Shown here: one piece after another, positions 1 through 64,000 of the stretch
Layout: every line of letters starts with the position of its first letter
Position numbering within the stretch: position 1 is the stretch's first letter
DNA from: Flavobacteriaceae bacterium GF1
Lineage (GTDB): Bacteria; Bacteroidota; Bacteroidia; Flavobacteriales; Flavobacteriaceae
NCBI GenBank assembly: GCA_009797885.1
Contig: WNKP01000002.1
Location: forward strand, 372,001-436,000
DNA: 64,000 nt
Direction of reading: 5' to 3'
The notes under the pieces: model-generated
Told to the model about the DNA's origin: nothing
Seen by the model: only the letters and a program-made list of their open reading frames with translations
Database searches by the model: none
Position numbers and translations under genes: made by a program

Positions 1-291
1 AATGGCCGAAAATGCCCAACAGGAACCACATTGTAACTGGTCCTTAATTGGCGAAAGCGCATTTACATCCCTAAGATCAAAACTTTTGGCCGTGGCTTCA
101 CCGGCACTTTGTAGCGTAAGATTGTAGATGTCTTCCCCGCTTCCAATATATTCCTTGAAATCCTTATCCATCTGTGCCCTTTCCTCATCTGTTGCGGGAA
201 TGAGTCCCATGGCCTGTGAAAGGAGTGTAGTAGTGGATAACAACAATCCTATTAGAAGGAGGTTTTTGATATGTATTGTATTGACTTTCAT
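1..291 (-). CDS. Papain-family (C1A) cysteine protease, N-terminal part
   Basis: Reading the minus strand from ATG at 291 gives 97 residues that run off the window edge. A signal peptide occupies about residues 1-27. Residues 85-96 carry the papain active-site block QLQCGSCWAFSA: Q85 matches the oxyanion-hole Gln and C91 the nucleophile. The catalytic His and Asn would lie outside the window, so activity cannot be judged. Residues 28-70 are too short for a classical inhibitory propeptide. The start codon overlaps the stop of the upstream chagasin-like gene as ATGA, implying translational coupling of protease and inhibitor. The secreted peptidase role is inferred from the motif and signal peptide. 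Confidence 0.85.
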   Translation of the reverse strand, partial: MKVNTIHIKNLLLIGLLLSTTTLLSQAMGLIPATDEERAQMDKDFKEYIGSGEDIYNLTLQSAGEATAKSFDLRDVNALSPIKDQLQCGSCWAFSAI

Positions 292-650
292 TTTTTACTT
301 TTTTTAATTCTCACAACAATTTCCTTGACATTCCCATCAAGGATCAATTCTGGTTGAAAACTTCTGATCTTTACAAACTTTAGCGTGTACTTTCCTTTCT
401 TCTCGCCTTGGAATTTGAAGTGTTTTGTATATTCTGAAAAGCCACTGGGGAGCTCGACATCGGTCTTAAAAGTATCGATGGCCATTATGCCCTCGGTGGG
501 TTTGTAGGTCCATTCAAAACCTCCTTCCCCCTCTTGTTCCAGGGCAACTTCAAAAGTGTCCCCGGTGCGGACCACTTTATCCGAAGTTGCACAGGATACC
601 TGGAGGAGTATCAAAAGCAGTATGCCAAAAGCTATGGTGTTTCTAATCAT
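288..650 (-). CDS. Chagasin-like (MEROPS I42) cysteine protease inhibitor, lipoprotein
   Basis: This is a 120-residue protein. The ATG at 650 is chosen because it gives a lipoprotein signal peptide with lipobox LQVSC (C20); a longer in-frame reading would run into the preceding gene. The mature part has chagasin-family features: a GGFEW loop near residues 43-47 in place of NPTTG[FY]xW, a beta-rich segment with FKFQGEKKGKYTLKF, and RSFQ (96-99) in place of RPW. Known I42 proteins block papain-type proteases by inserting these loops into the active site. The next gene, overlapping by 4 nt, encodes exactly such a protease, so a cognate membrane-anchored inhibitor is likely. The loops are degenerate, so inhibition itself is inferred. 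Confidence 0.75.
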   Translation of the reverse strand: MIRNTIAFGILLLILLQVSCATSDKVVRTGDTFEVALEQEGEGGFEWTYKPTEGIMAIDTFKTDVELPSGFSEYTKHFKFQGEKKGKYTLKFVKIRSFQPELILDGNVKEIVVRIKKSKK

Positions 651-660
651 TCCTATTTTT

Positions 661-1749
661 TTAGATATCCAAATCCTCTCCAAAGCTGTCTTCTTCTTCA
701 AAGGCCTCCCCGTCATTTAAACCTTCAATGATCTCATCTTCGGTTCCCAACTCCTCCAGTTCCACAAATTCGTCATCGATTTCCACATCCTCAACATCTT
801 CGGCATCCGGTTCCACGTCCTCAGGTTCCGGGTCGGGTTCCACTTCTTCCGGCGCTGCGTCGGGGGCTTCCTCGGGTTCCACTTCCGGTTCCACTTCTTC
901 CGGCGCTGCGTCGGGGGCTTCCTCGGGTTCCGGGTCCGGCTCTACTTCTTCCGGGGCTGTATCCGGGACTTCCTCGGGTTCCGGGTCGGGTTCCACTTCT
1001 TCTGGTGCGGCATCGGGGGCTTCTTCGGGTTCCACTTCCGGTTCCACTTCTTCCGGTGCGGCATCGGGGGTTTCCTCGGGTTCCACTTCCGGTTCCACTT
1101 CTTCCGGTGCGGCATCTGGAGCTCCTTCGGGTTCCACTTCCTCGGCTCCTTCCGCTACGTCTTCGTCGGTCGCATCAGGTTCTACATCCACGTCGGCATC
1201 CATATCTGCATCACTGGGTTCTTCCTCTGCATTTTCAAAATCGGATTGTTCTTTAAAGGCTTCAAAAAACTCCTTTTTTTGGTCGTCGCTAAAGGAGTCC
1301 CATTCTTCTTTAGTATAGGTGCTGTAAGGTTGTCCTTTCCACATGAAAAAACCACCTCCGCCCAACTGTTCCCGGGCGGTATCAAAGGCCTCTCCAAAAT
1401 TCATGTCATCGGTAACGGCATCTGCAAATTGTACATTGGAGGAAATGGTCAGGTTCACCAGTCCATCATCCGTTCCTCCATCCAATTCCACGTCGTCCAA
1501 TTCCACATCATCCACTTGTTCCGTTTCAGACCCATCATTTGGGGTATTGTCTTCGGTTGCGGCTGCAATGCCTTGATTTATGGACCTACTGGACCTGCCA
1601 TAAACGGCGCCGCCCAAAATACCGGCCAAAGCCACTAAGGGCAATTTGCCGGCCTTCAAGAGTTTTACCTGTAATTTGGTCAACCCCTTTAATTTTACTT
1701 CCGTCTTTTTTTCGGGATTGACCTTTAAGATTGTTTCCTTTTCACTCAT
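661..1749 (-). CDS. Very acidic protein with six 17-residue Pro/Glu repeats
   Basis: 362 residues, function not recognised. Residues 1-35 are basic, 36-50 form a short hydrophobic Gly/Ala segment, and the rest is strongly acidic. Residues 115-160 hold a conserved-looking block (MNFGEAFDTAREQLGGGG, then FFMWKGQPYSTYTKEEW) that resembles a short motif seen in other Bacteroidota proteins; I know no function for it. Residues 211-312 are six near-perfect 17-residue units of the type PDAAPEEVEPEVEPEEA, probably an extended linker. The gene is separated from the upstream FHA genes by about 390 bp and followed after 10 bp by the inhibitor/protease pair, so those three probably form one unit. Confidence 0.85.
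   Translation of the reverse strand: MSEKETILKVNPEKKTEVKLKGLTKLQVKLLKAGKLPLVALAGILGGAVYGRSSRSINQGIAAATEDNTPNDGSETEQVDDVELDDVELDGGTDDGLVNLTISSNVQFADAVTDDMNFGEAFDTAREQLGGGGFFMWKGQPYSTYTKEEWDSFSDDQKKEFFEAFKEQSDFENAEEEPSDADMDADVDVEPDATDEDVAEGAEEVEPEGAPDAAPEEVEPEVEPEETPDAAPEEVEPEVEPEEAPDAAPEEVEPDPEPEEVPDTAPEEVEPDPEPEEAPDAAPEEVEPEVEPEEAPDAAPEEVEPDPEPEDVEPDAEDVEDVEIDDEFVELEELGTEDEIIEGLNDGEAFEEEDSFGEDLDI
814..1119. repeat. Six tandem 51-bp repeats inside the acidic gene
   Basis: Six in-frame copies of a 51-bp unit encode residues 211-312 of the acidic protein. The units are close enough in DNA sequence (repeated gcgtcgggggcttcctcggg and ttccacttcttcc on the plus strand) to be prone to slippage, so copy number may differ between strains. 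Confidence 0.9.
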
Positions 1750-2142
1750 TGTCTTTGTTTTCGATGTTCAAAAATGACCCTTATCATCGACCTAAAATTT
1801 TTTGACTGTATGAAACCACCATTTTAATGGACAAAGCCAATAAAACCGTAATTACACCAATAGTTTTTTGGAATGGCACAAAAAGGTAGCCACTCCTGAT
1901 TTGAACGTTGTTGGGGGGAACTTCTAAACTTTTTTGTAAGAAGTACTTGAACGTTTAATTAGAATATTTTCAGTTGAACTCGTAACGTTTTTACCAAGTC
2001 AATTAGGGCAATAAAACCGTGGAATCACACTACAATAAACAACAATTCTTTGGCATTTCCCAACATGTTTTTAAGCAGTTAAAAACATGTAGAAATATAC
2101 TTTCATATACCAAAGAATCCTCTCATGACCACATGGGGTCAA
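1750..2142. other. Intergenic gap between acidic gene and FHA operon
   Basis: No credible gene is visible. The stretch is AT-rich and should hold the promoter of the acidic-protein gene. A copy of the FNR-like inverted repeat lies at 1774-1787 (ATGACCCTTATCAT), but it overlaps the likely -7 region (CATTTTTG on the minus strand, 1769-1776) and is not at the activating distance. A perfect 12-bp inverted repeat lies at 2063-2090. Confidence 0.5.
2063..2090. repeat. Perfect 12-bp inverted repeat with 4-bp loop
   Basis: ACATGTTTTTAA-GCAG-TTAAAAACATGT. It lies 53 bp beyond the stop of the minus-strand FHA gene and about 310 bp upstream of the acidic gene. The arms are AT-rich, so it could be a weak terminator or a regulator binding site. 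Confidence 0.7.
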
Positions 2143-2724
2143 CTAGCTGGAAACTAAGGTTATGACAGTATGCAAACCAATTTTTATTTTATCTCCGGGC
2201 TCTAAAAAAACCTGGTCCCTTGGATCCAATTCCTGCGCTGTTCCATGGGCTACCAAAATGGTCTTGTTCCTACTCTTTAGATCCTGTACGATCACCTGTC
2301 CATTGGCTCCTTTGGATTTGACCTTCATTAGCACGTGTATTCGGGACACTGCCCCGTCAAATTCCGTAGGAATAAGTATGGGTATGGCTTTGGGGTCATA
2401 CGTTTTTATGGTTTTTTCACTTCGGCCAATGATATAGGTATTATTGTTCGCAATTTCTTTAATGGTCAGGGTTTCTCCCGTGCTTTCTTTGGCGATGGAA
2501 ACCTTAAAGGTGGTACTTGGCAAAGTAGGGCTGTCACCCCCCATTATAACCGTTCCCGGTTTTGGTGGATTGGAGGCAACGGTGTCCGTCTTTTTGTACT
2601 TGGAAAGGATCAAATTCACCTGTTTTCCACATGTTTTGCACGTTATTCGTTTGTTCAACCCCAATAGGAGCCATTCTTCCGGGATTTTAACCCTGGTGCC
2701 ACACGCTTTACAGGTATAATTCAT
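2143..2724 (-). CDS. Zinc-ribbon plus FHA domain protein
   Basis: 193 residues. The N terminus is a zinc ribbon with two CxxC pairs (C5/C8 and C29/C32). After a linker, residues 80-193 form an FHA domain: G100-R101, SRIH (127-130) and N153 sit where the phosphothreonine-contacting residues are expected. FHA domains bind phosphothreonine peptides, so this is a cytoplasmic phospho-reader. It is the last gene of the phosphatase/LytTR/FHA run, 8 bp behind the small acidic gene. No protein kinase is present in the window; one would be expected elsewhere. Confidence 0.88.
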   Translation of the reverse strand: MNYTCKACGTRVKIPEEWLLLGLNKRITCKTCGKQVNLILSKYKKTDTVASNPPKPGTVIMGGDSPTLPSTTFKVSIAKESTGETLTIKEIANNNTYIIGRSEKTIKTYDPKAIPILIPTEFDGAVSRIHVLMKVKSKGANGQVIVQDLKSRNKTILVAHGTAQELDPRDQVFLEPGDKIKIGLHTVITLVSS

Positions 2725-2732
2725 CTTTTTGG

Positions 2733-2996
2733 TTAAAGGTCTAGATCGCTTTCCATATCGTCTTCAAAACCATTTTCTTCCATGTCCTCTTGGTCTTCTT
2801 CTTCTTCGTGATCTGGATTTTGATCTGTTGAAGGATTGGTGACCGAGGCATTGTTTCCGTCCAAATCCAAATCGGAATCTTCCAATTCGTCATCCAAGTA
2901 GGTGAAATCCAGTTCAATGATGTTCTCTTCATTCACGGGCAATTCCATTACCTGTGATGGTTCATCCACTTCCATTTCAATAATAATTTCTTTCAT
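2733..2996 (-). CDS. Small highly acidic protein
   Basis: 87 residues from the ATG at 2996 (MKEIIIEMEVDEP). An alternative start at 3017 would overlap the upstream gene by 11 bp and adds only seven residues. About 40 percent of residues are Asp or Glu, ending in DDMESDLDL; no domain is recognised. It sits between two FHA genes with tight spacing and so belongs to the same operon. It contains few Thr residues, so it is not an obvious FHA ligand. Confidence 0.75.
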   Translation of the reverse strand: MKEIIIEMEVDEPSQVMELPVNEENIIELDFTYLDDELEDSDLDLDGNNASVTNPSTDQNPDHEEEEDQEDMEENGFEDDMESDLDL

Positions 2997-3006
2997 GGTC
3001 TTTACT

Positions 3007-3666
3007 TTATGGGGCAACCCAATCGCATTTGCACTTGGGACATTTTTCTTGATTTTTCCAATAGTTCCAGCTTCTCTTGCTTAAATCCATTTTACATTTT
3101 GGACATAAAAAGTTGAGATAAAACTCATCTTGAAGTTCTTCAAGTCGTTCGTTCTGCTTCTTTTCGGAGGCCGATAGGGTAGCCAATACCGTACCCAATA
3201 GACCAGCAGAAATTGTAAGTATGGTCTTTATCTCCCGTTCTATTTTAAGAACATTGATAAGGACAATGACAAAGGCCGTTATTAAAATACGGATACCCAG
3301 GGATTGCAGTTTAAAGTACTTTCTGATACTATCCCTTTTGGTTTTGAAATTTTTCTCCACCAATTTTAGGTTCCCAAACTCCTCACTAAAATCCTGCCTG
3401 TTCTTGAGTACGTATTTTTCCACTTGGGAAATCAGGTCCTTGCCCAGTACCTTTTCCTCGCCAAATTCAATTTTATCCTTTTTCTGAAGGTTTTTTGTCA
3501 CTATTCTCCGGCCATTGACCCTGGTACCGTTGGAAGAATCCAAATCCTTGAGCAAATAGGACTTGAAGTCATCGGATATCTCCACTTCTGCATGAACACC
3601 GCTCACCGTTTTGTGATTAAGGGCAAGGTGGTTTTTTTCGTTCCTCCCTATTGTAAATGCTTCCAT
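3007..3666 (-). CDS. FHA domain membrane protein with C-terminal zinc ribbon
   Basis: 219 residues from ATG at 3666, one base after the TGA of the upstream gene; the longer reading from 3684 would overlap it. An FHA domain lies at the extreme N terminus (GR at 7-8, SGVH at 22-25, NGT at 46-48). A charged helix follows, then two membrane segments (about 124-141 and 148-166), a coiled-coil-like stretch, and a C-terminal zinc ribbon with C188/C191 and C209/C212. Both ends are likely cytoplasmic. The architecture mirrors the other FHA protein of this operon with the domain order reversed (FHA first, ribbon last). Confidence 0.85.
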   Translation of the reverse strand: MEAFTIGRNEKNHLALNHKTVSGVHAEVEISDDFKSYLLKDLDSSNGTRVNGRRIVTKNLQKKDKIEFGEEKVLGKDLISQVEKYVLKNRQDFSEEFGNLKLVEKNFKTKRDSIRKYFKLQSLGIRILITAFVIVLINVLKIEREIKTILTISAGLLGTVLATLSASEKKQNERLEELQDEFYLNFLCPKCKMDLSKRSWNYWKNQEKCPKCKCDWVAP

Positions 3667-3667
3667 A

Positions 3668-4360
3668 TCAATACCAGTAAACAAATTTTCGCAATTCTTT
3701 TATATACTTTTCCCCTAAACGCTGTTTCATGGGCGGTGCTTTTTGGTTGGTCACGAATCGAACATCATTCCCGGTAATTTGTAGTACCCTATTACGATTG
3801 ACCAGTAGGGATTTCCCCACCCGTTTTATGGAACTTACATTGGACAGACGCTCTTCCAGGTTGCCCAAGGGCCTGCATTCCTTTCGCATGGTGCCATCGG
3901 CCATATAGATTTCCGTCCAATTGCCACTGCCCATACAAAAACAGATATCCTTGGTGTCCACAAGGTCAAAATGGCCTTTGGATTTAATTTTTAACTTTTT
4001 TAGAATGGCACCCTGGTAAGGCGGAAACTTCAACAATCTATTGATAAGATTGGCCATTCCTTTTCCGGTTTCGGCAGAGAGGGTAGGATAGAAGGCCACC
4101 ACATCTTGCTCCCATCCTATAAACGCAAGTTCTAAATTGGAGGTAACCAACACAATATTCGCAAACGCGTTGGTGCTCGAAATAAAACTGATGTAACTTC
4201 TTAATTGCTCCCTGCTCTCCTCGGAATCATCCGGGATATAGAAGAAGTTGAGGTGCCCTATATGTTTAAGATGTTGGTTTTTCTGTTTAAACCACTGTTC
4301 TTCGATTAAATCGACATAACCTTCATCGGGAAAATTCACAAAATCAAGCTCCGTAGTCAT
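3668..4360 (-). CDS. Protein with C-terminal LytTR-like DNA-binding domain
   Basis: 230 residues from ATG at 4360 (MTTELDFVNFPDEG); the reading upstream of it is hydrophobic and lies in the intergenic region. The N-terminal 130 residues match nothing I recognise. Residues 135-230 look like a LytTR domain: DICFCMGSGNWTEIYMADG, then RPLGNLEERL, then RVGKSLLVNRNRVLQI and a final helix. LytTR domains bind DNA as beta-strand modules. No receiver domain is present, so input may come from the unknown N-terminal part. It lies 78 bp downstream of the phosphatase and directly before the FHA gene. Confidence 0.7.
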   Translation of the reverse strand: MTTELDFVNFPDEGYVDLIEEQWFKQKNQHLKHIGHLNFFYIPDDSEESREQLRSYISFISSTNAFANIVLVTSNLELAFIGWEQDVVAFYPTLSAETGKGMANLINRLLKFPPYQGAILKKLKIKSKGHFDLVDTKDICFCMGSGNWTEIYMADGTMRKECRPLGNLEERLSNVSSIKRVGKSLLVNRNRVLQITGNDVRFVTNQKAPPMKQRLGEKYIKELRKFVYWY

Positions 4361-4438
4361 GGTTGGTATTGTAAGGTTCAGTATTGTTGAAAAATATAAA
4401 AAAAAGGGTTGCACTACCACACATATTCGTTCTCATGA

Positions 4439-5212
4439 CTATTTTAATGACGAAAGGAGTTGCCATTCATTTGCATATCTGGAAAAATTGGTACAATCCT
4501 CGATTTCCAGTTCAAGTAACAGGGCGGAGTGGTTGTCCAGACTCTTCTTTGTACATTCTTCTTGAATATGAACCAGTTTTTCCTCGGAGGTTTTTTTGGT
4601 GTCACTTAACAAATGGAGCAATGCCTCATGTGAAAAGGTTTCCAATACACCATCCGAACAAATAAATCCAATATCCCCCTCAATGAGATCGGACAAAAAA
4701 TGAATTTCCGGGACGGTCTTCCCACCCTCCAAATTTCCTTTAAATGCCTTTAGTATTTGATGGTTCATCGGATGCTTTGCTGCTTCATGATGTGTAATTT
4801 CCCCATTCCGTACCAAAGTGCCCACCAGGGAATGGTCCCAGGTATGCCAAAACATTTTTGCCTCGGGTTTTACAAAATAGGTTCTTGAATCACCTGCATG
4901 TGCGGTAAACAATCCCTTTTTACCCCTAAAGACTGCAGCAAGGGTAGTCGCCATTCCGTCCAGGGAATCCTCCCTGTTGACCAGTTCGTTCAAATGGTCC
5001 TGGGCGGCATCCAATAGTGCTAAGATCGGGTCTTCACCAAGTGCCGTTTCCACATAATGCCCAGTAATAAAATCCACAAGGCTTTTGCTCGCCATTTCTC
5101 CCCGGACGGCACCACCAACACCGTCACAGACCACAAAAACATTGTCCTTGTGCCCGATGCTGTCTTCGTTGTTCTCTTTTTTTCCGATATGGGTATAGTG
5201 AAATACCTTCAT
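4439..5212 (-). CDS. PP2C-family serine/threonine phosphatase
   Basis: 257 residues. PP2C motifs are intact: NNEDS (14-18), VVCDGVGGAVRGE (metal-binding D30-G31), GMATTLAAV, AGDSRTYF, DHSLVG and FICSDGVLETFS. This is the short, soluble, metal-dependent PstP/Stp type without sensor domains. It is the first gene of the minus-strand operon that continues with LytTR and FHA proteins. It most likely reverses phosphorylation read by the FHA domains, though the kinase is not in view. Confidence 0.95.
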   Translation of the reverse strand: MKVFHYTHIGKKENNEDSIGHKDNVFVVCDGVGGAVRGEMASKSLVDFITGHYVETALGEDPILALLDAAQDHLNELVNREDSLDGMATTLAAVFRGKKGLFTAHAGDSRTYFVKPEAKMFWHTWDHSLVGTLVRNGEITHHEAAKHPMNHQILKAFKGNLEGGKTVPEIHFLSDLIEGDIGFICSDGVLETFSHEALLHLLSDTKKTSEEKLVHIQEECTKKSLDNHSALLLELEIEDCTNFSRYANEWQLLSSLK

Positions 5213-5457
5213 AATCCATCGTTTATGGAATGAACCGAATTAGTTGCGCAAATTTTGTTGTAAAATGGGCGCAAGCAACATTTTAATATACCAAAATCAT
5301 TATTTACTGTATGAAAAAACTAAAAATACCAATACGCAGGATAAAAGGTTACGGAAAACCGTAAAGGAAAGGGTAAGGCAATGACGTGGTGTTAATCTTG
5401 CCTTAAATCCATTTATTGTTCAACTTTTATCTATAAATTGTTGAACAAATAAAAGTT
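5213..5457. promoter_or_regulatory. Divergent promoter region with nested inverted repeats
   Basis: This 245-bp gap separates the divergent phosphatase operon and the small membrane protein gene. At 5416-5448 a 9-bp inverted repeat (TTGTTCAAC / GTTGAACAA) interlocks with a second one (AACTTTTAT 5422-5430 / ATAAAAGTT 5449-5457) directly before the ATG at 5460. It may be an operator for the plus-strand gene. No FNR-like site is present. Confidence 0.35.
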
Positions 5458-5688
5458 ATGAAAATTTCTGCGATGGGTGTTGTTGCCTTTACCACCCTTG
5501 TTTTAGTTACTGTCACCATCATGTCCAGCATGAACTTCCCATTTAATTGGGTGTTCTATGTAACCGTTTTTGGCCAGGCGTTAGTGGTTTTTATGGTATA
5601 CAAGGTATTGACCGAGAACTACGAGACCACTAAAACCTTTGAAGATTTTTATGAGGATCATCCCATAGGAAAGGAAAATTACCGCTAG
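5458..5688 (+). CDS. Small two-helix membrane protein
   Basis: 76 residues; no family recognised. Two hydrophobic segments (about 5-24 and 29-50) are followed by a polar tail with YETTKTFEDFYEDHP. Its stop overlaps the stop of the convergent universal stress protein gene by 4 bp. A small inner-membrane protein is the most that can be said. The length and codon use look real, and an inverted-repeat pair sits directly before its start. Confidence 0.7.
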   Translation: MKISAMGVVAFTTLVLVTVTIMSSMNFPFNWVFYVTVFGQALVVFMVYKVLTENYETTKTFEDFYEDHPIGKENYR

Positions 5689-6581
5689 TAACTACGTAAT
5701 TCTTCCTTTCGCTCCTTAGTTGTGGGCTCCATTCCCAATTCCGGAATCACCAATAATGGAATTTGGGTGTGAAAGGCTGTTCGCTTTACAATGGGTTCCC
5801 GGGTCATGCGTTCCATGTAACTGTGCTGGTAGTGGAGCATGGCCAACAAATGGATGTCCAATTCCTTTGAAAAGACGTCCAAGGTATGGGAAACGGAGTT
5901 TAGCTCGGAAACCGTGTGGATATAATGTTCCACATTTGCAAAATATTTTCTGAGCATATTGAGATTGAACAATTGCAACTCTGTTAAAGCCTTTATCTCA
6001 TATTGGACATGAACAATTCTAATGGTGGCTTCAAATGAATTGGCCAAATCAATCAATGGTGTTAGTTCGGAAAGTGAATAAAACCGATTGAAATCCGTGG
6101 CAAACGCAATTTCCGATGGCGCCATGTACTCAAAATTCCTTGGAATGGCCAAGATCGGACACTTTTTGGTGTTCTTTATAATGCGAACGGTATTGCTGCC
6201 CATGAAGACTTCGTCCATCCCAGATGCCCCCTTGGTACCCGTTACGATCAGGTCTATACCATAGGTGTCCACAACATCCTTTACCTCATCGGCCAAAAGA
6301 TTGAAGGAGGAAATGGTTTCAAAGGAATGTTTGGGATTATTGAATTCCTTCCGAATTCTCTTCACGGTCTTGCTCAATCCATTTTCTGAAGTAGAACGAA
6401 CGGCATCCTCTATACGGACCCCGTTCACCATTGGAGCCATGAATCTACTGCTGGGGATAACAGGGGTATAGGTGTTCAGCAGGAAAAAATCACATTCTTG
6501 GTTCTGAAAGAGTCGCATGGCATAGCAAATGGCGTTCCATGCGTTGTTAGAAAAGTCCGTGGGTATTAAAATCCGTTTCAT
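5685..6581 (-). CDS. Universal stress protein, tandem UspA domains
   Basis: 298 residues. The first domain begins MKRILIPTDFSNNAWNA and ends with the nucleotide-binding motif GTKGASGMDEVFMGSNT, followed by CPILAIP. The second half (from about 155) repeats the fold but its glycine motif is degenerate, ending TQIPLLVIPELG. Usp proteins of this type act in the cytoplasm under stress or low energy. An FNR-like site with correctly spaced -7 box lies 23-66 bp upstream, so low-oxygen induction is likely. It is one of three usp genes in the window with this site or in an operon with it. Confidence 0.93.
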   Translation of the reverse strand: MKRILIPTDFSNNAWNAICYAMRLFQNQECDFFLLNTYTPVIPSSRFMAPMVNGVRIEDAVRSTSENGLSKTVKRIRKEFNNPKHSFETISSFNLLADEVKDVVDTYGIDLIVTGTKGASGMDEVFMGSNTVRIIKNTKKCPILAIPRNFEYMAPSEIAFATDFNRFYSLSELTPLIDLANSFEATIRIVHVQYEIKALTELQLFNLNMLRKYFANVEHYIHTVSELNSVSHTLDVFSKELDIHLLAMLHYQHSYMERMTREPIVKRTAFHTQIPLLVIPELGMEPTTKERKEELRSY

Positions 6582-6603
6582 CCCAATTTTTTTTACGATA
6601 GTA

Positions 6604-6647
6604 TAAAATTAGGAGGGTAGGGATAGTAATACTATGACAATTATCAG
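6604..6647 (-). promoter_or_regulatory. FNR-like site plus -7 box, usp promoter
   Basis: Inverted repeat ATGACAATTATCAG at 6634-6647. On the minus strand TAATTTTA (6604-6611) forms the -7 box. The centre-to-box-end distance is 36.5 bp, the same as at nine other promoters in the window. Confidence 0.75.
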
Positions 6648-6665
6648 CTTTAAAGAAATGCTGTG

Positions 6666-7358
6666 TTAAAATCCTTCGGCCAAATCCCTTAGCTTTCGCT
6701 CGTCCTTAATGCCCACCTTCTTTCCAGAGGTATGGATCAACCCTTTCTTTTTAAATTCAGAAATGATCCTAATGGCAGATTCCGTGGCAGTACCTACAAC
6801 ATTGGCAATATCCTCACGTGAAAGTGTAAGGGCCAAAAACCCATCATTGTCTTCCCCAAAATTGTTCTTTAAATAAAGAAAGGCCTCCGCAATGCGCTGT
6901 TTCACGGTTTTTTGGCTCATATTGACAATAACGTCATCCGCTTCCTTGAGCTCATGGGCCATGTGCCTTAGAACTTCCAGGGTAAAGTTCGGATTTTTCT
7001 GTAATGTGGTGGTAATGCTTTCCTTGGGAATAAAACAAACATCCATGTCACTGACCGCGACAGCGGAGAGGTTGGAATGCTCTTCGGCAATAACGGACCT
7101 CTGGCCCATTACTTCCCCTTTGGTAGCTAGTTTTACAATTTGATCTTTACCGTTGGGACTGAGCTTGGAAAGTTTGGAAACTCCTGCTCTAACGCAATAG
7201 ACCCCATTGAGTTTTTCACCTTCTTCAAACAAGGGTTCCCCCTTTTTGACTGATTTTCTGATTTTGGAATCGGAGACTTTTTTCAATTCCTCCTTGTTCA
7301 TTGCCCGTAGGGAATTGAATTGCCGCACGATGCAATTCTCACATCTGCTATTATCCAT
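6666..7358 (-). CDS. Crp/Fnr-family regulator with FNR-like cysteines
   Basis: 230 residues: cyclic-nucleotide-type beta barrel (about 25-130), dimer helix, and C-terminal winged helix (LTLSREDIANVVGTATESAIRIISEF). Cysteines are C6 and C9 (RCENC), C55 (VYC) and C108 (DVCFIP). C108 aligns with the fourth cluster ligand of E. coli FNR (MVCEIP), and the N-terminal CxxC resembles FNR's, so an oxygen-labile Fe-S cluster is plausible but inferred. The recognition helix keeps E and R (TESAIR), fitting sites with TGA/TCA half-sites. It lies among genes with such sites and is the best candidate for their activator. Confidence 0.9.
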   Translation of the reverse strand: MDNSRCENCIVRQFNSLRAMNKEELKKVSDSKIRKSVKKGEPLFEEGEKLNGVYCVRAGVSKLSKLSPNGKDQIVKLATKGEVMGQRSVIAEEHSNLSAVAVSDMDVCFIPKESITTTLQKNPNFTLEVLRHMAHELKEADDVIVNMSQKTVKQRIAEAFLYLKNNFGEDNDGFLALTLSREDIANVVGTATESAIRIISEFKKKGLIHTSGKKVGIKDERKLRDLAEGF

Positions 7359-7419
7359 AATTTAAATTTACCTGACGTCTAAAATTAAGAGTTCTATAGC
7401 AAATAAAAACTGCAATTCT

Positions 7420-8106
7420 TTAGGAATTCCCAATTCTTTCCAGTCCCTCTTTGGAAAGAACATGAATTTCACTTCTTACAGTGTTTATGAGTCCAGCATT
7501 TTTAAAATTTGTGAGAAGGTTTATGACATATTCAGGTGATGTGCCCAGAACAGTTGCCATATCCTCCCTTTTCAGTCGTACCCAGAGCCTACCATTCCTA
7601 TCGGCTCCATATTTTTTTAGCAAGTACACCAAAAGATGCGCCAAACGTTGTTTGATGCCTTTATGGACACAGAAGATAATACGGGTGTATTCGTTGATAT
7701 TGACATCTTCGATAAGGACATCCAAAAAGTCTTGGAGGAATCCGGGATTCTCCCTTAAACTTTTCAAAAAAGTGTTTTTGTCCAAACAGCATAATTCAGT
7801 ATCGGAAAGGGCCACCGCACTAACCTCGGCGCCGTTGTTGGTAAGTAGGGAGCGTTTGCCCATTATTTCCCCCTTTCCCAAAAAACGGAGGACGTGCTCC
7901 TGTCCAATGTTGTCCACTTTACTGAATTTACATGCTCCCTTTTTTATACAATACAGTTTGTGCAATGGTTGGTTTTCCTTGAAAATGACCTTGCCTTTGG
8001 GAATGCTCAAGGATTCCGAGGTCCTCAGAAGTTCCTGCTTTACCTCGTTTGATAACGATTCAAAATCCTTTAATTGCCTGGACTGTAATTCTGTGCAGTT
8101 ACCCAT
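7420..8106 (-). CDS. Second Crp/Fnr-family regulator
   Basis: 228 residues from ATG at 8106 (MGNCTELQSRQL); upstream in-frame codons lie in the promoter region of the divergent ccoI gene. The beta barrel, dimer helix and winged helix (LKREDMATVLGTSPEYVINLLTNF) are intact. Cysteines are C4, C53 (LYC), C59 and C106-C107, so two positions match the neighbouring paralogue, but the N-terminal CxxC is missing. The recognition helix reads SPEYVIN, with Asn in place of the usual Arg, so its DNA preference may differ. The two regulators are tandem, 61 bp apart. It is divergent from ccoI, and the shared gap holds an FNR-like site. Confidence 0.88.
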   Translation of the reverse strand: MGNCTELQSRQLKDFESLSNEVKQELLRTSESLSIPKGKVIFKENQPLHKLYCIKKGACKFSKVDNIGQEHVLRFLGKGEIMGKRSLLTNNGAEVSAVALSDTELCCLDKNTFLKSLRENPGFLQDFLDVLIEDVNINEYTRIIFCVHKGIKQRLAHLLVYLLKKYGADRNGRLWVRLKREDMATVLGTSPEYVINLLTNFKNAGLINTVRSEIHVLSKEGLERIGNS

Positions 8107-8140
8107 AGCACAAAGGTACTTTTCTACGAATCCATAAAAG

Positions 8141-8184
8141 ATGACATAAGTCATATTTTTCCAAGGCACCTTATTCCATCTTTG
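8141..8184 (+). promoter_or_regulatory. FNR-like site plus -7 box, ccoI promoter
   Basis: Near-perfect inverted repeat ATGACATAAGTCAT (8141-8154) and -7 box CATCTTTG (8177-8184), centre to box end 36.5 bp. The expected transcript start is near 8188, which supports translation from ATG 8208 rather than from the upstream GTG at 8184. Confidence 0.8.
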
Positions 8185-8207
8185 TGTTCGGTATAATGCA
8201 AATGTGT

Positions 8208-10592
8208 ATGTCATCTTCAACCTGTTACCATTGTGGTGACCCTTGTGGGCGTACGGCTGTCCTATTTGATGAAAAAAACTTCTGCTGCAATGGTTGTAAG
8301 ACCGTATATGAAATTTTTCATAAGAGCGGATTGGAAGGGTATTACGATCTGGAAAGCGCGGCGGGGGCCACTCCCAAAGAGGTAGCCAATAAGTTTGATT
8401 TTTTGGAAAATCCGGAAGTGGCGGAGAAGCTACTGGATTTCAATGAGGACGGGATTCAGGTAGTTGAATTCCATATACCACATATGCACTGCAGTTCCTG
8501 TATCTGGGTGCTGGAAAATTTAAACAGATTGAGTTCTTTTATCAAAAGTTCCCAGGTTGATTTTCCAAAACGAAGGGCCAGGATAACCTTTGATAGTGAG
8601 GGGCTAAACCTAAAGGAACTTGCCATACTGTTGGCCAAAATAGGGTACGAGCCTTCCATTGTCCTTGAGGATTATTCCCAGGCAAAAAAGAAGGTGGACC
8701 GGAACCTTATCTATAAATTGGGAGTTGCCGGTTTTTCGTTTGGGAACGTAATGCTCCTTTCTTTTCCGGAGTATTTTGAAGTCCAGGAATATTGGTTGGA
8801 TCAATACAAAACCTTCTTTAGATGGTTGATGTTTTCCTTTTCCCTGCCCGTAGTTTTTTACGCTTCCCAGGATTATTTCACTTCGGCCTTTAAAGGATTG
8901 CGCTCCAAGTTGTTGAACATTGATGTTCCCATAGCTTTGGGAATCCTGACCTTGTTCATAAGAAGTACCGTGGATATTGTCTTTGATTTGGGTTCGGGCT
9001 TTTTTGATAGCCTTACCGGTTTGGTGTTCTTCTTATTGGTAGGACGGTTTTTTCAACAAAAAACCTATGCCCATCTATCGTTTGAGCGAGACTATAAATC
9101 CTATTTCCCCATTGGGGTAACGCGGGTAACCGATAGTGATGGGGAGGAGAACATCGAAATCTATAGGGTTAAACAGGGCGATAGGCTTTTGGTCCGTAAT
9201 CAGGAAATCATTCCTGTGGATTGCATCCTTATCCATGGACGCGCGCAGATAGATTACAGCTTTGTCACCGGGGAATCGGAATCCGTGCCCAAATCATCGG
9301 GCGATAAGTTGTTCGCCGGAGGCAAACAATTGGGCGGGGTACTTGAAATAGAGGCCATAAAATCCGTATCCCAGAGTTATCTTACCCAGCTGTGGAGCAA
9401 TTCTGCCTTTGCAAAAAATAAGGCCAGTGAATTCCAGACCCTAACCGACGCCATAGGTAAACGGTTCACTATTGCGGTTCTGACCATTGCCACCATTGCC
9501 ACATCGTACTGGTTGTGGCAGGACCCGTCAAAGGCGCTCAATGTCTTTACGGCGGTCCTGATCATCGCCTGTCCTTGTGCCATTGCGTTGGCCGCACCTT
9601 TCACCCTTGGAAACCTATTGCGGATTTTTGGTCGTAACGGTTTTTACCTTAAGGACACGAATACCATAGAAAGATTGGCCAAAATAGATACCGTTGTCTT
9701 TGATAAAACAGGGACACTGACTTCAAATTCCGGTAATACCATTGTCTATGAGGGTATGGAATTGACCGATGATGAAGCTTCTTTGCTCAAGAATACCTTA
9801 CGGGCTTCAAACCATCCCCTAAGCAGGGAATTGTACGGTATTTTGGAAAGTTGTCAGATAAAGACGTTGGATGAGTTTTCCGAACATACTGGAAAGGGGG
9901 TCAAGGGAAAACTCGGACAGCATACCATGAAAGTGGGATCGGCAAACTACGTAGGCACCCAAGAAGGGACCAGGACGGAAACATCGGTCCATATTAGTGC
10001 CGATGAAAATTATAAGGGCCGTTTTGTGTTCAAAAGCAAATACAGGGAAGGTCTGGTTACGCTCTTTAAAGGGCTCATGGGGAACTTTTCACTGGTGATT
10101 CTTTCCGGGGATAACGATGGGGAACGGAAAAAGTTGGAAAAAATGTTTCCTTTTCAACTCCCCATGTTTTTTGACCAAAAGCCAGAGGATAAACTCAAGT
10201 TCATTAAAAAATCACAAGAGCATGCAAATGTACTCATGGTAGGGGATGGACTCAATGATGCTGGTGCCTTGGCCCAAAGTAACGTGGGTATAGCGGTTTC
10301 GGAAAATGTAAATGTGTTTTCACCTGCCTGTGATGCTATTTTGGATGCTGGAAAGCTTACAGGGCTAGCTAGGTTCCTAAAGCTTTCCCAACAATCCATA
10401 GGAATCATAAAACTGAGTTTTTTATTGTCGCTTTGTTACAATGTGGTAGGCCTGTATTTTGCCGTGACCGGCCAGTTAAAACCTGTAATTGCGGCCATAT
10501 TGATGCCCTTGAGCTCCATTAGTATAGTGGTATTTACCACAATTGCCACCAATTATATAGGTTCAAAATTCAAAACGAAAACAGAAACGTAA
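8208..10592 (+). CDS. ccoI: Copper-transporting P1B-type ATPase for cbb3 oxidase assembly
   Basis: 794 residues from ATG 8208 (MSSSTCYHCG). A Cys-rich N-terminal metal-binding region (CYHCGDPCG, FCCNGCKTVYEIF) precedes an HMA domain with HMHCSSCIW near residue 93. The ATPase core follows: TGES near 354, ACPCAIALAAP transport motif near 454, DKTGTLTS near 499 and GDGLNDAGAL near 679, with about eight membrane helices. This is the FixI/CcoI type that exports copper for the oxidase and other periplasmic cuproenzymes. The cbb3 genes follow directly, and NosZ encoded nearby also needs copper. Confidence 0.95.
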   Translation: MSSSTCYHCGDPCGRTAVLFDEKNFCCNGCKTVYEIFHKSGLEGYYDLESAAGATPKEVANKFDFLENPEVAEKLLDFNEDGIQVVEFHIPHMHCSSCIWVLENLNRLSSFIKSSQVDFPKRRARITFDSEGLNLKELAILLAKIGYEPSIVLEDYSQAKKKVDRNLIYKLGVAGFSFGNVMLLSFPEYFEVQEYWLDQYKTFFRWLMFSFSLPVVFYASQDYFTSAFKGLRSKLLNIDVPIALGILTLFIRSTVDIVFDLGSGFFDSLTGLVFFLLVGRFFQQKTYAHLSFERDYKSYFPIGVTRVTDSDGEENIEIYRVKQGDRLLVRNQEIIPVDCILIHGRAQIDYSFVTGESESVPKSSGDKLFAGGKQLGGVLEIEAIKSVSQSYLTQLWSNSAFAKNKASEFQTLTDAIGKRFTIAVLTIATIATSYWLWQDPSKALNVFTAVLIIACPCAIALAAPFTLGNLLRIFGRNGFYLKDTNTIERLAKIDTVVFDKTGTLTSNSGNTIVYEGMELTDDEASLLKNTLRASNHPLSRELYGILESCQIKTLDEFSEHTGKGVKGKLGQHTMKVGSANYVGTQEGTRTETSVHISADENYKGRFVFKSKYREGLVTLFKGLMGNFSLVILSGDNDGERKKLEKMFPFQLPMFFDQKPEDKLKFIKKSQEHANVLMVGDGLNDAGALAQSNVGIAVSENVNVFSPACDAILDAGKLTGLARFLKLSQQSIGIIKLSFLLSLCYNVVGLYFAVTGQLKPVIAAILMPLSSISIVVFTTIATNYIGSKFKTKTET

Positions 10593-10604
10593 AGCAAAAA
10601 CGGA

Positions 10605-11021
10605 ATGATGATCGGTAACAAAACAATTTTGTCCAGCACTATAGGTTTGGTGTACTTATGGTTTGGAAGTTTAAAGTTCTTCCCGGGCACAAGCCCGGCC
10701 GAGGAACTGGCCAGGAACACCATCCACCAATTAACGTTTGGGTTGGTGACCGATCAGGCCGCGGTAACCTTGCTGGCCATTTTAGAGGTCGGTATTGGGC
10801 TGCTATTGCTTATTGGAATTTTTAGAAAACAGGTGGTGGTCATTGCATTGGCGCATATGGTATTCACTTTTACGCCACTGCTGTTTTTCCCTAATGATTC
10901 ATTTGCCCATGCACCCTTGGTCCCTACCTTATTAGGTCAATACATAGGTAAAAATATAATCATCATGGGTGCTTTGGTGACCATGATCCGAAAAGAAAAA
11001 AATAAAGGATTTTTTATTTAA
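10605..11021 (+). CDS. DoxX-like four-helix membrane protein
   Basis: 138 residues, four predicted membrane helices, resembling DoxX-type small membrane proteins (GLVYLWFGSLKFFPG near residue 14, then LEVGIGLLLLIG). It starts 12 bp after ccoI (ATG at 10605 or 10608) and is probably co-transcribed with it. Members of this loose family are linked to quinone or thiol chemistry, but nothing here fixes a substrate. The strongly conserved pattern of the first helix supports a real gene. Confidence 0.75.
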   Translation: MMIGNKTILSSTIGLVYLWFGSLKFFPGTSPAEELARNTIHQLTFGLVTDQAAVTLLAILEVGIGLLLLIGIFRKQVVVIALAHMVFTFTPLLFFPNDSFAHAPLVPTLLGQYIGKNIIIMGALVTMIRKEKNKGFFI

Positions 11022-11025
11022 AAAT

Positions 11026-11069
11026 CTGATAAATGTCATTTTTTTCGATGAATCATAAAGGTAGTTTTA
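11026..11069 (+). promoter_or_regulatory. FNR-like site plus -7 box, ccoS-ccoNOQP promoter
   Basis: Inverted repeat CTGATAAATGTCAT (11026-11039) and -7 box TAGTTTTA (11062-11069), centre to box end 36.5 bp. It is placed to drive the whole cbb3 operon starting with ccoS at 11089. Confidence 0.8.
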
Positions 11070-11088
11070 CACCCGAATTTAAATAGGT

Positions 11089-11280
11089 ATGAGCGTAATT
11101 TATGTGTTACTGAGCATAAGTGTGTGTGTTGCTATTGTCTTTTTTGCAGCTTTCATCTTTACGGTCAGGAGCGGTCAATATGACGATTCCTATACACCGT
11201 CCGTCCGGATGCTTTTTGAAGATGAACTGGTGGATACTACCGATAAGAATAACAACCAAAATAAAAGTCAAACTGAATAA
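11089..11280 (+). CDS. ccoS: cbb3 oxidase maturation protein CcoS
   Basis: 63 residues with one N-terminal membrane helix (VIYVLLSISVCVAIVFFAAF) and the typical following stretch with RSGQYDDSYTPSVRMLFED. CcoS is needed to insert haem and copper into the cbb3 oxidase. It is the first gene of the oxidase operon, 2 bp before ccoNO, which is the usual Bacteroidota arrangement. Confidence 0.93.
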   Translation: MSVIYVLLSISVCVAIVFFAAFIFTVRSGQYDDSYTPSVRMLFEDELVDTTDKNNNQNKSQTE

Positions 11281-11282
11281 TT

Positions 11283-13484
11283 ATGGAAGTACAGCAATTT
11301 CACTACGATAATAAAATCGTACAAAAATTCCTCTATGCCACGATGCTATGGGGAGTTGTGGGAATGGTGGTGGGCCTTTTACTGGCCTTTATGTTTTTGT
11401 TTCCCAACCTGACCGACGGTATTTCATGGCTAAGTTTTGGACGTCTTCGTCCATTGCATACCAATGCCGTAATTTTTGCTTTTGTGGGTAACGCCATTTT
11501 CGCTGGGGTGTATTACTCCTTGCAGCGATTGTTAAAGGCGAGGATGTTCAGCGATGCACTGAGCAACATCAATTTTTGGGGTTGGCAGCTCATTATTGTG
11601 TCGGCCGCAATAACCCTTCCTTTGGGGATTACCACCTCAAAAGAATACGCAGAGCTGGAATGGCCCATAGATATTGCCATTGCTGTGATTTGGGTTGTTT
11701 TTGGTTGGAACATGATCGGTACGATCCTCAAACGGAGACAACGCCATTTATATGTGGCGATTTGGTTTTATATAGCCACTTTTGTCACGGTGGCGGTACT
11801 GCATATTTTCAATAGTCTGGAATTGCCCGTGGCCGCTTTAAAAAGTTATTCAGTATACGCTGGGGTTCAGGATGCCTTGGTTCAGTGGTGGTATGGACAT
11901 AATGCTGTGGCCTTCTTTTTGACTACTCCATTCTTGGGCCTTATGTATTACTTTGTGCCCAAGGCCGCAAATAGACCGGTATATTCCTATAGATTATCAA
12001 TTGTCCACTTTTGGTCCTTGATATTTATTTATATCTGGGCAGGACCGCACCATTTGTTGTACTCCTCATTACCGGATTGGGCCCAAAATCTTGGGGTTGT
12101 GTTTTCCGTAATGCTTATTGCACCTTCCTGGGGTGGTATGATCAACGGACTGTTGACCCTTAGGGGCGTTTGGGACAAAGTGCGGAGTGATGCTACATTG
12201 AAGTTTATGGTAGTAGCCATTACCGGTTATGGTATGGCCACTTTTGAAGGACCCATGTTGTCCCTAAAAAATGTAAATGCCATTGCCCACTTTAGTGACT
12301 GGGTCATTGCCCACGTACACGTTGGTGCCTTGGCGTGGAATGGCTTCCTCACCTTTGGTATGATTTATTATCTGGTGCCAAAGATGTTCAAGACCACTTT
12401 GTATTCCAAAGGGCTCGCCAACCTTCATTTCTGGATAGGCACCCTGGGTATCGTATTGTATGCTTTGCCCATGTACGTTGCCGGTTTTACACAAGCACTC
12501 ATGTGGAAAGAGTTTAATCCAGATGGAACTTTGGTATACGGTAACTTCTTGGAAACGGTACAACAGATCATCCCCATGTATTGGATGCGTGCCATTGGAG
12601 GTACCCTCTTTATTGTGGGAATGCTGATCATGGTATACAATGTTATCGTGACCATTAGAAAAGGAAGTGCGGTTGAGGATGAGTTGGCAGAGGCCCCTGC
12701 CTTGACAAGGGTCACTGGTAGAAGGACCGCAGGGGAAACCTTCCACACCTGGTTGGAACGAAGACCGGTTCAATTGACCATTTTGGCCACAGTGGCCATA
12801 TTGATTGGAGGGATCGTCCAGATTATCCCAACCTTATTGGTAAAATCCAATATCCCCACCATTACAAGTGTTAAACCCTATACTCCATTGGAGTTGGAAG
12901 GACGTGATCTTTATATCCGTGAAGGATGTGTGGGTTGCCACTCCCAAATGATTCGGCCCTTCCGCAGCGAAGTGGAACGTTATGGGGAGTATGCCAAAGC
13001 AGGGGAGTTTGTTTACGATCATCCTTTCCTTTGGGGAAGTAAGCGTACAGGACCTGATTTACTTCGAGTGGGAGGCAAATATTCGGACAACTGGCATTTG
13101 AACCATATGTACGATCCGCAAAGTACTTCCGCAGGATCCATTATGCCGGCCTATCAATGGTTGGTGAAGAATAAGCACGATAGAAGTGGTGTTGAAGCCA
13201 AAATGAATGCAATGGTGACCTTGGGCGTGCCTTACACGGATGAGGACATTACCAATGCACAGCAATCTATGGCAGAACAGGCACTTCAAATAGAGAAAAA
13301 CCTTTATAGCGATCCAGAATTTGTGAGGACCTACGAGGCGGATAAAAAGTATGCCCAGGAAAATGGGGAGGAGTTTGTGGAAATGCGCGATCGTGAGATT
13401 GTTTCCTTGATTGCCTATCTGCAAAGATTGGGTACGGATATAAAAGTAAAGGACAACGACGGTTTACTGTCAGAAAACAAATAA
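11283..13484 (+). CDS. ccoNO: cbb3 cytochrome oxidase, fused subunits I and II
   Basis: 733 residues. The first 470 are CcoN, the haem-copper catalytic subunit with about 12 membrane helices; the block around GPHHLLYSSLPDWAQ carries conserved His residues. After a linker, the C-terminal part is CcoO with one helix and a c-type haem site CVGCH at about residue 549. The subunits are separate genes in Proteobacteria; the fusion is normal in Bacteroidota. The enzyme is a high-affinity terminal oxidase used at low oxygen, consistent with the FNR-like promoter upstream of ccoS. Confidence 0.97.
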   Translation: MEVQQFHYDNKIVQKFLYATMLWGVVGMVVGLLLAFMFLFPNLTDGISWLSFGRLRPLHTNAVIFAFVGNAIFAGVYYSLQRLLKARMFSDALSNINFWGWQLIIVSAAITLPLGITTSKEYAELEWPIDIAIAVIWVVFGWNMIGTILKRRQRHLYVAIWFYIATFVTVAVLHIFNSLELPVAALKSYSVYAGVQDALVQWWYGHNAVAFFLTTPFLGLMYYFVPKAANRPVYSYRLSIVHFWSLIFIYIWAGPHHLLYSSLPDWAQNLGVVFSVMLIAPSWGGMINGLLTLRGVWDKVRSDATLKFMVVAITGYGMATFEGPMLSLKNVNAIAHFSDWVIAHVHVGALAWNGFLTFGMIYYLVPKMFKTTLYSKGLANLHFWIGTLGIVLYALPMYVAGFTQALMWKEFNPDGTLVYGNFLETVQQIIPMYWMRAIGGTLFIVGMLIMVYNVIVTIRKGSAVEDELAEAPALTRVTGRRTAGETFHTWLERRPVQLTILATVAILIGGIVQIIPTLLVKSNIPTITSVKPYTPLELEGRDLYIREGCVGCHSQMIRPFRSEVERYGEYAKAGEFVYDHPFLWGSKRTGPDLLRVGGKYSDNWHLNHMYDPQSTSAGSIMPAYQWLVKNKHDRSGVEAKMNAMVTLGVPYTDEDITNAQQSMAEQALQIEKNLYSDPEFVRTYEADKKYAQENGEEFVEMRDREIVSLIAYLQRLGTDIKVKDNDGLLSENK

Positions 13485-13488
13485 GGCG

Positions 13489-13689
13489 ATGTTGAAGTTT
13501 GTAAAAAGCCATATGGAAAGTATCGATGGGATTGCAACCTATCCCATGATATCACTATTGATATTCTTTGTGTTCTTCGCCCTGCTTTTTTGGTGGGTGT
13601 TTACCGCAAGCAAATCCCATATTAAGGAAATGGGCGAACTGCCCTTGGATAATGACCAACCAATAAATAAAGAAAGTTATGATGTCTAG
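13489..13689 (+). CDS. ccoQ: CcoQ-like small oxidase subunit
   Basis: 66 residues with one membrane helix (PMISLLIFFVFFALLFWWVF) and a polar tail. Position between ccoNO and ccoP, size and topology match CcoQ/FixQ, which stabilises the oxidase complex. Sequence similarity in this class is low, so the call rests mainly on context. It overlaps ccoP by 11 bp. Confidence 0.8.
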   Translation: MLKFVKSHMESIDGIATYPMISLLIFFVFFALLFWWVFTASKSHIKEMGELPLDNDQPINKESYDV

Positions 13690-14623
13690 AACACCTTGGT
13701 GGATACGAATCCCAGTATTGTTTTTCATCGTCTTCGGATTGATGGAGTACTTCATTGATTCCGGTGACAAACCGGCCATCATTGAATATCCGATCACCCA
13801 GTTTTTTATGCTGATGGTCCTATTGATTTTGATAGCCATCGAAGTCATTTTGAAATCCATAGAAAACGTCATGTTCCAAACCTTGTCCGCCGATGCGCAA
13901 GAACGATATCTGGAGGCAAAGAACAGGAAAGTCGAGTTCAAATGGCTGGACAACATCTACAAGAGATTAACGAGGAGTCGCTCCATTGAAAAGGAAGGGG
14001 AGATTATTTTGGATCACAATTACGATGGTATTCGGGAATTGGACAATGTATTGCCCCCATGGTGGGTCTATATGTTCTATGTGACCATCATATTTGGGTT
14101 GGTCTATTTGGTACGTTTCCATATCGTTGGGGACTATACCCAGGCGATAGAGTATGAAAATGAGGTGGCCGAGGCCAAAATCGCAATTGAGGAGTATAAG
14201 AAGACAGCAAAGAATTTGGTGGATGTGAATACCGTGGAAGTGCTTACGGATGCCTCTGATTTATCGGCAGGTGAAAAAATCTTCACGGCAAATTGTGTGG
14301 TTTGCCATATGGCAGATGGTGGGGGAGGTATTGGTCCAAACCTCACCGATGAATACTGGATTTTGGGCGGGGGCATAAAAAATGTGTTCCGTACCATTTC
14401 GGAAGGAGGACGTGACGGTAAGGGAATGGTCGCATGGAAAAATAGCTTAAAGCCCGTGGAAATGGCCCAGGTGGCAAGCTATCTATTGCAGTTCCAAGGC
14501 ACCACGCCGGCAAATCCAAAAGCACCGGAAGGGGAAATTTGGGTGGACCCGGATGCACCTTCCGAACCGGAAGAAGCGCCGGCGGAACAGGCACAGGATT
14601 CCACTATCGTGGCAATGAATTAA
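13679..14623 (+). CDS. ccoP: cbb3 oxidase subunit III, single-haem CcoP
   Basis: 314 residues. Two N-terminal membrane helices are followed by a third near 120-140 after the typical YDGIRELDNVLPPWW segment, then a cytochrome c domain with CVVCH at about residues 206-210. Proteobacterial CcoP has two CxxCH sites; only one is visible here. The C terminus is a Pro/Ala/Glu-rich tail. It donates electrons from soluble cytochrome c or the bc1-type complex to CcoO. The start is ATGATG; either Met is possible. Confidence 0.95.
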   Translation: MMSRTPWWIRIPVLFFIVFGLMEYFIDSGDKPAIIEYPITQFFMLMVLLILIAIEVILKSIENVMFQTLSADAQERYLEAKNRKVEFKWLDNIYKRLTRSRSIEKEGEIILDHNYDGIRELDNVLPPWWVYMFYVTIIFGLVYLVRFHIVGDYTQAIEYENEVAEAKIAIEEYKKTAKNLVDVNTVEVLTDASDLSAGEKIFTANCVVCHMADGGGGIGPNLTDEYWILGGGIKNVFRTISEGGRDGKGMVAWKNSLKPVEMAQVASYLLQFQGTTPANPKAPEGEIWVDPDAPSEPEEAPAEQAQDSTIVAMN

Positions 14624-14687
14624 AAACAAGGGTTCCCTCCCTAAAGATGGATGGGAGTGCAACAAATAGTGGTCTGATATAAGGGCT

Positions 14688-16097
14688 ATGGAAGAAAATT
14701 TTAGGGATTCAATAGGAACTATTACCGCAGACGGGAAAAGGGCTTGGGTGTATCCTAAAAAGCCTAGCGGCAGATTTTTCGAGTATCGGAAATACGTCAG
14801 CTATGGCTTGCTCTTGTTTCTTTTTGCAGCCCCTTTTGTAAAAATCAATGGAAATCAGTTTTTGATGTTCAATGTTTTGGAACGTCGATTTAACATCTTT
14901 GGTTTCCCATTTTGGCCCCAGGATTTTCATCTGTTTGTGATTTCCATGATTTTAGGGGTGATTTTTATTGCCCTTTTTACAGTGGCCTTTGGCAGGATTT
15001 TTTGTGGTTGGATCTGTCCCCAGACCATTTTTATGGAAATGGTGTTCCGTAGGATAGAATATTGGATAGATGGTGACCGTGGTGCCCAGATGCGATTGCA
15101 AAAGGCACCTTGGACAACTAAGAAGATTAGAAAACGGGTATTGAAATGGACCATTTTCTTCATCATATCCTTTTTAATTGCAAATATCTTTTTGGCCTAT
15201 TTAATAGGCAGTGACCGTTTGTTGCAGTATATAGTTGATGGACCTTTGGCACATTTGGGTACCATAATTCCATTGCTCATCTTCACAGCGGTATTCTATT
15301 TTGTTTTTGCTTGGTTCCGTGAACAGGTGTGTATAATCGCCTGTCCCTATGGGAGATTGCAAGGGGTGCTTTTGGATGATAGGTCCATTGTTGTAGCCTA
15401 TGACCACAAAAGGGGAGAAGGACCGAGTGGAAGGAAAAAGTTTAGAAAGAATGAAGACCGGGAGGCCCTTGGACATGGGGATTGCATAGATTGTTTCCAA
15501 TGTGTGCACGTATGTCCTACGGGAATTGATATTAGGAATGGAACCCAGTTGGAGTGCGTAAACTGTACGGCTTGTATTGATGAGTGTGACCATATTATGG
15601 AAAGTATCAATAGGCCCAAGGGATTGATTCGTTACGCCAGTGAACGTGAAATCACCCACAACGAGAAGTTTAGGTTTACGGCAAGGATGAAAGGCTATGC
15701 GGCGGTATTGACCATTTTGGTCGGGGTGCTCGTTGGGATGCTGTTCCTCCGTAATGATTTGGAAGCAAATATTTTTAGATTGCCCGGGCAGCTTTATGAA
15801 CGAAAGGCAAACAATATGATCAGCAATGTCTATACCTATAAGTTGGTGAACAAGACTACTGAGACCATTGAAAATGTAAGTTTTAAGCTCCTTTCACATA
15901 ATGGGAACATCAATATGGTATCCAACGATACCTTCAAAGTACCGGCCCAGGATTTGGCAGAAGGGACCTTATTTATTGAAATAAACAACGCGGCCCTAAC
16001 AGGGGACAAGGACAAGTTGGAAATTGGTGTATACAGTGGGGGTGAATTGATTGAAACCACCGTTACCCAATTTTTGGCACCTAGGAGCTATAATTGA
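14688..16097 (+). CDS. ccoG: cbb3 oxidase accessory ferredoxin-type protein
   Basis: 469 residues. Several membrane helices, with conserved CGWICPQTIFMEMVFR, EQVCIIACPYGRLQG, and two [4Fe-4S] motifs (CIDCFQCVHVCPTGID and CVNCTACIDECD) near residues 265-308, followed by a C-terminal Ig-like FixG domain. CcoG/RdxA reduces copper for cbb3 assembly in the bacteria where it has been studied. It lies 64 bp after ccoP in the same direction. Confidence 0.95.
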   Translation: MEENFRDSIGTITADGKRAWVYPKKPSGRFFEYRKYVSYGLLLFLFAAPFVKINGNQFLMFNVLERRFNIFGFPFWPQDFHLFVISMILGVIFIALFTVAFGRIFCGWICPQTIFMEMVFRRIEYWIDGDRGAQMRLQKAPWTTKKIRKRVLKWTIFFIISFLIANIFLAYLIGSDRLLQYIVDGPLAHLGTIIPLLIFTAVFYFVFAWFREQVCIIACPYGRLQGVLLDDRSIVVAYDHKRGEGPSGRKKFRKNEDREALGHGDCIDCFQCVHVCPTGIDIRNGTQLECVNCTACIDECDHIMESINRPKGLIRYASEREITHNEKFRFTARMKGYAAVLTILVGVLVGMLFLRNDLEANIFRLPGQLYERKANNMISNVYTYKLVNKTTETIENVSFKLLSHNGNINMVSNDTFKVPAQDLAEGTLFIEINNAALTGDKDKLEIGVYSGGELIETTVTQFLAPRSYN

Positions 16098-16167
16098 AAT
16101 TTGAATTAATGGTTTAAAGGGAATAGTACCAATTGTAATTATAAATGTGTTTTTTGACCAAATGAGC

Positions 16168-16226
16168 ATTAACCAATAACCATAAACTAATAACCTTTAA
16201 CTAATAACTAATAACTATTAACTAAG
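16168..16226. repeat. AT-rich degenerate short tandem repeat
   Basis: The gap between ccoG and ccoH carries about six degenerate copies of ACTAATAAC-like units (for example TAACTAATAACTAATAAC). Stretches of this kind are common before Flavobacteriia genes; it may keep the start region of ccoH unstructured. Confidence 0.6.
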
Positions 16227-16229
16227 TAT

Positions 16230-16676
16230 ATGAAATTTAACTGGGGGACAGGAATCGTTTTGGCATTCGTTGCGTTTATCTCCTTTATTATGTATTTCGT
16301 TATACGAATGAATACGGATAATAGGACGGACCATGAATTGGTCACCAAGGATTACTACAAGCAGGAACTCGCTTATCAGAAAGAAATTGATGCCGAGAAA
16401 AATGCAGCGGAACTTGATGAGGAAATTAGCGTACATAAATCCGAGGATGGTTTGCTTATTACGTTCCCCAAAAACTTTAACCCTAAAAATGTCACTGGTA
16501 AAGTGTCCCTATACCGACCGTCGAACAGGCATTTGGATTTTAACTTTCCAATAAGTTTATCCAACACACATTTGCTCATACCTGACAATCGCCTTGTAGA
16601 CGGTCGATGGGACATTGCCATTGAATGGCATTATAAAGGTAAAACCTTTTTACACAAACAAAAGCTAACGTATTAA
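16230..16676 (+). CDS. ccoH: CcoH/FixH assembly protein
   Basis: 148 residues. It begins MKFNWGTGIVLAFVAFISF, a single N-terminal helix, then DHELVTKDYYKQELAYQKEID, the typical FixH signature, and a small beta domain ending GRWDIAIEWHYKGKTFLHK. FixH is required for stable cbb3 assembly together with CcoG, CcoI and CcoS, all of which are present in this cluster. Confidence 0.93.
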   Translation: MKFNWGTGIVLAFVAFISFIMYFVIRMNTDNRTDHELVTKDYYKQELAYQKEIDAEKNAAELDEEISVHKSEDGLLITFPKNFNPKNVTGKVSLYRPSNRHLDFNFPISLSNTHLLIPDNRLVDGRWDIAIEWHYKGKTFLHKQKLTY

Positions 16677-16677
16677 T

Positions 16678-17388
16678 ATGCTCCTTTCCGCCTTGGCACT
16701 TGGGTTTTTAGGTAGTTTGCACTGTTTGGGAATGTGTGGTCCAATAGCGTTTATGCTCCCCTTGGATCGGAGAAATAAACAACGAAAACTATTTCAGTTG
16801 TTTGTTTATCATTTTGGCAGACTGGTTTCCTATGGGCTATTGGGTTTGGCGTTTGGCTTTGTTGGTAAAGGGCTTCAGTTGTTCGGAGTACAACAAAAGC
16901 TCTCCATTGCCATAGGGGCAATTATGATTTTATTGGTGCTTGTTCCATCACGGTTCCTTAAGGGGTTCCATCCAACAAGACCCATTTACGGCCTTTTGAA
17001 CAGCGTAAAATCAAAATTGGGGGAGGCATTAAAAAAACGCACTCCAGATACATTTTTGACCATTGGTTTCCTTAACGGATTCCTGCCCTGTGGGTTGGTC
17101 TATGTTGCGCTTTTCGGGGCAATCGCTCTGGGCAATCCCATACAGGGGAGTCTCTATATGGTATTGTTTGGAATAGGTACAATTCCGCTGATGACATCGG
17201 CCGTATTTGCCAGTGGCCTCTTTGGTGTAAAAGCGAAGTCTAAAATAAAGAAGTTGGTTCCAGTTTTTGTGGTGGTCATTGGGTTCATGTTCATCGTTAG
17301 GGGTTTGGGTCTTGGAATACCCTACCTATCCCCAAAACCGGTAACACAAGAGATGGTGTCCACAGATTTGGAATGTCACCAACCATAG
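16678..17388 (+). CDS. TauE/SafE- or DsbD-like membrane protein of the cbb3 cluster
   Basis: 236 residues, six predicted membrane helices. The N-terminal motif LGSLHCLGMCGPIAFM (His-Cys-x-x-Met-Cys) and the second NGFLPCGLVYVAL are typical of the DsbD_2-type proteins found beside ccoH; databases often call them sulfite exporters. In the cbb3 context they are thought to serve cytochrome or copper maturation. The paired cysteines in two symmetric helices suggest thiol or metal handling. It starts 1 bp after ccoH. Confidence 0.85.
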   Translation: MLLSALALGFLGSLHCLGMCGPIAFMLPLDRRNKQRKLFQLFVYHFGRLVSYGLLGLAFGFVGKGLQLFGVQQKLSIAIGAIMILLVLVPSRFLKGFHPTRPIYGLLNSVKSKLGEALKKRTPDTFLTIGFLNGFLPCGLVYVALFGAIALGNPIQGSLYMVLFGIGTIPLMTSAVFASGLFGVKAKSKIKKLVPVFVVVIGFMFIVRGLGLGIPYLSPKPVTQEMVSTDLECHQP

Positions 17389-17495
17389 AAGTTCTTTTGG
17401 ATAATAACAATTTACTTAAGTATGGGTGAAAACTTTTTTGGACTTTCCATAGGCGTTTTCAGTTATGCTTAAGGAAACAAAAAAATAAAAACAAA
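17389..17495. promoter_or_regulatory. Upstream region of the CoA-transferase gene
   Basis: A 107-bp gap between the end of the cbb3 cluster and the next unit. No FNR-like inverted repeat and no convincing -7 box were found. Confidence 0.3.
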
Positions 17496-18770
17496 ATGCG
17501 AATCACAACAGTAGAAGAAGTTGTAAAACTGGTAAAATCGGGTGATAGGGTGTTCTTGCAAGGAGCAGCTATGACCCCAAATGAATTGATCGATGCTTTA
17601 TGCGATAGGTATCAAGAGTTGGAAGATGTTGAAATGGTTTCCATCCATACGGAAGGAGGGGCCAAATATACCCAAGAGCCCTACAACCAGACATTTCATT
17701 TGAACTCCTGTTTTGTGGGAGGCAATGTTCGAAAAAGCGTAAATACCCCAAAAGCCGGTTATGTTCCCGTTTTTTTGAGTGAAATACACCGATTGTTTTA
17801 TGATGGATATTTACCAATAGATGTGGCTTTTGTACAAGTTTCCCCGCCGGATAAGCATGGCTATTGTTCCCTTGGTGTTTCCGTGGACGTGGCATTACCT
17901 GCAGTGCGTTCCGGAAAGACCATTGTGGCCCAAATCAACCCCTCTGTTCCCCGAACCCATGGTACCGGTATTGTCCATGTGGATGAAATAACCCTGGCGT
18001 GTGAAGTGGATAGACCTATCCATGAACATCCTCCAACACCAATATTTGATATCGAAAAACAGATTGGAAAAAACGTTGCCAATCTCATAGAGGATGGCGC
18101 CACGCTTCAAATGGGTATTGGAAATATCCCGGACGCGGTATTGTCCAATTTAGGTAACCATAAGGATTTGGGCATCCATACGGAACTGTTTTCAGATGGG
18201 GTATTGCCCCTTTTGGAAAGCGGAGTGATTACCGGTAAGGCGAAAAAAGTGAAAAGGGGTAAGATTGTAAGCTGTTTTGCGGCAGGTTCAAGAAAATTAT
18301 ATGATTTTATTGATGACAATCCAATTTGTGATTTTAGGGATGCAGCCTATACCAATGATACCGCACGAATCCGGAGAAACCCGAAAGTAACTGCTATTAA
18401 CAGTGCCATAGAAATTGACATTACCGGGCAAGTATGTGCAGATACTATTGGTAGCTACCAGTTTTCCGGGGTTGGAGGCCAAATGGATTTTATAAGGGGC
18501 GCTGCACTATCACCAGGAGGTAAACCAATTTTTGCCCTTTCATCCGCTACAAAAAAGGGGATGTCCAAAATTGTACCAATCCTTAAATCAGGCGCCGGAG
18601 TGACCACTACACGGGCCCATGTCCACTATGTGGCCACGGAATATGGGGTGGTCAATTTGTTTGGAAAGAACTTACAGCAACGGGCCAAGGCAATGATTTC
18701 CATTGCCCATCCCGATCATAAGGAAATGCTGGAAAAGGCGGCCTACGAAAGATTTAATGGTTCTTTTTAA
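17496..18770 (+). CDS. Acetyl-CoA hydrolase/CoA-transferase family enzyme
   Basis: 424 residues, class I CoA-transferase of the Cat2/4-hydroxybutyrate CoA-transferase type. GIGNIPDAV (207-215) and the catalytic glutamate E230 in HTELFSDG are intact, as are the C-terminal GGQMDFIRGA and LPILK-like blocks. It moves CoA between acetyl-CoA and a short carboxylate, or hydrolyses acetyl-CoA. The pyruvate kinase gene follows 21 bp later, so it may work at the pyruvate/acetate node. The substrate cannot be fixed from sequence. Confidence 0.9.
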   Translation: MRITTVEEVVKLVKSGDRVFLQGAAMTPNELIDALCDRYQELEDVEMVSIHTEGGAKYTQEPYNQTFHLNSCFVGGNVRKSVNTPKAGYVPVFLSEIHRLFYDGYLPIDVAFVQVSPPDKHGYCSLGVSVDVALPAVRSGKTIVAQINPSVPRTHGTGIVHVDEITLACEVDRPIHEHPPTPIFDIEKQIGKNVANLIEDGATLQMGIGNIPDAVLSNLGNHKDLGIHTELFSDGVLPLLESGVITGKAKKVKRGKIVSCFAAGSRKLYDFIDDNPICDFRDAAYTNDTARIRRNPKVTAINSAIEIDITGQVCADTIGSYQFSGVGGQMDFIRGAALSPGGKPIFALSSATKKGMSKIVPILKSGAGVTTTRAHVHYVATEYGVVNLFGKNLQQRAKAMISIAHPDHKEMLEKAAYERFNGSF

Positions 18771-18791
18771 GGTGTAAGAAATGATTTGAAG

Positions 18792-20333
18792 ATGAAGATT
18801 GAGCAACTAGTGGAAGAATTGGGCTGTGTCCAAAGGGCCATCCTGTACGGGCAATCAAAAATTGATTTGCCAAAAGGAGGTCTTCACGGGGACTATGTCC
18901 AAAGTGCAGCCAATCTTTTCCACTATTTGGTCCTGCGTAGTTTTGACCTACGCCCCTATCAAGATGCATTGTCCGAACTGGGGCTTTCGTCCATACGTAC
19001 CGCGGAAGGGTATGTTCTGCAGAATTTGAACAATGTCATTCACAATCTTCAACGGATATCCGGAAGCCATATTGAAGTAGATTTCAGTGAGGAATCATTT
19101 GGATATCAAGAAAGTAGAAATCTACTCAATAGACACATAGAAAATCTTTTTGGTTCCACTGATGAAAATGCGAAGACCAAGGTCATGGTTACACTTCCCA
19201 CGGCGGCAGCCTTTGATGTAGCCATTGTGCGGCAGATGGCGGAAAATGGAATGGACGTGGCCCGAATCAATTTGGGACATGATAATGAAACCATTTGGAA
19301 GGCCATGGTCCATAATGTTCGGACCGTATCAAAAAGTTTGGGAAAATCCATTAAGATTTACATGGACTTGGCAGGGCCTAAGATTCGGACAGGAGCTATT
19401 TCCCTTTCCGATAAAAAAAGGAAGGGAAAGGGAACCAAGAAGATGATTCTTCGGCAAGGGGAACGTCTTATTTTGACCAAACTACCCGTTTCCGTCCCGA
19501 CTTCCAAATTTAATAAAAAGGGAAAACAGGTCAGGGTGGCCGAACTAAATGTTTCCCTACCGCAAATTATAGATGATGTAAGGCTTGGGGATCCTATTTT
19601 GTTTGATGATGGAATGATCAAAGGGCTGGTTGTCGATAAGGATGAGGATGGCATAACCATAGAGATAGTGAAGTGTTTTAAGCCCAAGTTAGGCTTACAA
19701 AAAGGGATTAACCTTCCTCATACAAAATTGAACCTTCCGGCCCTTACTGAAAATGATATGTCCGTATTGCCATTTGCCTGTGCACATGCAGACATTTTAG
19801 GGTACTCCTTTGTACGGAGCGACAGTGACGTTCAAATCCTCTATGATGAATTGGAAGCCCTCAATGCAAAGGATATTGGGGTAGTGTTCAAAATAGAAAA
19901 TCAAGAGGCGTTTGAAAACTTTCCCAGTATTTTGATCAAAGGAATGGAACGCAGTAAAATTGGAGTAATGATTGCCCGTGGCGATTTAGCCGTGGAAATG
20001 GGTTTTGAACGTATTTCCGAGGTGCAGAAAGAGTTACTTTGGATATGTGAAGCGGCCCATATCCCCGTTATTTGGGCTACCCAGGTTTTGGAAACATTGG
20101 CCAAAAAAGGAATTCCCACAAGGGCAGAAATCAGTGATGCAGCAGAAGGGGCCAGGGCAGAATGTGTTATGCTCAACAAAGGACCGCATATTAACCAGGC
20201 AATTGCTACCTTACGGGCGATTTTGGATAAAATGGATGGGCATATGTCCAAAAAGAAAGAATCATTAAGAGCATTGAATGTTGCAAAAAAGTACATGGAA
20301 TGGCAAGACCAGGAAGTAAATCAGATTTATTAG
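18792..20333 (+). CDS. Atypical pyruvate kinase with N-terminal extension
   Basis: 513 residues from ATG 18792. Residues 1-130 form a helical extension not found in ordinary pyruvate kinase. The barrel follows: VTLPTAAAFDVAIVRQMAEN, INLGHDN, MDLAGPKIRTG, an inserted B domain, FVRSDSD, KIENQEAFENF, ARGDLAVEMG, WATQVLETLAKKG and RAEISDAAEGARAE. The C-terminal effector-binding domain is absent. Barrel-only kinases of this kind occur in various bacteria and their role is unclear. The catalytic region looks usable. It overlaps the next gene by 34 bp. Confidence 0.85.
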   Translation: MKIEQLVEELGCVQRAILYGQSKIDLPKGGLHGDYVQSAANLFHYLVLRSFDLRPYQDALSELGLSSIRTAEGYVLQNLNNVIHNLQRISGSHIEVDFSEESFGYQESRNLLNRHIENLFGSTDENAKTKVMVTLPTAAAFDVAIVRQMAENGMDVARINLGHDNETIWKAMVHNVRTVSKSLGKSIKIYMDLAGPKIRTGAISLSDKKRKGKGTKKMILRQGERLILTKLPVSVPTSKFNKKGKQVRVAELNVSLPQIIDDVRLGDPILFDDGMIKGLVVDKDEDGITIEIVKCFKPKLGLQKGINLPHTKLNLPALTENDMSVLPFACAHADILGYSFVRSDSDVQILYDELEALNAKDIGVVFKIENQEAFENFPSILIKGMERSKIGVMIARGDLAVEMGFERISEVQKELLWICEAAHIPVIWATQVLETLAKKGIPTRAEISDAAEGARAECVMLNKGPHINQAIATLRAILDKMDGHMSKKKESLRALNVAKKYMEWQDQEVNQIY

Positions 20334-20800
20334 TTCAAGCTAAGGAAAACTATGAGAGGTTAATTGATTATGTTGAGGGCCTTTCCGAGGAAGAACTGGA
20401 ACAGGATTTTCCGGAGGGAACCTTGAATATGAATAGTAAAGATGTACTGGCTCGCTTGCACAGTTGGCACTTATTGCTCTTGGATTGGTATACCATTGGC
20501 ATGTCCGGAGAAGAACCGGATATGCCTGCAAGAGGCTACACCTGGAGGATGTTGCCCGAATTGAACGGGCAGATACAACAACGATACTCCAAAGTTGGTC
20601 TGGACGACATCAAAGGGCTCTTACGGGCATCCTATAGTACGGTATACAAAATCATTGAAGCCCATACGGATGAGGATCTTTTTACAAAAAAGAAATATCA
20701 CTGGACGGGGTCTACTTCTTTAGCGGCATATGTGATTTCAGCCACTTGCAGTCATTACGATTGGGGTTATAAATTGATCAAGAGTGGATTAAACGGCTAA
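20300..20800 (+). CDS. ClbS/DfsB (DUF1706)-like four-helix-bundle protein
   Basis: 166 residues. It begins MARPGSKSDLLVQAKENYERL, the usual start for this family, so the 34-bp overlap with the pyruvate kinase gene is probably real. LHSWHLLLLDWY and the late THCSHYDWGYK-like block (SATCSHYDW) provide the conserved aromatic and His residues. ClbS hydrolyses the colibactin cyclopropane and DfsB is its relative in Staphylococcus; most family members have no known substrate. Tight coupling to a central-carbon gene is unusual for a self-protection protein. Confidence 0.85.
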   Translation: MARPGSKSDLLVQAKENYERLIDYVEGLSEEELEQDFPEGTLNMNSKDVLARLHSWHLLLLDWYTIGMSGEEPDMPARGYTWRMLPELNGQIQQRYSKVGLDDIKGLLRASYSTVYKIIEAHTDEDLFTKKKYHWTGSTSLAAYVISATCSHYDWGYKLIKSGLNG

Positions 20801-20963
20801 GAGCCTGTTTAGCAAACTTGTCAATTGTTTTCTTATGTCCCTTTTTGCACGGCACATTGTTAAAATTTTAGTCCATAACTATGGCTATGTACAAAAATTT
20901 TGTCTCGTTCCGCACTAAAAATGGCCTATAACAATTCCAATCACAAATTTGCTAAACAGGCTC
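20801..20963. mobile_element. 163-bp palindromic MITE-like element
   Basis: The ends are 20-bp inverted repeats with one mismatch (GAGCCTGTTTAGCAAACTTG at 20801-20820; its complement at 20944-20963). The whole element is an imperfect palindrome. It is flanked by TAA on both sides (20798-20800 and 20964-20966), which looks like a 3-bp target duplication; the left TAA is the stop codon of the ClbS-like gene. It has no coding capacity, so it is a non-autonomous element or palindromic repeat that may also act as a terminator. Confidence 0.75.
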
Positions 20964-21017
20964 TAAATCTTAGGATGCGGGATGAAAAGGTTTGAAATTG
21001 AATTGTACCTAACATAA

Positions 21018-21048
21018 AAAGAGGAGGCTTTTTCCAAAACCTCCTCTC
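21018..21048 (-). terminator. Terminator of the CBS gene
   Basis: Stem GAGGAGG (21021-21027) / CCTCCTC (21040-21046) with a T run on the minus strand (CCTCCTCTTTTTATG). It lies about 55 bp after the minus-strand CBS gene. Confidence 0.7.
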
Positions 21049-21103
21049 TTTCACCAAATCAAAGTTCAAACCAACCACCATCATCAAAAGTGGCGATGAA
21101 TAT

Positions 21104-21523
21104 CTAATACATTTCCAATAGGTATCGAATTAAATCTGTCGTAGTAACAATCCCAACCAGCTTGCCGTCATCCACTACCGGTAGTGCATGAAACTCCTTT
21201 TGCGCCAAAAACTGAGCGACTTCCTTAACGGTAGCATTAGGGGTGACGCTAACCACATCCTTGACCATTACCTGTTCAATGCTGAACATATTGTATACCA
21301 TAGTGTCCACTTCATACTCGTCGTCGTCAATGGCATCGGCAAAACTGATTCGCATTAAATCGGTGTAGCTCAATATACCCAAGATCGTACCATCCCTTAC
21401 TACGGGAATATGCCGTATACGATGCTTTTTAAATAGCTCTTCAGCGGTTACCAAATCATCTTTGGTACTCAAGGTGACCACATTGGTGGTCATTATCTGG
21501 GATATTGGAACATGTTTTTTCAT
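21104..21523 (-). CDS. Stand-alone CBS-domain-pair protein
   Basis: 139 residues, two CBS domains: ISQIMTTNVVTLSTKDDLVTAEELFKK and VMVKDVVSVTPNATVKEVAQFL, each ending with a beta-hairpin (RHIPVVRDGTILGILSYTDL; HALPVVDDGKLVGIVTTTDL). Such modules bind adenine nucleotides and sense energy state. There is no attached enzyme. An FNR-like site upstream at the common spacing suggests induction at low oxygen; the -7 box there is weak. Confidence 0.92.
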   Translation of the reverse strand: MKKHVPISQIMTTNVVTLSTKDDLVTAEELFKKHRIRHIPVVRDGTILGILSYTDLMRISFADAIDDDEYEVDTMVYNMFSIEQVMVKDVVSVTPNATVKEVAQFLAQKEFHALPVVDDGKLVGIVTTTDLIRYLLEMY

Positions 21524-21548
21524 GACAGTTAGCTTTTTAATTCTTATA

Positions 21549-21592
21549 TGAAGTTACGTGTACTTCCTTTGGATTAACATGATAAAAGTCAG
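21549..21592 (-). promoter_or_regulatory. FNR-like site, CBS gene promoter
   Basis: Inverted repeat ATGATAAAAGTCAG (21579-21592). At the standard 36.5-bp distance the minus strand reads TAACTTCA (21549-21556), a partial match to TAnnTTTG, so this is the weakest of the ten spaced sites. Confidence 0.55.
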
Positions 21593-21622
21593 TCTTTTGG
21601 ATAATATTTGTGGTGGGTCACA

Positions 21623-22405
21623 TTAAAAGTCCTTTCGACTGGCCTTGTATTTTAGACGGAGGATAGGGATAAGGGTCCAAAGTACAAGAACAAGCATGGA
21701 GACCCAGAAACCCAGTTGTGTTCCAAAAAACCTTTTGAAAACGGCACCTGTGTACCCCAATAATGCGGAAATGTCCAATTTCAATAAAATCAAGGTCCTG
21801 GAAAGGTCTATGGGATTTAGTGTGGTGGCCACCATGGAAAAGGTGTCCAAAGGATATTCTTCAAAAACAATGAGTGATAACAAAAAGATACCGTCATAAA
21901 TAACGGCCATAAAAAGCCAGAGTAAAACTGCATATCCAAAACCCTTGATTTTGTTCTCATTGGAAATGGCGATGTTAAAGGCCAATCCGGTAAATATCAA
22001 GGTAAGAAATATACCAACCCCCAAAAGGAGTGAAAAATCAAAAATGGCATTGCTTCGTAGTAATCCATAGGTCATAAATGGAACGCCAAGACCAACGGCC
22101 AAACTTAGGGATAGGGAACCCGCTACACCAAAGTACTGACCAAGGAAAATGTGCGAACGTTTTATGGGCTGCGCCAATAACAATTCCGTAAATTCTTTGG
22201 AATTATAATAGTACATGGTTCCAAATATGGTTCCAATTAGCGGTACCAGGACAATGATAATGTTCATTAAGGTAATTACTGCCTTGGACAAGTCGCTATT
22301 GAGGAACAACAGGACAAAACCGAGGGCCAAATAGAAGAGAAAGTAAATGTAGCTCCAACGGCTCCGAACCAAATCGTAAAAACTGTATTTCAATACTTTA
22401 CCCAT
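21623..22405 (-). CDS. nosY: NosY ABC-2 type permease
   Basis: 260 residues, six membrane helices, ABC-2 family. FLGQYFGVAGSLSLSLAVGLG and RSHIFLGQ fit NosY. With NosF (ATPase, overlapping by 8 bp) and NosD it forms the NosDFY complex that supplies material for the CuZ centre of nitrous oxide reductase. It is the last gene of the nos operon. Confidence 0.92.
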   Translation of the reverse strand: MGKVLKYSFYDLVRSRWSYIYFLFYLALGFVLLFLNSDLSKAVITLMNIIIVLVPLIGTIFGTMYYYNSKEFTELLLAQPIKRSHIFLGQYFGVAGSLSLSLAVGLGVPFMTYGLLRSNAIFDFSLLLGVGIFLTLIFTGLAFNIAISNENKIKGFGYAVLLWLFMAVIYDGIFLLSLIVFEEYPLDTFSMVATTLNPIDLSRTLILLKLDISALLGYTGAVFKRFFGTQLGFWVSMLVLVLWTLIPILRLKYKASRKDF

Positions 22406-23108
22406 CTTGTTCCGTTTTGGTCAATACCGCAATGGCATGCTCTACATTTTGCTGGTTGGTCACATTTTTTAAGTCGGCAATGGTTCCCTTAAAATAAATT
22501 TTACCTTCCAAAAGATAGACTATCTCGTCCGCTACTTCTTCTACAAACTGCATGACATGGGAAGTAATAAGCAGTGTTTTTCCCTTGGCCCTTTCCTTGG
22601 AAATAAGCTCCTTTAGTTTAATGAGGGCATTGGGGTCCAATCCGGTATTGGGTTCATCCAAAATGAGTAATTGGCTATTGAACATAAAGGCAAGGACCAG
22701 ATTTACCTTCTGTTTGGTGCCACCGGATAAGTTGGATAGCTTTTTGTCCAAATGGGGTTGCAAGGAAAACGTTGTGATCAACAGTTCCTCATTCCCTTCA
22801 TCGTTCCTAAGGTCCTTGATCATTTTTATGAGTTCCCTCACCTTTAAGTTTCCTGGGAAATTTGCAATTTGCGGGAGGTAGTCTATTTGTTTTCGGTATT
22901 TCCATCCTTTTGCTATGGGTTTGCCAAGAACTTCTATTTTGCCCTTATCTGGAAGTACCATGCCCAAAATACTTTTGATCAAAGTGGTTTTTCCCGAGCC
23001 ATTGGGTCCTAAAATAGCATATATCCTTCCAGGCTCAATGGTAAGGTCAAGCCCTTTTAACACCTCATTTTTACCAAACTTTTTGTGCAAATCGGTAATC
23101 TGTATCAT
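22398..23108 (-). CDS. nosF: NosF ABC transporter ATPase
   Basis: 236 residues. Walker A GPNGSGKTT (about 34-42), signature LSGGTKQK, Walker B LLILDEPNTGLDP and switch His (TSHVMQ) are all present. It energises NosY; overlaps nosD by 4 bp and nosY by 8 bp, so translation is coupled. Confidence 0.95.
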   Translation of the reverse strand: MIQITDLHKKFGKNEVLKGLDLTIEPGRIYAILGPNGSGKTTLIKSILGMVLPDKGKIEVLGKPIAKGWKYRKQIDYLPQIANFPGNLKVRELIKMIKDLRNDEGNEELLITTFSLQPHLDKKLSNLSGGTKQKVNLVLAFMFNSQLLILDEPNTGLDPNALIKLKELISKERAKGKTLLITSHVMQFVEEVADEIVYLLEGKIYFKGTIADLKNVTNQQNVEHAIAVLTKTEQDG

Positions 23109-24343
23109 TGGCGTTTTTTCATCAAAGGTTGGGCGTCCTCTAAATTATCCGGAGTGAATACCGGGGATACTTTTTCCGAAAAATCAATAATGTCCATAAA
23201 TAGACTCCTCAGCAGGACAATGGTCTCTGGGGTTTTATTGGCAATATAAGAAAACAGTTTTACCGGACGATAGGGAACATCCCCTGTGCCATCCCTGTCC
23301 AAATCGTATCCTGTATAATCGCTCCAATAGTTGGATCGAAATTCATTGTCGTTCAATTTGCTGTTATAGGAAACGTCAAAAGAATTGTTCATAAAGTTAT
23401 TGCCCACAAATATATTGGTATAGCATGCCCCAATAACACGAATGGCCCAACCGTTTTTTATAAAATCATTGTCCTTGTAGGTAATTCTGTTGGATCCCTC
23501 AATACTTATGGCTACGGTGTTTTCCTCAAATGTATTGTTTTGAATGTCCGCATCATTGATTTCCTTTAACAGCATTCCATAAGCGGCAGGGCCCCAATTT
23601 TTTCTAAAAGTGTTGTTTTGCATACTTATGTTCCTTGAAAACATCACGGCTACGCCCGCCCCGTTTTCCTCGAAGGTGTTCTGGGAGTACACATCATTGT
23701 CCGAAAACATGAAATGTAGTCCGTATCGAAGGTTTTTGGTACTGGTGTTCTTTGTAATGGTAATATTATCCGAAAACTCCAGATAGATGCCATCACGGGT
23801 ACCCTGTACATGGTTATGGCTCACATCCACGTAATGCGAATACCATAATTGAATGCCATTGCCCGAGTTGTATTCATCTTTGGCATCTCCAATAATCTTA
23901 TTGTGGTACACCTTGCCATTTGAGGATTTTTCCAAATAGATTCCGAAGAATAACTTTTCCAATACCACATTCTGAATGGTGAAATGTTCACTTTTGGTTA
24001 CCCGTATGGCAGCAAAATCGGTCGTGTAGCTCACCCCAACATTAATGATAAATAGGCCGTCCACGGTTACATTGTCCGAAATAATCTTTATGATCTCCCC
24101 CTTTTTTTGGCCATCCACTATGGGATAGCCCTCCCCTTTTAAGGTCAAAGGTTTGTCAATAAGGATATCAAACTCGTAATAGGTTCCTTTTTTAACTAGA
24201 ACGGTATCATAATCCTTGGCCAGGGCTATGGCCCCTTTAATGGATTTTACCGGGCAGGATTCACATACTTCTACGGTCTTGGCCGCAACGCCCCAAGTAA
24301 ATAATAGGAAAAACCCAAACGCCAAGTAAAGGGATTTTCTCAT
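23105..24343 (-). CDS. nosD: NosD periplasmic CuZ assembly protein
   Basis: 412 residues from ATG 24343 (MRKSLYLAFGFFLLF), which overlaps the cupin stop as TAATG; a longer reading would run into that gene. A signal peptide is followed by a right-handed beta-helix with many short repeats such as NNTFEENTVAISIEGSNRI. A CESCPVKSI segment lies just after the signal peptide. NosD delivers copper/sulfur components to NosZ through the NosFY transporter. Confidence 0.93.
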   Translation of the reverse strand: MRKSLYLAFGFFLLFTWGVAAKTVEVCESCPVKSIKGAIALAKDYDTVLVKKGTYYEFDILIDKPLTLKGEGYPIVDGQKKGEIIKIISDNVTVDGLFIINVGVSYTTDFAAIRVTKSEHFTIQNVVLEKLFFGIYLEKSSNGKVYHNKIIGDAKDEYNSGNGIQLWYSHYVDVSHNHVQGTRDGIYLEFSDNITITKNTSTKNLRYGLHFMFSDNDVYSQNTFEENGAGVAVMFSRNISMQNNTFRKNWGPAAYGMLLKEINDADIQNNTFEENTVAISIEGSNRITYKDNDFIKNGWAIRVIGACYTNIFVGNNFMNNSFDVSYNSKLNDNEFRSNYWSDYTGYDLDRDGTGDVPYRPVKLFSYIANKTPETIVLLRSLFMDIIDFSEKVSPVFTPDNLEDAQPLMKKRQ

Positions 24344-24642
24344 TAACGAATAATAAGGAATTTGGAGTCTTCCAAAGCTTCTACCCAATGCGGTATATTC
24401 TTGGGAAAACTAAATTCTTGTTGTTCCATCAGGTTTATGGGATTTCCCTCGATATAAAAGGTGATTTTACCTTCCATAACGATCAAATGGGCATCTTCAT
24501 GGGATTTATGTGTGGGGAAAACGGCATTTTTGGCAATACTGATGCTCAACACTTCAAAACGGCTGCTTTTTACCAGTTGCTTGACCTGTACACCTTCAAA
24601 GGACTGATTGGCAATGGTATTATTTACATTGATGGTATACAT
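24343..24642 (-). CDS. Small cupin-fold protein of the nos operon
   Basis: 99 residues with a single conserved beta-barrel cupin: FPTHKSHEDAHLIVMEGKITFYIEG and later QEFSFPKNIPHWVEAL. His residues in motif 1 (TH..HEDAH) and motif 2 (PHW) could hold a metal. No signal peptide is seen. It lies between nosL and nosD, 18 bp after nosL, so it belongs to the operon; a role as cytoplasmic copper or metal sensor/chaperone is possible but not shown. Confidence 0.8.
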   Translation of the reverse strand: MYTINVNNTIANQSFEGVQVKQLVKSSRFEVLSISIAKNAVFPTHKSHEDAHLIVMEGKITFYIEGNPINLMEQQEFSFPKNIPHWVEALEDSKFLIIR

Positions 24643-24660
24643 GGATGTATTTTTAAAAGG

Positions 24661-25089
24661 TTACTTTCTAAACCTGGCCCTGAGTTCTTCCCAAGTAAAG
24701 ATTTCCCCCTCATGTTCCTGCTGTGCCTTTTGGGCTTCCTCCAAGGTCTTGAAAGCCGTTAAATATTCCCCCATGGGACTCGGAATGCCTTCGCTGATCA
24801 AAAACGTTGCCTTGGTGGCATCCATTAAATCCTCTGGGTCGTGATAGGTATTGGTCAAAAGAAGGCCCATTTTCTGTGCTTCAACCTCGTTAAGGTGATT
24901 TAACATGCACTCTATGGCATCAAAGTTGAACACCTTTCCTTTTTTGGTGACCAGTTGGGAGGCATGTTGCTTATCCACAATGGTCATGCTACAAAAATGG
25001 CAGGACGTTTCCCCGTAAATAATGGGTTTTGGACCAATGGTGCACCCTAGGACAAAGAGCAACAGAAAATAGACGATTCCTTTTTTCAT
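24661..25089 (-). CDS. nosL: NosL copper chaperone lipoprotein
   Basis: 142 residues. Lipoprotein signal peptide with lipobox VLGC (C16), then the NosL copper-binding motif CHFCSM (C30, C33, M35) and the following HASQLVTKKGKVFNFDAIECM. NosL brings Cu(I) to the NosDFY/NosZ maturation pathway. It overlaps the upstream membrane-protein gene by 4 bp. Confidence 0.95.
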   Translation of the reverse strand: MKKGIVYFLLLFVLGCTIGPKPIIYGETSCHFCSMTIVDKQHASQLVTKKGKVFNFDAIECMLNHLNEVEAQKMGLLLTNTYHDPEDLMDATKATFLISEGIPSPMGEYLTAFKTLEEAQKAQQEHEGEIFTWEELRARFRK

Positions 25090-25730
25090 GTGGTGGCCAT
25101 GTTCTTGGTCAGTGATTTTGTTCTTTTAGTACTGGTTTTACCTCCAATATATCCGGCAAAGAGGGTCAGGCACATACCTATAAACATTAAATACGCTCCT
25201 AACCTAGGATAGGAATAGGCATCAAAATTCAGCATTTTTTTATGGCCCAACAGAGGAGGTTTGTAACTCATTGGGGTGCCATCTGGATTTTGAAGTTTCA
25301 TGATTGCATTGGGGTCCAGATTGGTCCCATAATCCACCATCCAAGCATTAAAATCATACATACCCAAGATACCCAAAATGGTCATGACCACAAACCAACC
25401 AAAAAACCAGGAAGGTCCAAGTTTATCCACGAATCCCAGAAGACCAATTAGAATACCTATTGCTGCCATTCCGCCAATGACAATCGGAAATACGGTGAAT
25501 TCCCACATATCTTCCGGCTTTGGAAGCGTTTTCATGCCGATATAGTGGTTAAGCCCATCTATGTTTTGGATATCAAACTCACTTTGACCCTGTAATCCAT
25601 CAATATGGATATTTAGACCTAAAGGTTCAGGGTATTGTGGTGCTCCAAGCTCAATGTTCCACAAGGGAAAAACAAAGAGACCCAGTAACAAAGCTGAACC
25701 TATCATCATCAACACACTTGCTTTTTTCAT
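25086..25730 (-). CDS. Membrane protein between nosZ and nosL
   Basis: 214 residues from ATG 25730 (MKKASVLMMIGSALLLGLFVFPLW). About four membrane helices, with a periplasmic segment (GLNIHIDGLQGQSEFDIQNIDGLNHYIGMKTLPKPEDMW; shown here split by function: INGLNHYIGM is the family hallmark). Proteins of this type lie between nosZ and nosL in Flavobacteriia. Its conserved His and Met residues suggest copper or cytochrome handling, but no function is established to my knowledge. Confidence 0.8.
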   Translation of the reverse strand: MKKASVLMMIGSALLLGLFVFPLWNIELGAPQYPEPLGLNIHIDGLQGQSEFDIQNIDGLNHYIGMKTLPKPEDMWEFTVFPIVIGGMAAIGILIGLLGFVDKLGPSWFFGWFVVMTILGILGMYDFNAWMVDYGTNLDPNAIMKLQNPDGTPMSYKPPLLGHKKMLNFDAYSYPRLGAYLMFIGMCLTLFAGYIGGKTSTKRTKSLTKNMATT

Positions 25731-25799
25731 TCTTTTGAATTTAAAAGCGGGCCGGGCCAATGGCACCAGACCCGCTTCTTCATTATTGGTTAGTTGTTG

Positions 25800-27761
25800 T
25801 TATTCACCACCCAATGACCATGAAAGGTCAATATTGGAATTGGCAGGGGAAACCCTTACGTACCCTTGCATTTCCTGGTGAAGGGCCGAACAAAAATCCG
25901 TACAATAAAATGGCCATACACCAACTTGTTTGGGTTCCCAAACGGAAGTCTTGGTCTGTCCGGGCATAATCAATAGCTCGGAGGTATTTTGACCAATAAT
26001 TGAGAATCCATGGGGAACATCAAAGTCCTGCTCGTGGTTTGTGATATGGAAATACACCTTATCGCCAACTTTAACACCTTCGATATTATCCGGGGTAAAA
26101 TGGCTACGGATGGTACTCATATACACATGCACCTCGTTTCCATTGCGCTCTACCCTGGCCTCAGAGGGATTGGTGACCGCATAAGGGTGTTTGTTTTCGT
26201 CCAGGCGATAGATTTTCTTGGATTTGGATGCCAATAATTCTGCCGGACATCCTGCCGCGTAGTGCGGTTCTCCATGTGTTGGGAAATCATAGATCAACTC
26301 CATTTTTTCACCTGATATATCATAAATCTGTGCGGAGTGCTCCATTTCCGGACCAGTGGGCAGATAACGATCTTTGGTGATCTTATTCATGGCCACCACA
26401 TATTTACCAAATGGTTTACGTGAGTTTCCGCCGGGAATCATTAAATGACCCACTGAATAAAATGTTGGTTTTCTATCCACTACATCCCAAGTTTCCAATC
26501 TCCATTTCACCACTTCGGAAGAAATGAAGAATGTGGTGTACGCATTTCCCCGAGCATCAAATTCGGTATGCAATGGGCCTAAACCTCCACTTTTTACAAT
26601 ACCGGCCATGACATCATCAAAACTTAAAATGGGAATGCCGTAGGCTTCACCATCAAATTTTTTGCCTTCGATGGCAGCAAGCATTTTGGTAAAGGAGTGA
26701 ACGGTCAAATCTGCCGAAAGCTTACCGGAACCAATAATGTATTCACCGGAAGGATCAACATCGCACCCGTGGGGGGATTTTGGAGTGGGTAAGAAAAACA
26801 CGGCATCCGGAACTTTGGTAGGGTCAACGGTAACGACCTCTTTTTTCATGGTTGAAGTTCCCGTATGGGTTTCATGGCTATAGACATTATGCGCATAATT
26901 GGTAGCCATTTTCTCTCCGCCACCATTATTTACATATTCCTCAATCTTTTGCCAGTTAATGGCAGCTATAAAATCCTTGTCATTTTGGGATGAGTTCACT
27001 TCCATTAAGGTATTTGCCTCCTCCGTATTGTAGGTGCTAAAGAAGTGCCATCCATGTGATTTTCCACGACCGGGGTGGGAAAGGTCGTAATTGAACCCTG
27101 GCATCAATACCTGAAATTTCAAATCCAGACGTCCGGTTTCTGGATCTACACTTATAAAACTAAGTGCTCCTTTAAAGTTCCCCTTGTACTGATCAATGGG
27201 CATGTCCCGTTGTGGAACGGGCACCGCGAAGCGCGTCCCCGCAATGACATACTCCGTATTTTCAGTAATGAATGCCGAACTATGGTTACCGGCACTGTTG
27301 GGTATTTCAATAATTTCCTCGGTTTCAAAAGTTTCCAAACTTATACGGGCGATACGTGGGGTATTGTTACCATTTACAAAAACCCATCGGCCATCCAACT
27401 CCCCGTTGGTTTGGGAAATATCGGGATGGTGCAAATCGTCCCAAGGCACAAACCCAAAAGAGGTGTTCAACATGGGTTTGGTCTCTTCAGAATATCCATA
27501 TCCCGAGGTTGGGAACTGGGAGAACACTGGAATTTCCTTGAACATACGTCCAGAGGGGAGTCCATAAACCGTCAAGTTTCCGCTATATCCCCCTGAAAGG
27601 AATGCATAGAACTCGTCTTGTTCACCTGGTGCCACATACACCTTTTCGGCGGCGGATGATGCCAGGGCACCACTAGTATTTGGACCAGCGGCCTGATTAC
27701 AGCCCATATAAAGTAGGGTTGCACCCAAAAGACCGCCAATAACATAATAGATTTTTTTCAT
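25800..27761 (-). CDS. nosZ: Nitrous oxide reductase, Sec-type clade II
   Basis: 653 residues. The N terminus is a Sec lipoprotein-type signal (LLYMGC, C21), not a Tat signal, which places it with clade II. The seven-bladed propeller holds CuZ histidines (WDDLHHPD, SPHGCDVDPSG, GEPHYAAGCP). The C-terminal cupredoxin domain has the CuA motif CTDFCSALHQEM at about residues 617-628. It reduces N2O to N2 in the periplasm. No nitrite or NO reductase gene is in the window. Confidence 0.97.
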   Translation of the reverse strand: MKKIYYVIGGLLGATLLYMGCNQAAGPNTSGALASSAAEKVYVAPGEQDEFYAFLSGGYSGNLTVYGLPSGRMFKEIPVFSQFPTSGYGYSEETKPMLNTSFGFVPWDDLHHPDISQTNGELDGRWVFVNGNNTPRIARISLETFETEEIIEIPNSAGNHSSAFITENTEYVIAGTRFAVPVPQRDMPIDQYKGNFKGALSFISVDPETGRLDLKFQVLMPGFNYDLSHPGRGKSHGWHFFSTYNTEEANTLMEVNSSQNDKDFIAAINWQKIEEYVNNGGGEKMATNYAHNVYSHETHTGTSTMKKEVVTVDPTKVPDAVFFLPTPKSPHGCDVDPSGEYIIGSGKLSADLTVHSFTKMLAAIEGKKFDGEAYGIPILSFDDVMAGIVKSGGLGPLHTEFDARGNAYTTFFISSEVVKWRLETWDVVDRKPTFYSVGHLMIPGGNSRKPFGKYVVAMNKITKDRYLPTGPEMEHSAQIYDISGEKMELIYDFPTHGEPHYAAGCPAELLASKSKKIYRLDENKHPYAVTNPSEARVERNGNEVHVYMSTIRSHFTPDNIEGVKVGDKVYFHITNHEQDFDVPHGFSIIGQNTSELLIMPGQTKTSVWEPKQVGVWPFYCTDFCSALHQEMQGYVRVSPANSNIDLSWSLGGE

Positions 27762-27792
27762 TGTCTTGTTGTATTTATTGGTATTCAGCTTT

Positions 27793-28380
27793 TTACTCTT
27801 CGGAAGGTGGTAGGATAACCTTATCCACTACGTGTACAATTCCATTTCCGGCACTAACACTGCCAAGAATTTTGGCCCCACCCACATAAACGTCTTCACC
27901 TTTGACCTCAATCAGTGCATCCTGGCCATTGGCTTGCCCAAGCTTTTTGAACTTTTTCAAAAAATCCTTTGAATAGTTGCCCGGGGTTACATGATGCTTT
28001 AAAATGTTGGCCAGAGCATCCTTGTTTTCAGGTTTTAAAAGGTTTTCCACCGTTCCTTCGGGCAGGGCGGCAAAGGCATCATTGGTCGGTGCAAACACCA
28101 TTAAGGGTCCGGCATTAACAAGGGCATTCTCCAGATCGGCAGCTTGCACGGCAGCCACCAAAGTAGTATGGTCCTGTGAACCAATGGCTATTTGCAGGAC
28201 ATTGGGAGTCGATTCATCGTTCTCTATAAATGCCTGCCCCTGTTCTTTTTTGGTTTCTATGCCAACGCCCTCCGTTGAATTGGAGGATTTATCGGTCTTG
28301 TTTGCGGAATTACAACCCACTGCCAAAAAAAGCAGTAGCAGCGGATAAACCAAAAATTTAAGTCGGGTTGTTGCTTTCAT
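27793..28380 (-). CDS. Fasciclin (FAS1) domain lipoprotein in the nos operon
   Basis: 195 residues. Lipobox LAVGC (C23), a Ser/Thr-rich linker, then one FAS1 domain: LVAAVQAADLENALVNAGPLM, FAPTNDAFAALPEGTVENLL, LANILKHHVTPGNY and NGIVHVVDKVILPP. FAS1 domains usually mediate adhesion, but here the gene is between nosZ and a cytochrome c in one operon, suggesting a periplasmic partner of N2O reductase. Confidence 0.9.
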   Translation of the reverse strand: MKATTRLKFLVYPLLLLFLAVGCNSANKTDKSSNSTEGVGIETKKEQGQAFIENDESTPNVLQIAIGSQDHTTLVAAVQAADLENALVNAGPLMVFAPTNDAFAALPEGTVENLLKPENKDALANILKHHVTPGNYSKDFLKKFKKLGQANGQDALIEVKGEDVYVGGAKILGSVSAGNGIVHVVDKVILPPSEE

Positions 28381-28392
28381 ATGATAAAAAAT

Positions 28393-28899
28393 TTAGAGTG
28401 TTCTAAAATATTCCAGGAGGGAACGGGTCTGTTCCACGGTAAGGTTTTGGTTGGACATGGCGGCACCGTTGAACTCCACCAACAAATCCTTGGCACAACG
28501 GTCCTCCTCAACCATGAGTTGGGGATCCAAAATCATGTTCATTACCCATTCAGGACTCCTACGTTCCAAAATGCCCTGCATTTTTGGACCAATAAAACGC
28601 TTGTCCGTTCTATGACAGGCCGTACAATTGGTCTTGAAGAGTTCGCTGCCCGCATTTGCCATGGCCTGGTCTATTTCGGGGTCCAAGGTAATGTCCTTGA
28701 TCTGTCCTACCCCTTTGTTGTCGAGGGTTATGCGTTGGGAGGCAGGAACATCGTTGGTTTCAGGAGTACTTTGTTCTACTTTTTCGGGAGATTTTTTCCT
28801 ATTTACACTAAAACCCTCTTCCTTTTTTTCCGTTTTGCCCCCGCATCCAACAAGAATTAGAGCAAACAAGCATGTTAAAATTGAGATATTGATTTTCAT
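28393..28899 (-). CDS. Mono-haem cytochrome c lipoprotein, first gene of nos operon
   Basis: 168 residues. Lipobox LVGC (C19), then a linker and a class I cytochrome c domain with CTACH near residue 92 and distal Met in MQGILERRSPEWV. It likely feeds electrons to NosZ. As first gene after an FNR-like site it defines the nos transcription unit: cytochrome, FAS1, nosZ, membrane protein, nosL, cupin, nosD, nosF, nosY. Confidence 0.93.
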   Translation of the reverse strand: MKINISILTCLFALILVGCGGKTEKKEEGFSVNRKKSPEKVEQSTPETNDVPASQRITLDNKGVGQIKDITLDPEIDQAMANAGSELFKTNCTACHRTDKRFIGPKMQGILERRSPEWVMNMILDPQLMVEEDRCAKDLLVEFNGAAMSNQNLTVEQTRSLLEYFRTL

Positions 28900-28922
28900 G
28901 GGCAGGATTTTTAAGAATTGCC

Positions 28923-28966
28923 CAAAAATAATGGTGGTTATTTATGAAAAATATGATTTATGTCAT
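28923..28966 (-). promoter_or_regulatory. FNR-like site plus -7 box, nos operon promoter
   Basis: Inverted repeat ATGATTTATGTCAT (28953-28966) with minus-strand -7 box TATTTTTG (28923-28930), centre to box end 36.5 bp. The divergent Rrf2 gene is served by a separate -7 box 42.5 bp on the other side. Confidence 0.8.
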
Positions 28967-28994
28967 ATAAAGGATAAAAATGTCTTTTAATCTT

Positions 28995-29002
28995 TACATT
29001 TG
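28995..29002 (+). promoter_or_regulatory. -7 box of the Rrf2 gene
   Basis: TACATTTG, a perfect TAnnTTTG box, 12 bp upstream of the Rrf2 ATG (29014). The FNR-like site in the same gap is 6 bp too far for class II activation in this direction. Confidence 0.6.
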
Positions 29003-29013
29003 GAAAAAGTGCT

Positions 29014-29445
29014 ATGCTCTCTAATTCTTCCAAATATGCCCTAAAGGGTGTTTTATACCTAGCGGTCAATGCAAGCGAATCCAACAAAATTCTTGCAAAG
29101 GACGTTGCAAAACCGATTAATGCCCCTGTCGCATACACGGCCAAGTTGCTTCAGGAATTGGGAAGACATGGGATTGTTTCTTCGGTCAAAGGGCCATATG
29201 GTGGTTTTTATTTGACCGAAGAAAATATGGAAACCCGATTGATCAAAATTGTTGACGTAATCGATGGGGAACAACGCCTGCGATCCTGTATGTTGAGTAT
29301 ATCGGAATGCGATGATGACAATCCATGCCCCCTTCATCATTTGATTGGGGATATAAAGAACACCTTTATCAAGAATTTGGAGGAGACTACAATTTCCCAA
29401 ATGGTTGCCGAGATAGGCAAAGGAAAATGCGTATTGCCGTTATAG
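29014..29445 (+). CDS. Rrf2-family Fe-S regulator (NsrR/IscR-like)
   Basis: 143 residues. N-terminal winged helix (MLSNSSKYALKGVLYLAVNA; SVKGPYGGFYLT) and three cysteines C92, C99 and C105 (RSCMLSISECDDDNPCPLHHL region), spaced like the cluster ligands of IscR and NsrR. Being divergent from the nos operon, a nitric oxide or redox sensor of the NsrR type is the likely role, as NO damages these pathways; iron-sulfur status is the alternative. Confidence 0.88.
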   Translation: MLSNSSKYALKGVLYLAVNASESNKILAKDVAKPINAPVAYTAKLLQELGRHGIVSSVKGPYGGFYLTEENMETRLIKIVDVIDGEQRLRSCMLSISECDDDNPCPLHHLIGDIKNTFIKNLEETTISQMVAEIGKGKCVLPL

Positions 29446-29503
29446 TATTAAAACAACCTTACTATTCCACAGTTGATGCGGAATCCCATGCTATTTACTG
29501 TCC

Positions 29504-29581
29504 AAATGGATTCCCGTCTTGCCTTCGACCCTCCGTCCGCTCGAAGCATTCAGGCAGGTGTTTAGGGCAACGTAGGAATGA
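29504..29581. repeat. GTCATTCC/GGATTCCC-type palindromic repeat
   Basis: The stretch starts GGATTCCCGTCTTGCCTTCG and ends GTAGGAATGAC, with complementary inner segments (CTTCGA / TCGAAG; GCCT / AGGC). Repeats of this general sort, with TCATTCC and GGAATCC ends, are scattered in many bacterial genomes. Confidence 0.5.
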
Positions 29582-29882
29582 CAACTTATCGGTTTACACG
29601 GAATTTCATTGTTTGTTTGGAACTATGGACTTCAAATCCAAAGTGGTTTATTCTGAAACCTAACCCCCCACATTTTCTAGTTGTAGTTTATTCAATTATT
29701 CCAATGTTCGCCTGTTTGGATTCCAAAAAAGACAAGCATAGGGCAACTATTAGAGAAGTTGATAATTAGACTGCTATAACCAGTTCCCGGCACCTATCGG
29801 ATGAGTGTAGTTGTGAAGGTGGTCAATAAATGTGCCCGCGCCAATTGTGCGCAACATTGTTGGCAGCCAATGGTGATGGCAC

Positions 29883-29933
29883 AAAAACCAGACCTTTTGA
29901 AATAAGGAGTATTTTTCAAAGGATCTGGTTTTG
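29883..29933 (-). terminator. Terminator of the copper receptor operon
   Basis: Long stem: AAAACCAGACC-TTTTGAAA and its complement TTTCAAAGGATCTGGTTTT around a short loop. On the minus strand it is followed by TTTTTGTG. It lies 20 bp beyond the receptor stop codon. Confidence 0.75.
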
Positions 29934-29954
29934 TTTATAAGGCATGTGCCCTTG

Positions 29955-32219
29955 CTAAAAAACAAAATTTAAGGACGCAAAGGCGTTACGTCCGGGAGCA
30001 AAAATGGGGATGTTGTTTCCCCTTACGGATCGATTTAAATGTTCGTAATAGTTTTCGTCAAAAATATTGTTCACACCTGCCGTGAGTCGAGCCGCCTTTG
30101 TCAATTGATATGCCAATTGCACATTCAGTAAAGAAAAGGAAGGGGTTTCCGTTTCTCCAAACTCTGTGGATATCCGCGACTGACGTAGGACATGTCTGAA
30201 GGTAAGTTCGGGTTTTAGTTTACCATCAAAATAGTCTCCGATCAACACATATCTAAAATCCAAGGGGGCAATTTCCGGCAATGGCTCATCACGTTCCAAA
30301 TCCTGGGCATAGGTATAGGCCATACCCACCTGGTGTTGAAGGCCGACCAACAATTGTTGTTTCCAATTAATTTCAACCCCGGTCTTAAATGCATCCTCGA
30401 TATTCACAAATTTCCTGACACCGGGACTATTGGGTAGTCTTGGTGATAGATCGGGATCAATAAAAGAAGATATAAAGTCCTGTAAATACCCGGCAAATAG
30501 GTCCACTCCCAGATTGCTATGGGTACCCGTCCACTGAAAGGAAAGATCCAGCTGATTATTGACTTCGGGATCAAGTTGGGGATTGCCCAATAGTTCGAAG
30601 GGATCTTGGCCTACCGGAAAATAATTAATGAAGCGTTCCGTGAGGCCCGCGCTGCGTTGTGCACGTCCCAACCAAAGTCCCATAACCAAATCTTTCCCAA
30701 TAGTTGTAGTGGCCCCCAGGCTAAAACTTGGATTAAATTGGGTGATCTGCGCATCTCCATTGACCTCGGCAAATTCATCGGCGGGATCATTGGTATTGGC
30801 GCTATTCACTTCCAATCGTGTGGAAAAAACGAATTGGATGGTTTTTGGTTTAAAATGGTATTCGGCAAAAACACTGCTTTTTGTAATAAAGCCATCTTGC
30901 CAAGCATTATCTTCAAAGGTACGTCCGGCATTGGGACCCATCAAGAATTCACGAACCCTTATACCTTCTGCGCCTTCACGCCTGAAATCGGCCCCTGCAA
31001 AAAGGTTCGATTTTTCAAAATCCCAGATACCTTCGGTCCTGCCTCCATAATTATAGGTTGTGGCATTGGTTTCGGCATTCAGCATTCTGGGATCAAGAGG
31101 TTTAAGGAGATTGTCCATCAAATGATCTACAAATGAGGCAAAGACCGTGGTGTTCCAGGAACTCAAGCTTCTGTTGTCAAAAGTAACATCATGTCTGGCA
31201 TTGAACAGCCAAGTGTCGTCGGTCCTCAGGTCCATGGGCAACGCTGGAAAATCGGCATCCCTCGCTATATTATAAATTGCCGATAACCGTAATTGATGGT
31301 CATCGGAGATGTTGAACCCTAGATTGGTGCCAAAACTACCACGGTTAAAATCCGCTGCTACTTCCTGACCGTTACCGGAAGTATAATCGTTGCCCTGGGA
31401 CCACGAACCAAATAGAGCGATATCGTGATTTTCCCCGCTAAAACCTAATTTCCCCTCGTTTCTGAGAACTGTACCATTGCCCTCATATCCGCTGGACACG
31501 CGACCATAGAGTTCATCTTCTTCCGTGAAACGTAGCTTGGTGGGAATAAAGTTTATGGTAGCCCCAAATCCTGTCCCAAACCTAAGGGCGTGGGGACCTT
31601 TGAGTACTTCTATGCGATCTAACATGTTTGGTGCCATTTGACTTGTAGGGGGATCCATGCGGTTTGGACAGGCCGCCGTTGCACCCTGGGCCCCATTGAG
31701 CACTATATTTAATTGATCATATTTAAAACCCCTAAAAACAGGGTCAAAGCCATAGTTACCCCCCTTGCGAATACTATTTAAGGCAGGGTTTTGATTCAAT
31801 ACGGACGCACCGTCGTGGGCCAATTGTTCCTGGTAGTCCAATTTTACTTTGTCCGCAGGTTTTTCATTGGGCCTTAGGGCAATTACCGTTACCGGATATA
31901 GATTTACCGTAATACTTTGTTGGTAAAGCACCTTTTCACGGATCATTTTCAAAACCGCATCATTATCCAATATCCATTTTCCATAATTGATATGTGATAA
32001 GTACAGGGTTCCTCCTTCATTGTAGGCAAATTGAAAATTCCCGTTTTCATCCGTTGTTCCGTTTTGTTGGCCGTATTCAAAGGTTGCCCCTACAATGGGC
32101 ATGGCATTGTCCTTGTCCAACAATTTTATGGTCTTGGTTTCTTGGGCCATGGATAAAAGCCCCATGTTGTAAATAAGGGCAACCAACAGCCCTTTGCAAA
32201 CTGATTGTATAAAATTCAT
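29955..32219 (-). CDS. TonB-dependent receptor, probable copper (OprC/NosA-like)
   Basis: 754 residues. Signal peptide (1-25), carboxypeptidase-like domain (26-110), plug with DRIEVLKGPHALRFGTGFGA, then a 22-strand barrel ending NAFASLNFVF. The plug carries CPNRMDPP (C184, M188) and the barrel carries HLM (H366, M368). These match the CxxxM and HxM copper ligands of OprC, with the same spacing between them. It should bring copper across the outer membrane for NosZ and the cbb3 oxidase. The FNR-like promoter of the upstream gene presumably drives it. Confidence 0.9.
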   Translation of the reverse strand: MNFIQSVCKGLLVALIYNMGLLSMAQETKTIKLLDKDNAMPIVGATFEYGQQNGTTDENGNFQFAYNEGGTLYLSHINYGKWILDNDAVLKMIREKVLYQQSITVNLYPVTVIALRPNEKPADKVKLDYQEQLAHDGASVLNQNPALNSIRKGGNYGFDPVFRGFKYDQLNIVLNGAQGATAACPNRMDPPTSQMAPNMLDRIEVLKGPHALRFGTGFGATINFIPTKLRFTEEDELYGRVSSGYEGNGTVLRNEGKLGFSGENHDIALFGSWSQGNDYTSGNGQEVAADFNRGSFGTNLGFNISDDHQLRLSAIYNIARDADFPALPMDLRTDDTWLFNARHDVTFDNRSLSSWNTTVFASFVDHLMDNLLKPLDPRMLNAETNATTYNYGGRTEGIWDFEKSNLFAGADFRREGAEGIRVREFLMGPNAGRTFEDNAWQDGFITKSSVFAEYHFKPKTIQFVFSTRLEVNSANTNDPADEFAEVNGDAQITQFNPSFSLGATTTIGKDLVMGLWLGRAQRSAGLTERFINYFPVGQDPFELLGNPQLDPEVNNQLDLSFQWTGTHSNLGVDLFAGYLQDFISSFIDPDLSPRLPNSPGVRKFVNIEDAFKTGVEINWKQQLLVGLQHQVGMAYTYAQDLERDEPLPEIAPLDFRYVLIGDYFDGKLKPELTFRHVLRQSRISTEFGETETPSFSLLNVQLAYQLTKAARLTAGVNNIFDENYYEHLNRSVRGNNIPIFAPGRNAFASLNFVF

Positions 32220-32298
32220 GATTGTTATTTGATAATTCGACTGTTCCGAGTAGTTTAGGCTTAATGTCGCCTAAGGGATTGGTACCGGGTTTCGGTTT

Positions 32299-32661
32299 TT
32301 AGGACAGCTCAGGGGGATGAATTATCTTGAAAGCAAGAAGAAGGGCGTGCAAGTTTTGCGAAAATCCAATTGGATTGTTCTTATGATGGGCCCTTATTTC
32401 AAAATCAATGGAATTGGAAGTGCTACCAATTGGCAATAGCAATGGGATTTCCAGCATTTGTAGTTCACCAAATGGATTCTTGTGATGGTTTCTGGATTCT
32501 TCGGCCAACATTTTGGATAAATAGCATTTGCCATCGCATTCCAGTTGGGGCCTGTTTTTGTTTTCGCAAAGGTTGGTGACGATATAATTGTAATTGATAA
32601 TGTATTCGGCTACGGGCCATAATGGTTTTACCATCATGATAAAAATGAGCGGTATGGCCAT
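32299..32661 (-). CDS. Small membrane protein with CDGKCYL motif, before copper receptor
   Basis: 120 residues from ATG 32661. The first in-frame GTG (32673) would lie at the predicted transcript start (about 32674), so the ATG is preferred. One N-terminal helix, then LECDGKCYLSKML, a CxxxC motif that recurs in small Flavobacteriia proteins next to receptors, and a His-containing tail (HHKNPF, AHHKNN). The Cys and His residues suggest metal binding, most likely copper given the neighbouring receptor. Function is not established. Confidence 0.75.
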   Translation of the reverse strand: MAIPLIFIMMVKPLWPVAEYIINYNYIVTNLCENKNRPQLECDGKCYLSKMLAEESRNHHKNPFGELQMLEIPLLLPIGSTSNSIDFEIRAHHKNNPIGFSQNLHALLLAFKIIHPPELS

Positions 32662-32677
32662 AAGCTGTTTCACGCTT

Positions 32678-32721
32678 CAAAAGTAGGGGGTATGCGGAAG
32701 GGAAAAACTGACTTTTATCAT
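32678..32721 (-). promoter_or_regulatory. FNR-like site plus -7 box, copper receptor operon promoter
   Basis: Inverted repeat CTGACTTTTATCAT (32708-32721) with perfect minus-strand -7 box TACTTTTG (32678-32685), centre to box end 36.5 bp. Confidence 0.8.
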
Positions 32722-32740
32722 ATAAAAGATAAAAATATCC

Positions 32741-32787
32741 TTTTTTAGAAGACCCTTGCTGTCATGACAGCAAGGGTCCTAAAAATA
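32741..32787. terminator. Perfect hairpin terminator between usp and copper operons
   Basis: GACCCTTGCTGTC-AT-GACAGCAAGGGTC (32751-32778) is a perfect palindrome flanked by TTTTTTAG and CTAAAAA. It ends the minus-strand hemN-usp operon just before the copper operon promoter and would work in both directions. Confidence 0.85.
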
Positions 32788-32801
32788 CTCAGTTTAGTTA
32801 G

Positions 32802-33623
32802 TTATAGTTTAAAGGTAACCACAGGTATTTTACTGTGGTTGGCAATATCCTCTCCAATACTTCCCATAAAGAAGTGGGAAAGTCCCTGCCTTCCGTGCGT
32901 GGGTATACCAATTAAATCGGCGGCATTGGACTCAGCATAATTCAGGACGCCTTTTTCAACGCTGTAATCGTTATAGATATCGACTTCCAATCCCAACATG
33001 GCGATATTCAAAAATTTGGAAATACGGCTGTAGGCATCTTCCGTACTTAGAAAGGCATCCGCGGGTGTATTGATGTATACCAGTTTAAGTTCTGCACCCA
33101 GTAATTTGGCAAATTCAACGGCCTTTTTCACTGCCGGTACACTTTCTTCCTTAAAATCACTAGCGAAAATAAAGCGTTCGGCCTTGAAGTTTTCCACTTC
33201 TCCCTTAACTACCAAAACCGGGATTTCGGAGCTGCGCACCACGCGTTCCGTATTGGAGCCAATAAATAGTTCCTGAAGGCCATCCGTACCATGCGATCCC
33301 ATCACTATTAGATCAATTTCGTGCTTTTCGGCCACGTTGTTGATTTCACTAAGTACCTTATAGTGCTTAATGATCGGAGTGACGTTTACATCCTTTAAAT
33401 AGTCTTTTGCCAGAAACTCCGAAAAACGTTTTTCCGTAAGCTTCATTAAGTGGACAATATGCTCTTGGGGCAAATATTCGCCACTGCTCATAATAGCAGG
33501 GGAAAGTTCCAGCATATGGAGTACAAACAGCTCCGAATCGATTTTTTTGGCCAAGTTGGCCGCTACTTTTAGGGCAACTTCGGATTGTTCCGAAAAATCT
33601 ATGGGTACAATTATACTTTTCAT
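32802..33623 (-). CDS. Universal stress protein, tandem UspA domains
   Basis: 273 residues. Domain 1 starts MKSIIVPIDFSEQSEVALKVAA and carries GSHGTDGLQELFIGSNTE, the nucleotide-binding motif. Domain 2 keeps THGRQGLSHFFMGSIGED near the C terminus, so both halves may bind nucleotide. It lies 37 bp after hemN in one transcript, which explains low-oxygen control through the hemN promoter. Confidence 0.95.
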   Translation of the reverse strand: MKSIIVPIDFSEQSEVALKVAANLAKKIDSELFVLHMLELSPAIMSSGEYLPQEHIVHLMKLTEKRFSEFLAKDYLKDVNVTPIIKHYKVLSEINNVAEKHEIDLIVMGSHGTDGLQELFIGSNTERVVRSSEIPVLVVKGEVENFKAERFIFASDFKEESVPAVKKAVEFAKLLGAELKLVYINTPADAFLSTEDAYSRISKFLNIAMLGLEVDIYNDYSVEKGVLNYAESNAADLIGIPTHGRQGLSHFFMGSIGEDIANHSKIPVVTFKL

Positions 33624-33660
33624 TTTTATAAGATTTAGGACCTGTCAATGGACAGGTGGA

Positions 33661-35019
33661 TTAAACAGTCATGGAAAACAGACGGGTTTCCGGCTGCTTT
33701 CGGTGTAATTTTAGATCAAATGCCATACTTATATTTCTAATGAATGGTCTTCCTTTTTCCGTCACTTCAATGCTATTGGGACCTATGTGGACCAATCCAT
33801 CCGTCTCCAATTCGCGCAGATTGTCCATAATGTGCCCAAAGTCCAAATGTTGGGTCTGTTCAACGTCCCAAGAGGTGGTAAAGTGGCACATTAAATTTAA
33901 GATATGTTTGCGGATCAATTTGTCCTCTTCATTCAAAATATGTCCGCGATACACAGGAACAATATCGTGTGCTATTAAATGTTGGTATTCTTCAATGCTC
34001 TTCACATTTTGGGCAAAAGCATGCCAGCTGTCGCTTATGCTACTTGCCCCAAGTCCAATCATTAACTGGGTTTTGGAAGGGGTGTATCCCATAAAATTCC
34101 GGTGTAAGGTCCCTTTCTCTATGGCTAGGTAAAGGTCATCCGATTCCACCGCAAAATGATCCATTCCAATTTCCTTGTAGCCTTTGGCCAACAACCATTG
34201 TTTCCCAATTTCATACTGCAGTTTTTTATCCTCCGTATTGGGAAGGTCGCTATCCAGGTATCCGCGCTGTCCGTTTCCCTTTCGCCAGGGAACATGGGCA
34301 TAGCTATAAAAGGCGATACGATCGGGCCTTATTATATTGGTATATTCAATGGTGTTCTTAACATCATCCACGGATTGGAATGGTAGTCCGTAGACCAAAT
34401 CGTGACCAACGGAGGTATAACCAACCTCCCTTGCCATTTCCGTTACGGACTTCACCTTTTCGAAAGGTTGTATCCGATTTATGGCCAACTGTACGTTTTC
34501 GTTATAGTCCTGTACACCAAAGCAAACCCTTCTAAACCCCAGATCATAGAGGGCCTGTAAGTGTGCTTTGGTCGTATTGTTTGGGTGTCCTTCAAAGCTT
34601 AGTTCGGCGTCGGGAGCCCTATCGGCAAACCTAAATATACCATTAATGAGGCGGGTCAGGTTTTCCGGCGAAAAAAAAGTGGGTGTTCCTCCACCAAGAT
34701 GTAGTTCCTTAATCAAAGGTTTTTGCCCAAGAATATCCCGGTAAAGTACCCATTCCTTAAGTAATGTGTTGATATAAGGTGCTTCTACCTCGTGTTTTTT
34801 GGTAATTCGTTTATGACAACCACAAAAAGTGCACATACTTTCACAAAAGGGGAGATGTATATAAACACTTATGCCCTCTTTTCCAGACTCATCAAAACGT
34901 TGCCTTACACTTTCCTTCCATTTTTTACCGGAGAAACAATCCCCATCCCAGTACGGGACAGTTGGATAGCTGGTATAACGCGGGCCGGGAACATTATATT
35001 TGCTCGTTAAATTGCACAT
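33661..35019 (-). CDS. hemN: Oxygen-independent coproporphyrinogen III oxidase
   Basis: 452 residues. Radical-SAM cysteines C59, C63 and C66 in FCESMCTFCGC, GGGTPTFFS, and the HemN-type C-terminal domain with GLGASSISDSW. The N-terminal KYNVPGPRYTSYPT is typical of true HemN, not HemW. It makes protoporphyrinogen without oxygen, needed for haem in cbb3 and cytochromes under low oxygen. A perfect FNR-like site at the common distance lies upstream. Confidence 0.97.
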   Translation of the reverse strand: MCNLTSKYNVPGPRYTSYPTVPYWDGDCFSGKKWKESVRQRFDESGKEGISVYIHLPFCESMCTFCGCHKRITKKHEVEAPYINTLLKEWVLYRDILGQKPLIKELHLGGGTPTFFSPENLTRLINGIFRFADRAPDAELSFEGHPNNTTKAHLQALYDLGFRRVCFGVQDYNENVQLAINRIQPFEKVKSVTEMAREVGYTSVGHDLVYGLPFQSVDDVKNTIEYTNIIRPDRIAFYSYAHVPWRKGNGQRGYLDSDLPNTEDKKLQYEIGKQWLLAKGYKEIGMDHFAVESDDLYLAIEKGTLHRNFMGYTPSKTQLMIGLGASSISDSWHAFAQNVKSIEEYQHLIAHDIVPVYRGHILNEEDKLIRKHILNLMCHFTTSWDVEQTQHLDFGHIMDNLRELETDGLVHIGPNSIEVTEKGRPFIRNISMAFDLKLHRKQPETRLFSMTV

Positions 35020-35037
35020 ACCTGTTCAATATACTTC

Positions 35038-35081
35038 CAAAAGTATCGGCGTTCAACCAAAGAAAATATGATAAATATCAT
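35038..35081 (-). promoter_or_regulatory. FNR-like site plus -7 box, hemN promoter
   Basis: Perfect inverted repeat ATGATAAATATCAT (35068-35081) with perfect minus-strand -7 box TACTTTTG (35038-35045), centre to box end 36.5 bp. Confidence 0.85.
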
Positions 35082-35107
35082 TTTGGCCTATTTTGAAAGC
35101 GTCTGGG

Positions 35108-35151
35108 CTGATAATTGTCATGTTTTCAACGCCGACGGATCGTTAGATTTG
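35108..35151 (+). promoter_or_regulatory. FNR-like site plus -7 box, GCS2-CBS promoter
   Basis: Inverted repeat CTGATAATTGTCAT (35108-35121) with perfect -7 box TAGATTTG (35144-35151), centre to box end 36.5 bp. It is 40 bp from the hemN site, so each divergent gene has its own. Confidence 0.8.
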
Positions 35152-35177
35152 TTAAAAAGAAGCTCCTTATGGGAGAA

Positions 35178-37016
35178 ATGATTAAAAACAATACAAAGGA
35201 CATTGTAGAACGTATGGCCTTTGTACAACATTTAATAGACGATATTAAGGCACTTGAGCTTTTATTGGAAAGAGGGCTTTTTGAAGATGATATCGTTCGT
35301 ATCGGGGCAGAGCAGGAACTCTGTCTCATAGATGGCGACTACAGGCCGTTTGGGGTAAACCTGGAATTGTTGGATACTATCAACGATGCGCATTTTACTA
35401 CTGAATTGGCGAGTTACAATATTGAGATCAACCTGGATCCCTTTGAACTAAAAGGGAATTGTTTTTCACTGGTTGAGGACCAATTGCGTAGATTACTTGA
35501 AAAGGCAGCTAAAAAGGCCAATAAGTTGAACGCTAAACTATTGTTGGCCGGAATTTTGCCCACCATTGGTAAAAAGGAGGTTGGACTGGATCATTTGACC
35601 CCCATACCGCGGTATTTTGCATTGAATGAAATGCTTAAAACCTATAAGGGAGGCGATTTTAATCTCAAAATCCGTGGGGTGGATGAACTGTTCCTAAGAC
35701 ATGATTCCGTGATGTTTGAGGCCTGTAATACAAGCTTCCAATTGCACCTTCAGATACCTTCCCATGATTTTGTACAAAGCTATAACTGGGCCCAGGCCAT
35801 AGCTGGCCCCGTACTTTCGGTCTGCTGCAACTCTCCACTGCTCATGGGCAGGGAGTTATGGAAAGAAACCAGGATAGCTTTGTTCCAACAAAGTCTGGAT
35901 ACCCGAAAAACGGCCTCGGCCCTTCGCAATCAAACGCCAAGGGTTGGCTTTGGGGACCATTGGGAAAAAGGCGATGTGGCGGAAATATTTAAGCAAGATA
36001 TTTCCAAGCACCGTATATTATTGACCAAACCCATTGAGCAGAATTCCCTTGAAAAGTTGAACAGTGGGGAGATACCCAAACTTCCTGCACTTTGTTTGCA
36101 CAATGGAACGGTCTATAGGTGGAACAGGGCCTGCTATGGTGTTGGCAATGGGAAGCCCCATCTTAGGATCGAAAATAGATATATCCCTTCCGGGCCTTCC
36201 GTATTGGATGAGATAGCAAACTTTGCTTTTTGGGTTGGATTGATGAAGGGTCGTCCAAAGACCTTTGATGATATGCCTTCACAAATGGATTTTAAAGCTG
36301 CGAAAACCAATTTTATCAAAGCTGCAAGATCTGGAAAAGAGACTTTGTTTTCCTGGTGCGGTGAATCTTATACCGCCAAGAAATTGGTTTTGAACAAACT
36401 TTTGCCCATCGCTTATAAGGGGCTACATAGATGTGGTGTGGATGATGAGGACGTAGAACGCCTTTTGGGCATAATTGAGGCCAGGACCAAAGGCAGGACG
36501 GGGGAACAGTGGCAAGTGGCCAACCTAAGAAAACTAAAGAAAAAGTTCAAAACGGATAAGTCACTCGTGCTATTGACCAAGAAAATGGTGGAAAATCAGA
36601 CCAATAACCTCCCAATCCATAAGTGGGAAGACATTCATCTGGAAAAGGTTAAACGCACCCCTAGATTGGTCAAGGAATTAATGACCACCCATCTGTTGAA
36701 ACTGAACGAGGATGACTATGTGAGTATGGCAAAGGCCATTATGGAATGGAATGGGATTCATCATATCCCGGTGGAAAATGATCATGGGGAATTGGCAGGG
36801 CTTCTTACCTGGGGGTATTTGGAATCTTTGGAAAAAGAAGTCAATTTTGAGAGTACCGTAGTGTCGGATGTTATGATAAAAGATGTCATTACCATTTCGC
36901 CAGAATCAGAAGTTTCCCTAGCTTTAGCATCCATGGAAACAAATAAAATTGGTTGTCTTCCGGTGGTATTGGACAATACTTTGGTAGGAATTCTCAGTAA
37001 AACGGATTTTTCTTAA
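35178..37016 (+). CDS. GCS2-type carboxylate-amine ligase fused to CBS domains
   Basis: 612 residues from ATG 35178, preceded by GGGAGAA; ATG 35169 is possible, while the open frame before that would precede the predicted transcript start (about 35155). Residues 1-390 are a glutamate-cysteine-ligase type 2 domain (GAEQELCLID, SYNIEINLDP, MFEACNTSFQLHLQI). After a helical linker, residues 480-612 hold two CBS domains (ELMTTHLLKL, VMIKDVITISPESEVSLAL). CBS modules sense adenylates, so ligase activity may follow energy charge. Substrates are unknown; glutathione synthesis is not implied. Confidence 0.88.
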   Translation: MIKNNTKDIVERMAFVQHLIDDIKALELLLERGLFEDDIVRIGAEQELCLIDGDYRPFGVNLELLDTINDAHFTTELASYNIEINLDPFELKGNCFSLVEDQLRRLLEKAAKKANKLNAKLLLAGILPTIGKKEVGLDHLTPIPRYFALNEMLKTYKGGDFNLKIRGVDELFLRHDSVMFEACNTSFQLHLQIPSHDFVQSYNWAQAIAGPVLSVCCNSPLLMGRELWKETRIALFQQSLDTRKTASALRNQTPRVGFGDHWEKGDVAEIFKQDISKHRILLTKPIEQNSLEKLNSGEIPKLPALCLHNGTVYRWNRACYGVGNGKPHLRIENRYIPSGPSVLDEIANFAFWVGLMKGRPKTFDDMPSQMDFKAAKTNFIKAARSGKETLFSWCGESYTAKKLVLNKLLPIAYKGLHRCGVDDEDVERLLGIIEARTKGRTGEQWQVANLRKLKKKFKTDKSLVLLTKKMVENQTNNLPIHKWEDIHLEKVKRTPRLVKELMTTHLLKLNEDDYVSMAKAIMEWNGIHHIPVENDHGELAGLLTWGYLESLEKEVNFESTVVSDVMIKDVITISPESEVSLALASMETNKIGCLPVVLDNTLVGILSKTDFS

Positions 37017-38209
37017 TGCCCCAACCTGTTACAACAATAAATGGGACCTCTAAAGAGGTGCATAGGATTATTGGCCATATTAAAGGAGAAGCTCCAGGTC
37101 CAACGGTAGTATTTTTTGGGGGCATTCATGGAAACGAGCCTGCCGGGGTCAAAGCCTTGCAGAATGTTTTCTCCCAGATGGAAGACGGATCGGGTCATTT
37201 TTCCGGTGAATTTTTTGGTATTGCCGGTAATTTGTCGGCACTGCCGATAGATGCCCGTTTTATTGACGAAGACTTGAACAGGATATGGTTTCCCCATAGA
37301 ATGGAAAGTCTATCCTCCCCAAAGCCTTCCAGAAGTATTGAAGAGAAAGAGATGCTGTCTTTGCATACCTTGATCAATCAGATTTTGGAAACCGCTTCCC
37401 CACCATTTTACTTCATTGATTTACATACTACTTCCGGTGAAACGGAACCTTTTATTGTCATGAATGATAGCCTGTTGAACCGAAGATTTACCAGAAACTT
37501 TCCCCTGCCCAGTATTCTTGGTATTGAAGAGTACTTAACAGGGGCCTTACTGAGTTATATCAACGATTTGGGTTATGTGGCCTTTGGTTTTGAAAGTGGA
37601 CAACATGAAGATATCAAAGCCATCGTAAACGCGGAAAACTTTATTTGGTATACCTTGGGGCTCACCGGGTATTGCTCCATGCGTAAGCAAGAGCTCAAAA
37701 CCTTGCGGATGAAGCTGAATAAATCCAGGACCCCAAAACGTTTTTTTGAAATCTACTACCAGTATCTAATTAAAGAGGGCGAGGAATTTGAAATGCTCCC
37801 CGGTTTTATCAATTTTCAAACCGTACCCAAGGGCACTACAATTTCCATAGCCCAAGGCACTTCAATAACCACGGAGAAAAGTAGGCAATTGTTCATGCCA
37901 CTGTACCAAGATAAGGGTTACGAAGGTTTTTACTTTATTCGGAGCATCCCGTACTTTTTCCTGTGGTTGTCAAAATATCTTAGAAAGTTAAGGTTTGATG
38001 ATTTTTTGGCCTTATTGCCAGGGGTGAAATGGGCGTCTGCCAAAAAAGATGCGCTTTATGTAGACAAACGGATTGCCCGATTTTTTGCAAAGTCTTTTTT
38101 CCATTTATTGGGATACAGGACCCGGGAGATGGATAAAACCCATCTGGTCTTAAAAAATAGGGAACGCAATTCCAAGGCCACGGACTATCAAAAAGCGCCA
38201 TGGCAATAA
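37016..38209 (+). CDS. AstE/AspA-like zinc amidohydrolase
   Basis: 397 residues, start codon overlapping the ligase stop as TAATG. Zinc-site residues H38 and E41 are in FGGIHGNEPAG, then DEDLNR and DLHTTSGETEPF; this is the succinylglutamate desuccinylase/aspartoacylase fold. The C-terminal 180 residues are family-atypical. The enzyme should split an amide bond next to a carboxylate. Coupling to a ligase that makes such amides suggests a shared, unidentified acyl-amino acid or peptide. Confidence 0.85.
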   Translation: MPQPVTTINGTSKEVHRIIGHIKGEAPGPTVVFFGGIHGNEPAGVKALQNVFSQMEDGSGHFSGEFFGIAGNLSALPIDARFIDEDLNRIWFPHRMESLSSPKPSRSIEEKEMLSLHTLINQILETASPPFYFIDLHTTSGETEPFIVMNDSLLNRRFTRNFPLPSILGIEEYLTGALLSYINDLGYVAFGFESGQHEDIKAIVNAENFIWYTLGLTGYCSMRKQELKTLRMKLNKSRTPKRFFEIYYQYLIKEGEEFEMLPGFINFQTVPKGTTISIAQGTSITTEKSRQLFMPLYQDKGYEGFYFIRSIPYFFLWLSKYLRKLRFDDFLALLPGVKWASAKKDALYVDKRIARFFAKSFFHLLGYRTREMDKTHLVLKNRERNSKATDYQKAPWQ

Positions 38210-38213
38210 AAAA

Positions 38214-38241
38214 GCCCCGAAGCTTTTAAAGACTCCGGGGC
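38214..38241. terminator. Bidirectional terminator between astE-like gene and tonB
   Basis: GCCCCGAAGCTTTT-AAAGACTCCGGGGC, mostly complementary arms between convergent genes, preceded by an A run (38205-38213) that gives a T run on the minus strand. Confidence 0.75.
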
Positions 38242-38266
38242 CAAAATGAATGTTATGGAAACCCAG

Positions 38267-38989
38267 CTATTGCATCATAAAATTAATAGGGATACTATAG
38301 CCAACTTTTGCTGGACGGCCACGCTGCATTCCCGGCTTCATCTGTGGAAGTGAAGCTATAATTCGAACAGCTTCCTCTTCCAAAAGGCGGTCTGGTCCAC
38401 GTTTTCTAATGCCGGAAACTTTACCGGTACCATCAATTTCGAACTGTACGAAGACCCTTCCACTTATGCCCATTTCCAAGGCAGTTTTCGGATAATTAAA
38501 ATTCTTTTGAATATGTTCCTGGATTTTTCGGTTAAAGCAAGCTTTACGTTCCGCTTCACTGCCCAGGTTTTCACAGCCTGGAAATACGGGAACGTTTTCA
38601 ATAACCGCAAATGGAACCAAAATCTCTTCCTCTTCCTCTCCAACATCGACATCATCAACACTTACAACTTCCTCAACAAACGTATCCTGGCTACTTTCGG
38701 TACTTTCAATGATGGTCTCTTCCACTTCTTCCATATCCTCTACAACTTCTATCACATCAGGAGTTGTTGGTGGCGGTGGAGGTGGAGGTGTCTTTATGAG
38801 TTCAGTGATGGGCACTTCTTCATCCATTTCATCCATTACATTCAATACATTGACGAATTCTTCATCGGAGACATAGGTTTTGTGCTCCAACATTCGCCAA
38901 GTGGCAAACAATACTATAGTCAGCCCAATTACAAAATATAGGCCACTATTTCGATTTAGATCGGCTTTTGGGTTTTTCTTGACTTCCAT
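38267..38989 (-). CDS. tonB: TonB energy-transducer protein
   Basis: 240 residues from ATG 38989 (MEVKKNPKADLNRNSGLYF), a start typical of Flavobacteriia TonB; the ATG at 39001 is only about 8 bp from the predicted transcript start. One N-terminal helix, Pro-rich stretch KTPPPPPPPTTPD, long acidic region, and C-terminal TonB domain (YPKTALEMGISGRVFVQFEID). It couples inner-membrane energy to TonB receptors, presumably including the copper receptor. An FNR-like promoter suggests a TonB dedicated to low-oxygen conditions. Confidence 0.95.
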   Translation of the reverse strand: MEVKKNPKADLNRNSGLYFVIGLTIVLFATWRMLEHKTYVSDEEFVNVLNVMDEMDEEVPITELIKTPPPPPPPTTPDVIEVVEDMEEVEETIIESTESSQDTFVEEVVSVDDVDVGEEEEEILVPFAVIENVPVFPGCENLGSEAERKACFNRKIQEHIQKNFNYPKTALEMGISGRVFVQFEIDGTGKVSGIRKRGPDRLLEEEAVRIIASLPQMKPGMQRGRPAKVGYSIPINFMMQ

Positions 38990-39012
38990 GACATTTAACA
39001 TTTATTTGTTGA

Positions 39013-39056
39013 TAAAAGTAGAATTCATATGCCGGAAAAAACATGATATTTATCAA
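39013..39056 (-). promoter_or_regulatory. FNR-like site plus -7 box, tonB promoter
   Basis: Inverted repeat ATGATATTTATCAA (39043-39056) with minus-strand -7 box TACTTTTA (39013-39020), centre to box end 36.5 bp. Confidence 0.75.
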
Positions 39057-39075
39057 GTTTCCAATTTTATGACCA

Positions 39076-39813
39076 CTATTTTGAGGAATCAGCAAAATCT
39101 GACTGGGTGAGATCCTCCGGATTTCTTTTAAAGAATAGGGTTTTTAAATGAATGGCTACCCTTAGTCTATCAAAGTTTTTTTTGCCTACATGGGTTTTAA
39201 AATATCCGAACTCCATGGAAACATCCTTACCCAGTTTTCTCCCAATACCCACAAAAAATCGGTTTTGGTCAATATAGAGTTCATCAAAATTGAAAAACGG
39301 TTCGTCCGTACACTTAATATAATAGGTAGTACCAAGTCTTTGTTTAAAACCAAGTCTATAGCGTAACCTGGTGTTGAAGATGTTTTTGGTGGGTTTGTCG
39401 ATCCACCGGTGTTCCATCCGCAACCTATGTTGTAGTGTTCCCGTTTTTATCGTGGCTTGTTCATAGACCCAGACCTGGGTGGTCAAGGTTTCGAATTCAT
39501 GATGGTACAAAGGTTGTGAGTCGACGTAGGCAGTACCCAGGGTTAATTTTAAGGTAGGGCTTGTTTTATACGTCAATCCCGTCCTGACAAACCCGAATTC
39601 CGTTTGTTCGGCCCAATTCTCATAGCATAAAATGGCCACTACTGGTACACTCCATTTTTCGGATAGTTGGTTGTCCATGGAGAACACCATCCAGCTACCA
39701 ATATCGGTCTTGGTGTTTTCTTGACCGTGGATACCCACGATTGATAAAAGGAAAAAGGTTTGGAGTAAAAGACTTCGCAGTCTGTTTGGGGGTTTCACTG
39801 ATGGATTTCCCAT
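39076..39813 (-). CDS. DUF2490-type outer membrane beta-barrel protein
   Basis: 245 residues with signal peptide (about 1-30, ending VGIHGQ) and a string of alternating beta strands (WMVFSMDNQLSEKWSVPVV, TGLTYKTSPTLKLTLGTAYV, LQHRLRMEHRW, FNTRLRYRLGFKQRL). This is the DUF2490 family, small outer-membrane barrels of unknown role. It ends within the tonB promoter region. An FNR-like repeat at 39866-39879 lies upstream, but the -7 box is not convincing. Confidence 0.85.
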   Translation of the reverse strand: MGNPSVKPPNRLRSLLLQTFFLLSIVGIHGQENTKTDIGSWMVFSMDNQLSEKWSVPVVAILCYENWAEQTEFGFVRTGLTYKTSPTLKLTLGTAYVDSQPLYHHEFETLTTQVWVYEQATIKTGTLQHRLRMEHRWIDKPTKNIFNTRLRYRLGFKQRLGTTYYIKCTDEPFFNFDELYIDQNRFFVGIGRKLGKDVSMEFGYFKTHVGKKNFDRLRVAIHLKTLFFKRNPEDLTQSDFADSSK

Positions 39814-39865
39814 GCTATGTTGTTAAAAAACGGGTGCAAGTTCCCCCTCATATTTTTTGCAAATA

Positions 39866-39879
39866 ATGACATCTATCAT
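39866..39879 (-). promoter_or_regulatory. FNR-like repeat before the DUF2490 gene
   Basis: ATGACATCTATCAT, a good inverted repeat 53 bp upstream of the ATG, but the sequence at the standard distance (GAACTTGC or GGAACTTG) is a poor -7 box. The site may still act. Confidence 0.45.
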
Positions 39880-39922
39880 GTGGTGTTATGAAAACTTTAA
39901 AATGAAATGAAAAACAGGAAAC

Positions 39923-39966
39923 CTGATATCCATCATGTTTTAGGATTGGGATGGATTATACTTTTG
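39923..39966 (+). promoter_or_regulatory. FNR-like site plus -7 box, usp-SLC13 promoter
   Basis: Inverted repeat CTGATATCCATCAT (39923-39936) with perfect -7 box TACTTTTG (39959-39966), centre to box end 36.5 bp. Confidence 0.8.
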
Positions 39967-40003
39967 GCTTTGGAATTGATCCAGTAATAGAAATTTCATA
40001 GGT

Positions 40004-40795
40004 ATGAGCAGTATTAAAAAAATTTTGGTTCCCTTTGATTTTACGGAACCGGCTATAGCAGCATTGGACTACACCCTGAGTTTTGTGGGGTATGATAATC
40101 CCATACAGATTACGGCACTTTACGTTAGCACTACTGAAGTTAGCGATAGGGAGCGCAAAGAAGTCATGGAAAACTTTGCCAGGGAAGTATCCAACTTAAA
40201 TAAGAGGACACATTGGCATCCGGAATTGTTGATTTCCCAAGGGGATTTGGAAGAGACCATTTTAAGGTCAAGGAGGGCCCAAAAGGCAGATTTGATCATT
40301 ATGGGCACTTTGGGCGATTCCAGTGTGGGGGAACCGCTGACGAATACGTCACAATTGGTGCTGGACGCCGATTGCCCCGTTATATCCGTTCCATTTGGTA
40401 CCCAAATCCAAAAACCCCAGGCAATTGCCCTGGTATTGGGCAAGGAAGAAATAGAGGAACCCAAGGTTTTGGGATTACTATTGGATGTTGCCCGTTCCTT
40501 TAATGCCAAAGTACACGTATTGACCATTTATAAGGAGTCCATCTATGAAGAAAAGGTAATTGTTGAGACCAATGAAAGAACCTTGGAGTACTATTTGGAA
40601 CATTTTTACGCCGAACACACTTTTGAAAAAAATGAAGATATAGAAAAAGGGATATTGGATTACATCGAAGAAAAAAACATTGACCTTTTGGCCATTTTGC
40701 CCAGAAACCATGCGCAAAAGACAAAACCTTCAGAAGGTCGTTTAACAAAATTACTGACCCTACATTCCAGTGTCCCTGTACTGACATTGGATTAA
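40004..40795 (+). CDS. Universal stress protein
   Basis: 263 residues. Domain 1 starts MSSIKKILVPFDFTEPAIAALDY and has GTLGDSSVGEPLTNTSQ in place of the G-x2-G-x9-G motif, a degenerate version. Domain 2 is shorter and ends SSVPVLTLD. It has the FNR-like promoter and is followed 18 bp later by the SLC13-type transporter. Three usp transcription units under the same site imply different low-oxygen roles. Confidence 0.9.
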   Translation: MSSIKKILVPFDFTEPAIAALDYTLSFVGYDNPIQITALYVSTTEVSDRERKEVMENFAREVSNLNKRTHWHPELLISQGDLEETILRSRRAQKADLIIMGTLGDSSVGEPLTNTSQLVLDADCPVISVPFGTQIQKPQAIALVLGKEEIEEPKVLGLLLDVARSFNAKVHVLTIYKESIYEEKVIVETNERTLEYYLEHFYAEHTFEKNEDIEKGILDYIEEKNIDLLAILPRNHAQKTKPSEGRLTKLLTLHSSVPVLTLD

Positions 40796-40813
40796 TACGA
40801 TGAAAGATTCCAA

Positions 40814-42652
40814 ATGATTACACTTTTAATCATTCTTACCATAACGATCCTCCTCTTTATTTGGGGAAAGTTCCCACCAGATGTTGTAGCGTTAATTTCA
40901 ATGATTACGCTCTTTCTCACGGGTATTTTGACCGCCGAGGAGGCGTTGAGTGGATTTAGCAATGCTACCGTAATTATGATTGCGGCCCTGTTTATTATTG
41001 GAGAAGGGCTTTCCAGAACAGGTTGGACGGCGATTGCCGGACAGCGCTTTGTGAGTTGGGCAAAAAAGAGTGTGCCTAAATTATTGGTTATTGTGACTTT
41101 AGGGGCAAGCGTGCTCTCAGGTTTTGTGAGTAACACAGGCACGGTGGCAGCTTTGCTTCCTGTTACCGTTTCCGCAGCATGGAATGCTGGGACCTTGCCC
41201 TCAAAGTTATTGATGCCCGTAGCGTTTGGTTCCAATACCGGTGGTTTATTGACCTTGACCGGGACCCCACCAAATATCATTGCTAGCAACACCCTTATCG
41301 AAAACAACCTGGAAGGATTTAGTTTTTTTGAGTTCTCCTTGATTGGCCTCCCTTTGTTACTTATTACCATTCTTTATTTCAGATATGTGGGCTACCGCTT
41401 AATGCCTTCCAATACCACAAAGGAAAAACCGGTGGATATAGATGTGGAAATGCATAAGTGGATTGAAAATTATAGTGTTGGCGATAACCTGTATCGATTG
41501 CGGATTCGTTCAATGTCCCCCCTTATCAATACCAAAATTGAGGACTGGGATTTTGAAGGAAAACACAATGTTTCCGTTATGAGGCTAAAAAGGAGGCACC
41601 CGAGTCCCTTGAAGCAAAAGGTTCCCCAATTTGTGGAATTGCCCGATCCAGATACCGAAATGCGGTACCATGATATCATTACCGTTAAGGGCGAGGCAGA
41701 GGATGTGGACAGATTGGTGCTTAAATTCTCCCTTGGTGTAATTCCTACGCCCGTAGAAATGGATACCTTAAAAAATGAGCTGATCAATCAGGAGGTGGGG
41801 ATGGCAGAGATGTTCATCTCACCAAACTCAATTTTTGTGGGTCGCGTAATCAATCTTGGGCATTACCTAAAACAAACGGGGGTACAACTATTGGCCGCCT
41901 CAAGGGACAATCGTCCTTTAACGGGGAAAATTAAAATGGAAGCGGGTGATGCTTTCGTTATCAGGGGGACATGGGAAAATATTGAAACCTTGAAATCCCT
42001 TTATGAAAACGTGGTTATCTCGGGTAGACCTGAGTCCATGGCAAAGAATGTGGCACAGTTGACCACTAGAAGTTATATCGCTATGGGCACCCTGATCTTA
42101 TTGATCGCACTTTTGGTCTTTAAGGTGCTCCCCGGTTCAATGGCAGCCTTGATATGTGCGGGGATCATGATGTTGACCCGTTGTGTGCCGATTACCAAGG
42201 CTTACAAAGGAATCAGTTGGACCAGTGTGGTGATGATCGCTGCCATGATACCAATGGGCTTGGCCCTCCAAAAGACGGGGGTTGCCCAAATGGCAGCGGA
42301 AGGATTGGTGGAGGTGTTGGGAAGTGTTCATCCCACGGCATTGTTGGCCGGTATTTTTCTATTGACCACAGCTTTTAGCCAAACGATAAACAATTCAGCT
42401 ACAGCGGTCCTTATGGCCCCTATAGCGCTAATTGCAGCGAATTCCTTGGGAGTCTCTCCCAAACCCTATTTAATAACAGTGGCGGTAAGTGCTTCAACAG
42501 CATTTCTGACCCCTGTAGGAACGACAACCAACGCCATGGTATTATCCGCTGGCGGATATTCTTTTATGGACTACGTAAGGGTCGGTGGGCCGTTACTGTT
42601 GCTCTTTTTTATAACTACGGTATTGGTCGTGCCGTTGGTTTGGAATTTTTGA
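40814..42652 (+). CDS. SLC13/ArsB-NhaD-type permease with two RCK_C domains
   Basis: 612 residues. About eleven membrane helices split by a cytoplasmic insert (about 200-400) holding two TrkA_C (RCK_C) domains. Membrane motifs include SNTGTVAALLPV, NTGGLLTLTGTPPN and INNSATAVLMAPIAL, as in SLC13-type sodium/dicarboxylate and sulfate carriers. RCK_C domains often gate by small ligands. The substrate is probably a dicarboxylate, given PEPCK downstream, but sulfate or phosphate is possible. Confidence 0.9.
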   Translation: MITLLIILTITILLFIWGKFPPDVVALISMITLFLTGILTAEEALSGFSNATVIMIAALFIIGEGLSRTGWTAIAGQRFVSWAKKSVPKLLVIVTLGASVLSGFVSNTGTVAALLPVTVSAAWNAGTLPSKLLMPVAFGSNTGGLLTLTGTPPNIIASNTLIENNLEGFSFFEFSLIGLPLLLITILYFRYVGYRLMPSNTTKEKPVDIDVEMHKWIENYSVGDNLYRLRIRSMSPLINTKIEDWDFEGKHNVSVMRLKRRHPSPLKQKVPQFVELPDPDTEMRYHDIITVKGEAEDVDRLVLKFSLGVIPTPVEMDTLKNELINQEVGMAEMFISPNSIFVGRVINLGHYLKQTGVQLLAASRDNRPLTGKIKMEAGDAFVIRGTWENIETLKSLYENVVISGRPESMAKNVAQLTTRSYIAMGTLILLIALLVFKVLPGSMAALICAGIMMLTRCVPITKAYKGISWTSVVMIAAMIPMGLALQKTGVAQMAAEGLVEVLGSVHPTALLAGIFLLTTAFSQTINNSATAVLMAPIALIAANSLGVSPKPYLITVAVSASTAFLTPVGTTTNAMVLSAGGYSFMDYVRVGGPLLLLFFITTVLVVPLVWNF

Positions 42653-42712
42653 ACATGACCTTTAAAAATATTTTGAAAGAAAAATTTAATTCATTTAACC
42701 AAATATAGAACT

Positions 42713-44599
42713 ATGATTGATATGGAAACGACCTCAACAAAGCTCCCTGTTGGAAACATCACTGAGCTACAGGAATTGTTGGATAAGGCACCAAGTGTTA
42801 CTGTTGCACGAAATGTACAGCAGTTGGTGGACTTGGCCGCCGGGGGTAAGGATAGCAACTTTCATGAAGTGCGATTCGATTTGCCGGATGGGCGAAGTTA
42901 CCTTGAGGCCGAAGTGGCCCGTACCAAAAATGGCATCGCGGCCAATTACACCGAAGTATACATGCGTCGTCGCGATCCCAATTGTATGGTAATAGCCGAT
43001 GATCTGCCCACTGATAAACCTACCTATGAAAAAAGGTTTGGTACTTCTTTTGACTCCCTAAGAACGGAAACTTTCGAATGGTTGAAAACACAGGATTTGG
43101 GAATGTTCTATTTCCATGCAGGCCAACCGGGTATGGGATATGATGCGGTGGCCGTCATTCCGGCCAATACAGGTTTTTTTGGATTGGGATTGGCCCTGTT
43201 GCAAGGGATACTTGACCCGGATGAATTACCAGAGGACTTTGCCCCCGAAGCTGTGATATATGCTGCGCCTCCTTTCCGCCATACTCATTTTGAAGGGAAA
43301 CAAGTCGTGGTACACAACCGGATACCGGGTAAATACGAAATGTTCTCATACAATCTCTATCCAGGCCCCAGTGCCAAGAAGGGAGTGTACGGTATGTTGA
43401 TCGGTAAGGGGGAAGATGAAGGTTGGGTTACGGCCCACTGTTCAACCGTACGTGTGATCACACCCTATGATAACGTGGTTACCATGATGCATGAAGGAGC
43501 CAGTGGCGGTGGAAAAAGTGAGATGCTTCAATTGCCCCACAGGCAACCCGATGGTAGCCTCTTACTGGGTAAAAATGTTCTGACCGGTGAAGAACGTACA
43601 ATTGAACTTCCCAGAACCTGTGACCTGCAACCCGTTACAGACGATATGGCATTATGCCACCCCAATCTTCAGAAAGATGCCAAGAAATTATGGCTTGAAG
43701 ATGCGGAAGATGCCTGGTTTGTTCGTGTGGACCATATTGATGATTATGGCAAGGATATGATGCTCGAAAAAATTACGGCCCTTCCGGATAACCCCCTGTT
43801 GTTCTTAAATATTGAAGCCGTTCCCGGAGGGCGCGCCTTGATTTGGGACCATAAGGAGGATGAGCCGGGAGTACCCTGTCCAAATCCAAGGGTAATTTTA
43901 CCTCGCGAATCGGTTCCAGGAGTATACTCCAAACCGGTTAGGGTAGATATTAGGAGTATTGGCCTGCGAACACCACCCTGTACCAAGAAAAATCCAAATT
44001 ATGGAATTGTTGGAGTCATGCATATATTGCCACCGGCACTGGCTTGGTTGTGGCGTTTGGTAGCCCCTAGGGGACATGCAAACCCAAGTATTATCCAGAC
44101 CAAAGGCATTAGTAGCGAAGGTGTGGGCAGTTATTGGCCATTTGCTACGGGCAAAAAGGTGAAACAGGCCAATCTGTTGCTTGAACAAATACAGAATACC
44201 CCAGGTGTAAAGTATATCCTTACACCGAACCAACATATTGGGGCGTGGAAAACAAGCTTCATGCCACAATGGATTAGCCGTGAGTATCTTGCGCGTAGGG
44301 GGAATGCCAACTTCTCCCCACATAGACTAAGTGCTTCCAGGTGCAGTTTGTTGGGTTATGCAATGAACTCCATGAAAGTAGAAGGACGGCAAATTCCAAA
44401 ATGGTTCCTAAAAGTGGAATATCAGGAAGAAGTAGGAAAGAAAGCATACGATAAAGGTGCTGATATATTATATGATTTCTTCATTAAAACGTTGGCGCAG
44501 TTTCAAGATGATACTTTGGACCCACTGGGTAAACGCATCATCGAATGCTGCTTGGACAACGGTTCCGTGGAGGATTATGAACAAGTATTTAAGTCGTAA
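42713..44599 (+). CDS. DUF4914 protein resembling PEPCK
   Basis: 628 residues. I recall this family as DUF4914. Motifs parallel those of ATP-PEPCK, encoded next door: KKGVY (K222-K223) against KKGVF (K199-K200); HCS (H242) against HCS (H220); P-loop GASGGGKS (262-269) against GLSGTGKT (236-243). In PEPCK the Lys and His bind the active-site metal. An N-terminal EVYMRRRDPNCMVIADD resembles FTGRSPKDRFLVKDD. It is cytoplasmic. A nucleotide-dependent kinase, carboxykinase or carboxylase of unknown substrate is inferred. Confidence 0.85.
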   Translation: MIDMETTSTKLPVGNITELQELLDKAPSVTVARNVQQLVDLAAGGKDSNFHEVRFDLPDGRSYLEAEVARTKNGIAANYTEVYMRRRDPNCMVIADDLPTDKPTYEKRFGTSFDSLRTETFEWLKTQDLGMFYFHAGQPGMGYDAVAVIPANTGFFGLGLALLQGILDPDELPEDFAPEAVIYAAPPFRHTHFEGKQVVVHNRIPGKYEMFSYNLYPGPSAKKGVYGMLIGKGEDEGWVTAHCSTVRVITPYDNVVTMMHEGASGGGKSEMLQLPHRQPDGSLLLGKNVLTGEERTIELPRTCDLQPVTDDMALCHPNLQKDAKKLWLEDAEDAWFVRVDHIDDYGKDMMLEKITALPDNPLLFLNIEAVPGGRALIWDHKEDEPGVPCPNPRVILPRESVPGVYSKPVRVDIRSIGLRTPPCTKKNPNYGIVGVMHILPPALAWLWRLVAPRGHANPSIIQTKGISSEGVGSYWPFATGKKVKQANLLLEQIQNTPGVKYILTPNQHIGAWKTSFMPQWISREYLARRGNANFSPHRLSASRCSLLGYAMNSMKVEGRQIPKWFLKVEYQEEVGKKAYDKGADILYDFFIKTLAQFQDDTLDPLGKRIIECCLDNGSVEDYEQVFKS

Positions 44600-44644
44600 A
44601 TTGAATAACATTTAATCAATATAAAGTGGTTTAAACCTTTTAGA

Positions 44645-44690
44645 TAGAGGCGAACCCGCATCTCCAGGAGTAATGCGGGTTCTCGCTCTT
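44645..44690 (+). terminator. Terminator of the DUF4914 gene
   Basis: GAACCCGCA (44652-44660) pairs with TGCGGGTTC (44674-44682), extended by GAG/CTC outside and followed by CTTTAAAAAATTT. The tail is moderate. Confidence 0.65.
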
Positions 44691-44758
44691 TAAAAAATTT
44701 CGACGGAGTGACGATCCCATTCCCCTTAGCAGGTGTTTTTAGGATTGAATAAAGGTAA

Positions 44759-44833
44759 GTGGCCACTATTACTGGTTTTTTAACCGCGGTGCTGATAGTA
44801 CCGTTGGTCTGGAATTTTGGACGCAAACTTTAA
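44759..44833 (+). pseudogene. C-terminal remnant of an SLC13-type transporter
   Basis: From GTG 44759 a 24-codon reading ends LTAVLIVPLVWNFGRKL and stops at TAA 44831-44833. It matches the end of the transporter encoded at 40814-42652 (FITTVLVVPLVWNF, then stop). There is no start or rest of the gene. It is probably what is left of a second transporter copy before pckA. Confidence 0.7.
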
Positions 44834-44845
44834 ATCAATAACATT

Positions 44846-46474
44846 ATGAATGCCGTTACAGGAAAAACAAGAGAATTGGAAAAGTACGGGATCAAGAATG
44901 CCACAGCGCATTGGAACTTAGATCCAGAGACCCTTCAAAAGATTACCGTTGAAAAAGGAATGGGTGTAGAGTCGGAAAATGGCACTTTGGCCATCAATAC
45001 GGGTAAATTTACCGGACGCTCGCCCAAAGACCGTTTTTTGGTAAAGGATGATTATACCAAAGACAGGATTTGGTGGGGAAGAATTAACAAGCCCATCTCT
45101 CCGGAAAATTTTGAGAAGCTTTATGACGAAGTAGTCAATTATTTGTCAGGAAAGGAGATTTATGTACGTGATGCCGCAGTTTGTGCGGACCCACGGTATC
45201 GAATGAACGTTAGGAGCGTTACAGAATACCCATGGTCCAATTACTTCGTTAAGAACATGTTCATTCGACTCCCAGAGGAAGAGTTGAAGGACTTTGAAGA
45301 AGAGTGGTTGCTACTCTGTGCGCCAGGTTATGAGGCGCCAAACCCTAAAGATTTTGGAATTATCGCCGGGAACTTCTCAATTTTGGACTACACGCGAAAA
45401 ATAGCGCTCGTTGGGGGATCTGAATACCCTGGCGAAATGAAGAAAGGAGTGTTTACTGCATTGAACTTCATCTTGCCAGTAGAGATGAATGTCCTGCCCA
45501 TGCACTGCTCTGCCAATGTTGGGGAAAAAGGGGACACTGCCATTTACTTTGGGCTTTCGGGAACAGGTAAAACCACTTTATCTGCCGATCCAAATCGAAA
45601 ACTCATAGGCGATGATGAGCATGGTTGGACAGCCGAGAATACCATTTTTAACTTTGAAGGGGGTTGTTATGCCAAGGTTATTGACCTCACCGAGGAAAAG
45701 GAACCGGACATTTATCGAGCCATCCGTCCTGGAGCACTCCTGGAAAATGTAATGTTCAAGGAAGGTACCAAGGAAGTGGACTATTTTGATAGTACCATTA
45801 CATTGAACACCAGGGTGAGCTATCCCCTTGAACATATCGATAACTTACAGGTGCCATCCTATGCGGATAACCCAAAGAACATTTTCTTCCTTACCTGTGA
45901 TGCCTTTGGCGTATTGCCTCCGGTATCCAAACTTACCCCTGGGCAGGCGGCTTATCATTTCATCTCTGGTTACACCGCCAAGGTTGCGGGAACAGAAGCG
46001 GGAATCAATGAGCCAGTACCTTCTTTCTCTGCGTGTTTTGGCGAGCCTTTTATGCCATTGCATCCGGCCGTCTATGCAGAAATGTTGAGTAAAAAGATGA
46101 CCGAGGCCGGTGTAAATGTTTGGTTGATCAATACAGGATGGAGTGGTGGTCCCTATGGGGTAGGTTCACGTATTAAATTGAAATACACCAGGGCCATGAT
46201 TTCTGCCATTTTGGAAGGGGAATTGGAAAAAGTGGATTATGAGGTACACCCTATTTTTGGATTGTTTATGCCCAAATATTGTCCGAGTGTTCCTACGGAA
46301 ATCCTAGATCCAATGAATACATGGTTACAAAAAGGTGCTTATGTTAGTAAAGCAATTCAATTAGCGCATTCTTTCCACATTAACTTTGATAAATTTGCCA
46401 GTGAAGCATCAGAGGAAATTTTAAATGGAGGACCGCTGATTGATTCGCATCATGAAATGAATTATCATATTTAA
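44846..46474 (+). CDS. pckA: Phosphoenolpyruvate carboxykinase (ATP)
   Basis: 542 residues, full length. FTGRSPKDRFLV, metal-binding K200 and H220 (MKKGVF, MHCSANVG), P-loop GLSGTGKT (236-243), IGDDEHGW and NTRVSYPLEHI. It interconverts oxaloacetate + ATP with PEP + CO2 + ADP and can run in either direction. It lies between its likely paralogue and phosphofructokinase. The gap before it contains no FNR-like site. Confidence 0.97.
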   Translation: MNAVTGKTRELEKYGIKNATAHWNLDPETLQKITVEKGMGVESENGTLAINTGKFTGRSPKDRFLVKDDYTKDRIWWGRINKPISPENFEKLYDEVVNYLSGKEIYVRDAAVCADPRYRMNVRSVTEYPWSNYFVKNMFIRLPEEELKDFEEEWLLLCAPGYEAPNPKDFGIIAGNFSILDYTRKIALVGGSEYPGEMKKGVFTALNFILPVEMNVLPMHCSANVGEKGDTAIYFGLSGTGKTTLSADPNRKLIGDDEHGWTAENTIFNFEGGCYAKVIDLTEEKEPDIYRAIRPGALLENVMFKEGTKEVDYFDSTITLNTRVSYPLEHIDNLQVPSYADNPKNIFFLTCDAFGVLPPVSKLTPGQAAYHFISGYTAKVAGTEAGINEPVPSFSACFGEPFMPLHPAVYAEMLSKKMTEAGVNVWLINTGWSGGPYGVGSRIKLKYTRAMISAILEGELEKVDYEVHPIFGLFMPKYCPSVPTEILDPMNTWLQKGAYVSKAIQLAHSFHINFDKFASEASEEILNGGPLIDSHHEMNYHI

Positions 46475-46488
46475 TCAATAACGTCTAT

Positions 46489-47790
46489 ATGTTCCAAATA
46501 GAAAATTTGGGAGAGGCAGCGATTGAATCCCCCCTACAGTTAAGTACTGTTAGGGGGGATAATATCTTCAACTATGTTGATGATAACGACAGGCTGGTTT
46601 ACGATCTCTCCATGGAAACCTACAATTCTTGTCTTGCCAATGGGCAAGAACCCAATTGCCTGGAAAAAGCGGGCCCCCGTCAAAACATTTATTTTGACCC
46701 AAAGAAGACAACGGCGGCCATAGTCACCTGTGGTGGACTTTGTCCCGGGATAAATAACGTAATCAGGGGTGTGGTAATGGCCCTGCATTATTTCTATGGG
46801 GTAAAGCGAATATTGGGTATTCCCTATGGATATGAGGGTCTCAATCCAAAAATGAAGCATAATCTGGAGGAACTTACCCCAGATAAGGTAAAGGACATAC
46901 ACCAGTTTGGAGGTACAATTTTAGGCTCTTCAAGGGGAGCCCAAGATCTTGGGGTGATGGTGGATACACTGGTGGAAAACGACATCAATATTCTTTTCAC
47001 TATTGGTGGTGATGGTACTTTAAAAGGTTCTGATGCCATTGGTGAGGAAATCAAAAGAAGGGGATTGGATATTGCTGTGGTTGGTATTCCAAAAACCATT
47101 GATAACGATATCGACATTATTGATAAATCCTTCGGATTTGAAACTTCCTTTGATATTGCCAGCCCAATTTTACGGGATGCCCATAATGAGGCAAAAGGTG
47201 CCTACAACGGGGTTTCCATCGTAAAGTTAATGGGAAGGGATAGTGGTTTTATCGCCGCTTCTGCGGCATTGGCCCAACCAGTTGTGAATTTTGTCCTGAT
47301 TCCGGAGTCCGAATTCAACCTGTACGGGGAGAACGGGTTTTTGGAATCGCTAAAAAGACGATTGGAGTCCAAACACCATGCGGTCATTGTAGTGGCAGAG
47401 GGTGCCGGTCAACATTTGTTTGCCAAGGAAGATGTAAAAAAAGATGCTTCCGGAAATGTAAAACACGATGATATTGGGGTCTTTCTAAAAGATAAGATCA
47501 TAGAATATTTCAAGGAAATTTTGCCCATTACAGTAAAATATATTGACCCAAGTTATATCGTTCGCAGTGCGGCCGCAAACTCCGGGGACAGCGTTTTTTG
47601 CAGTGGTTTGGCCTATATGGCCGTACACGGTGCCATGGCGGGAAAAACAAAATTCGTTGTCGGTAGGGTGAACAATAATTCTGTTTATTTGCCCATTTCA
47701 GCAGTGACCAAAAAACGAAAAAAGATAGATTTGGAAAGCGATTTTTGGTTTGCTGTGCTTCAAAGTACGGGACAGCCTTTTGTGATGTAA
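46489..47790 (+). CDS. Phosphofructokinase, plant-like type
   Basis: 433 residues. GGDGT (about 173-177) has Gly where pyrophosphate-dependent enzymes have Asp, favouring ATP. PKTIDND (about 201-207) has Lys where bacterial ATP-PFK has Gly. This mix is found in plant-like and actinobacterial enzymes and in the PFK group X. Other catalytic blocks (AIVTCGGLCPGINNVIRG, KLMGRDSGFIA) are present. It starts 14 bp after pckA, so gluconeogenic and glycolytic enzymes share a transcript. Confidence 0.92.
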   Translation: MFQIENLGEAAIESPLQLSTVRGDNIFNYVDDNDRLVYDLSMETYNSCLANGQEPNCLEKAGPRQNIYFDPKKTTAAIVTCGGLCPGINNVIRGVVMALHYFYGVKRILGIPYGYEGLNPKMKHNLEELTPDKVKDIHQFGGTILGSSRGAQDLGVMVDTLVENDINILFTIGGDGTLKGSDAIGEEIKRRGLDIAVVGIPKTIDNDIDIIDKSFGFETSFDIASPILRDAHNEAKGAYNGVSIVKLMGRDSGFIAASAALAQPVVNFVLIPESEFNLYGENGFLESLKRRLESKHHAVIVVAEGAGQHLFAKEDVKKDASGNVKHDDIGVFLKDKIIEYFKEILPITVKYIDPSYIVRSAAANSGDSVFCSGLAYMAVHGAMAGKTKFVVGRVNNNSVYLPISAVTKKRKKIDLESDFWFAVLQSTGQPFVM

Positions 47791-48090
47791 AACTGCCGGA
47801 TCTTAATTTTGGGAGGCTCTCTAAAACTGAATGCCCAATGCATCGAAAATTCCGAGTTGGTCTCCGATGATACAAAGTGGAATGGCGATTAGAATCCCAA
47901 TCAATGCATAGACCATTATTCTAAGAAATAGATTTAAAAAGCTAGCTCCCATAGTAGTGTTCTGTGTCATAGAGAATGCTATTTCTAATAAATATAACGA
48001 TTTCTTAAAGGAATTGGGTCAAAAAACAACGGTTAATTCGACCAATCCCAAGCTTTGTCCTGTATAAGGCAGCTTTTTTGATGTTGAAAA
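47791..48090. other. Gap between phosphofructokinase and sugar transporter
   Basis: Convergent end region. It contains one short hydrophobic reading frame (47821-47970, minus) and no other structure I can support. No strong terminator hairpin was found. Confidence 0.4.
47821..47970 (-). CDS. Possible 49-residue single-helix membrane protein
   Basis: ATG at 47970, stop TAG at 47821-47823. After MTQNTTMGASFLNL a hydrophobic segment (IMVYALIGILIAIPLCII) is followed by GDQLGIFDALGIQF. The balanced helix and clean ends suggest a real small protein. It lies downstream of the phosphofructokinase gene in the opposite direction. No homologue is known to me. Confidence 0.5.
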   Translation of the reverse strand: MTQNTTMGASFLNLFLRIMVYALIGILIAIPLCIIGDQLGIFDALGIQF

Positions 48091-49470
48091 TTATTTGGAA
48101 AGGCCCAGTTTTTTGGCCAAATCCTCCAACGAGATTCCCTTGGTTTCCGGCATCATAAAGACAACCCAAAGTAACTGTAGTATCATCATACCTGCGAAAA
48201 ACAGAAAAATGGGCCAGGGGTTTTCCTTGAAGATTCCAATTTCACTGTCCAAAAAGGTAGGGGTCAATAAGGTAATGAGTGCAGCGAAGACCCAATGCGT
48301 TCCTGTTCCCCAAGATTGCCCATAGGCCCGAACCTTATTCGGGAATATCTCTGAAATAAACACCCAGATTACCGACCCCTGTCCTACAGCGTGGGAGGCA
48401 ATAAAAACCAATATAAAAATGAGCAATAAAACGGAACTTGCTCCAGAATAAAAACACCATCCTACCATGGCAAGACTAATGATATAGCCCATTGATCCAA
48501 TATACATTAGTTGTTTTCGTCCCAGTCTATCAATAAGGGCAATGCCTACAAAAGTAAACAGTAAGTTGACGATCCCTATGGATATGGAACTGAAAAGGGA
48601 TTCCCCGGTTGCCAATCCGGCCCGCTCCAAAATCTCCGGAGCATAGTACAGTACAAAATTAATGCCCGAGAGCTGGTTGAAAAAGGCCAACAAGAAGGCA
48701 AGCAAAAGCGGTTTATTGTATTTTCCGGAGAATAGCTTTTCCTTTTTCTTCTCAATGGATTCAACCAAGGAGACCTTTATTTGGGCCAATTGGATACTGG
48801 CCTCACTTTCCTTTATTCCCAGTAAGGTCAACGACTTGATTACAGCTGCATCCGGATTGTCCTTTAACAAGAGCCATCTGGGGCTTTGGGGAATTTTTAG
48901 GACCAGTAAGGTGTAAATTAAGGCCGGTATTCCTTCCACACCAAGCATCCAACGCCAAGCTACTTCTTCAGTGAAAATGGAACCGATCAGGTAGTTGGAA
49001 ATGAAAGCTATCAATATTCCAAATACAATATTGAATTGGTACAAGGCGGTAAGCCTTCCCCTGTTTTGCGCAGAAGATATTTCAGAAATATAAATTGGGG
49101 CAGCAACCGAAGATGCCCCTACACCTACACCTCCGATAAACCTAAAAAAAGAAAAACTATAGGGTTCGGTAGCCACAGCGGAACCTAGGGCGGAGACAAA
49201 ATAGAGCACCCCGATCCAAAACAATGTTTTTTTTCTACCCAACTTGTCGGTTGGAATACCCCCGAACAAGGAGCCAAGTACCGTTCCCCACAAAGCCATG
49301 GACATGATAAATATGCCGTGAAACGTGAAAATGGAATCGCCCAAGAACCAATTGGTTTCCCAAAGCTCCTTTATGGGTTGGTTGGCACCACTGATGACCA
49401 CGGTATCAAATCCAAATAAGAATCCGGCGAGGGCTGCCGTAATTGAAATCCTGAATATACGTTTATCCAT
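48091..49470 (-). CDS. Sugar porter (MFS) transporter
   Basis: 459 residues, 12 helices. Sugar-porter signatures are present: GFDTVVISGAN, TDKLGRKK, RFIGGVGVGASSVAAPIYISE, PQSPRWLL, DRLGRKQ and PETKG near the end. Likely a sugar:H+ symporter; the substrate cannot be read from sequence. It lies downstream of kdtA in the same direction, 34 bp apart. Confidence 0.93.
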   Translation of the reverse strand: MDKRIFRISITAALAGFLFGFDTVVISGANQPIKELWETNWFLGDSIFTFHGIFIMSMALWGTVLGSLFGGIPTDKLGRKKTLFWIGVLYFVSALGSAVATEPYSFSFFRFIGGVGVGASSVAAPIYISEISSAQNRGRLTALYQFNIVFGILIAFISNYLIGSIFTEEVAWRWMLGVEGIPALIYTLLVLKIPQSPRWLLLKDNPDAAVIKSLTLLGIKESEASIQLAQIKVSLVESIEKKKEKLFSGKYNKPLLLAFLLAFFNQLSGINFVLYYAPEILERAGLATGESLFSSISIGIVNLLFTFVGIALIDRLGRKQLMYIGSMGYIISLAMVGWCFYSGASSVLLLIFILVFIASHAVGQGSVIWVFISEIFPNKVRAYGQSWGTGTHWVFAALITLLTPTFLDSEIGIFKENPWPIFLFFAGMMILQLLWVVFMMPETKGISLEDLAKKLGLSK

Positions 49471-49504
49471 TTTTGGTTTAGGTTTGGTTACAACTGCTAA
49501 AAAA

Positions 49505-50740
49505 TCAAATCAAGTTTCCAATATACTGCATAACTGTTTGTGTAGCACCAATTTTTCGCTGGATGTATTGGATATTGCCATTACCGGTCCGTATGGCAAG
49601 GTCAGGGTCATTGAGTAGCCTTTCCATGGTGGTGTCAAATTCACTCTGGTCCTTAACGGAAAGTCCTCCTTTTAGGTTCACCAAATCCACGGCCTCATTG
49701 AAATTGTGATACTTTGGGCCAAAGATTACCGGAACACCAAATACAGCTGGTTCCAAGGTGTTGTGCAGCCCTGTTGCAAAACCACCGCCTACATAGGTGA
49801 AATCCGCATAACTATATATTTTGGTCAAAAGTCCAATGGTATCAACAATGAGCACATCAATGTCAGCAATGGCATTAGCGGTCAATTCGGAATAGCATAG
49901 GACCTTTTGGTCAATTGATGTTTTTAGGTTTTCAATATGGGCCGTTTTAATGTTATGCGGAGCCAAAACAAACTTTATCCCCTTAGTTGAGCTATTGATG
50001 TATTTCACCAATATCCTTTCATCTTCTGGCCATGTGCTTCCAGCTACAAAACACAGGGACTCCGCTTTAAACCCTTCCATAAAATCCAGGGTGTTGTCCC
50101 GTTCAAGAATGGCATTGACCCTATCAAATCGGGTATCGCCACTTACGGTCACGTTTTGGAATCCAATGGATTTTAGCATTTCCTTGGAGTGATCTTCCTG
50201 CACAAAAAAATGCGAAAAAGTGCGGAGTGACTTTCTCATGAAACCACCATACCATTTAAAATAAACCTGTTTTTTGGAAAAGATTCCTGAAACCAAGAGC
50301 GTGGCAGTACCTCTTTTTTGCAATTCATGAAGATAGTTGGGCCATATCTCGTATTTAATGAAAATTGCAAATTTGGGCTTTGCCATGTCCAAAAAGACCT
50401 TAGCATTTTTTAAGGTGTCCATGGGCAAATAAACTACCACATCTGCTGGGGTTTTCCCTTTTTTGACCTCATAGCCCGAGGGTGAGAAAAAGGTAAGGAG
50501 CAATTTGTGGTTTGGGTACTTTGCTTTTAGCTTTTCCAATAAGGGCAGTCCCTGTTCATACTCCCCCAAGGAAGCCACATGCATCCAAATGATTTTGTCA
50601 GATGGGGCCAAAGCATTTTCCAGTACTGGAAAGGTCCGCTTTCTACCATTCACAAATAGTTTGATTTTCTGGTTGAATTTGGCGATAAGGCGAAGATGAA
50701 ACCATGCGAGCTGAACCAAAAAAGAATAAACTACCCTCAC
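49505..50740 (-). CDS. kdtA: 3-deoxy-D-manno-octulosonic acid transferase
   Basis: 411 residues from GTG 50740 (VRVVYSFLVQLAW), the position where homologues begin; an earlier TTG at 50788 is less likely. An N-terminal membrane anchor precedes KIKLFVNGRKRTF, then MHVASLGEYEQGLPLLEKLK and the C-terminal glycosyltransferase half (GGGFATGLHNTLEPAVFG). It adds Kdo to lipid A precursors at the inner membrane. The start codon remains uncertain. Confidence 0.93.
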   Translation of the reverse strand: MRVVYSFLVQLAWFHLRLIAKFNQKIKLFVNGRKRTFPVLENALAPSDKIIWMHVASLGEYEQGLPLLEKLKAKYPNHKLLLTFFSPSGYEVKKGKTPADVVVYLPMDTLKNAKVFLDMAKPKFAIFIKYEIWPNYLHELQKRGTATLLVSGIFSKKQVYFKWYGGFMRKSLRTFSHFFVQEDHSKEMLKSIGFQNVTVSGDTRFDRVNAILERDNTLDFMEGFKAESLCFVAGSTWPEDERILVKYINSSTKGIKFVLAPHNIKTAHIENLKTSIDQKVLCYSELTANAIADIDVLIVDTIGLLTKIYSYADFTYVGGGFATGLHNTLEPAVFGVPVIFGPKYHNFNEAVDLVNLKGGLSVKDQSEFDTTMERLLNDPDLAIRTGNGNIQYIQRKIGATQTVMQYIGNLI

Positions 50741-50802
50741 AAATTGCTTTTGCGCTAAGTTACATTTCTTACTCAAAACCAGGTTCAACTTGGGTTATTT
50801 CT

Positions 50803-50810
50803 TACTTTTG
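50803..50810 (+). promoter_or_regulatory. -7 box of the aminotransferase gene
   Basis: TACTTTTG, a perfect match, 17 bp before ATG 50828. No clear TTTG -33 element was found at 17-23 bp upstream. Confidence 0.5.
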
Positions 50811-50827
50811 AAGTATAAAATGAATCC

Positions 50828-51982
50828 ATGAAAAAAATACAAATGGTGGACCTTCAGGGTCAATTTGAAGGTATAAAAGAGCAGGTGAACCACTCGTTTG
50901 GATCCGTATTGGAATCTGCAGCATTTATTAATGGTCCGGAAGTCAGGGAATTTCAAAAGGAATTGGAGGAATACCTTGGGGTGAAACACGTAATTCCCTG
51001 TGCAAATGGCACGGATGCACTTCAGATTTGTATGATGGGTTTGGGGTTAAAGCCAGGTGATGAGGTGATTACTGCAGATTTTACGTTTGCCGCCACTGTT
51101 GAAGTTATTGCCCTATTGGGATTGACCCCGGTATTGGTGGACGTTGAGGAAAATACCTTTAATATCGATCCAAAAGCCATTGAAAAGGCGATTACCCCAA
51201 AAACGAAAGCCATTGTTCCTGTCCATCTTTTTGGCCAGTGTGCCAATATGGATGTGATTTTGGAGCTTGCGGAAAAACACGACCTTTTTGTAATTGAGGA
51301 TAATGCACAGGCCATTGGTGCCACACATACCTTTGCCAATGGAAGTAAACAGAAAGCAGGGACCATTGGTGATGTCGCCGCGACTTCGTTTTTTCCATCC
51401 AAAAACCTGGGCTGTTATGGAGATGGAGGTGCTATTTTCACCAATGATGATGATTTGGCGCATACCCTAAGGGGAATTGTAAACCATGGGATGTATAAAC
51501 GATATCACCATGATGTGGTTGGGGTAAACTCAAGACTGGATTCACTGCAAGCTGCCGTACTAAGGGCAAAATTGCCAAGATTGGATGAATACAACGGAAA
51601 AAGAAGGGAGGCTGCCCGTCGCTATTCCAAAGCCTTTGCCAATCAGCCCAATATTGTTGTTCCCGAAACGGTGAATGGCTGTGAAGGAATTTGTGATAGC
51701 TGTGACTGTCATGTATTTCATCAGTATACCCTTCGGATTCTGAACGAAAAAAGGGACAAATTGGTACAACATCTTAATGAAAATGGCGTTCCATGTGGGG
51801 TGTATTATCCCATTCCCTTACATCGGCAGAAGGCATATGTGGATAGCAGGTATGATGAGGCGGATTTTTCCGTCACAAACCGTTTGGTCAATGAAGTCAT
51901 TTCATTACCGATGCACACCGAACTGGATGATGAGCAAATTGAATTCATCACAAAACTTGTTATTGATTTTGTAAACCCATAG
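50828..51982 (+). CDS. DegT/DnrJ/EryC1/StrS aminotransferase
   Basis: 384 residues. PLP-binding lysine is in FFPSKNLGCYGDGGAIFTNDD; IEDNAQAIGA and PVHLFGQCANMDVI are typical. These enzymes aminate keto-sugar nucleotides for surface glycans. galE follows after 1 bp and kdtA is divergent, so a surface-polysaccharide role is likely. Confidence 0.93.
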   Translation: MKKIQMVDLQGQFEGIKEQVNHSFGSVLESAAFINGPEVREFQKELEEYLGVKHVIPCANGTDALQICMMGLGLKPGDEVITADFTFAATVEVIALLGLTPVLVDVEENTFNIDPKAIEKAITPKTKAIVPVHLFGQCANMDVILELAEKHDLFVIEDNAQAIGATHTFANGSKQKAGTIGDVAATSFFPSKNLGCYGDGGAIFTNDDDLAHTLRGIVNHGMYKRYHHDVVGVNSRLDSLQAAVLRAKLPRLDEYNGKRREAARRYSKAFANQPNIVVPETVNGCEGICDSCDCHVFHQYTLRILNEKRDKLVQHLNENGVPCGVYYPIPLHRQKAYVDSRYDEADFSVTNRLVNEVISLPMHTELDDEQIEFITKLVIDFVNP

Positions 51983-51983
51983 C

Positions 51984-53024
51984 ATGAGCAAAAAAATATT
52001 GGTAACGGGAGGACTGGGTTTTATTGGCTCCCATACCGTAGTGGAACTTCAGAACGAAGGTTTTGAGGTGGTAATCATTGATAACTGCTCCAATTCCACC
52101 GAGGAAGTCCTAAATGGCATTGTCGCTATAACAGGGCAAAGCCCCAATTTTGAACATTTCGATTTAAGGGACAAATCAAAGGTTCAAGAGTTCTTTGCAA
52201 CATATGATGACATTGGTGGCGTCATCCATTTTGCGGCCTCCAAGGCCGTTGGCGAAAGTGTTGAAAATCCGCTTTTGTATTACGAAAACAATTTAGGGGT
52301 ATTGGTCTATATCCTTCAGGAACTGACCAAAAAGGGGAGTGCTAGCTTCATTTTCAGCTCTTCATGTACGGTGTATGGGCAAGCGGACCAGATGCCCATT
52401 ACCGAAGATGCCCCAGTTAAACCGGCTGAATCCCCTTATGGTAATACCAAACAGGTAGGAGAGGAAATCATAAAGGATGTCTGTAAGGTCAATCCGCAAC
52501 TTTCGGCCATTGCCTTGCGCTATTTTAATCCCATTGGTGCACATCCAAGCAATGAAATTGGGGAACTGCCAACCGGTGTCCCCCAAAACCTTGTTCCTTT
52601 TATTACGCAGACGGGAGTAGGCATGCGTGAACAGCTTTCAGTCTTTGGCGATGATTATCCAACCTCGGATGGGACCTGTATACGGGACTATATCCATGTG
52701 GTGGATGTGGCAAAGGCACACGTAGCTGCATTACAGCGTTTGGTTGAAGGCGAAAACAAAGAGAATTTTGAGGTCTTTAACCTGGGAACGGGAACGGGGA
52801 GTTCCGTATTGGAGGTCATCCAGAGTTTTGAACGTGTTTCCGGAGAAAAACTGAACTACAGAGTGGCACCTAGAAGGGCAGGAGATGTTATACAGGCCTA
52901 TGCGGATACCAGAAAGGCCAATGAGGTTTTGGGCTGGGAAGCAAAATCCACGCTGGATGATGCCGTACGATCGGCTTGGAATTGGGAAAAGAAAATAAGG
53001 GGTTACGAAAAAACCTCGGTTTGA
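51984..53024 (+). CDS. galE: UDP-glucose 4-epimerase
   Basis: 346 residues. NAD motif GGLGFIGSHT (8-17), catalytic SSSCTVYG and YGNTK (Tyr and Lys), and DGTCIRDYIHVVDVAKAH. It interconverts UDP-glucose and UDP-galactose. It is translationally close to the aminotransferase (1-bp gap) and followed by a strong terminator. Confidence 0.95.
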   Translation: MSKKILVTGGLGFIGSHTVVELQNEGFEVVIIDNCSNSTEEVLNGIVAITGQSPNFEHFDLRDKSKVQEFFATYDDIGGVIHFAASKAVGESVENPLLYYENNLGVLVYILQELTKKGSASFIFSSSCTVYGQADQMPITEDAPVKPAESPYGNTKQVGEEIIKDVCKVNPQLSAIALRYFNPIGAHPSNEIGELPTGVPQNLVPFITQTGVGMREQLSVFGDDYPTSDGTCIRDYIHVVDVAKAHVAALQRLVEGENKENFEVFNLGTGTGSSVLEVIQSFERVSGEKLNYRVAPRRAGDVIQAYADTRKANEVLGWEAKSTLDDAVRSAWNWEKKIRGYEKTSV

Positions 53025-53237
53025 CCCTAACTTCTTCAATTACTTTTGAAAAGGGGACGAACGTCCTCTTTTTTTGTGTCTTTTGCCAGGGAACGAATTC
53101 AACCGATCACTAACCAATGTGAAGCCTTTGTTGTCCCAAAAAGCCATTCGCGGTCTCTGGGAATAAAATCAAATCAATTGGGAATGGATTTATGGCGATT
53201 ACAAATAAGCCGGTAAGGTTTATAAACCATGGCATCC
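53025..53237. other. Gap after galE
   Basis: Contains the galE terminator and otherwise unstructured sequence before the convergent minus-strand gene. No further gene or site is supported. Confidence 0.5.
53051..53076 (+). terminator. Terminator of galE
   Basis: AAGGGGACG-AA-CGTCCTCTT hairpin followed by TTTTTTT. Confidence 0.85.
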
Positions 53238-53747
53238 CTAAAAATAAACACGGACAAAAGGAATCCAAGGATCGGCATAAATACTCCGTTGGTCATCAAA
53301 AAGAACGTCGTAACGTATGCCAAAAGTTATGTTTCCCTGGGTATAGCCGGCGCCCAGAAATAAAGAGGTTAACCAGTAATTCTCTTCCAGTGTCCCTACA
53401 AGCGGGGAATCATTGGAGAGGTTTACACGCCATTGCTCCAGTTCGGTCGAAAGTTGGATCATGGGTATGGGGTTGAAAAAATTCATCCATGTCGCACCAT
53501 AACCAAAGAATTTGTTGTCCCCAAATTTCGCATAGTTCAATTGTAGCCCCATTCCAGTGGAATAATAGGGATTTACGTCGTAAATGGCACTGGGTGCAGC
53601 CTGGAAGTTAAAGCTGTTATTCCCAAAACCCAGGCCCAGGCTTCCGCCATATCGGACATTTTCCCAAAACTGGTTTTGGTTGGCCCGTTGTGCATGGCCT
53701 TGAACAAAAAGCAACAGCATAAAAGGGACAAGGATTTTTCTTAACAT
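53238..53747 (-). CDS. Predicted outer membrane beta-barrel protein
   Basis: 169 residues with signal peptide (about 1-20, ending QGHAQ). The rest alternates beta strands and glycine (VRYGGSLGLGFGNN, STGMGLQLNYAKF, YGATWMNFF) and ends FVRVYF, typical of an outer-membrane barrel. Flavobacteriia homologues next to sucA are sometimes named alpha-ketoglutarate decarboxylase; nothing in this sequence supports that. It is divergent from sucA. Confidence 0.85.
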   Translation of the reverse strand: MLRKILVPFMLLLFVQGHAQRANQNQFWENVRYGGSLGLGFGNNSFNFQAAPSAIYDVNPYYSTGMGLQLNYAKFGDNKFFGYGATWMNFFNPIPMIQLSTELEQWRVNLSNDSPLVGTLEENYWLTSLFLGAGYTQGNITFGIRYDVLFDDQRSIYADPWIPFVRVYF

Positions 53748-53799
53748 TTATTTTTGGATTTTATCGCCAATCAAGATATTCTAAATTACTGGTAAATTA

Positions 53800-53830
53800 T
53801 TTGTTTGTCGTAATTTTGGGGGTAATTTTG
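53800..53830 (+). promoter_or_regulatory. sucA promoter
   Basis: TTTG (53800-53803) and TAATTTTG (53823-53830) with a 19-bp spacer, matching the Bacteroidota consensus. A second TAATTTTG lies at 53811-53818. ATG is at 53854. Confidence 0.65.
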
Positions 53831-53853
53831 AAAAATACGAATCCACTGTCCAC

Positions 53854-56652
53854 ATGGATAAATATTCCTTCTTAAACGCTGCCCACACTTCTTTTTTTGC
53901 AGAAATGTACGATAGGTATCTCACTAGTCCCGATAGTGTTGAACCCAGTTGGCGTGCTTTTTTTCAGGGATTTGATTTTGGTCTGGAAAGCCAGTTGGAT
54001 GAACTGGACGTACGGCCTTCCTCCAATGGAACAACTGCCTTGGTCAATGGTGCGGAGGTAGCCGTACCCCAATCCCTTCAAAAGGAGTTCAAGGTCATCC
54101 GAATGATCAATGGCTATCGTTCCAGAGGTCATTTGTTCACAAAGACCAACCCCGTTAGGGAACGCCGCAAATATGCGCCAACATTGGACATAGGGAACTT
54201 TGATTTGGAAGAAAGCGATCTGGACACGGTTTTTGATGCCGGGAACATTATCGGTATTGGTCCAAGTTCACTCCGTAAGATAGAAGCCCATCTTAAGCGT
54301 ATCTATTGTGATGCGATTGGGGTGGAATATATGTACATCCGAACTCCGGAACGGATCCAGTGGATTCAAAACTGGTTGAACGTTAACGATAACCATCCCA
54401 GTTTTTCATCGGATGAGAAAAAGAACATTCTGAGAAAGTTGAACGAAGCGGTTTCGTTCGAAAGCTTTTTACATACAAAATACGTGGGTCAGAAACGCTT
54501 TTCCTTGGAGGGAGGGGAATCACTGATTCCAGCTTTGGACGTTATTATTGAGAAAGCGGCAAATGCTGGGGTAAAACAATTTGTTATGGGGATGGCCCAT
54601 CGTGGCCGTCTTAATGTATTGACCAATATTTTTGGTAAATCACCCAAGGACATCTTTAGTGAGTTTGATGGCAAGGACTATGAAGAGACCATTTTTGATG
54701 GGGATGTAAAATACCACTTGGGATGGACTTCCATGCGGGAAACGGATACCGGGAAAATGGTCAATATGAACATTGCCCCAAATCCATCGCATTTGGAAAC
54801 GGTCAATTCCATAGTGGAAGGTATAACACGTGCAAAACAGGATAGCTCCCATCAAGGGAATATTTCAGAAGTCCTTCCGATCTTGGTGCACGGGGATGCA
54901 GCTTTCGCAGGCCAAGGTGTGGTATATGAAACGGTACAGATGGCCAAGTTGGATGGGTACACTACGGGCGGTACCATTCATATTGTTGTCAACAACCAAA
55001 TTGGCTTTACGACAAATTATTTGGATGCCCGTTCATCCACCTATTGCACCGATGTAGGTAAAGTCACCCTTTCACCGGTACTTCATATCAATGCCGATGA
55101 TGCCGAAGCCGTGGTCCATGCCGCGACATTTGCCCTGGAGTATAGAATGCGGTACAAACGTGATGTTTTTCTGGATTTGCTGGGGTATCGAAAATATGGA
55201 CACAATGAAGGGGACGAGCCCAAATTCACCCAACCCCTATTGTATAAATCCATTTCCAAACACCCCAATCCACGGGATATTTATGCCGAACGTTTGATCA
55301 ATGAAGGCATTATTGACAAGGACTATGTAAAGAAGTTGGAAGCGGAATACAAAAAAGAGCTCGAAGAAGACCTGCTGGATTCCAGGAAGATTGAAAAAAC
55401 CCGTATTACAGCTTTTATGCAAGATGAGTGGGAAGGCTTTTCCAGGGTTACGGAAGAGGCCATGCTTTCCACCATCGACACTTCTTATGATATAGGGAAA
55501 TTAGATGGGGTGGCAGGGAAAATAACCCAACTTCCACAGGATAAGAAGTTTTTGCGCAAATTGGAACGACTCGTCCAAGGTCGCAAGAAGATGTATTTTG
55601 AGGATAACCGATTGGATTGGGCCATGGGAGAGCTATTGGCCTATGCTTCTTTGATTGAAGAAGGTTTTGACGTGCGAATGACAGGTCAGGATATTGAGCG
55701 TGGAACCTTTTCCCATAGGCATGCCGTCATAAAGACTGAAATGCACGAGGAGGAGGTGGTATTGCTCAATGAAATGGGGGAACATCAAAAGGGTACATTC
55801 CATATTTACAATTCCCTCCTTTCGGAATATGCCGTAATGGGATTTGACTATGGTTACGCCATGGCCAGCCCAAATACATTGACCATTTGGGAAGCCCAGT
55901 TCGGTGATTTCAGTAATGGGGCACAAATTGTGATTGACCAATATCTGTCGGCTGCAGAAGATAAATGGAAGTTGCAGAACGGCTTGGTGTTGTTATTGCC
56001 CCATGGGTACGAAGGTCAAGGTGCGGAACATTCCTCGGCAAGGATGGAACGTTACCTACAACTCTGTGCCAAAGACAATATGTACGTGGCGGATGTGACC
56101 ACCCCTGCCAATCTGTTCCATTTGTTGCGGAGACAAATGAAGGCGAAATTTAGAAAGCCCTTGGTGGTGTTTACGCCCAAAAGTTTGTTGCGTCACCCCA
56201 AAGTGGTTTCCACAAAAGAAGAGATGGCAAACGGAAGCTTTGCGGAACTCATTGACGATGTTGCGGTAAAGCCGTCAGAAGTGAAATCATTGGTTTTTTG
56301 TACCGGTAAGTTTTATTATGATTTATTGGCCAAGCGCGAAGAAGAGAAAAGGATGGATGTGGCCTTGGTTCGATTGGAACAACTATTTCCGCTCCCTGCT
56401 GAGCAGATACGAAGTACCATCAAAAAATACAACAAGGCAGAAGAGGTGGTATGGGCCCAGGAGGAACCCAGGAATATGGGGGCTTGGGGCCATTTGTTGA
56501 TGCATTTGGACGAGGCCAGGAATTTTAGGGTGGCCTCCAGACGTTTCTACGGAGCGCCTGCGGCAGGTAGCGCAGTTCGTTCGCAAAGACGTCATAACGA
56601 GGTTATTGAATACGTTTTCGATAAAACAAAGGATAATTTTATTAGAAAGTAA
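53854..56652 (+). CDS. sucA: 2-oxoglutarate dehydrogenase E1
   Basis: 932 residues, full length for an E1 of this type. It begins MDKYSFLNAAHTSFFAEMY; thiamine diphosphate blocks GMAHRGRLNVLTNIFGK, VHGDAAFAGQGVVYE and the C-terminal RNMGAWG are present. It decarboxylates 2-oxoglutarate in the TCA cycle and passes the succinyl group to the E2 encoded 12 bp downstream. Confidence 0.97.
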   Translation: MDKYSFLNAAHTSFFAEMYDRYLTSPDSVEPSWRAFFQGFDFGLESQLDELDVRPSSNGTTALVNGAEVAVPQSLQKEFKVIRMINGYRSRGHLFTKTNPVRERRKYAPTLDIGNFDLEESDLDTVFDAGNIIGIGPSSLRKIEAHLKRIYCDAIGVEYMYIRTPERIQWIQNWLNVNDNHPSFSSDEKKNILRKLNEAVSFESFLHTKYVGQKRFSLEGGESLIPALDVIIEKAANAGVKQFVMGMAHRGRLNVLTNIFGKSPKDIFSEFDGKDYEETIFDGDVKYHLGWTSMRETDTGKMVNMNIAPNPSHLETVNSIVEGITRAKQDSSHQGNISEVLPILVHGDAAFAGQGVVYETVQMAKLDGYTTGGTIHIVVNNQIGFTTNYLDARSSTYCTDVGKVTLSPVLHINADDAEAVVHAATFALEYRMRYKRDVFLDLLGYRKYGHNEGDEPKFTQPLLYKSISKHPNPRDIYAERLINEGIIDKDYVKKLEAEYKKELEEDLLDSRKIEKTRITAFMQDEWEGFSRVTEEAMLSTIDTSYDIGKLDGVAGKITQLPQDKKFLRKLERLVQGRKKMYFEDNRLDWAMGELLAYASLIEEGFDVRMTGQDIERGTFSHRHAVIKTEMHEEEVVLLNEMGEHQKGTFHIYNSLLSEYAVMGFDYGYAMASPNTLTIWEAQFGDFSNGAQIVIDQYLSAAEDKWKLQNGLVLLLPHGYEGQGAEHSSARMERYLQLCAKDNMYVADVTTPANLFHLLRRQMKAKFRKPLVVFTPKSLLRHPKVVSTKEEMANGSFAELIDDVAVKPSEVKSLVFCTGKFYYDLLAKREEEKRMDVALVRLEQLFPLPAEQIRSTIKKYNKAEEVVWAQEEPRNMGAWGHLLMHLDEARNFRVASRRFYGAPAAGSAVRSQRRHNEVIEYVFDKTKDNFIRK

Positions 56653-56664
56653 ATAAAGCACAGC

Positions 56665-57885
56665 ATGATTTTAGAAATGAAAGTTCCATCGCCGGGAGAA
56701 TCCATCACCGAAGTAGAGATAGCAGAATGGTTGGTGGAAGATGGTGATTACGTTGAAAAGGACCAGGCGATTGCGGAAGTGGATTCTGATAAGGCAACCT
56801 TGGAACTTCCTGCGGAAGAAAGCGGGATTATTACCTTAAAAGCTGAAGTTGGCGATGCCGTTGGTGTGGGTGAAATAGTGTGCTTAATAGATACCAGCGC
56901 GGAAAAACCGGTTGGGGCGGTTGCCAATGGCGCGGAAGAATTGGAAAAGGAGGAGCCCCCCAAGAAAGAGGAAGCTCCAAAACAAGAAGTGCAACAAAAG
57001 GAATCATATGCTACTGGGACGCCTTCTCCGGCAGCCAAAAAAATATTGGACGAGAAGGGCATAGCCCCCGCTCAGGTCAATGGTACGGGCAGGGATGGTC
57101 GTATAACCAAGGAAGATGCGGTAAAAGCCGTTCCTTCCATGGGCACACCCACGGGCGGCAGTAGGGGGGAATCCCGTTCCAAACTGTCCTTGTTGCGTAG
57201 AAAAGTTGCCGAACGATTGGTTTCAGCAAAGAACGAAACGGCCATGTTAACCACATTCAATGAGGTTGATATGTCCCCCATATTCGAATTACGTAAAAAA
57301 TACAAGGAGGAATTTAAGGAAAAACATGGCGTAGGCTTGGGCTTTATGTCCTTCTTCACCTTGGCATGTGTAAGGGCCTTAAAGGAATTCCCTGCCGTAA
57401 ATTCCATGATTGATGGTAAGGAAATGATTTCCTATGACTTCTGTGACATCAGTATTGCCGTTTCCGGACCCAAAGGGTTAATGGTTCCCGTTATCCGCAA
57501 TGCGGAGAACCTGACATTTAGAGGAGTGGAATCTGAGGTAAAACGTTTGGCCATACGTGCCAGGGATGGCCAGATCACTGTGGATGAAATGACCGGAGGT
57601 ACCTTTACCATTTCCAATGGTGGCGTCTTTGGCTCCATGCTTTCCACCCCTATTATTAACCCTCCCCAGAGTGCCATCCTCGGGATGCACAATATTGTGG
57701 AACGTCCAATTGTTCGCGATGGACAAATTGTGATTGCCCCGGTAATGTATGTGGCCCTCTCATATGATCATAGAATTATTGATGGTCGCGAATCCGTAGG
57801 ATTTTTGGTCGCTGTAAAAGAGGCCCTGGAAAATCCAGGGGAACTTTTAATGGACAACAATATCACAAAGGCTTTGGAGCTCTAG
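56665..57885 (+). CDS. sucB: Dihydrolipoyl succinyltransferase E2
   Basis: 406 residues. Lipoyl domain with [12 protein letters not shown] (lipoylated Lys), Pro/Lys/Glu-rich linker, peripheral-subunit-binding domain ([15 protein letters not shown]), and catalytic domain ending [18 protein letters not shown] with the HxxxDG motif. It overlaps the convergent protease gene by 4 bp at the 3' ends. Confidence 0.97.
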
Positions 57886-58331
57886 GGACTGCCGGGTTTT
57901 AGATAAAGCCTTTTTTTACTGTAATCAATTACCGCCCTTCCTTTTTTCAAAAGATCGGCCCCTATAATTCCATCAACAGGTTGGGAATCATGAATGGTAA
58001 GGGCTTGGTTAACATGGACAAGGTCAAATAGTACTATTTTTTGCCTACGCCTTTTCCATGTCCCAATTTCAATGGTATTGTTGGTAGAAATCAAGGTTTC
58101 CATCTCAAGGGCCCCAGCTCCCGCGGCCTTGATATCCGATACCTCAAAATCCAAGTTGAAAAATTCAATTCTATCCATTCCAATACAAGTGTTGGAAGCT
58201 CCCGTGTCCAGAATGAACCGCCCGGGGATTCCATTTATCGTCGCTTCCAGTTCTAAATGATTGGTTATCGTCAATTTTAGTTTGACCCTAGTGTAGTTTT
58301 TTGAATTGAGGAAAGATTTGAGCGAATCCAT
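57882..58331 (-). CDS. Retropepsin-like aspartic protease
   Basis: 149 residues. One aspartyl-protease motif [13 protein letters not shown] (catalytic D in DTGAS, about residue 42) in a beta-rich fold ending [19 protein letters not shown], typical of the bacterial clan AA single-domain proteases, which would dimerise. No signal peptide is present, so it is probably cytoplasmic. Substrate unknown. Convergent with sucB and divergent from tatD. Confidence 0.85.
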
Positions 58332-58356
58332 TCAGAAAATTTGCTAAAGATAAACC

Positions 58357-58364
58357 TATTTTTG
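58357..58364 (+). promoter_or_regulatory. -7 box of the tatD gene
   Basis: TATTTTTG, a perfect match, ending 4 bp before ATG 58369. If the start spacing of the other promoters holds, the transcript would begin at or beside the ATG, giving a leaderless mRNA. Confidence 0.5.
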
Positions 58365-58368
58365 CAGC

Positions 58369-59136
58369 ATGATTCTGACCGATACCCACACCCACTTATA
58401 TAGTGAGGCTTTTGATGAAGACCAGGAATTGATGATGAAACGTGCAATGGACTTGGGCGTTGAACGTTTTTTTGTGCCTGCAATAGATTCAACCTATGCA
58501 GAGAGGATGTACAGCTTGGAACGGAAGTACCCAACCGCTGTTTTTTTGATGATGGGATTGCACCCTACCCATGTTAAAGAGCACTATGAAGAGGAGTTGG
58601 AATTTGTTGAAAAGCAGTTCCAAAAACGAAGTTTTTACGCTGTTGGGGAGATAGGAATCGACCTCTATTGGGATAAATCCTATCTAAAGCAGCAACAAAT
58701 GGCCTTTGTGCAGCAGATTAAATTGGCCAAAAAATATAAGCTCCCCATTGTTATCCACTCCCGGGAATCCTTTGATGAAATTTTTGAAATTCTTGAACAG
58801 GAAAAGGGAGATGACCTTTATGGGATATTTCATTGTTTTACGGGGACCATGGAACAAGCGCAAAAGGCGATGGCCTATAATATGAAATTGGGCATTGGTG
58901 GGGTGGTGACCTTTAAGAATGGAAAAATAGATCGGTTTCTTGGGGAAATTGACTTAAGCCATATCGTGTTGGAGACCGATGCCCCCTATTTGGCCCCGAT
59001 GCCATACCGGGGAAAGCGCAATGAAAGTTCGTACATTGTCCACGTGTTGGACAAACTTTCCGAAATCTATGGATTGTCCCAGAAAGAAATTGCGCGGATT
59101 ACAACGGAAAACTCAAAACAGGTATTTGGAATATGA
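58369..59136 (+). CDS. TatD-family metal-dependent hydrolase
   Basis: 255 residues. Metal-binding TDTHTHLY at the N terminus, GEIGIDLYW, VIHSRES, FHCFTG and LETDAPYLAP. TatD-family proteins are 3'-5' exonucleases acting on DNA or D-aminoacyl-tRNA-like substrates. It overlaps the asparaginase gene by 4 bp. Confidence 0.94.
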   Translation: MILTDTHTHLYSEAFDEDQELMMKRAMDLGVERFFVPAIDSTYAERMYSLERKYPTAVFLMMGLHPTHVKEHYEEELEFVEKQFQKRSFYAVGEIGIDLYWDKSYLKQQQMAFVQQIKLAKKYKLPIVIHSRESFDEIFEILEQEKGDDLYGIFHCFTGTMEQAQKAMAYNMKLGIGGVVTFKNGKIDRFLGEIDLSHIVLETDAPYLAPMPYRGKRNESSYIVHVLDKLSEIYGLSQKEIARITTENSKQVFGI

Positions 59137-60167
59137 AGGAACGTGCCAACATACTGTTGATTTACACAGGGGGGACTATTGGAATGGTAAAGGATTATGA
59201 AACCGGAACCTTGTCCGCTTTTGACTTTACCGAACTACAAAAGAATATTCCGGAACTTTTTCAGTTGGATTGTAACATTACCACGGTTTCCTTTAAAGAT
59301 CCCATTGATTCCTCCAATATGAATCCAACGTACTGGGCCAATATTGTTGGGATCATTGGTGAAAACTATACAGATTTTGATGGTTTTGTGGTATTGCACG
59401 GAAGTGATACCATGAGCTTTACGGCTTCGGCCCTCAGTTTTATGTTGGAGAATTTGGCAAAACCGGTCATCCTGACCGGGTCCCAGCTTCCCATAGGTGA
59501 TTTGAGGACCGATGCCAAAGAGAACTTAATTACTGCCATACAGATTGCCTCTTTGACGGAGAATGGCCAACCCGTAATAAGGGAAGTAGGGCTTTATTTT
59601 GAATACAAATTATACCGTGGTAACAGGACAACCAAAATTAATGCAGAACATTTTCAGGCCTTTCGCTCACTCAACTATCCAACACTGATCGAGTCCGGGG
59701 TTAACCTAAAGATCAATTATCCCTATTTATTGTCCACAAAAGGAGGGAAGGACTTGCAGGTACGTACCAAAATGGATTCCAGGGTAGGTATCCTAAAATT
59801 GTTTCCAGGTATTGCCAGGGAGTTTGTGGAAGCTGTTTTGAATGCAAAGGACCTTAAAGTGTTGATTTTGGAGACCTACGGTGCGGGTAATGCTTTTACC
59901 GATGAATGGTTCATCAAAATCTTGGAAGGTTCCATTTTGAGCGGTTTGCACATTGTCAATGTGACCCAATGCGTTGGGGGAGGGGTCGTCATGGGACAGT
60001 ATCAAACCAGTGAACGGTTACGACAGATACAACTCATTAATGGAAAGGATCTTACAACGGAAGCTGCTGTGGCCAAGGCAATGTACCTCTTGGGGATGCG
60101 GCTCCCATCCAGCCAATTCAGGATGTTTTTTGAAAGGCCGTTACGGGGGGAAATGCAGCAAAATTAA
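59133..60167 (+). CDS. ansA: L-asparaginase, type I cytoplasmic
   Basis: 344 residues. Catalytic Thr blocks IYTGGTIGMV and VLHGSDTMSFTASALSFML are intact, followed by TGSQLPIGDLRTDAKENL. No signal peptide, so cytoplasmic. It converts Asn to Asp and ammonia. Confidence 0.94.
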   Translation: MKERANILLIYTGGTIGMVKDYETGTLSAFDFTELQKNIPELFQLDCNITTVSFKDPIDSSNMNPTYWANIVGIIGENYTDFDGFVVLHGSDTMSFTASALSFMLENLAKPVILTGSQLPIGDLRTDAKENLITAIQIASLTENGQPVIREVGLYFEYKLYRGNRTTKINAEHFQAFRSLNYPTLIESGVNLKINYPYLLSTKGGKDLQVRTKMDSRVGILKLFPGIAREFVEAVLNAKDLKVLILETYGAGNAFTDEWFIKILEGSILSGLHIVNVTQCVGGGVVMGQYQTSERLRQIQLINGKDLTTEAAVAKAMYLLGMRLPSSQFRMFFERPLRGEMQQN

Positions 60168-60228
60168 CGCCTCAAATTTCTTTAACTAATTATTTTTTTG
60201 TTTATTGGTCGGCCTAACTATTGAAAAT

Positions 60229-60316
60229 AGAGAGGTGGCCGAGTGGTCGAAGGCGCACGCCTGGAAAGTGTGTATACACCAAAAGTGTATCGAGGGTTCG
60301 AATCCCTTCCTCTCTG
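60229..60316 (+). tRNA. tRNA-Ser (anticodon GGA)
   Basis: 88 nt. Acceptor stem AGAGAGG pairs perfectly with CCTCTCT; D arm GGCCGAGTGGTCGAAGGC; anticodon loop CTGGAAA with GGA; a long variable arm (GTGTATACACCAAAAGTGTAT) typical of class II tRNAs; T arm GAGGGTTCGAATCCCTTC. CCA is not encoded. The anticodon reads UCC/UCU serine codons. Confidence 0.97.
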
Positions 60317-60395
60317 CGAAGTTTTAAAATTTTTTAATTTCTAAATTTTTATATCTTTAACATTATTAACTAACTAAAATTTAAGTTTGAACACG

Positions 60396-61124
60396 ATGAA
60401 AAAAATATCCCTTACTCTGGCTACTGCCGGAATGTTTATTGTTGGTACCACAACTTCCTCTGCAGCCATGCTGCAAGAAGGGGCTGAGGCAAGCAAAGGA
60501 TTTACCCAGGTATTGAAAGAGCAGTTCATTCAAGGTGGGCCAGTTTTTATGGGTATCGTATTGTTATGTTTAATTTTAGGTTTGGCCGTGGCCATTGAGC
60601 GTATCATTTATTTGAACCTTGCCAGCACAAATTCCGCTAAACTAAAACAACAAGTGGAGGATGCATTGGCTTCCGGTGGCGTTGAAGCAGCCAAAGAAGT
60701 ATGCCGAAATACCAAGGGCCCCGTTGCCTCTATTTTCTACCAAGGTCTTGACCGTGTTGATGAAGGATTGGAGTCTGCAGAAAAAGCGGTTGTAGCTTAT
60801 GGTGGGGTACAAATGGGACAATTGGAGAAAAATGTTTCTTGGTTATCCCTGTTTATCGCAATTGCACCCATGCTTGGGTTCATGGGTACGGTAATCGGTA
60901 TGATTGCGGCCTTCCAAAAAATCGCAGCTGTGGGTAACTTGAGTGCCTCATTGATCGCCGGTGATATCCAGGTGGCGTTATTGACTACGGTTTTTGGTTT
61001 GATTACTGCGATTATCCTTCAAATTTTTTACAATTATATCATTGCTAAAATCGATAGTATCGTTAATGATATGGAAGACTCTTCAATCTCTTTGATTGAT
61101 ATGTTGGCTGCCCACAAGAAATAA
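60396..61124 (+). CDS. exbB: MotA/TolQ/ExbB proton channel protein
   Basis: 242 residues from ATG 60396 (MKKISLTLATAGMFIVG). A signal-like N terminus, then three membrane helices with the family motifs VAIERIIYL, SLFIAIAPMLGFMGTVIGMIAAF and ALLTTVFGLITAIILQIFYNY. It forms the stator part of the Exb/Tol machine that drives TonB-type transport. It heads an operon with a small membrane protein and four ExbD genes. Confidence 0.94.
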   Translation: MKKISLTLATAGMFIVGTTTSSAAMLQEGAEASKGFTQVLKEQFIQGGPVFMGIVLLCLILGLAVAIERIIYLNLASTNSAKLKQQVEDALASGGVEAAKEVCRNTKGPVASIFYQGLDRVDEGLESAEKAVVAYGGVQMGQLEKNVSWLSLFIAIAPMLGFMGTVIGMIAAFQKIAAVGNLSASLIAGDIQVALLTTVFGLITAIILQIFYNYIIAKIDSIVNDMEDSSISLIDMLAAHKK

Positions 61125-61150
61125 GTATTAACGGATAAACTATCGGAAAA

Positions 61151-61597
61151 ATGCATAGGATTTTAAAAATAGCATTAATTGTAATAGGTGTCATTGCAGC
61201 CATTATGTGCTTTTTCATGATGCCGGATGCGGCTGATCCAGAGGCTATCAATAGCACAGGAATTAGTGTGATGTTCGGGATTATGTGGTTACTATTGGTT
61301 ATTGCTGCAGTTTCGGCTTTGTTCTTTGGACTAAGGAAAATGTTGACAACAAAAGGCGGATTGAAGAAGGCGCTTTTCTCCCTTGGAGGTTTGGTAGTGC
61401 TTTTCATAATTGGATACGCCTTGTCAAACAGTGAAGAAGCTGAAGCAGTAGTGCAAACTTTTGCGGGTAGGGACATTGAACCCACTACCGGAACTGTAAA
61501 GAACATTGGTATGATGCTCAACGTGTTCTTTGGAATGGTCTTAATAGCTGTTGCTTTGATGATATGGCCAGGGGTCAAGAAATTAATTGGACGTTAA
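61151..61597 (+). CDS. Membrane protein in the Exb operon
   Basis: 148 residues, four membrane helices (about 6-24, 39-60, 76-92, 122-140), no family recognised. A possibly periplasmic loop carries PDAADPEAINSTG. It sits between exbB and the first exbD in the same direction (26-bp and 12-bp gaps), so it is probably part of the Exb machine in this group. Confidence 0.75.
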   Translation: MHRILKIALIVIGVIAAIMCFFMMPDAADPEAINSTGISVMFGIMWLLLVIAAVSALFFGLRKMLTTKGGLKKALFSLGGLVVLFIIGYALSNSEEAEAVVQTFAGRDIEPTTGTVKNIGMMLNVFFGMVLIAVALMIWPGVKKLIGR

Positions 61598-61609
61598 AAA
61601 TTTAGAAAC

Positions 61610-62218
61610 ATGCCTAGAAGAAAAGGAGCACCAGAGGTCAATGCAGGTTCCATGGCGGATATCGCCTTTCTTCTGCTTATCTTTTTCTTGGTGACCACCA
61701 CCATTGAAACAGATGCAGGATTGGACAGAATGTTACCTCCAGCGGAACCGCCAGAAGACGTTGATGTAGTTATTAAGCAGAAGAATATATTCACTGTGAA
61801 CATCAATAGAAATGGTCAGTTACTGGTAGAAGAGGAAATCTTGGACATCAAAAATCTAAGAAAAGAAGCTATTGCCTTCTTGGATAACGGTGGGGATGGT
61901 AGTTGCAATTACTGCAAAGGTAGAAAGGATGCTTCTTCTTCGGATAATCCAGAAAAGGCAATTATTTCCTTAAAGAATGATAGGGAAACCAAGTATTCCA
62001 CCTACATCACGGTGCAGAATGAGTTGGTTGGTGCCTACAACGATTTAAGGAATAGGGAGGCCCAAAGACTTTTTGGTCGTGATTTTACTGAAATGGAAGC
62101 AAAATATCTCAACCCGGAAACACCTTCGGCGGAAAGGGACGACCTGAAGCCCAAAGTAAAGCGGGTTCAAGAACTGTTTCCACAGAAATTATCCGAAGCA
62201 GAGACCTCCGTTAATTAA
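61610..62218 (+). CDS. exbD: Long ExbD-type protein with periplasmic CxxC, copy 1
   Basis: 202 residues, longer than usual ExbD (about 140). N-terminal cytoplasmic tail, one helix with the proton-path Asp (MADIAFLLLIFFLVTTTIETD), then the periplasmic domain. An unusual CNYC motif (C99, C102; GDGSCNYCKGRKD) lies in the periplasmic part, matched by the copy at 62869. It could form a disulfide or bind metal. It is followed 14 bp later by a normal-length partner. Confidence 0.9.
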   Translation: MPRRKGAPEVNAGSMADIAFLLLIFFLVTTTIETDAGLDRMLPPAEPPEDVDVVIKQKNIFTVNINRNGQLLVEEEILDIKNLRKEAIAFLDNGGDGSCNYCKGRKDASSSDNPEKAIISLKNDRETKYSTYITVQNELVGAYNDLRNREAQRLFGRDFTEMEAKYLNPETPSAERDDLKPKVKRVQELFPQKLSEAETSVN

Positions 62219-62232
62219 TAAAACTAAAGTAG

Positions 62233-62715
62233 ATGGCTAAATTTGCAAAGAAAAAAGACGGGGATTTACCTGCAGTTTCTACGGCTTCCCTCCCAGATAT
62301 TGTCTTTATGTTGCTGTTTTTCTTTATGACCGTAACGACGATGAAGGATAGCTCACTGTTGGTGCAAAACACATTGCCCAATGCCAGTGAGGTGAAAAAG
62401 TTGGAGAAGAAGGATCGCGTTATTTATATTTATGTGGGTAAGCCCACCAGGGAATATCAGAGTGTTTATGGTACGGAACCTAAAATTCAGTTGAACGATA
62501 AGTTTGCTGATGTTAATGAAGTAGGCTCTTACATTTTGGCCGAGCGTGCCAAAAAACCACAAGAATTACAGAACGTGTTGACCACTGCGTTAAAAGTGGA
62601 CAAGGATGCCAATATGGGCCTTATCTCCGATATCAAACAGAAGTTGAGACAGGTAAATGCGTTAAAGGTCAATTACACCACCTATGAAGGAGATGCTTTT
62701 AATAATCTCCAGTAG
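62233..62715 (+). CDS. exbD: Short ExbD-type protein, copy 1
   Basis: 160 residues. Single helix SLPDIVFMLLFFFMTVTTM with the conserved Asp, then a periplasmic domain with no CxxC. It pairs with the longer ExbD upstream. ExbD dimers couple proton flow to TonB; a hetero-pair of long and short forms is suggested by the order. Confidence 0.92.
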   Translation: MAKFAKKKDGDLPAVSTASLPDIVFMLLFFFMTVTTMKDSSLLVQNTLPNASEVKKLEKKDRVIYIYVGKPTREYQSVYGTEPKIQLNDKFADVNEVGSYILAERAKKPQELQNVLTTALKVDKDANMGLISDIKQKLRQVNALKVNYTTYEGDAFNNLQ

Positions 62716-62739
62716 GTAGGCCTTATCTAAAATGTACTT

Positions 62740-62766
62740 AAAAACGTCCCTTTCGGGGCGTTTTTT
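62740..62766 (+). terminator. Terminator between the two ExbD pairs
   Basis: AAAAACGTCCC-TTTC-GGGGCGTTTTTT, a strong hairpin with T run. Placed after the first pair, it should reduce transcription into the second. Confidence 0.85.
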
Positions 62767-62868
62767 GTTTTCATGGACAAACAGGGGTTTAACAATTTTT
62801 TTGGAATGGTTGTTGTGATTGTTCAGCAAAGGGAACAGGAATTCCTTGGCCATTAAAATCACAGTACT

Positions 62869-63483
62869 ATGTCAAAATTAAAACAAGCCCCCGAAGTTAA
62901 TGCGGGCTCCATGGCAGACATCGCATTCTTATTGTTGATCTTCTTTTTGGTGACCGCCTCAATTGAGACCGATGTTGGATTGAATCGTATCCTACCTAGG
63001 GAAAGCACGGACCCATATGTTGAAATAAAAGCAAGAAACTTATTGGAAATCGGTATCAATGCCCAAAACCAGTTAATGGTGGAAGGGGATATCCTGGGAC
63101 TGGAAGAATTACGTACCAAAGTGGTTTCATTTATTGATAATGGGGGGCTAGAAACGGATGATAAAGACTTTTGCGGCTACTGTAAAGGGGAACGCCTTGC
63201 CCATCTTTCAGAACATCCGGACGAGGCCATTATTTCCATAACGACAAGTAGGGATAGTGACTATGCCTATTATGTTTCGGTACAGAATGAAATAATCGGG
63301 GCATATAACTTTCTTAGAAACCGGGAAAGTTCAAGATTGTATGGAGTACCATACGAAATCCTTGTACAAAATTATGGCGAGGATATCGGTCCTACGGAGA
63401 AGATGGCCATAAAGGGGAAAATTGAAGCCATAAGGGCCATGTTCCCTCAAAAAATAATTGAACCAGAAATAATACATCAATAA
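62869..63483 (+). CDS. exbD: Long ExbD-type protein with periplasmic CxxC, copy 2
   Basis: 204 residues, clear paralogue of the gene at 61610 (EVNAGSMADIAFLLLIFFLV identical). The periplasmic CGYC (C102, C105; FCGYCKGERL) is kept, which supports its being functional. The gap of 153 bp upstream holds a terminator and should contain its own promoter. Confidence 0.9.
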   Translation: MSKLKQAPEVNAGSMADIAFLLLIFFLVTASIETDVGLNRILPRESTDPYVEIKARNLLEIGINAQNQLMVEGDILGLEELRTKVVSFIDNGGLETDDKDFCGYCKGERLAHLSEHPDEAIISITTSRDSDYAYYVSVQNEIIGAYNFLRNRESSRLYGVPYEILVQNYGEDIGPTEKMAIKGKIEAIRAMFPQKIIEPEIIHQ

Positions 63484-63494
63484 AAGTCAATATC

Positions 63495-63983
63495 ATGTCG
63501 CCAATTAAGAGAAACAACCCTACCAAGTTACCAGCTATTTCCACGGCTTCATTACCGGATATCGTGTTTATCCTATTGTTCTTTTTTATGACGGTAACCA
63601 CCATTAAGAATCAGAATCTTTTAGTGGAAAACCAATTGCCAATGGCCAATGAAGTGGATAAACTGGATAAGACGGACCGTATCATTGAGATTTTTGTAGG
63701 TCCCGTTTCACCCAATTACAGCAATGGCGATAATGCACCCATCAAAATACAAATTGAGGATAGATTGGTTGCCATAAATGAGGTAGGCTATTGTTCGCTG
63801 AAAGCATTGGGAGCGATGCCAGAACACCTCCAGAGCTCGGCAATGGTTTCCATAAAGGCGGATAATAAGGTAAAAATGGGTGTCATAACCGATCTTAAGA
63901 AGGAGCTCCAAAAAGTAAATCTTCTTAAAATTAATTATACAACGGTTGAAGGAAATGTGTTCAAAAATACGGAATTGAAATAA
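63495..63983 (+). CDS. exbD: Short ExbD-type protein, copy 2
   Basis: 162 residues, paralogue of the gene at 62233 (TASLPDIVFILLFFFMTVTT). It repeats the long-short gene order, so the pair was duplicated as a block. Ends 17 bp from the window edge. Confidence 0.9.
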   Translation: MSPIKRNNPTKLPAISTASLPDIVFILLFFFMTVTTIKNQNLLVENQLPMANEVDKLDKTDRIIEIFVGPVSPNYSNGDNAPIKIQIEDRLVAINEVGYCSLKALGAMPEHLQSSAMVSIKADNKVKMGVITDLKKELQKVNLLKINYTTVEGNVFKNTELK

Positions 63984-64000
63984 GGAGCCCTTTCCATTGG

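Follow-up and report, generated by a model that had tools for sequence, protein, structure and literature searches.

On the sequence evidence assembled here, the window (the whole stretch of 64,000 nucleotides analysed) contains ten inverted repeats that are very probably the operators of class II activator promoters, read by a regulator of the Crp/Fnr type and most likely by the FNR-like protein A encoded among them. Flavobacteria, some of which reduce N2O, are abundant marine bacteria; to our knowledge, their switch to low-oxygen respiration has been little studied, and no prior operator position for a flavobacterial Fnr was found in the open-access literature as covered by titles and abstract openings. 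The one-base-exact rule of operator and box would enable regulon predictions from sequence in the genomes of the family, those of this marine flavobacterium and its relatives.

Promoters of the window

The ten 14-mers of the initial annotation are all present, each having a TAnnTTTG-like box exactly 22 bp past the end of the repeat. The distance of 36.5 bp from repeat centre to last box base, as originally claimed, holds at 10/10 sites; the numbers listed there are first bases: each is the left end of a 14-mer, the centre lying 6.5 further on. The box retains all six fixed letters of TAnnTTTG at six of the ten sites, in agreement with the annotation, and is imperfect at the other four (weakest, 4/6). 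Two repeats, at 8141 and 28953, have a second box on the opposite strand (5/6 and 4/6, respectively). The promoters, the genes downstream of them and the two regulator genes are given below, with box scores out of six.

6604..6647, minus strand: box TAATTTTA at 6604-6611 (5/6) and operator CTGATAATTGTCAT at 6634-6647, upstream of a Usp gene (5685-6581)
8111..8154, minus strand: box TACCTTTG at 8111-8118 (6/6) and operator ATGACTTATGTCAT at 8141-8154, in front of the FNR-like genes B (7420-8106) and, after it, A (6666-7358)
8141..8184, plus strand: operator ATGACTTATGTCAT in the other direction and box CATCTTTG at 8177-8184 (5/6), in front of a gene for a P-type ATPase of the CcoI type
11026..11069, plus strand: operator CTGATAAATGTCAT at 11026 and box TAGTTTTA at 11062-11069 (5/6), in front of a CcoS-like ORF of 63 aa (11089-11280) followed by fused COX1/FixO (11283-13484), FixP (13679-14623), FixG (14688-16097) and FixH (16230-16676)
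21549..21592, minus strand: box TAACTTCA at 21549-21556 (4/6, the weakest) and operator CTGACTTTTATCAT at 21579, upstream of a CBS-domain gene (21104-21523)
28923..28966, minus strand: box TATTTTTG at 28923-28930 (6/6) and operator ATGACATAAATCAT at 28953, upstream of a cytochrome c gene (28393-28899) followed by fasciclin (27793-28380), nitrous oxide reductase (25800-27761), NosL (24661-25089), NosD (23105-24388) and, as far as 21623, ABC transporter genes
28953..28996, plus strand, uncertain: operator ATGACATAAATCAT and weak opposite box AATCTTTA at 28989-28996 (4/6), upstream of an Rrf2 regulator gene (29014-29445)
32678..32721, minus strand: box TACTTTTG at 32678-32685 (6/6) and operator ATGATAAAAGTCAG at 32708, upstream of 32299-32673 (no Pfam family) and a TonB-dependent receptor gene (29955-32219)
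35038..35081, minus strand: box TACTTTTG at 35038-35045 (6/6) and operator ATGATATTTATCAT at 35068, upstream of a radical SAM gene (33661-35019), which we take to be HemN-like, and a Usp gene (32802-33623)
35108..35151, plus strand: operator CTGATAATTGTCAT at 35108 and box TAGATTTG at 35144-35151 (6/6), upstream of a CBS-domain gene (ATG at 35169, ORF to 37016)
39013..39056, minus strand: box TACTTTTA at 39013-39020 (5/6) and operator TTGATAAATATCAT at 39043, upstream of a TonB_C gene (38267-39001)
39923..39966, plus strand: operator CTGATATCCATCAT at 39923 and box TACTTTTG at 39959-39966 (6/6), upstream of a Usp gene (40004-40795)
6666..7358, minus strand: regulator A, a 230-aa FNR-like protein (cNMP_binding + HTH_Crp_2)
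7420..8106, minus strand: regulator B, a second FNR-like protein, directly upstream of A, with its start codon 4 nt past the box

The low-oxygen targets originally proposed, cbb3 oxidase and nos genes, are indeed found downstream of sites. Genes B and A, judging from their order and strand, would share one transcript. The ccoI ORF is listed as 8184-10592, but its true start must lie past the box; leader length was not measurable in 55/70 of the relatives' loci, the query having started inside the box.

Repeats retaining at least nine of the ten fixed letters number 18 in the window; nine of them have a box of at least 5/6, all among the annotated ten, and a box of 4/6 is present at 38988 and 46440 besides 21579. 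The perfect 10/10 14-mers at 1774 and 39866 have no box at that gap. Over the 36 oriented window sites, boxes of at least 5/6 occur 10 times at this gap, as compared to 0.33 times on average, and never more than 3, at the 69 other gaps. The chance level of the combination, which the annotation had made the test of its claim, proved low: by the criterion of an intact GAY..RTC with a box of at least 4/6, the real window has 13 sites and 30 Markov-made windows have 0.17 on average.

Position and recurrence of the spacing

A published start-site map of Flavobacterium psychrophilum places the box at -12 to -5 and describes it as being of the housekeeping type (PMC9723704). Combined with the 36.5 bp, this would put the repeat centre at -41.5, the classical class II position, so that the class II geometry originally suggested would fit, given a start position that we infer from the box of another species. 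The stretch from -33 to -30 reads TTTT in 8/10 annotated promoters and retains two of the four positions in the other two. A T-rich -33 element is part of the Bacteroidota housekeeping promoter, and both features of that promoter, the box (itself a selection criterion) and the T-rich -33, are thus found in the window. A longer palindrome that includes an A-tract (-53 to -50) appeared convincing in 274 promoters of the 80 relatives; it was dropped because five orthologous groups dominate that set and our genome's own eight strict A/T-core promoters are at background for the A-tract (1.4 of 4 positions), which leaves the T-tract as the one element retained.

Counts from the loci of 80 relatives are not independent, since the loci share orthologous promoters and 246/274 aligned promoters come from five gene groups; with that dependence, a site with a box of at least 5/6 lies upstream of the usp (5685-6581) orthologue in 74/75 loci where the gene was found, site and box lie upstream of ccoN in 66/68 such loci, two-sided sites with boxes on both sides (as at 8141) occur in 52/80, gaps of 22, 23 and 24 measured from a 12-mer occur 2, 65 and 3 times, and no base exceeds 43% between -29 and -13.

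The genome-wide search that had been called for returned the strict pattern 19 times at this gap, as compared to 14 times at the 30 further gaps tested taken together; reversed-pattern controls in the same genome gave 0 for the strict pattern and 3 with the gap left free. Thirteen of the 19 lie outside the window, where 13/26 free-gap matches fall at this gap (binomial p ~3e-13, taking the 31 gaps as equally likely). Past the box, an ORF of at least 60 aa starts within 4 to 232 nt at 19/19 strict matches, only starts beyond the box being considered here and in the relatives' loci.

The rule extends to the family. In 60 genomes, one per genus, 479 matches occur at this gap and 20.7 at each other gap, the latter being the low number expected by chance; at least one match is present in 57/60 genomes, and the reversed control of the strict pattern gives 9 in all. 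The fixed operator-to-box distance expected of a class II promoter is thus found in these family counts. The 37 genomes that match protein A with at least 200 bits show a 24.9-fold excess, and the 17 with only a weaker Crp/Fnr match a 22.7-fold one. The excess is not significant (3 vs 1.17 expected, p 0.12, all gaps again taken as equally likely) in the six genomes without a protein A match at E 0.001, a group with small or incomplete members (1.5 to 3.4 Mb; 4/6 are 86 to 93% complete). The family-wide excess tracks the presence of Crp/Fnr relatives. Outside the class, 223 genomes gave 113 matches, 28 of them from one genome (reversed control, 12), and more than one match was found in 6/17 genomes encoding an A-like protein (E cut-off of about 1e-38, set by eye) vs 11/206 others, a weak link.

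Candidate regulators

Protein A combines the cNMP-binding-like domain and HTH_Crp of FNR, the oxygen-sensing Crp/Fnr protein with an oxygen-labile [4Fe-4S] cluster. Its Cys6, Cys9, Cys55 and Cys108 are invariant in 81/81 sequences, as are Glu193 and Arg197 of the recognition helix; Glu and Arg of this helix serve TGA half-sites. The FNR ligands are the cysteines at positions 20, 23, 29 and 122. In the alignment to an FNR of solved structure (residues 5-227 of A), Cys6, Cys9 and Cys108 fall on three of these four and FNR Cys29 aligns to Asn15. With Asn at that position and the invariant Cys55 elsewhere, A is called FNR-like, not FNR; its structure model (mean pLDDT 67.6) is not good enough to show if these four cysteines come together. 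The gene at 6666-7358, originally named as the regulator, stands as the most likely source of activation in the window, but the spacing rule is not its property alone: the 17 genomes without a clear ortholog show a similar excess. Genomes without A keep both geometry and A/T cores (AWWT; average per genome 1.9 without and 3.4 with protein A), and the motif alone therefore does not name the regulator.

Two further candidates are encoded elsewhere in the genome. The receiver-cNMP-HTH_Crp proteins Ca and Cb each adjoin a PAS histidine kinase, and their islands contain 23 promoters of the same geometry at 21 sites. It could be, though we consider it unlikely, that the geometry is of class II and that B or such a kinase-driven receiver-domain Crp mainly reads the window promoters, with A in a minor or partial role. 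The spacing kept in genomes without A speaks for this, as do the island promoters and the recognition-helix residues ATE..IR common to A, Ca and Cb. The island operators are nevertheless unlike those of the window: their cores mostly contain at least 2 G+C of 4, where window cores mostly contain none (Mann-Whitney p 4e-5), and TTTT at -33 to -30 is found in 0/6 island and 6/6 window promoters among the strict matches. The T-tract adjoining the repeat thus goes with the window sites, which corrects an earlier reading. Elsewhere the split is not clean, 3/7 other own strict promoters having an A/T core. A search of the 60 family genomes with a G+C-core pattern was too strict to separate operator types; it matched in 11/60, several of the hits resembling another sequence (TGATATAGGTCAA). 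As regards B, its helix has Asn in place of A's Arg; it was found in 12/80 relatives' loci, interdependent as these are; where the helix is visible (11 loci), 10 have Asn and one has Ser, and sites persist in loci where B was not found. The first ATG of B lies exactly 4 nt past the box in 11/12 loci and would be +1 if the transcript starts 5 nt past the box.

A wider reading is possible and is offered tentatively, all its parts taken jointly: one single-base-rigid spacing grammar may serve several Crp/Fnr branches. An FNR-like branch, its Fe-S held by relocated cysteines 6, 9, 55 and 108, might read TGAYAWWTRTCA followed by the T-tract, and kinase-controlled receiver-Crp proteins might recognise a palindrome with a YR centre and a higher G+C content (about TGAYCYRGRTCATTTCC), each branch acting at -41.5 of the phylum-specific promoter. 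A single palindrome might also serve a divergent pair of -41.5 promoters, and for one regulator gene the transcript might start, leaderless, at the ATG.

Proposed mechanism and known systems

In the mechanism we favour, a Crp/Fnr dimer would occupy the palindrome (centre at -41.5), immediately adjacent to the -33 element, and contact the housekeeping RNA polymerase sitting on the TAnnTTTG box; a rigid contact of dimer and polymerase would fix the spacing to one base. Protein A, its own gene downstream of such a site, is the most likely activator in the window and probably senses oxygen or redox state via its four invariant cysteines. With falling oxygen, A would switch on the cbb3 oxidase and its maturation, N2O reduction and universal stress proteins, and also the radical SAM enzyme and TonB-related uptake. 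What the sequences establish is the geometry with its excess and its link to Crp/Fnr genes, the gene content and the conserved cysteines; activation as opposed to repression, the identity of the activator and oxygen as the signal are what we infer.

Crp/Fnr proteins can repress, and the repeat might then be a repressor operator or roadblock. This is very unlikely considering that the repeat is clear of box and predicted start, that it coincides in position with E. coli FNR at class II activated promoters, and that hundreds of promoters keep its spacing to the exact base, for which repression would have no need. Sigma factors likewise give a fixed distance between two elements, yet a single long promoter of an alternative sigma factor is extremely unlikely: a symmetric palindrome of the FNR type forms the upstream element, genomes in which no relative of A was found show no significant excess, and the box is of the housekeeping type in the start-site map (PMC9723704). 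That the sites are copies of a single promoter cassette, duplicated or mobile, can practically be dismissed: several sites do cluster in one island, but the spacers of our genome's promoters differ from one another in their bases, and the strict sites, 19 in number, are spread over six contigs before unrelated genes.

The class II activator promoters thus preferred can be set beside known regulators. Among solved chains, the FNR-type regulator of PDB 5e44/5cvr (presumably FNR of Aliivibrio fischeri) and its relatives are among the closest to A, after 2gau (a Crp/Fnr protein); compared with it, A has Asn15 for ligand Cys29 and the invariant Cys55 where FNR has Ala. HcpR2 of Bacteroides and Porphyromonas is likewise FNR-like and from Bacteroidota, and differs in its predicted operator (GTAACnnnnGTTAC, and another in P. 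gingivalis) and in a regulon of hcp only in most Bacteroides (PMC1274295). BT4338, a Crp-family direct activator of Bacteroides thetaiotaomicron in the same phylum, also has its palindrome upstream of a promoter box, the -7 box; it responds to carbon limitation through the operator wwwTATGTTnTAnAACATAwww, and the available part of the report contains no spacing rule (PMC6989115). For E. coli FNR, 19/23 activated promoters with known start have the site at -41.5 plus or minus 4 (PMC3688515). The flavobacterial promoters resemble E. coli class II FNR promoters in the predicted -41.5 centre beside an upstream promoter element, the TGAY half-site and the low-oxygen targets. They differ in the Bacteroidota TAnnTTTG box instead of the -10 hexamer, in the T-tract at -33 to -30, in a box spacing fixed to one base, and in an outer operator base that is mostly A or C (ATGAY/CTGAY), the E. 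coli half-site consensus being TTGAT. The class II geometry of E. coli would thereby be extended to a phylum whose promoter box is of another type.

Repeat and promoter box at a fixed distance

The fixed geometry of repeat and promoter box is a sound observation, and a stronger one than the initial annotation could know. All ten inverted repeats proposed from inspection of the window (14-mers resembling ATGAY-N4-RTCAT) are present in its sequence, and in 10/10 the repeat centre lies the claimed 36.5 bp from the last base of a TAnnTTTG-like box, the box standing exactly 22 bp past the 14-mer. The positions listed for them (6634, 8141, 11026, 21579, 28953, 32708, 35068, 35108, 39043 and 39923) are the first bases of the 14-mers, not their centres. 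Six boxes are perfect, as reported; three others match five of the six fixed letters and one (21579) matches four. At 8141 a usable box stands on either side of the repeat. Among the 18 window sites with at least 9/10 repeat letters, the nine having a box of at least 5/6 all belong to these ten. Over 36 oriented window sites, such boxes number 10 at the 22-bp gap, compared to a mean of 0.33 and a maximum of 3 at 69 other gaps. Perfect 14-mers at 1774–1787 and 39866–39879 have no box; the latter precedes the 39923 operator by 57 bp, which puts it at −98.5 relative to the start predicted for that operator.

The genome-wide search proposed at the outset was run on 5.28 Mb, window included, with the gap counted from the 12-mer TGAYN4RTCA, so that the 22 bp measured from the 14-mer become gap 23. 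The strict pattern TGAYN4RTCA-N23-TANNTTTG has 19 matches, its reversed control 0, and at 19/19 an ORF of at least 60 aa starts 4–232 nt past the box (starts beyond the box considered). With the gap left free from 8 to 38, 19 of 33 matches fall at gap 23, none at 22, two at 24 and at most three at any other; the reversed control gives 3. When the window is excluded, gap 23 accounts for 13 of the 26 free-gap matches.

From mapped starts in F. psychrophilum, PMC9723704 reports −12 to −5 as the position of the sigma-A box TAnnTTTG; with the last box base at −5, the 36.5 bp would put the repeat centre at −41.5. Two features agree with the start position so predicted. The commonest base at the predicted +1 in relatives' promoters is A (51%). 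In 11 of the 12 loci having regulator B, its first ATG stands exactly 4 nt past the box (in the window at 8106, minus strand), so that the predicted mRNA would begin at the ATG, leaderless. TTTT occupies −33 to −30 in 8/10 window promoters (the remaining two have 2/4 T); this T-tract coincides with the −33 promoter element and adjoins the repeat. The N4 core is without G or C in 9/10 window operators.

Distribution and dependence on Crp/Fnr proteins

Around orthologs of regulator A, the protein of gene 6666–7358, 80 named loci hold 65 matches at gap 23 versus a mean of 0.41 at 51 other gaps, counts that are not independent because the loci share orthologous promoters. Their 274 distinct promoter sequences have a core without G or C in 255, T at 68–88% from −33 to −30, and no base above 43% from −29 to −13. 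An A-tract at −53 to −50 seen in them was dropped, being absent as a feature of the genome's own promoters. One palindrome has boxes of at least 5/6 on both sides, at equal distance, in 52/80 loci (56/230 sites), mostly the palindrome that separates ccoI from the regulator genes (window counterpart 8141–8154). Perfect two-sided sites occur in 22/299 family genomes (reversed control 0), with none in the source genome of the window.

In 60 family genomes, one per genus, 479 matches at gap 23 compare with 621 over 30 other gaps (20.7 per gap); the strict pattern is present in 57/60, with 9 reversed-control matches in total. Across the phylum, at least one strict match was found in 123/296 genomes: the source genome, 29/29 other family members, 5/6 in the order, 31/37 in the class and 57/223 beyond it, where 40 of the 57 positive genomes carry one match only. 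One distant genome outside the class has 28 strict matches and encodes a protein resembling A at 39% identity.

Assigning the sites to one protein, A, as the initial annotation would have liked, is supported only in part. We grouped the 60 family genomes by a search with A. The 37 with a clear ortholog (at least 200 bits) have 365 matches at gap 23, 24.9 times the other gaps. The 17 with a weaker match only reach nearly the same excess (111 matches, 22.7 times). The six without a match at E 0.001, some of them small or incomplete, show no significant excess (3 matches vs 1.17 expected, p 0.12) and include all three family genomes without any strict match. The geometry therefore tracks Crp/Fnr proteins, not A alone.

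HTH_Crp_2 scores above its Pfam cut-off in five regions of the source genome. These are A, B, a region with an internal stop (on genome piece C59) and two receiver-domain proteins, which lie in two islands of genome piece C11.

Receiver-Crp proteins and their islands
L108:10662–11732 (C11): receiver-cNMP-HTH_Crp protein, receiver N-terminal, adjoining a PAS histidine kinase
L110:6909–7958 (C11): the same domain order, likewise adjoining a PAS histidine kinase
C11, about 94–122 kb and 643–672 kb: the two islands

Twenty-one sites in the islands account for 23 promoters that share the window spacing and have boxes of at least 5/6; neighbouring genes code for stress proteins (Usp, Hsp20, FtsH, DnaJ, BON), cation transport and efflux. 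Their operators are centred on a pyrimidine-purine step (91% each), flanked by C or G in 43–48%, and have a weak TTTCC toward the promoter; a longer consensus is not claimed for them. Their cores are richer in G+C than those of window operators (p 4e-5), and TTTT at −33 to −30 occurs in 0/6 strict island matches versus 6/6 in the window. Seven further strict promoters elsewhere in the genome are mixed between the two operator types. Judged by position, the receiver-Crp proteins would pair with the island operators, and FNR-like A with those of the window.

Predicted targets and regulators

Predicted targets in the window (CcoI, CcoS and HemN are names we presume beyond the Pfam output)
Usp: separate target
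7420–8106 (−), regulator B, and 6666–7358 (−), regulator A: target group
CcoI-type ATPase: separate target
CcoS-like ORF (11089–11280, 63 aa), fused COX1/FixO, FixP, FixG, FixH: one target group
Cytochrome c and nitrous oxide reductase, NosL, NosD, ABC genes: one target group
Radical SAM (HemN-like) and Usp: target group
CBS protein: two separate targets
TonB-dependent receptor; TonB; further Usp: targets

The CcoS-like ORF lies between the operator and ccoN. The box-to-ccoN distance is 211–252 nt in 65/66 relatives, which a similar ORF there would explain; the ORF itself was sought in the window. The target set fits the response of F. psychrophilum to oxygen limitation, for which PMC9723704 describes raised cbb3 oxidase and heme synthesis.

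Gene A encodes a Crp/Fnr protein of 230 aa, 100% identical to that of a metagenome-assembled Croceivirga sp. (Flavobacteriaceae). Its Cys6, Cys9, Cys55 and Cys108 are invariant in 81/81 sequences. Aligned to FNR of solved structure, Cys6/Cys9/Cys108 correspond to Cys20/Cys23/Cys122, Asn15 takes the place of Cys29, and Cys55 faces Ala. With the FNR ligands taken to be Cys20, Cys23, Cys29 and Cys122, three are kept in A, Cys29 is absent and Cys55 is extra; on account of this changed cysteine set we call A FNR-like. Oxygen sensing by A may be inferred from these residues, with Cys55 possibly a relocated Fe-S ligand. B has Cys at the place of Cys55 in 11/12 sequences.

Gene B, directly upstream of A, is found in 12/80 loci at 42% identity or more; where A's recognition helix has Arg, B has Asn in 10 and Ser in 1 of the 11 with the helix visible. 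A site with a box of at least 5/6 lies within 450 nt upstream of B in 12/12 loci and of A in 39/80, the remaining loci having none within that distance of A itself. Autoregulation would fit the loci with an upstream site.

Relation to known class II promoters

For E. coli, PMC3688515 gives 19/23 sites at −41.5 ± 4 among direct FNR-activated promoters with a known start. The operator position of −41.5 predicted here, by way of the box position in F. psychrophilum, would coincide with theirs. Among the titles and abstract openings listed from an open-access library, none gives an operator position for a flavobacterial Fnr. The predicted mechanism would be class II activation, already known, working on a different promoter box with variant regulators.
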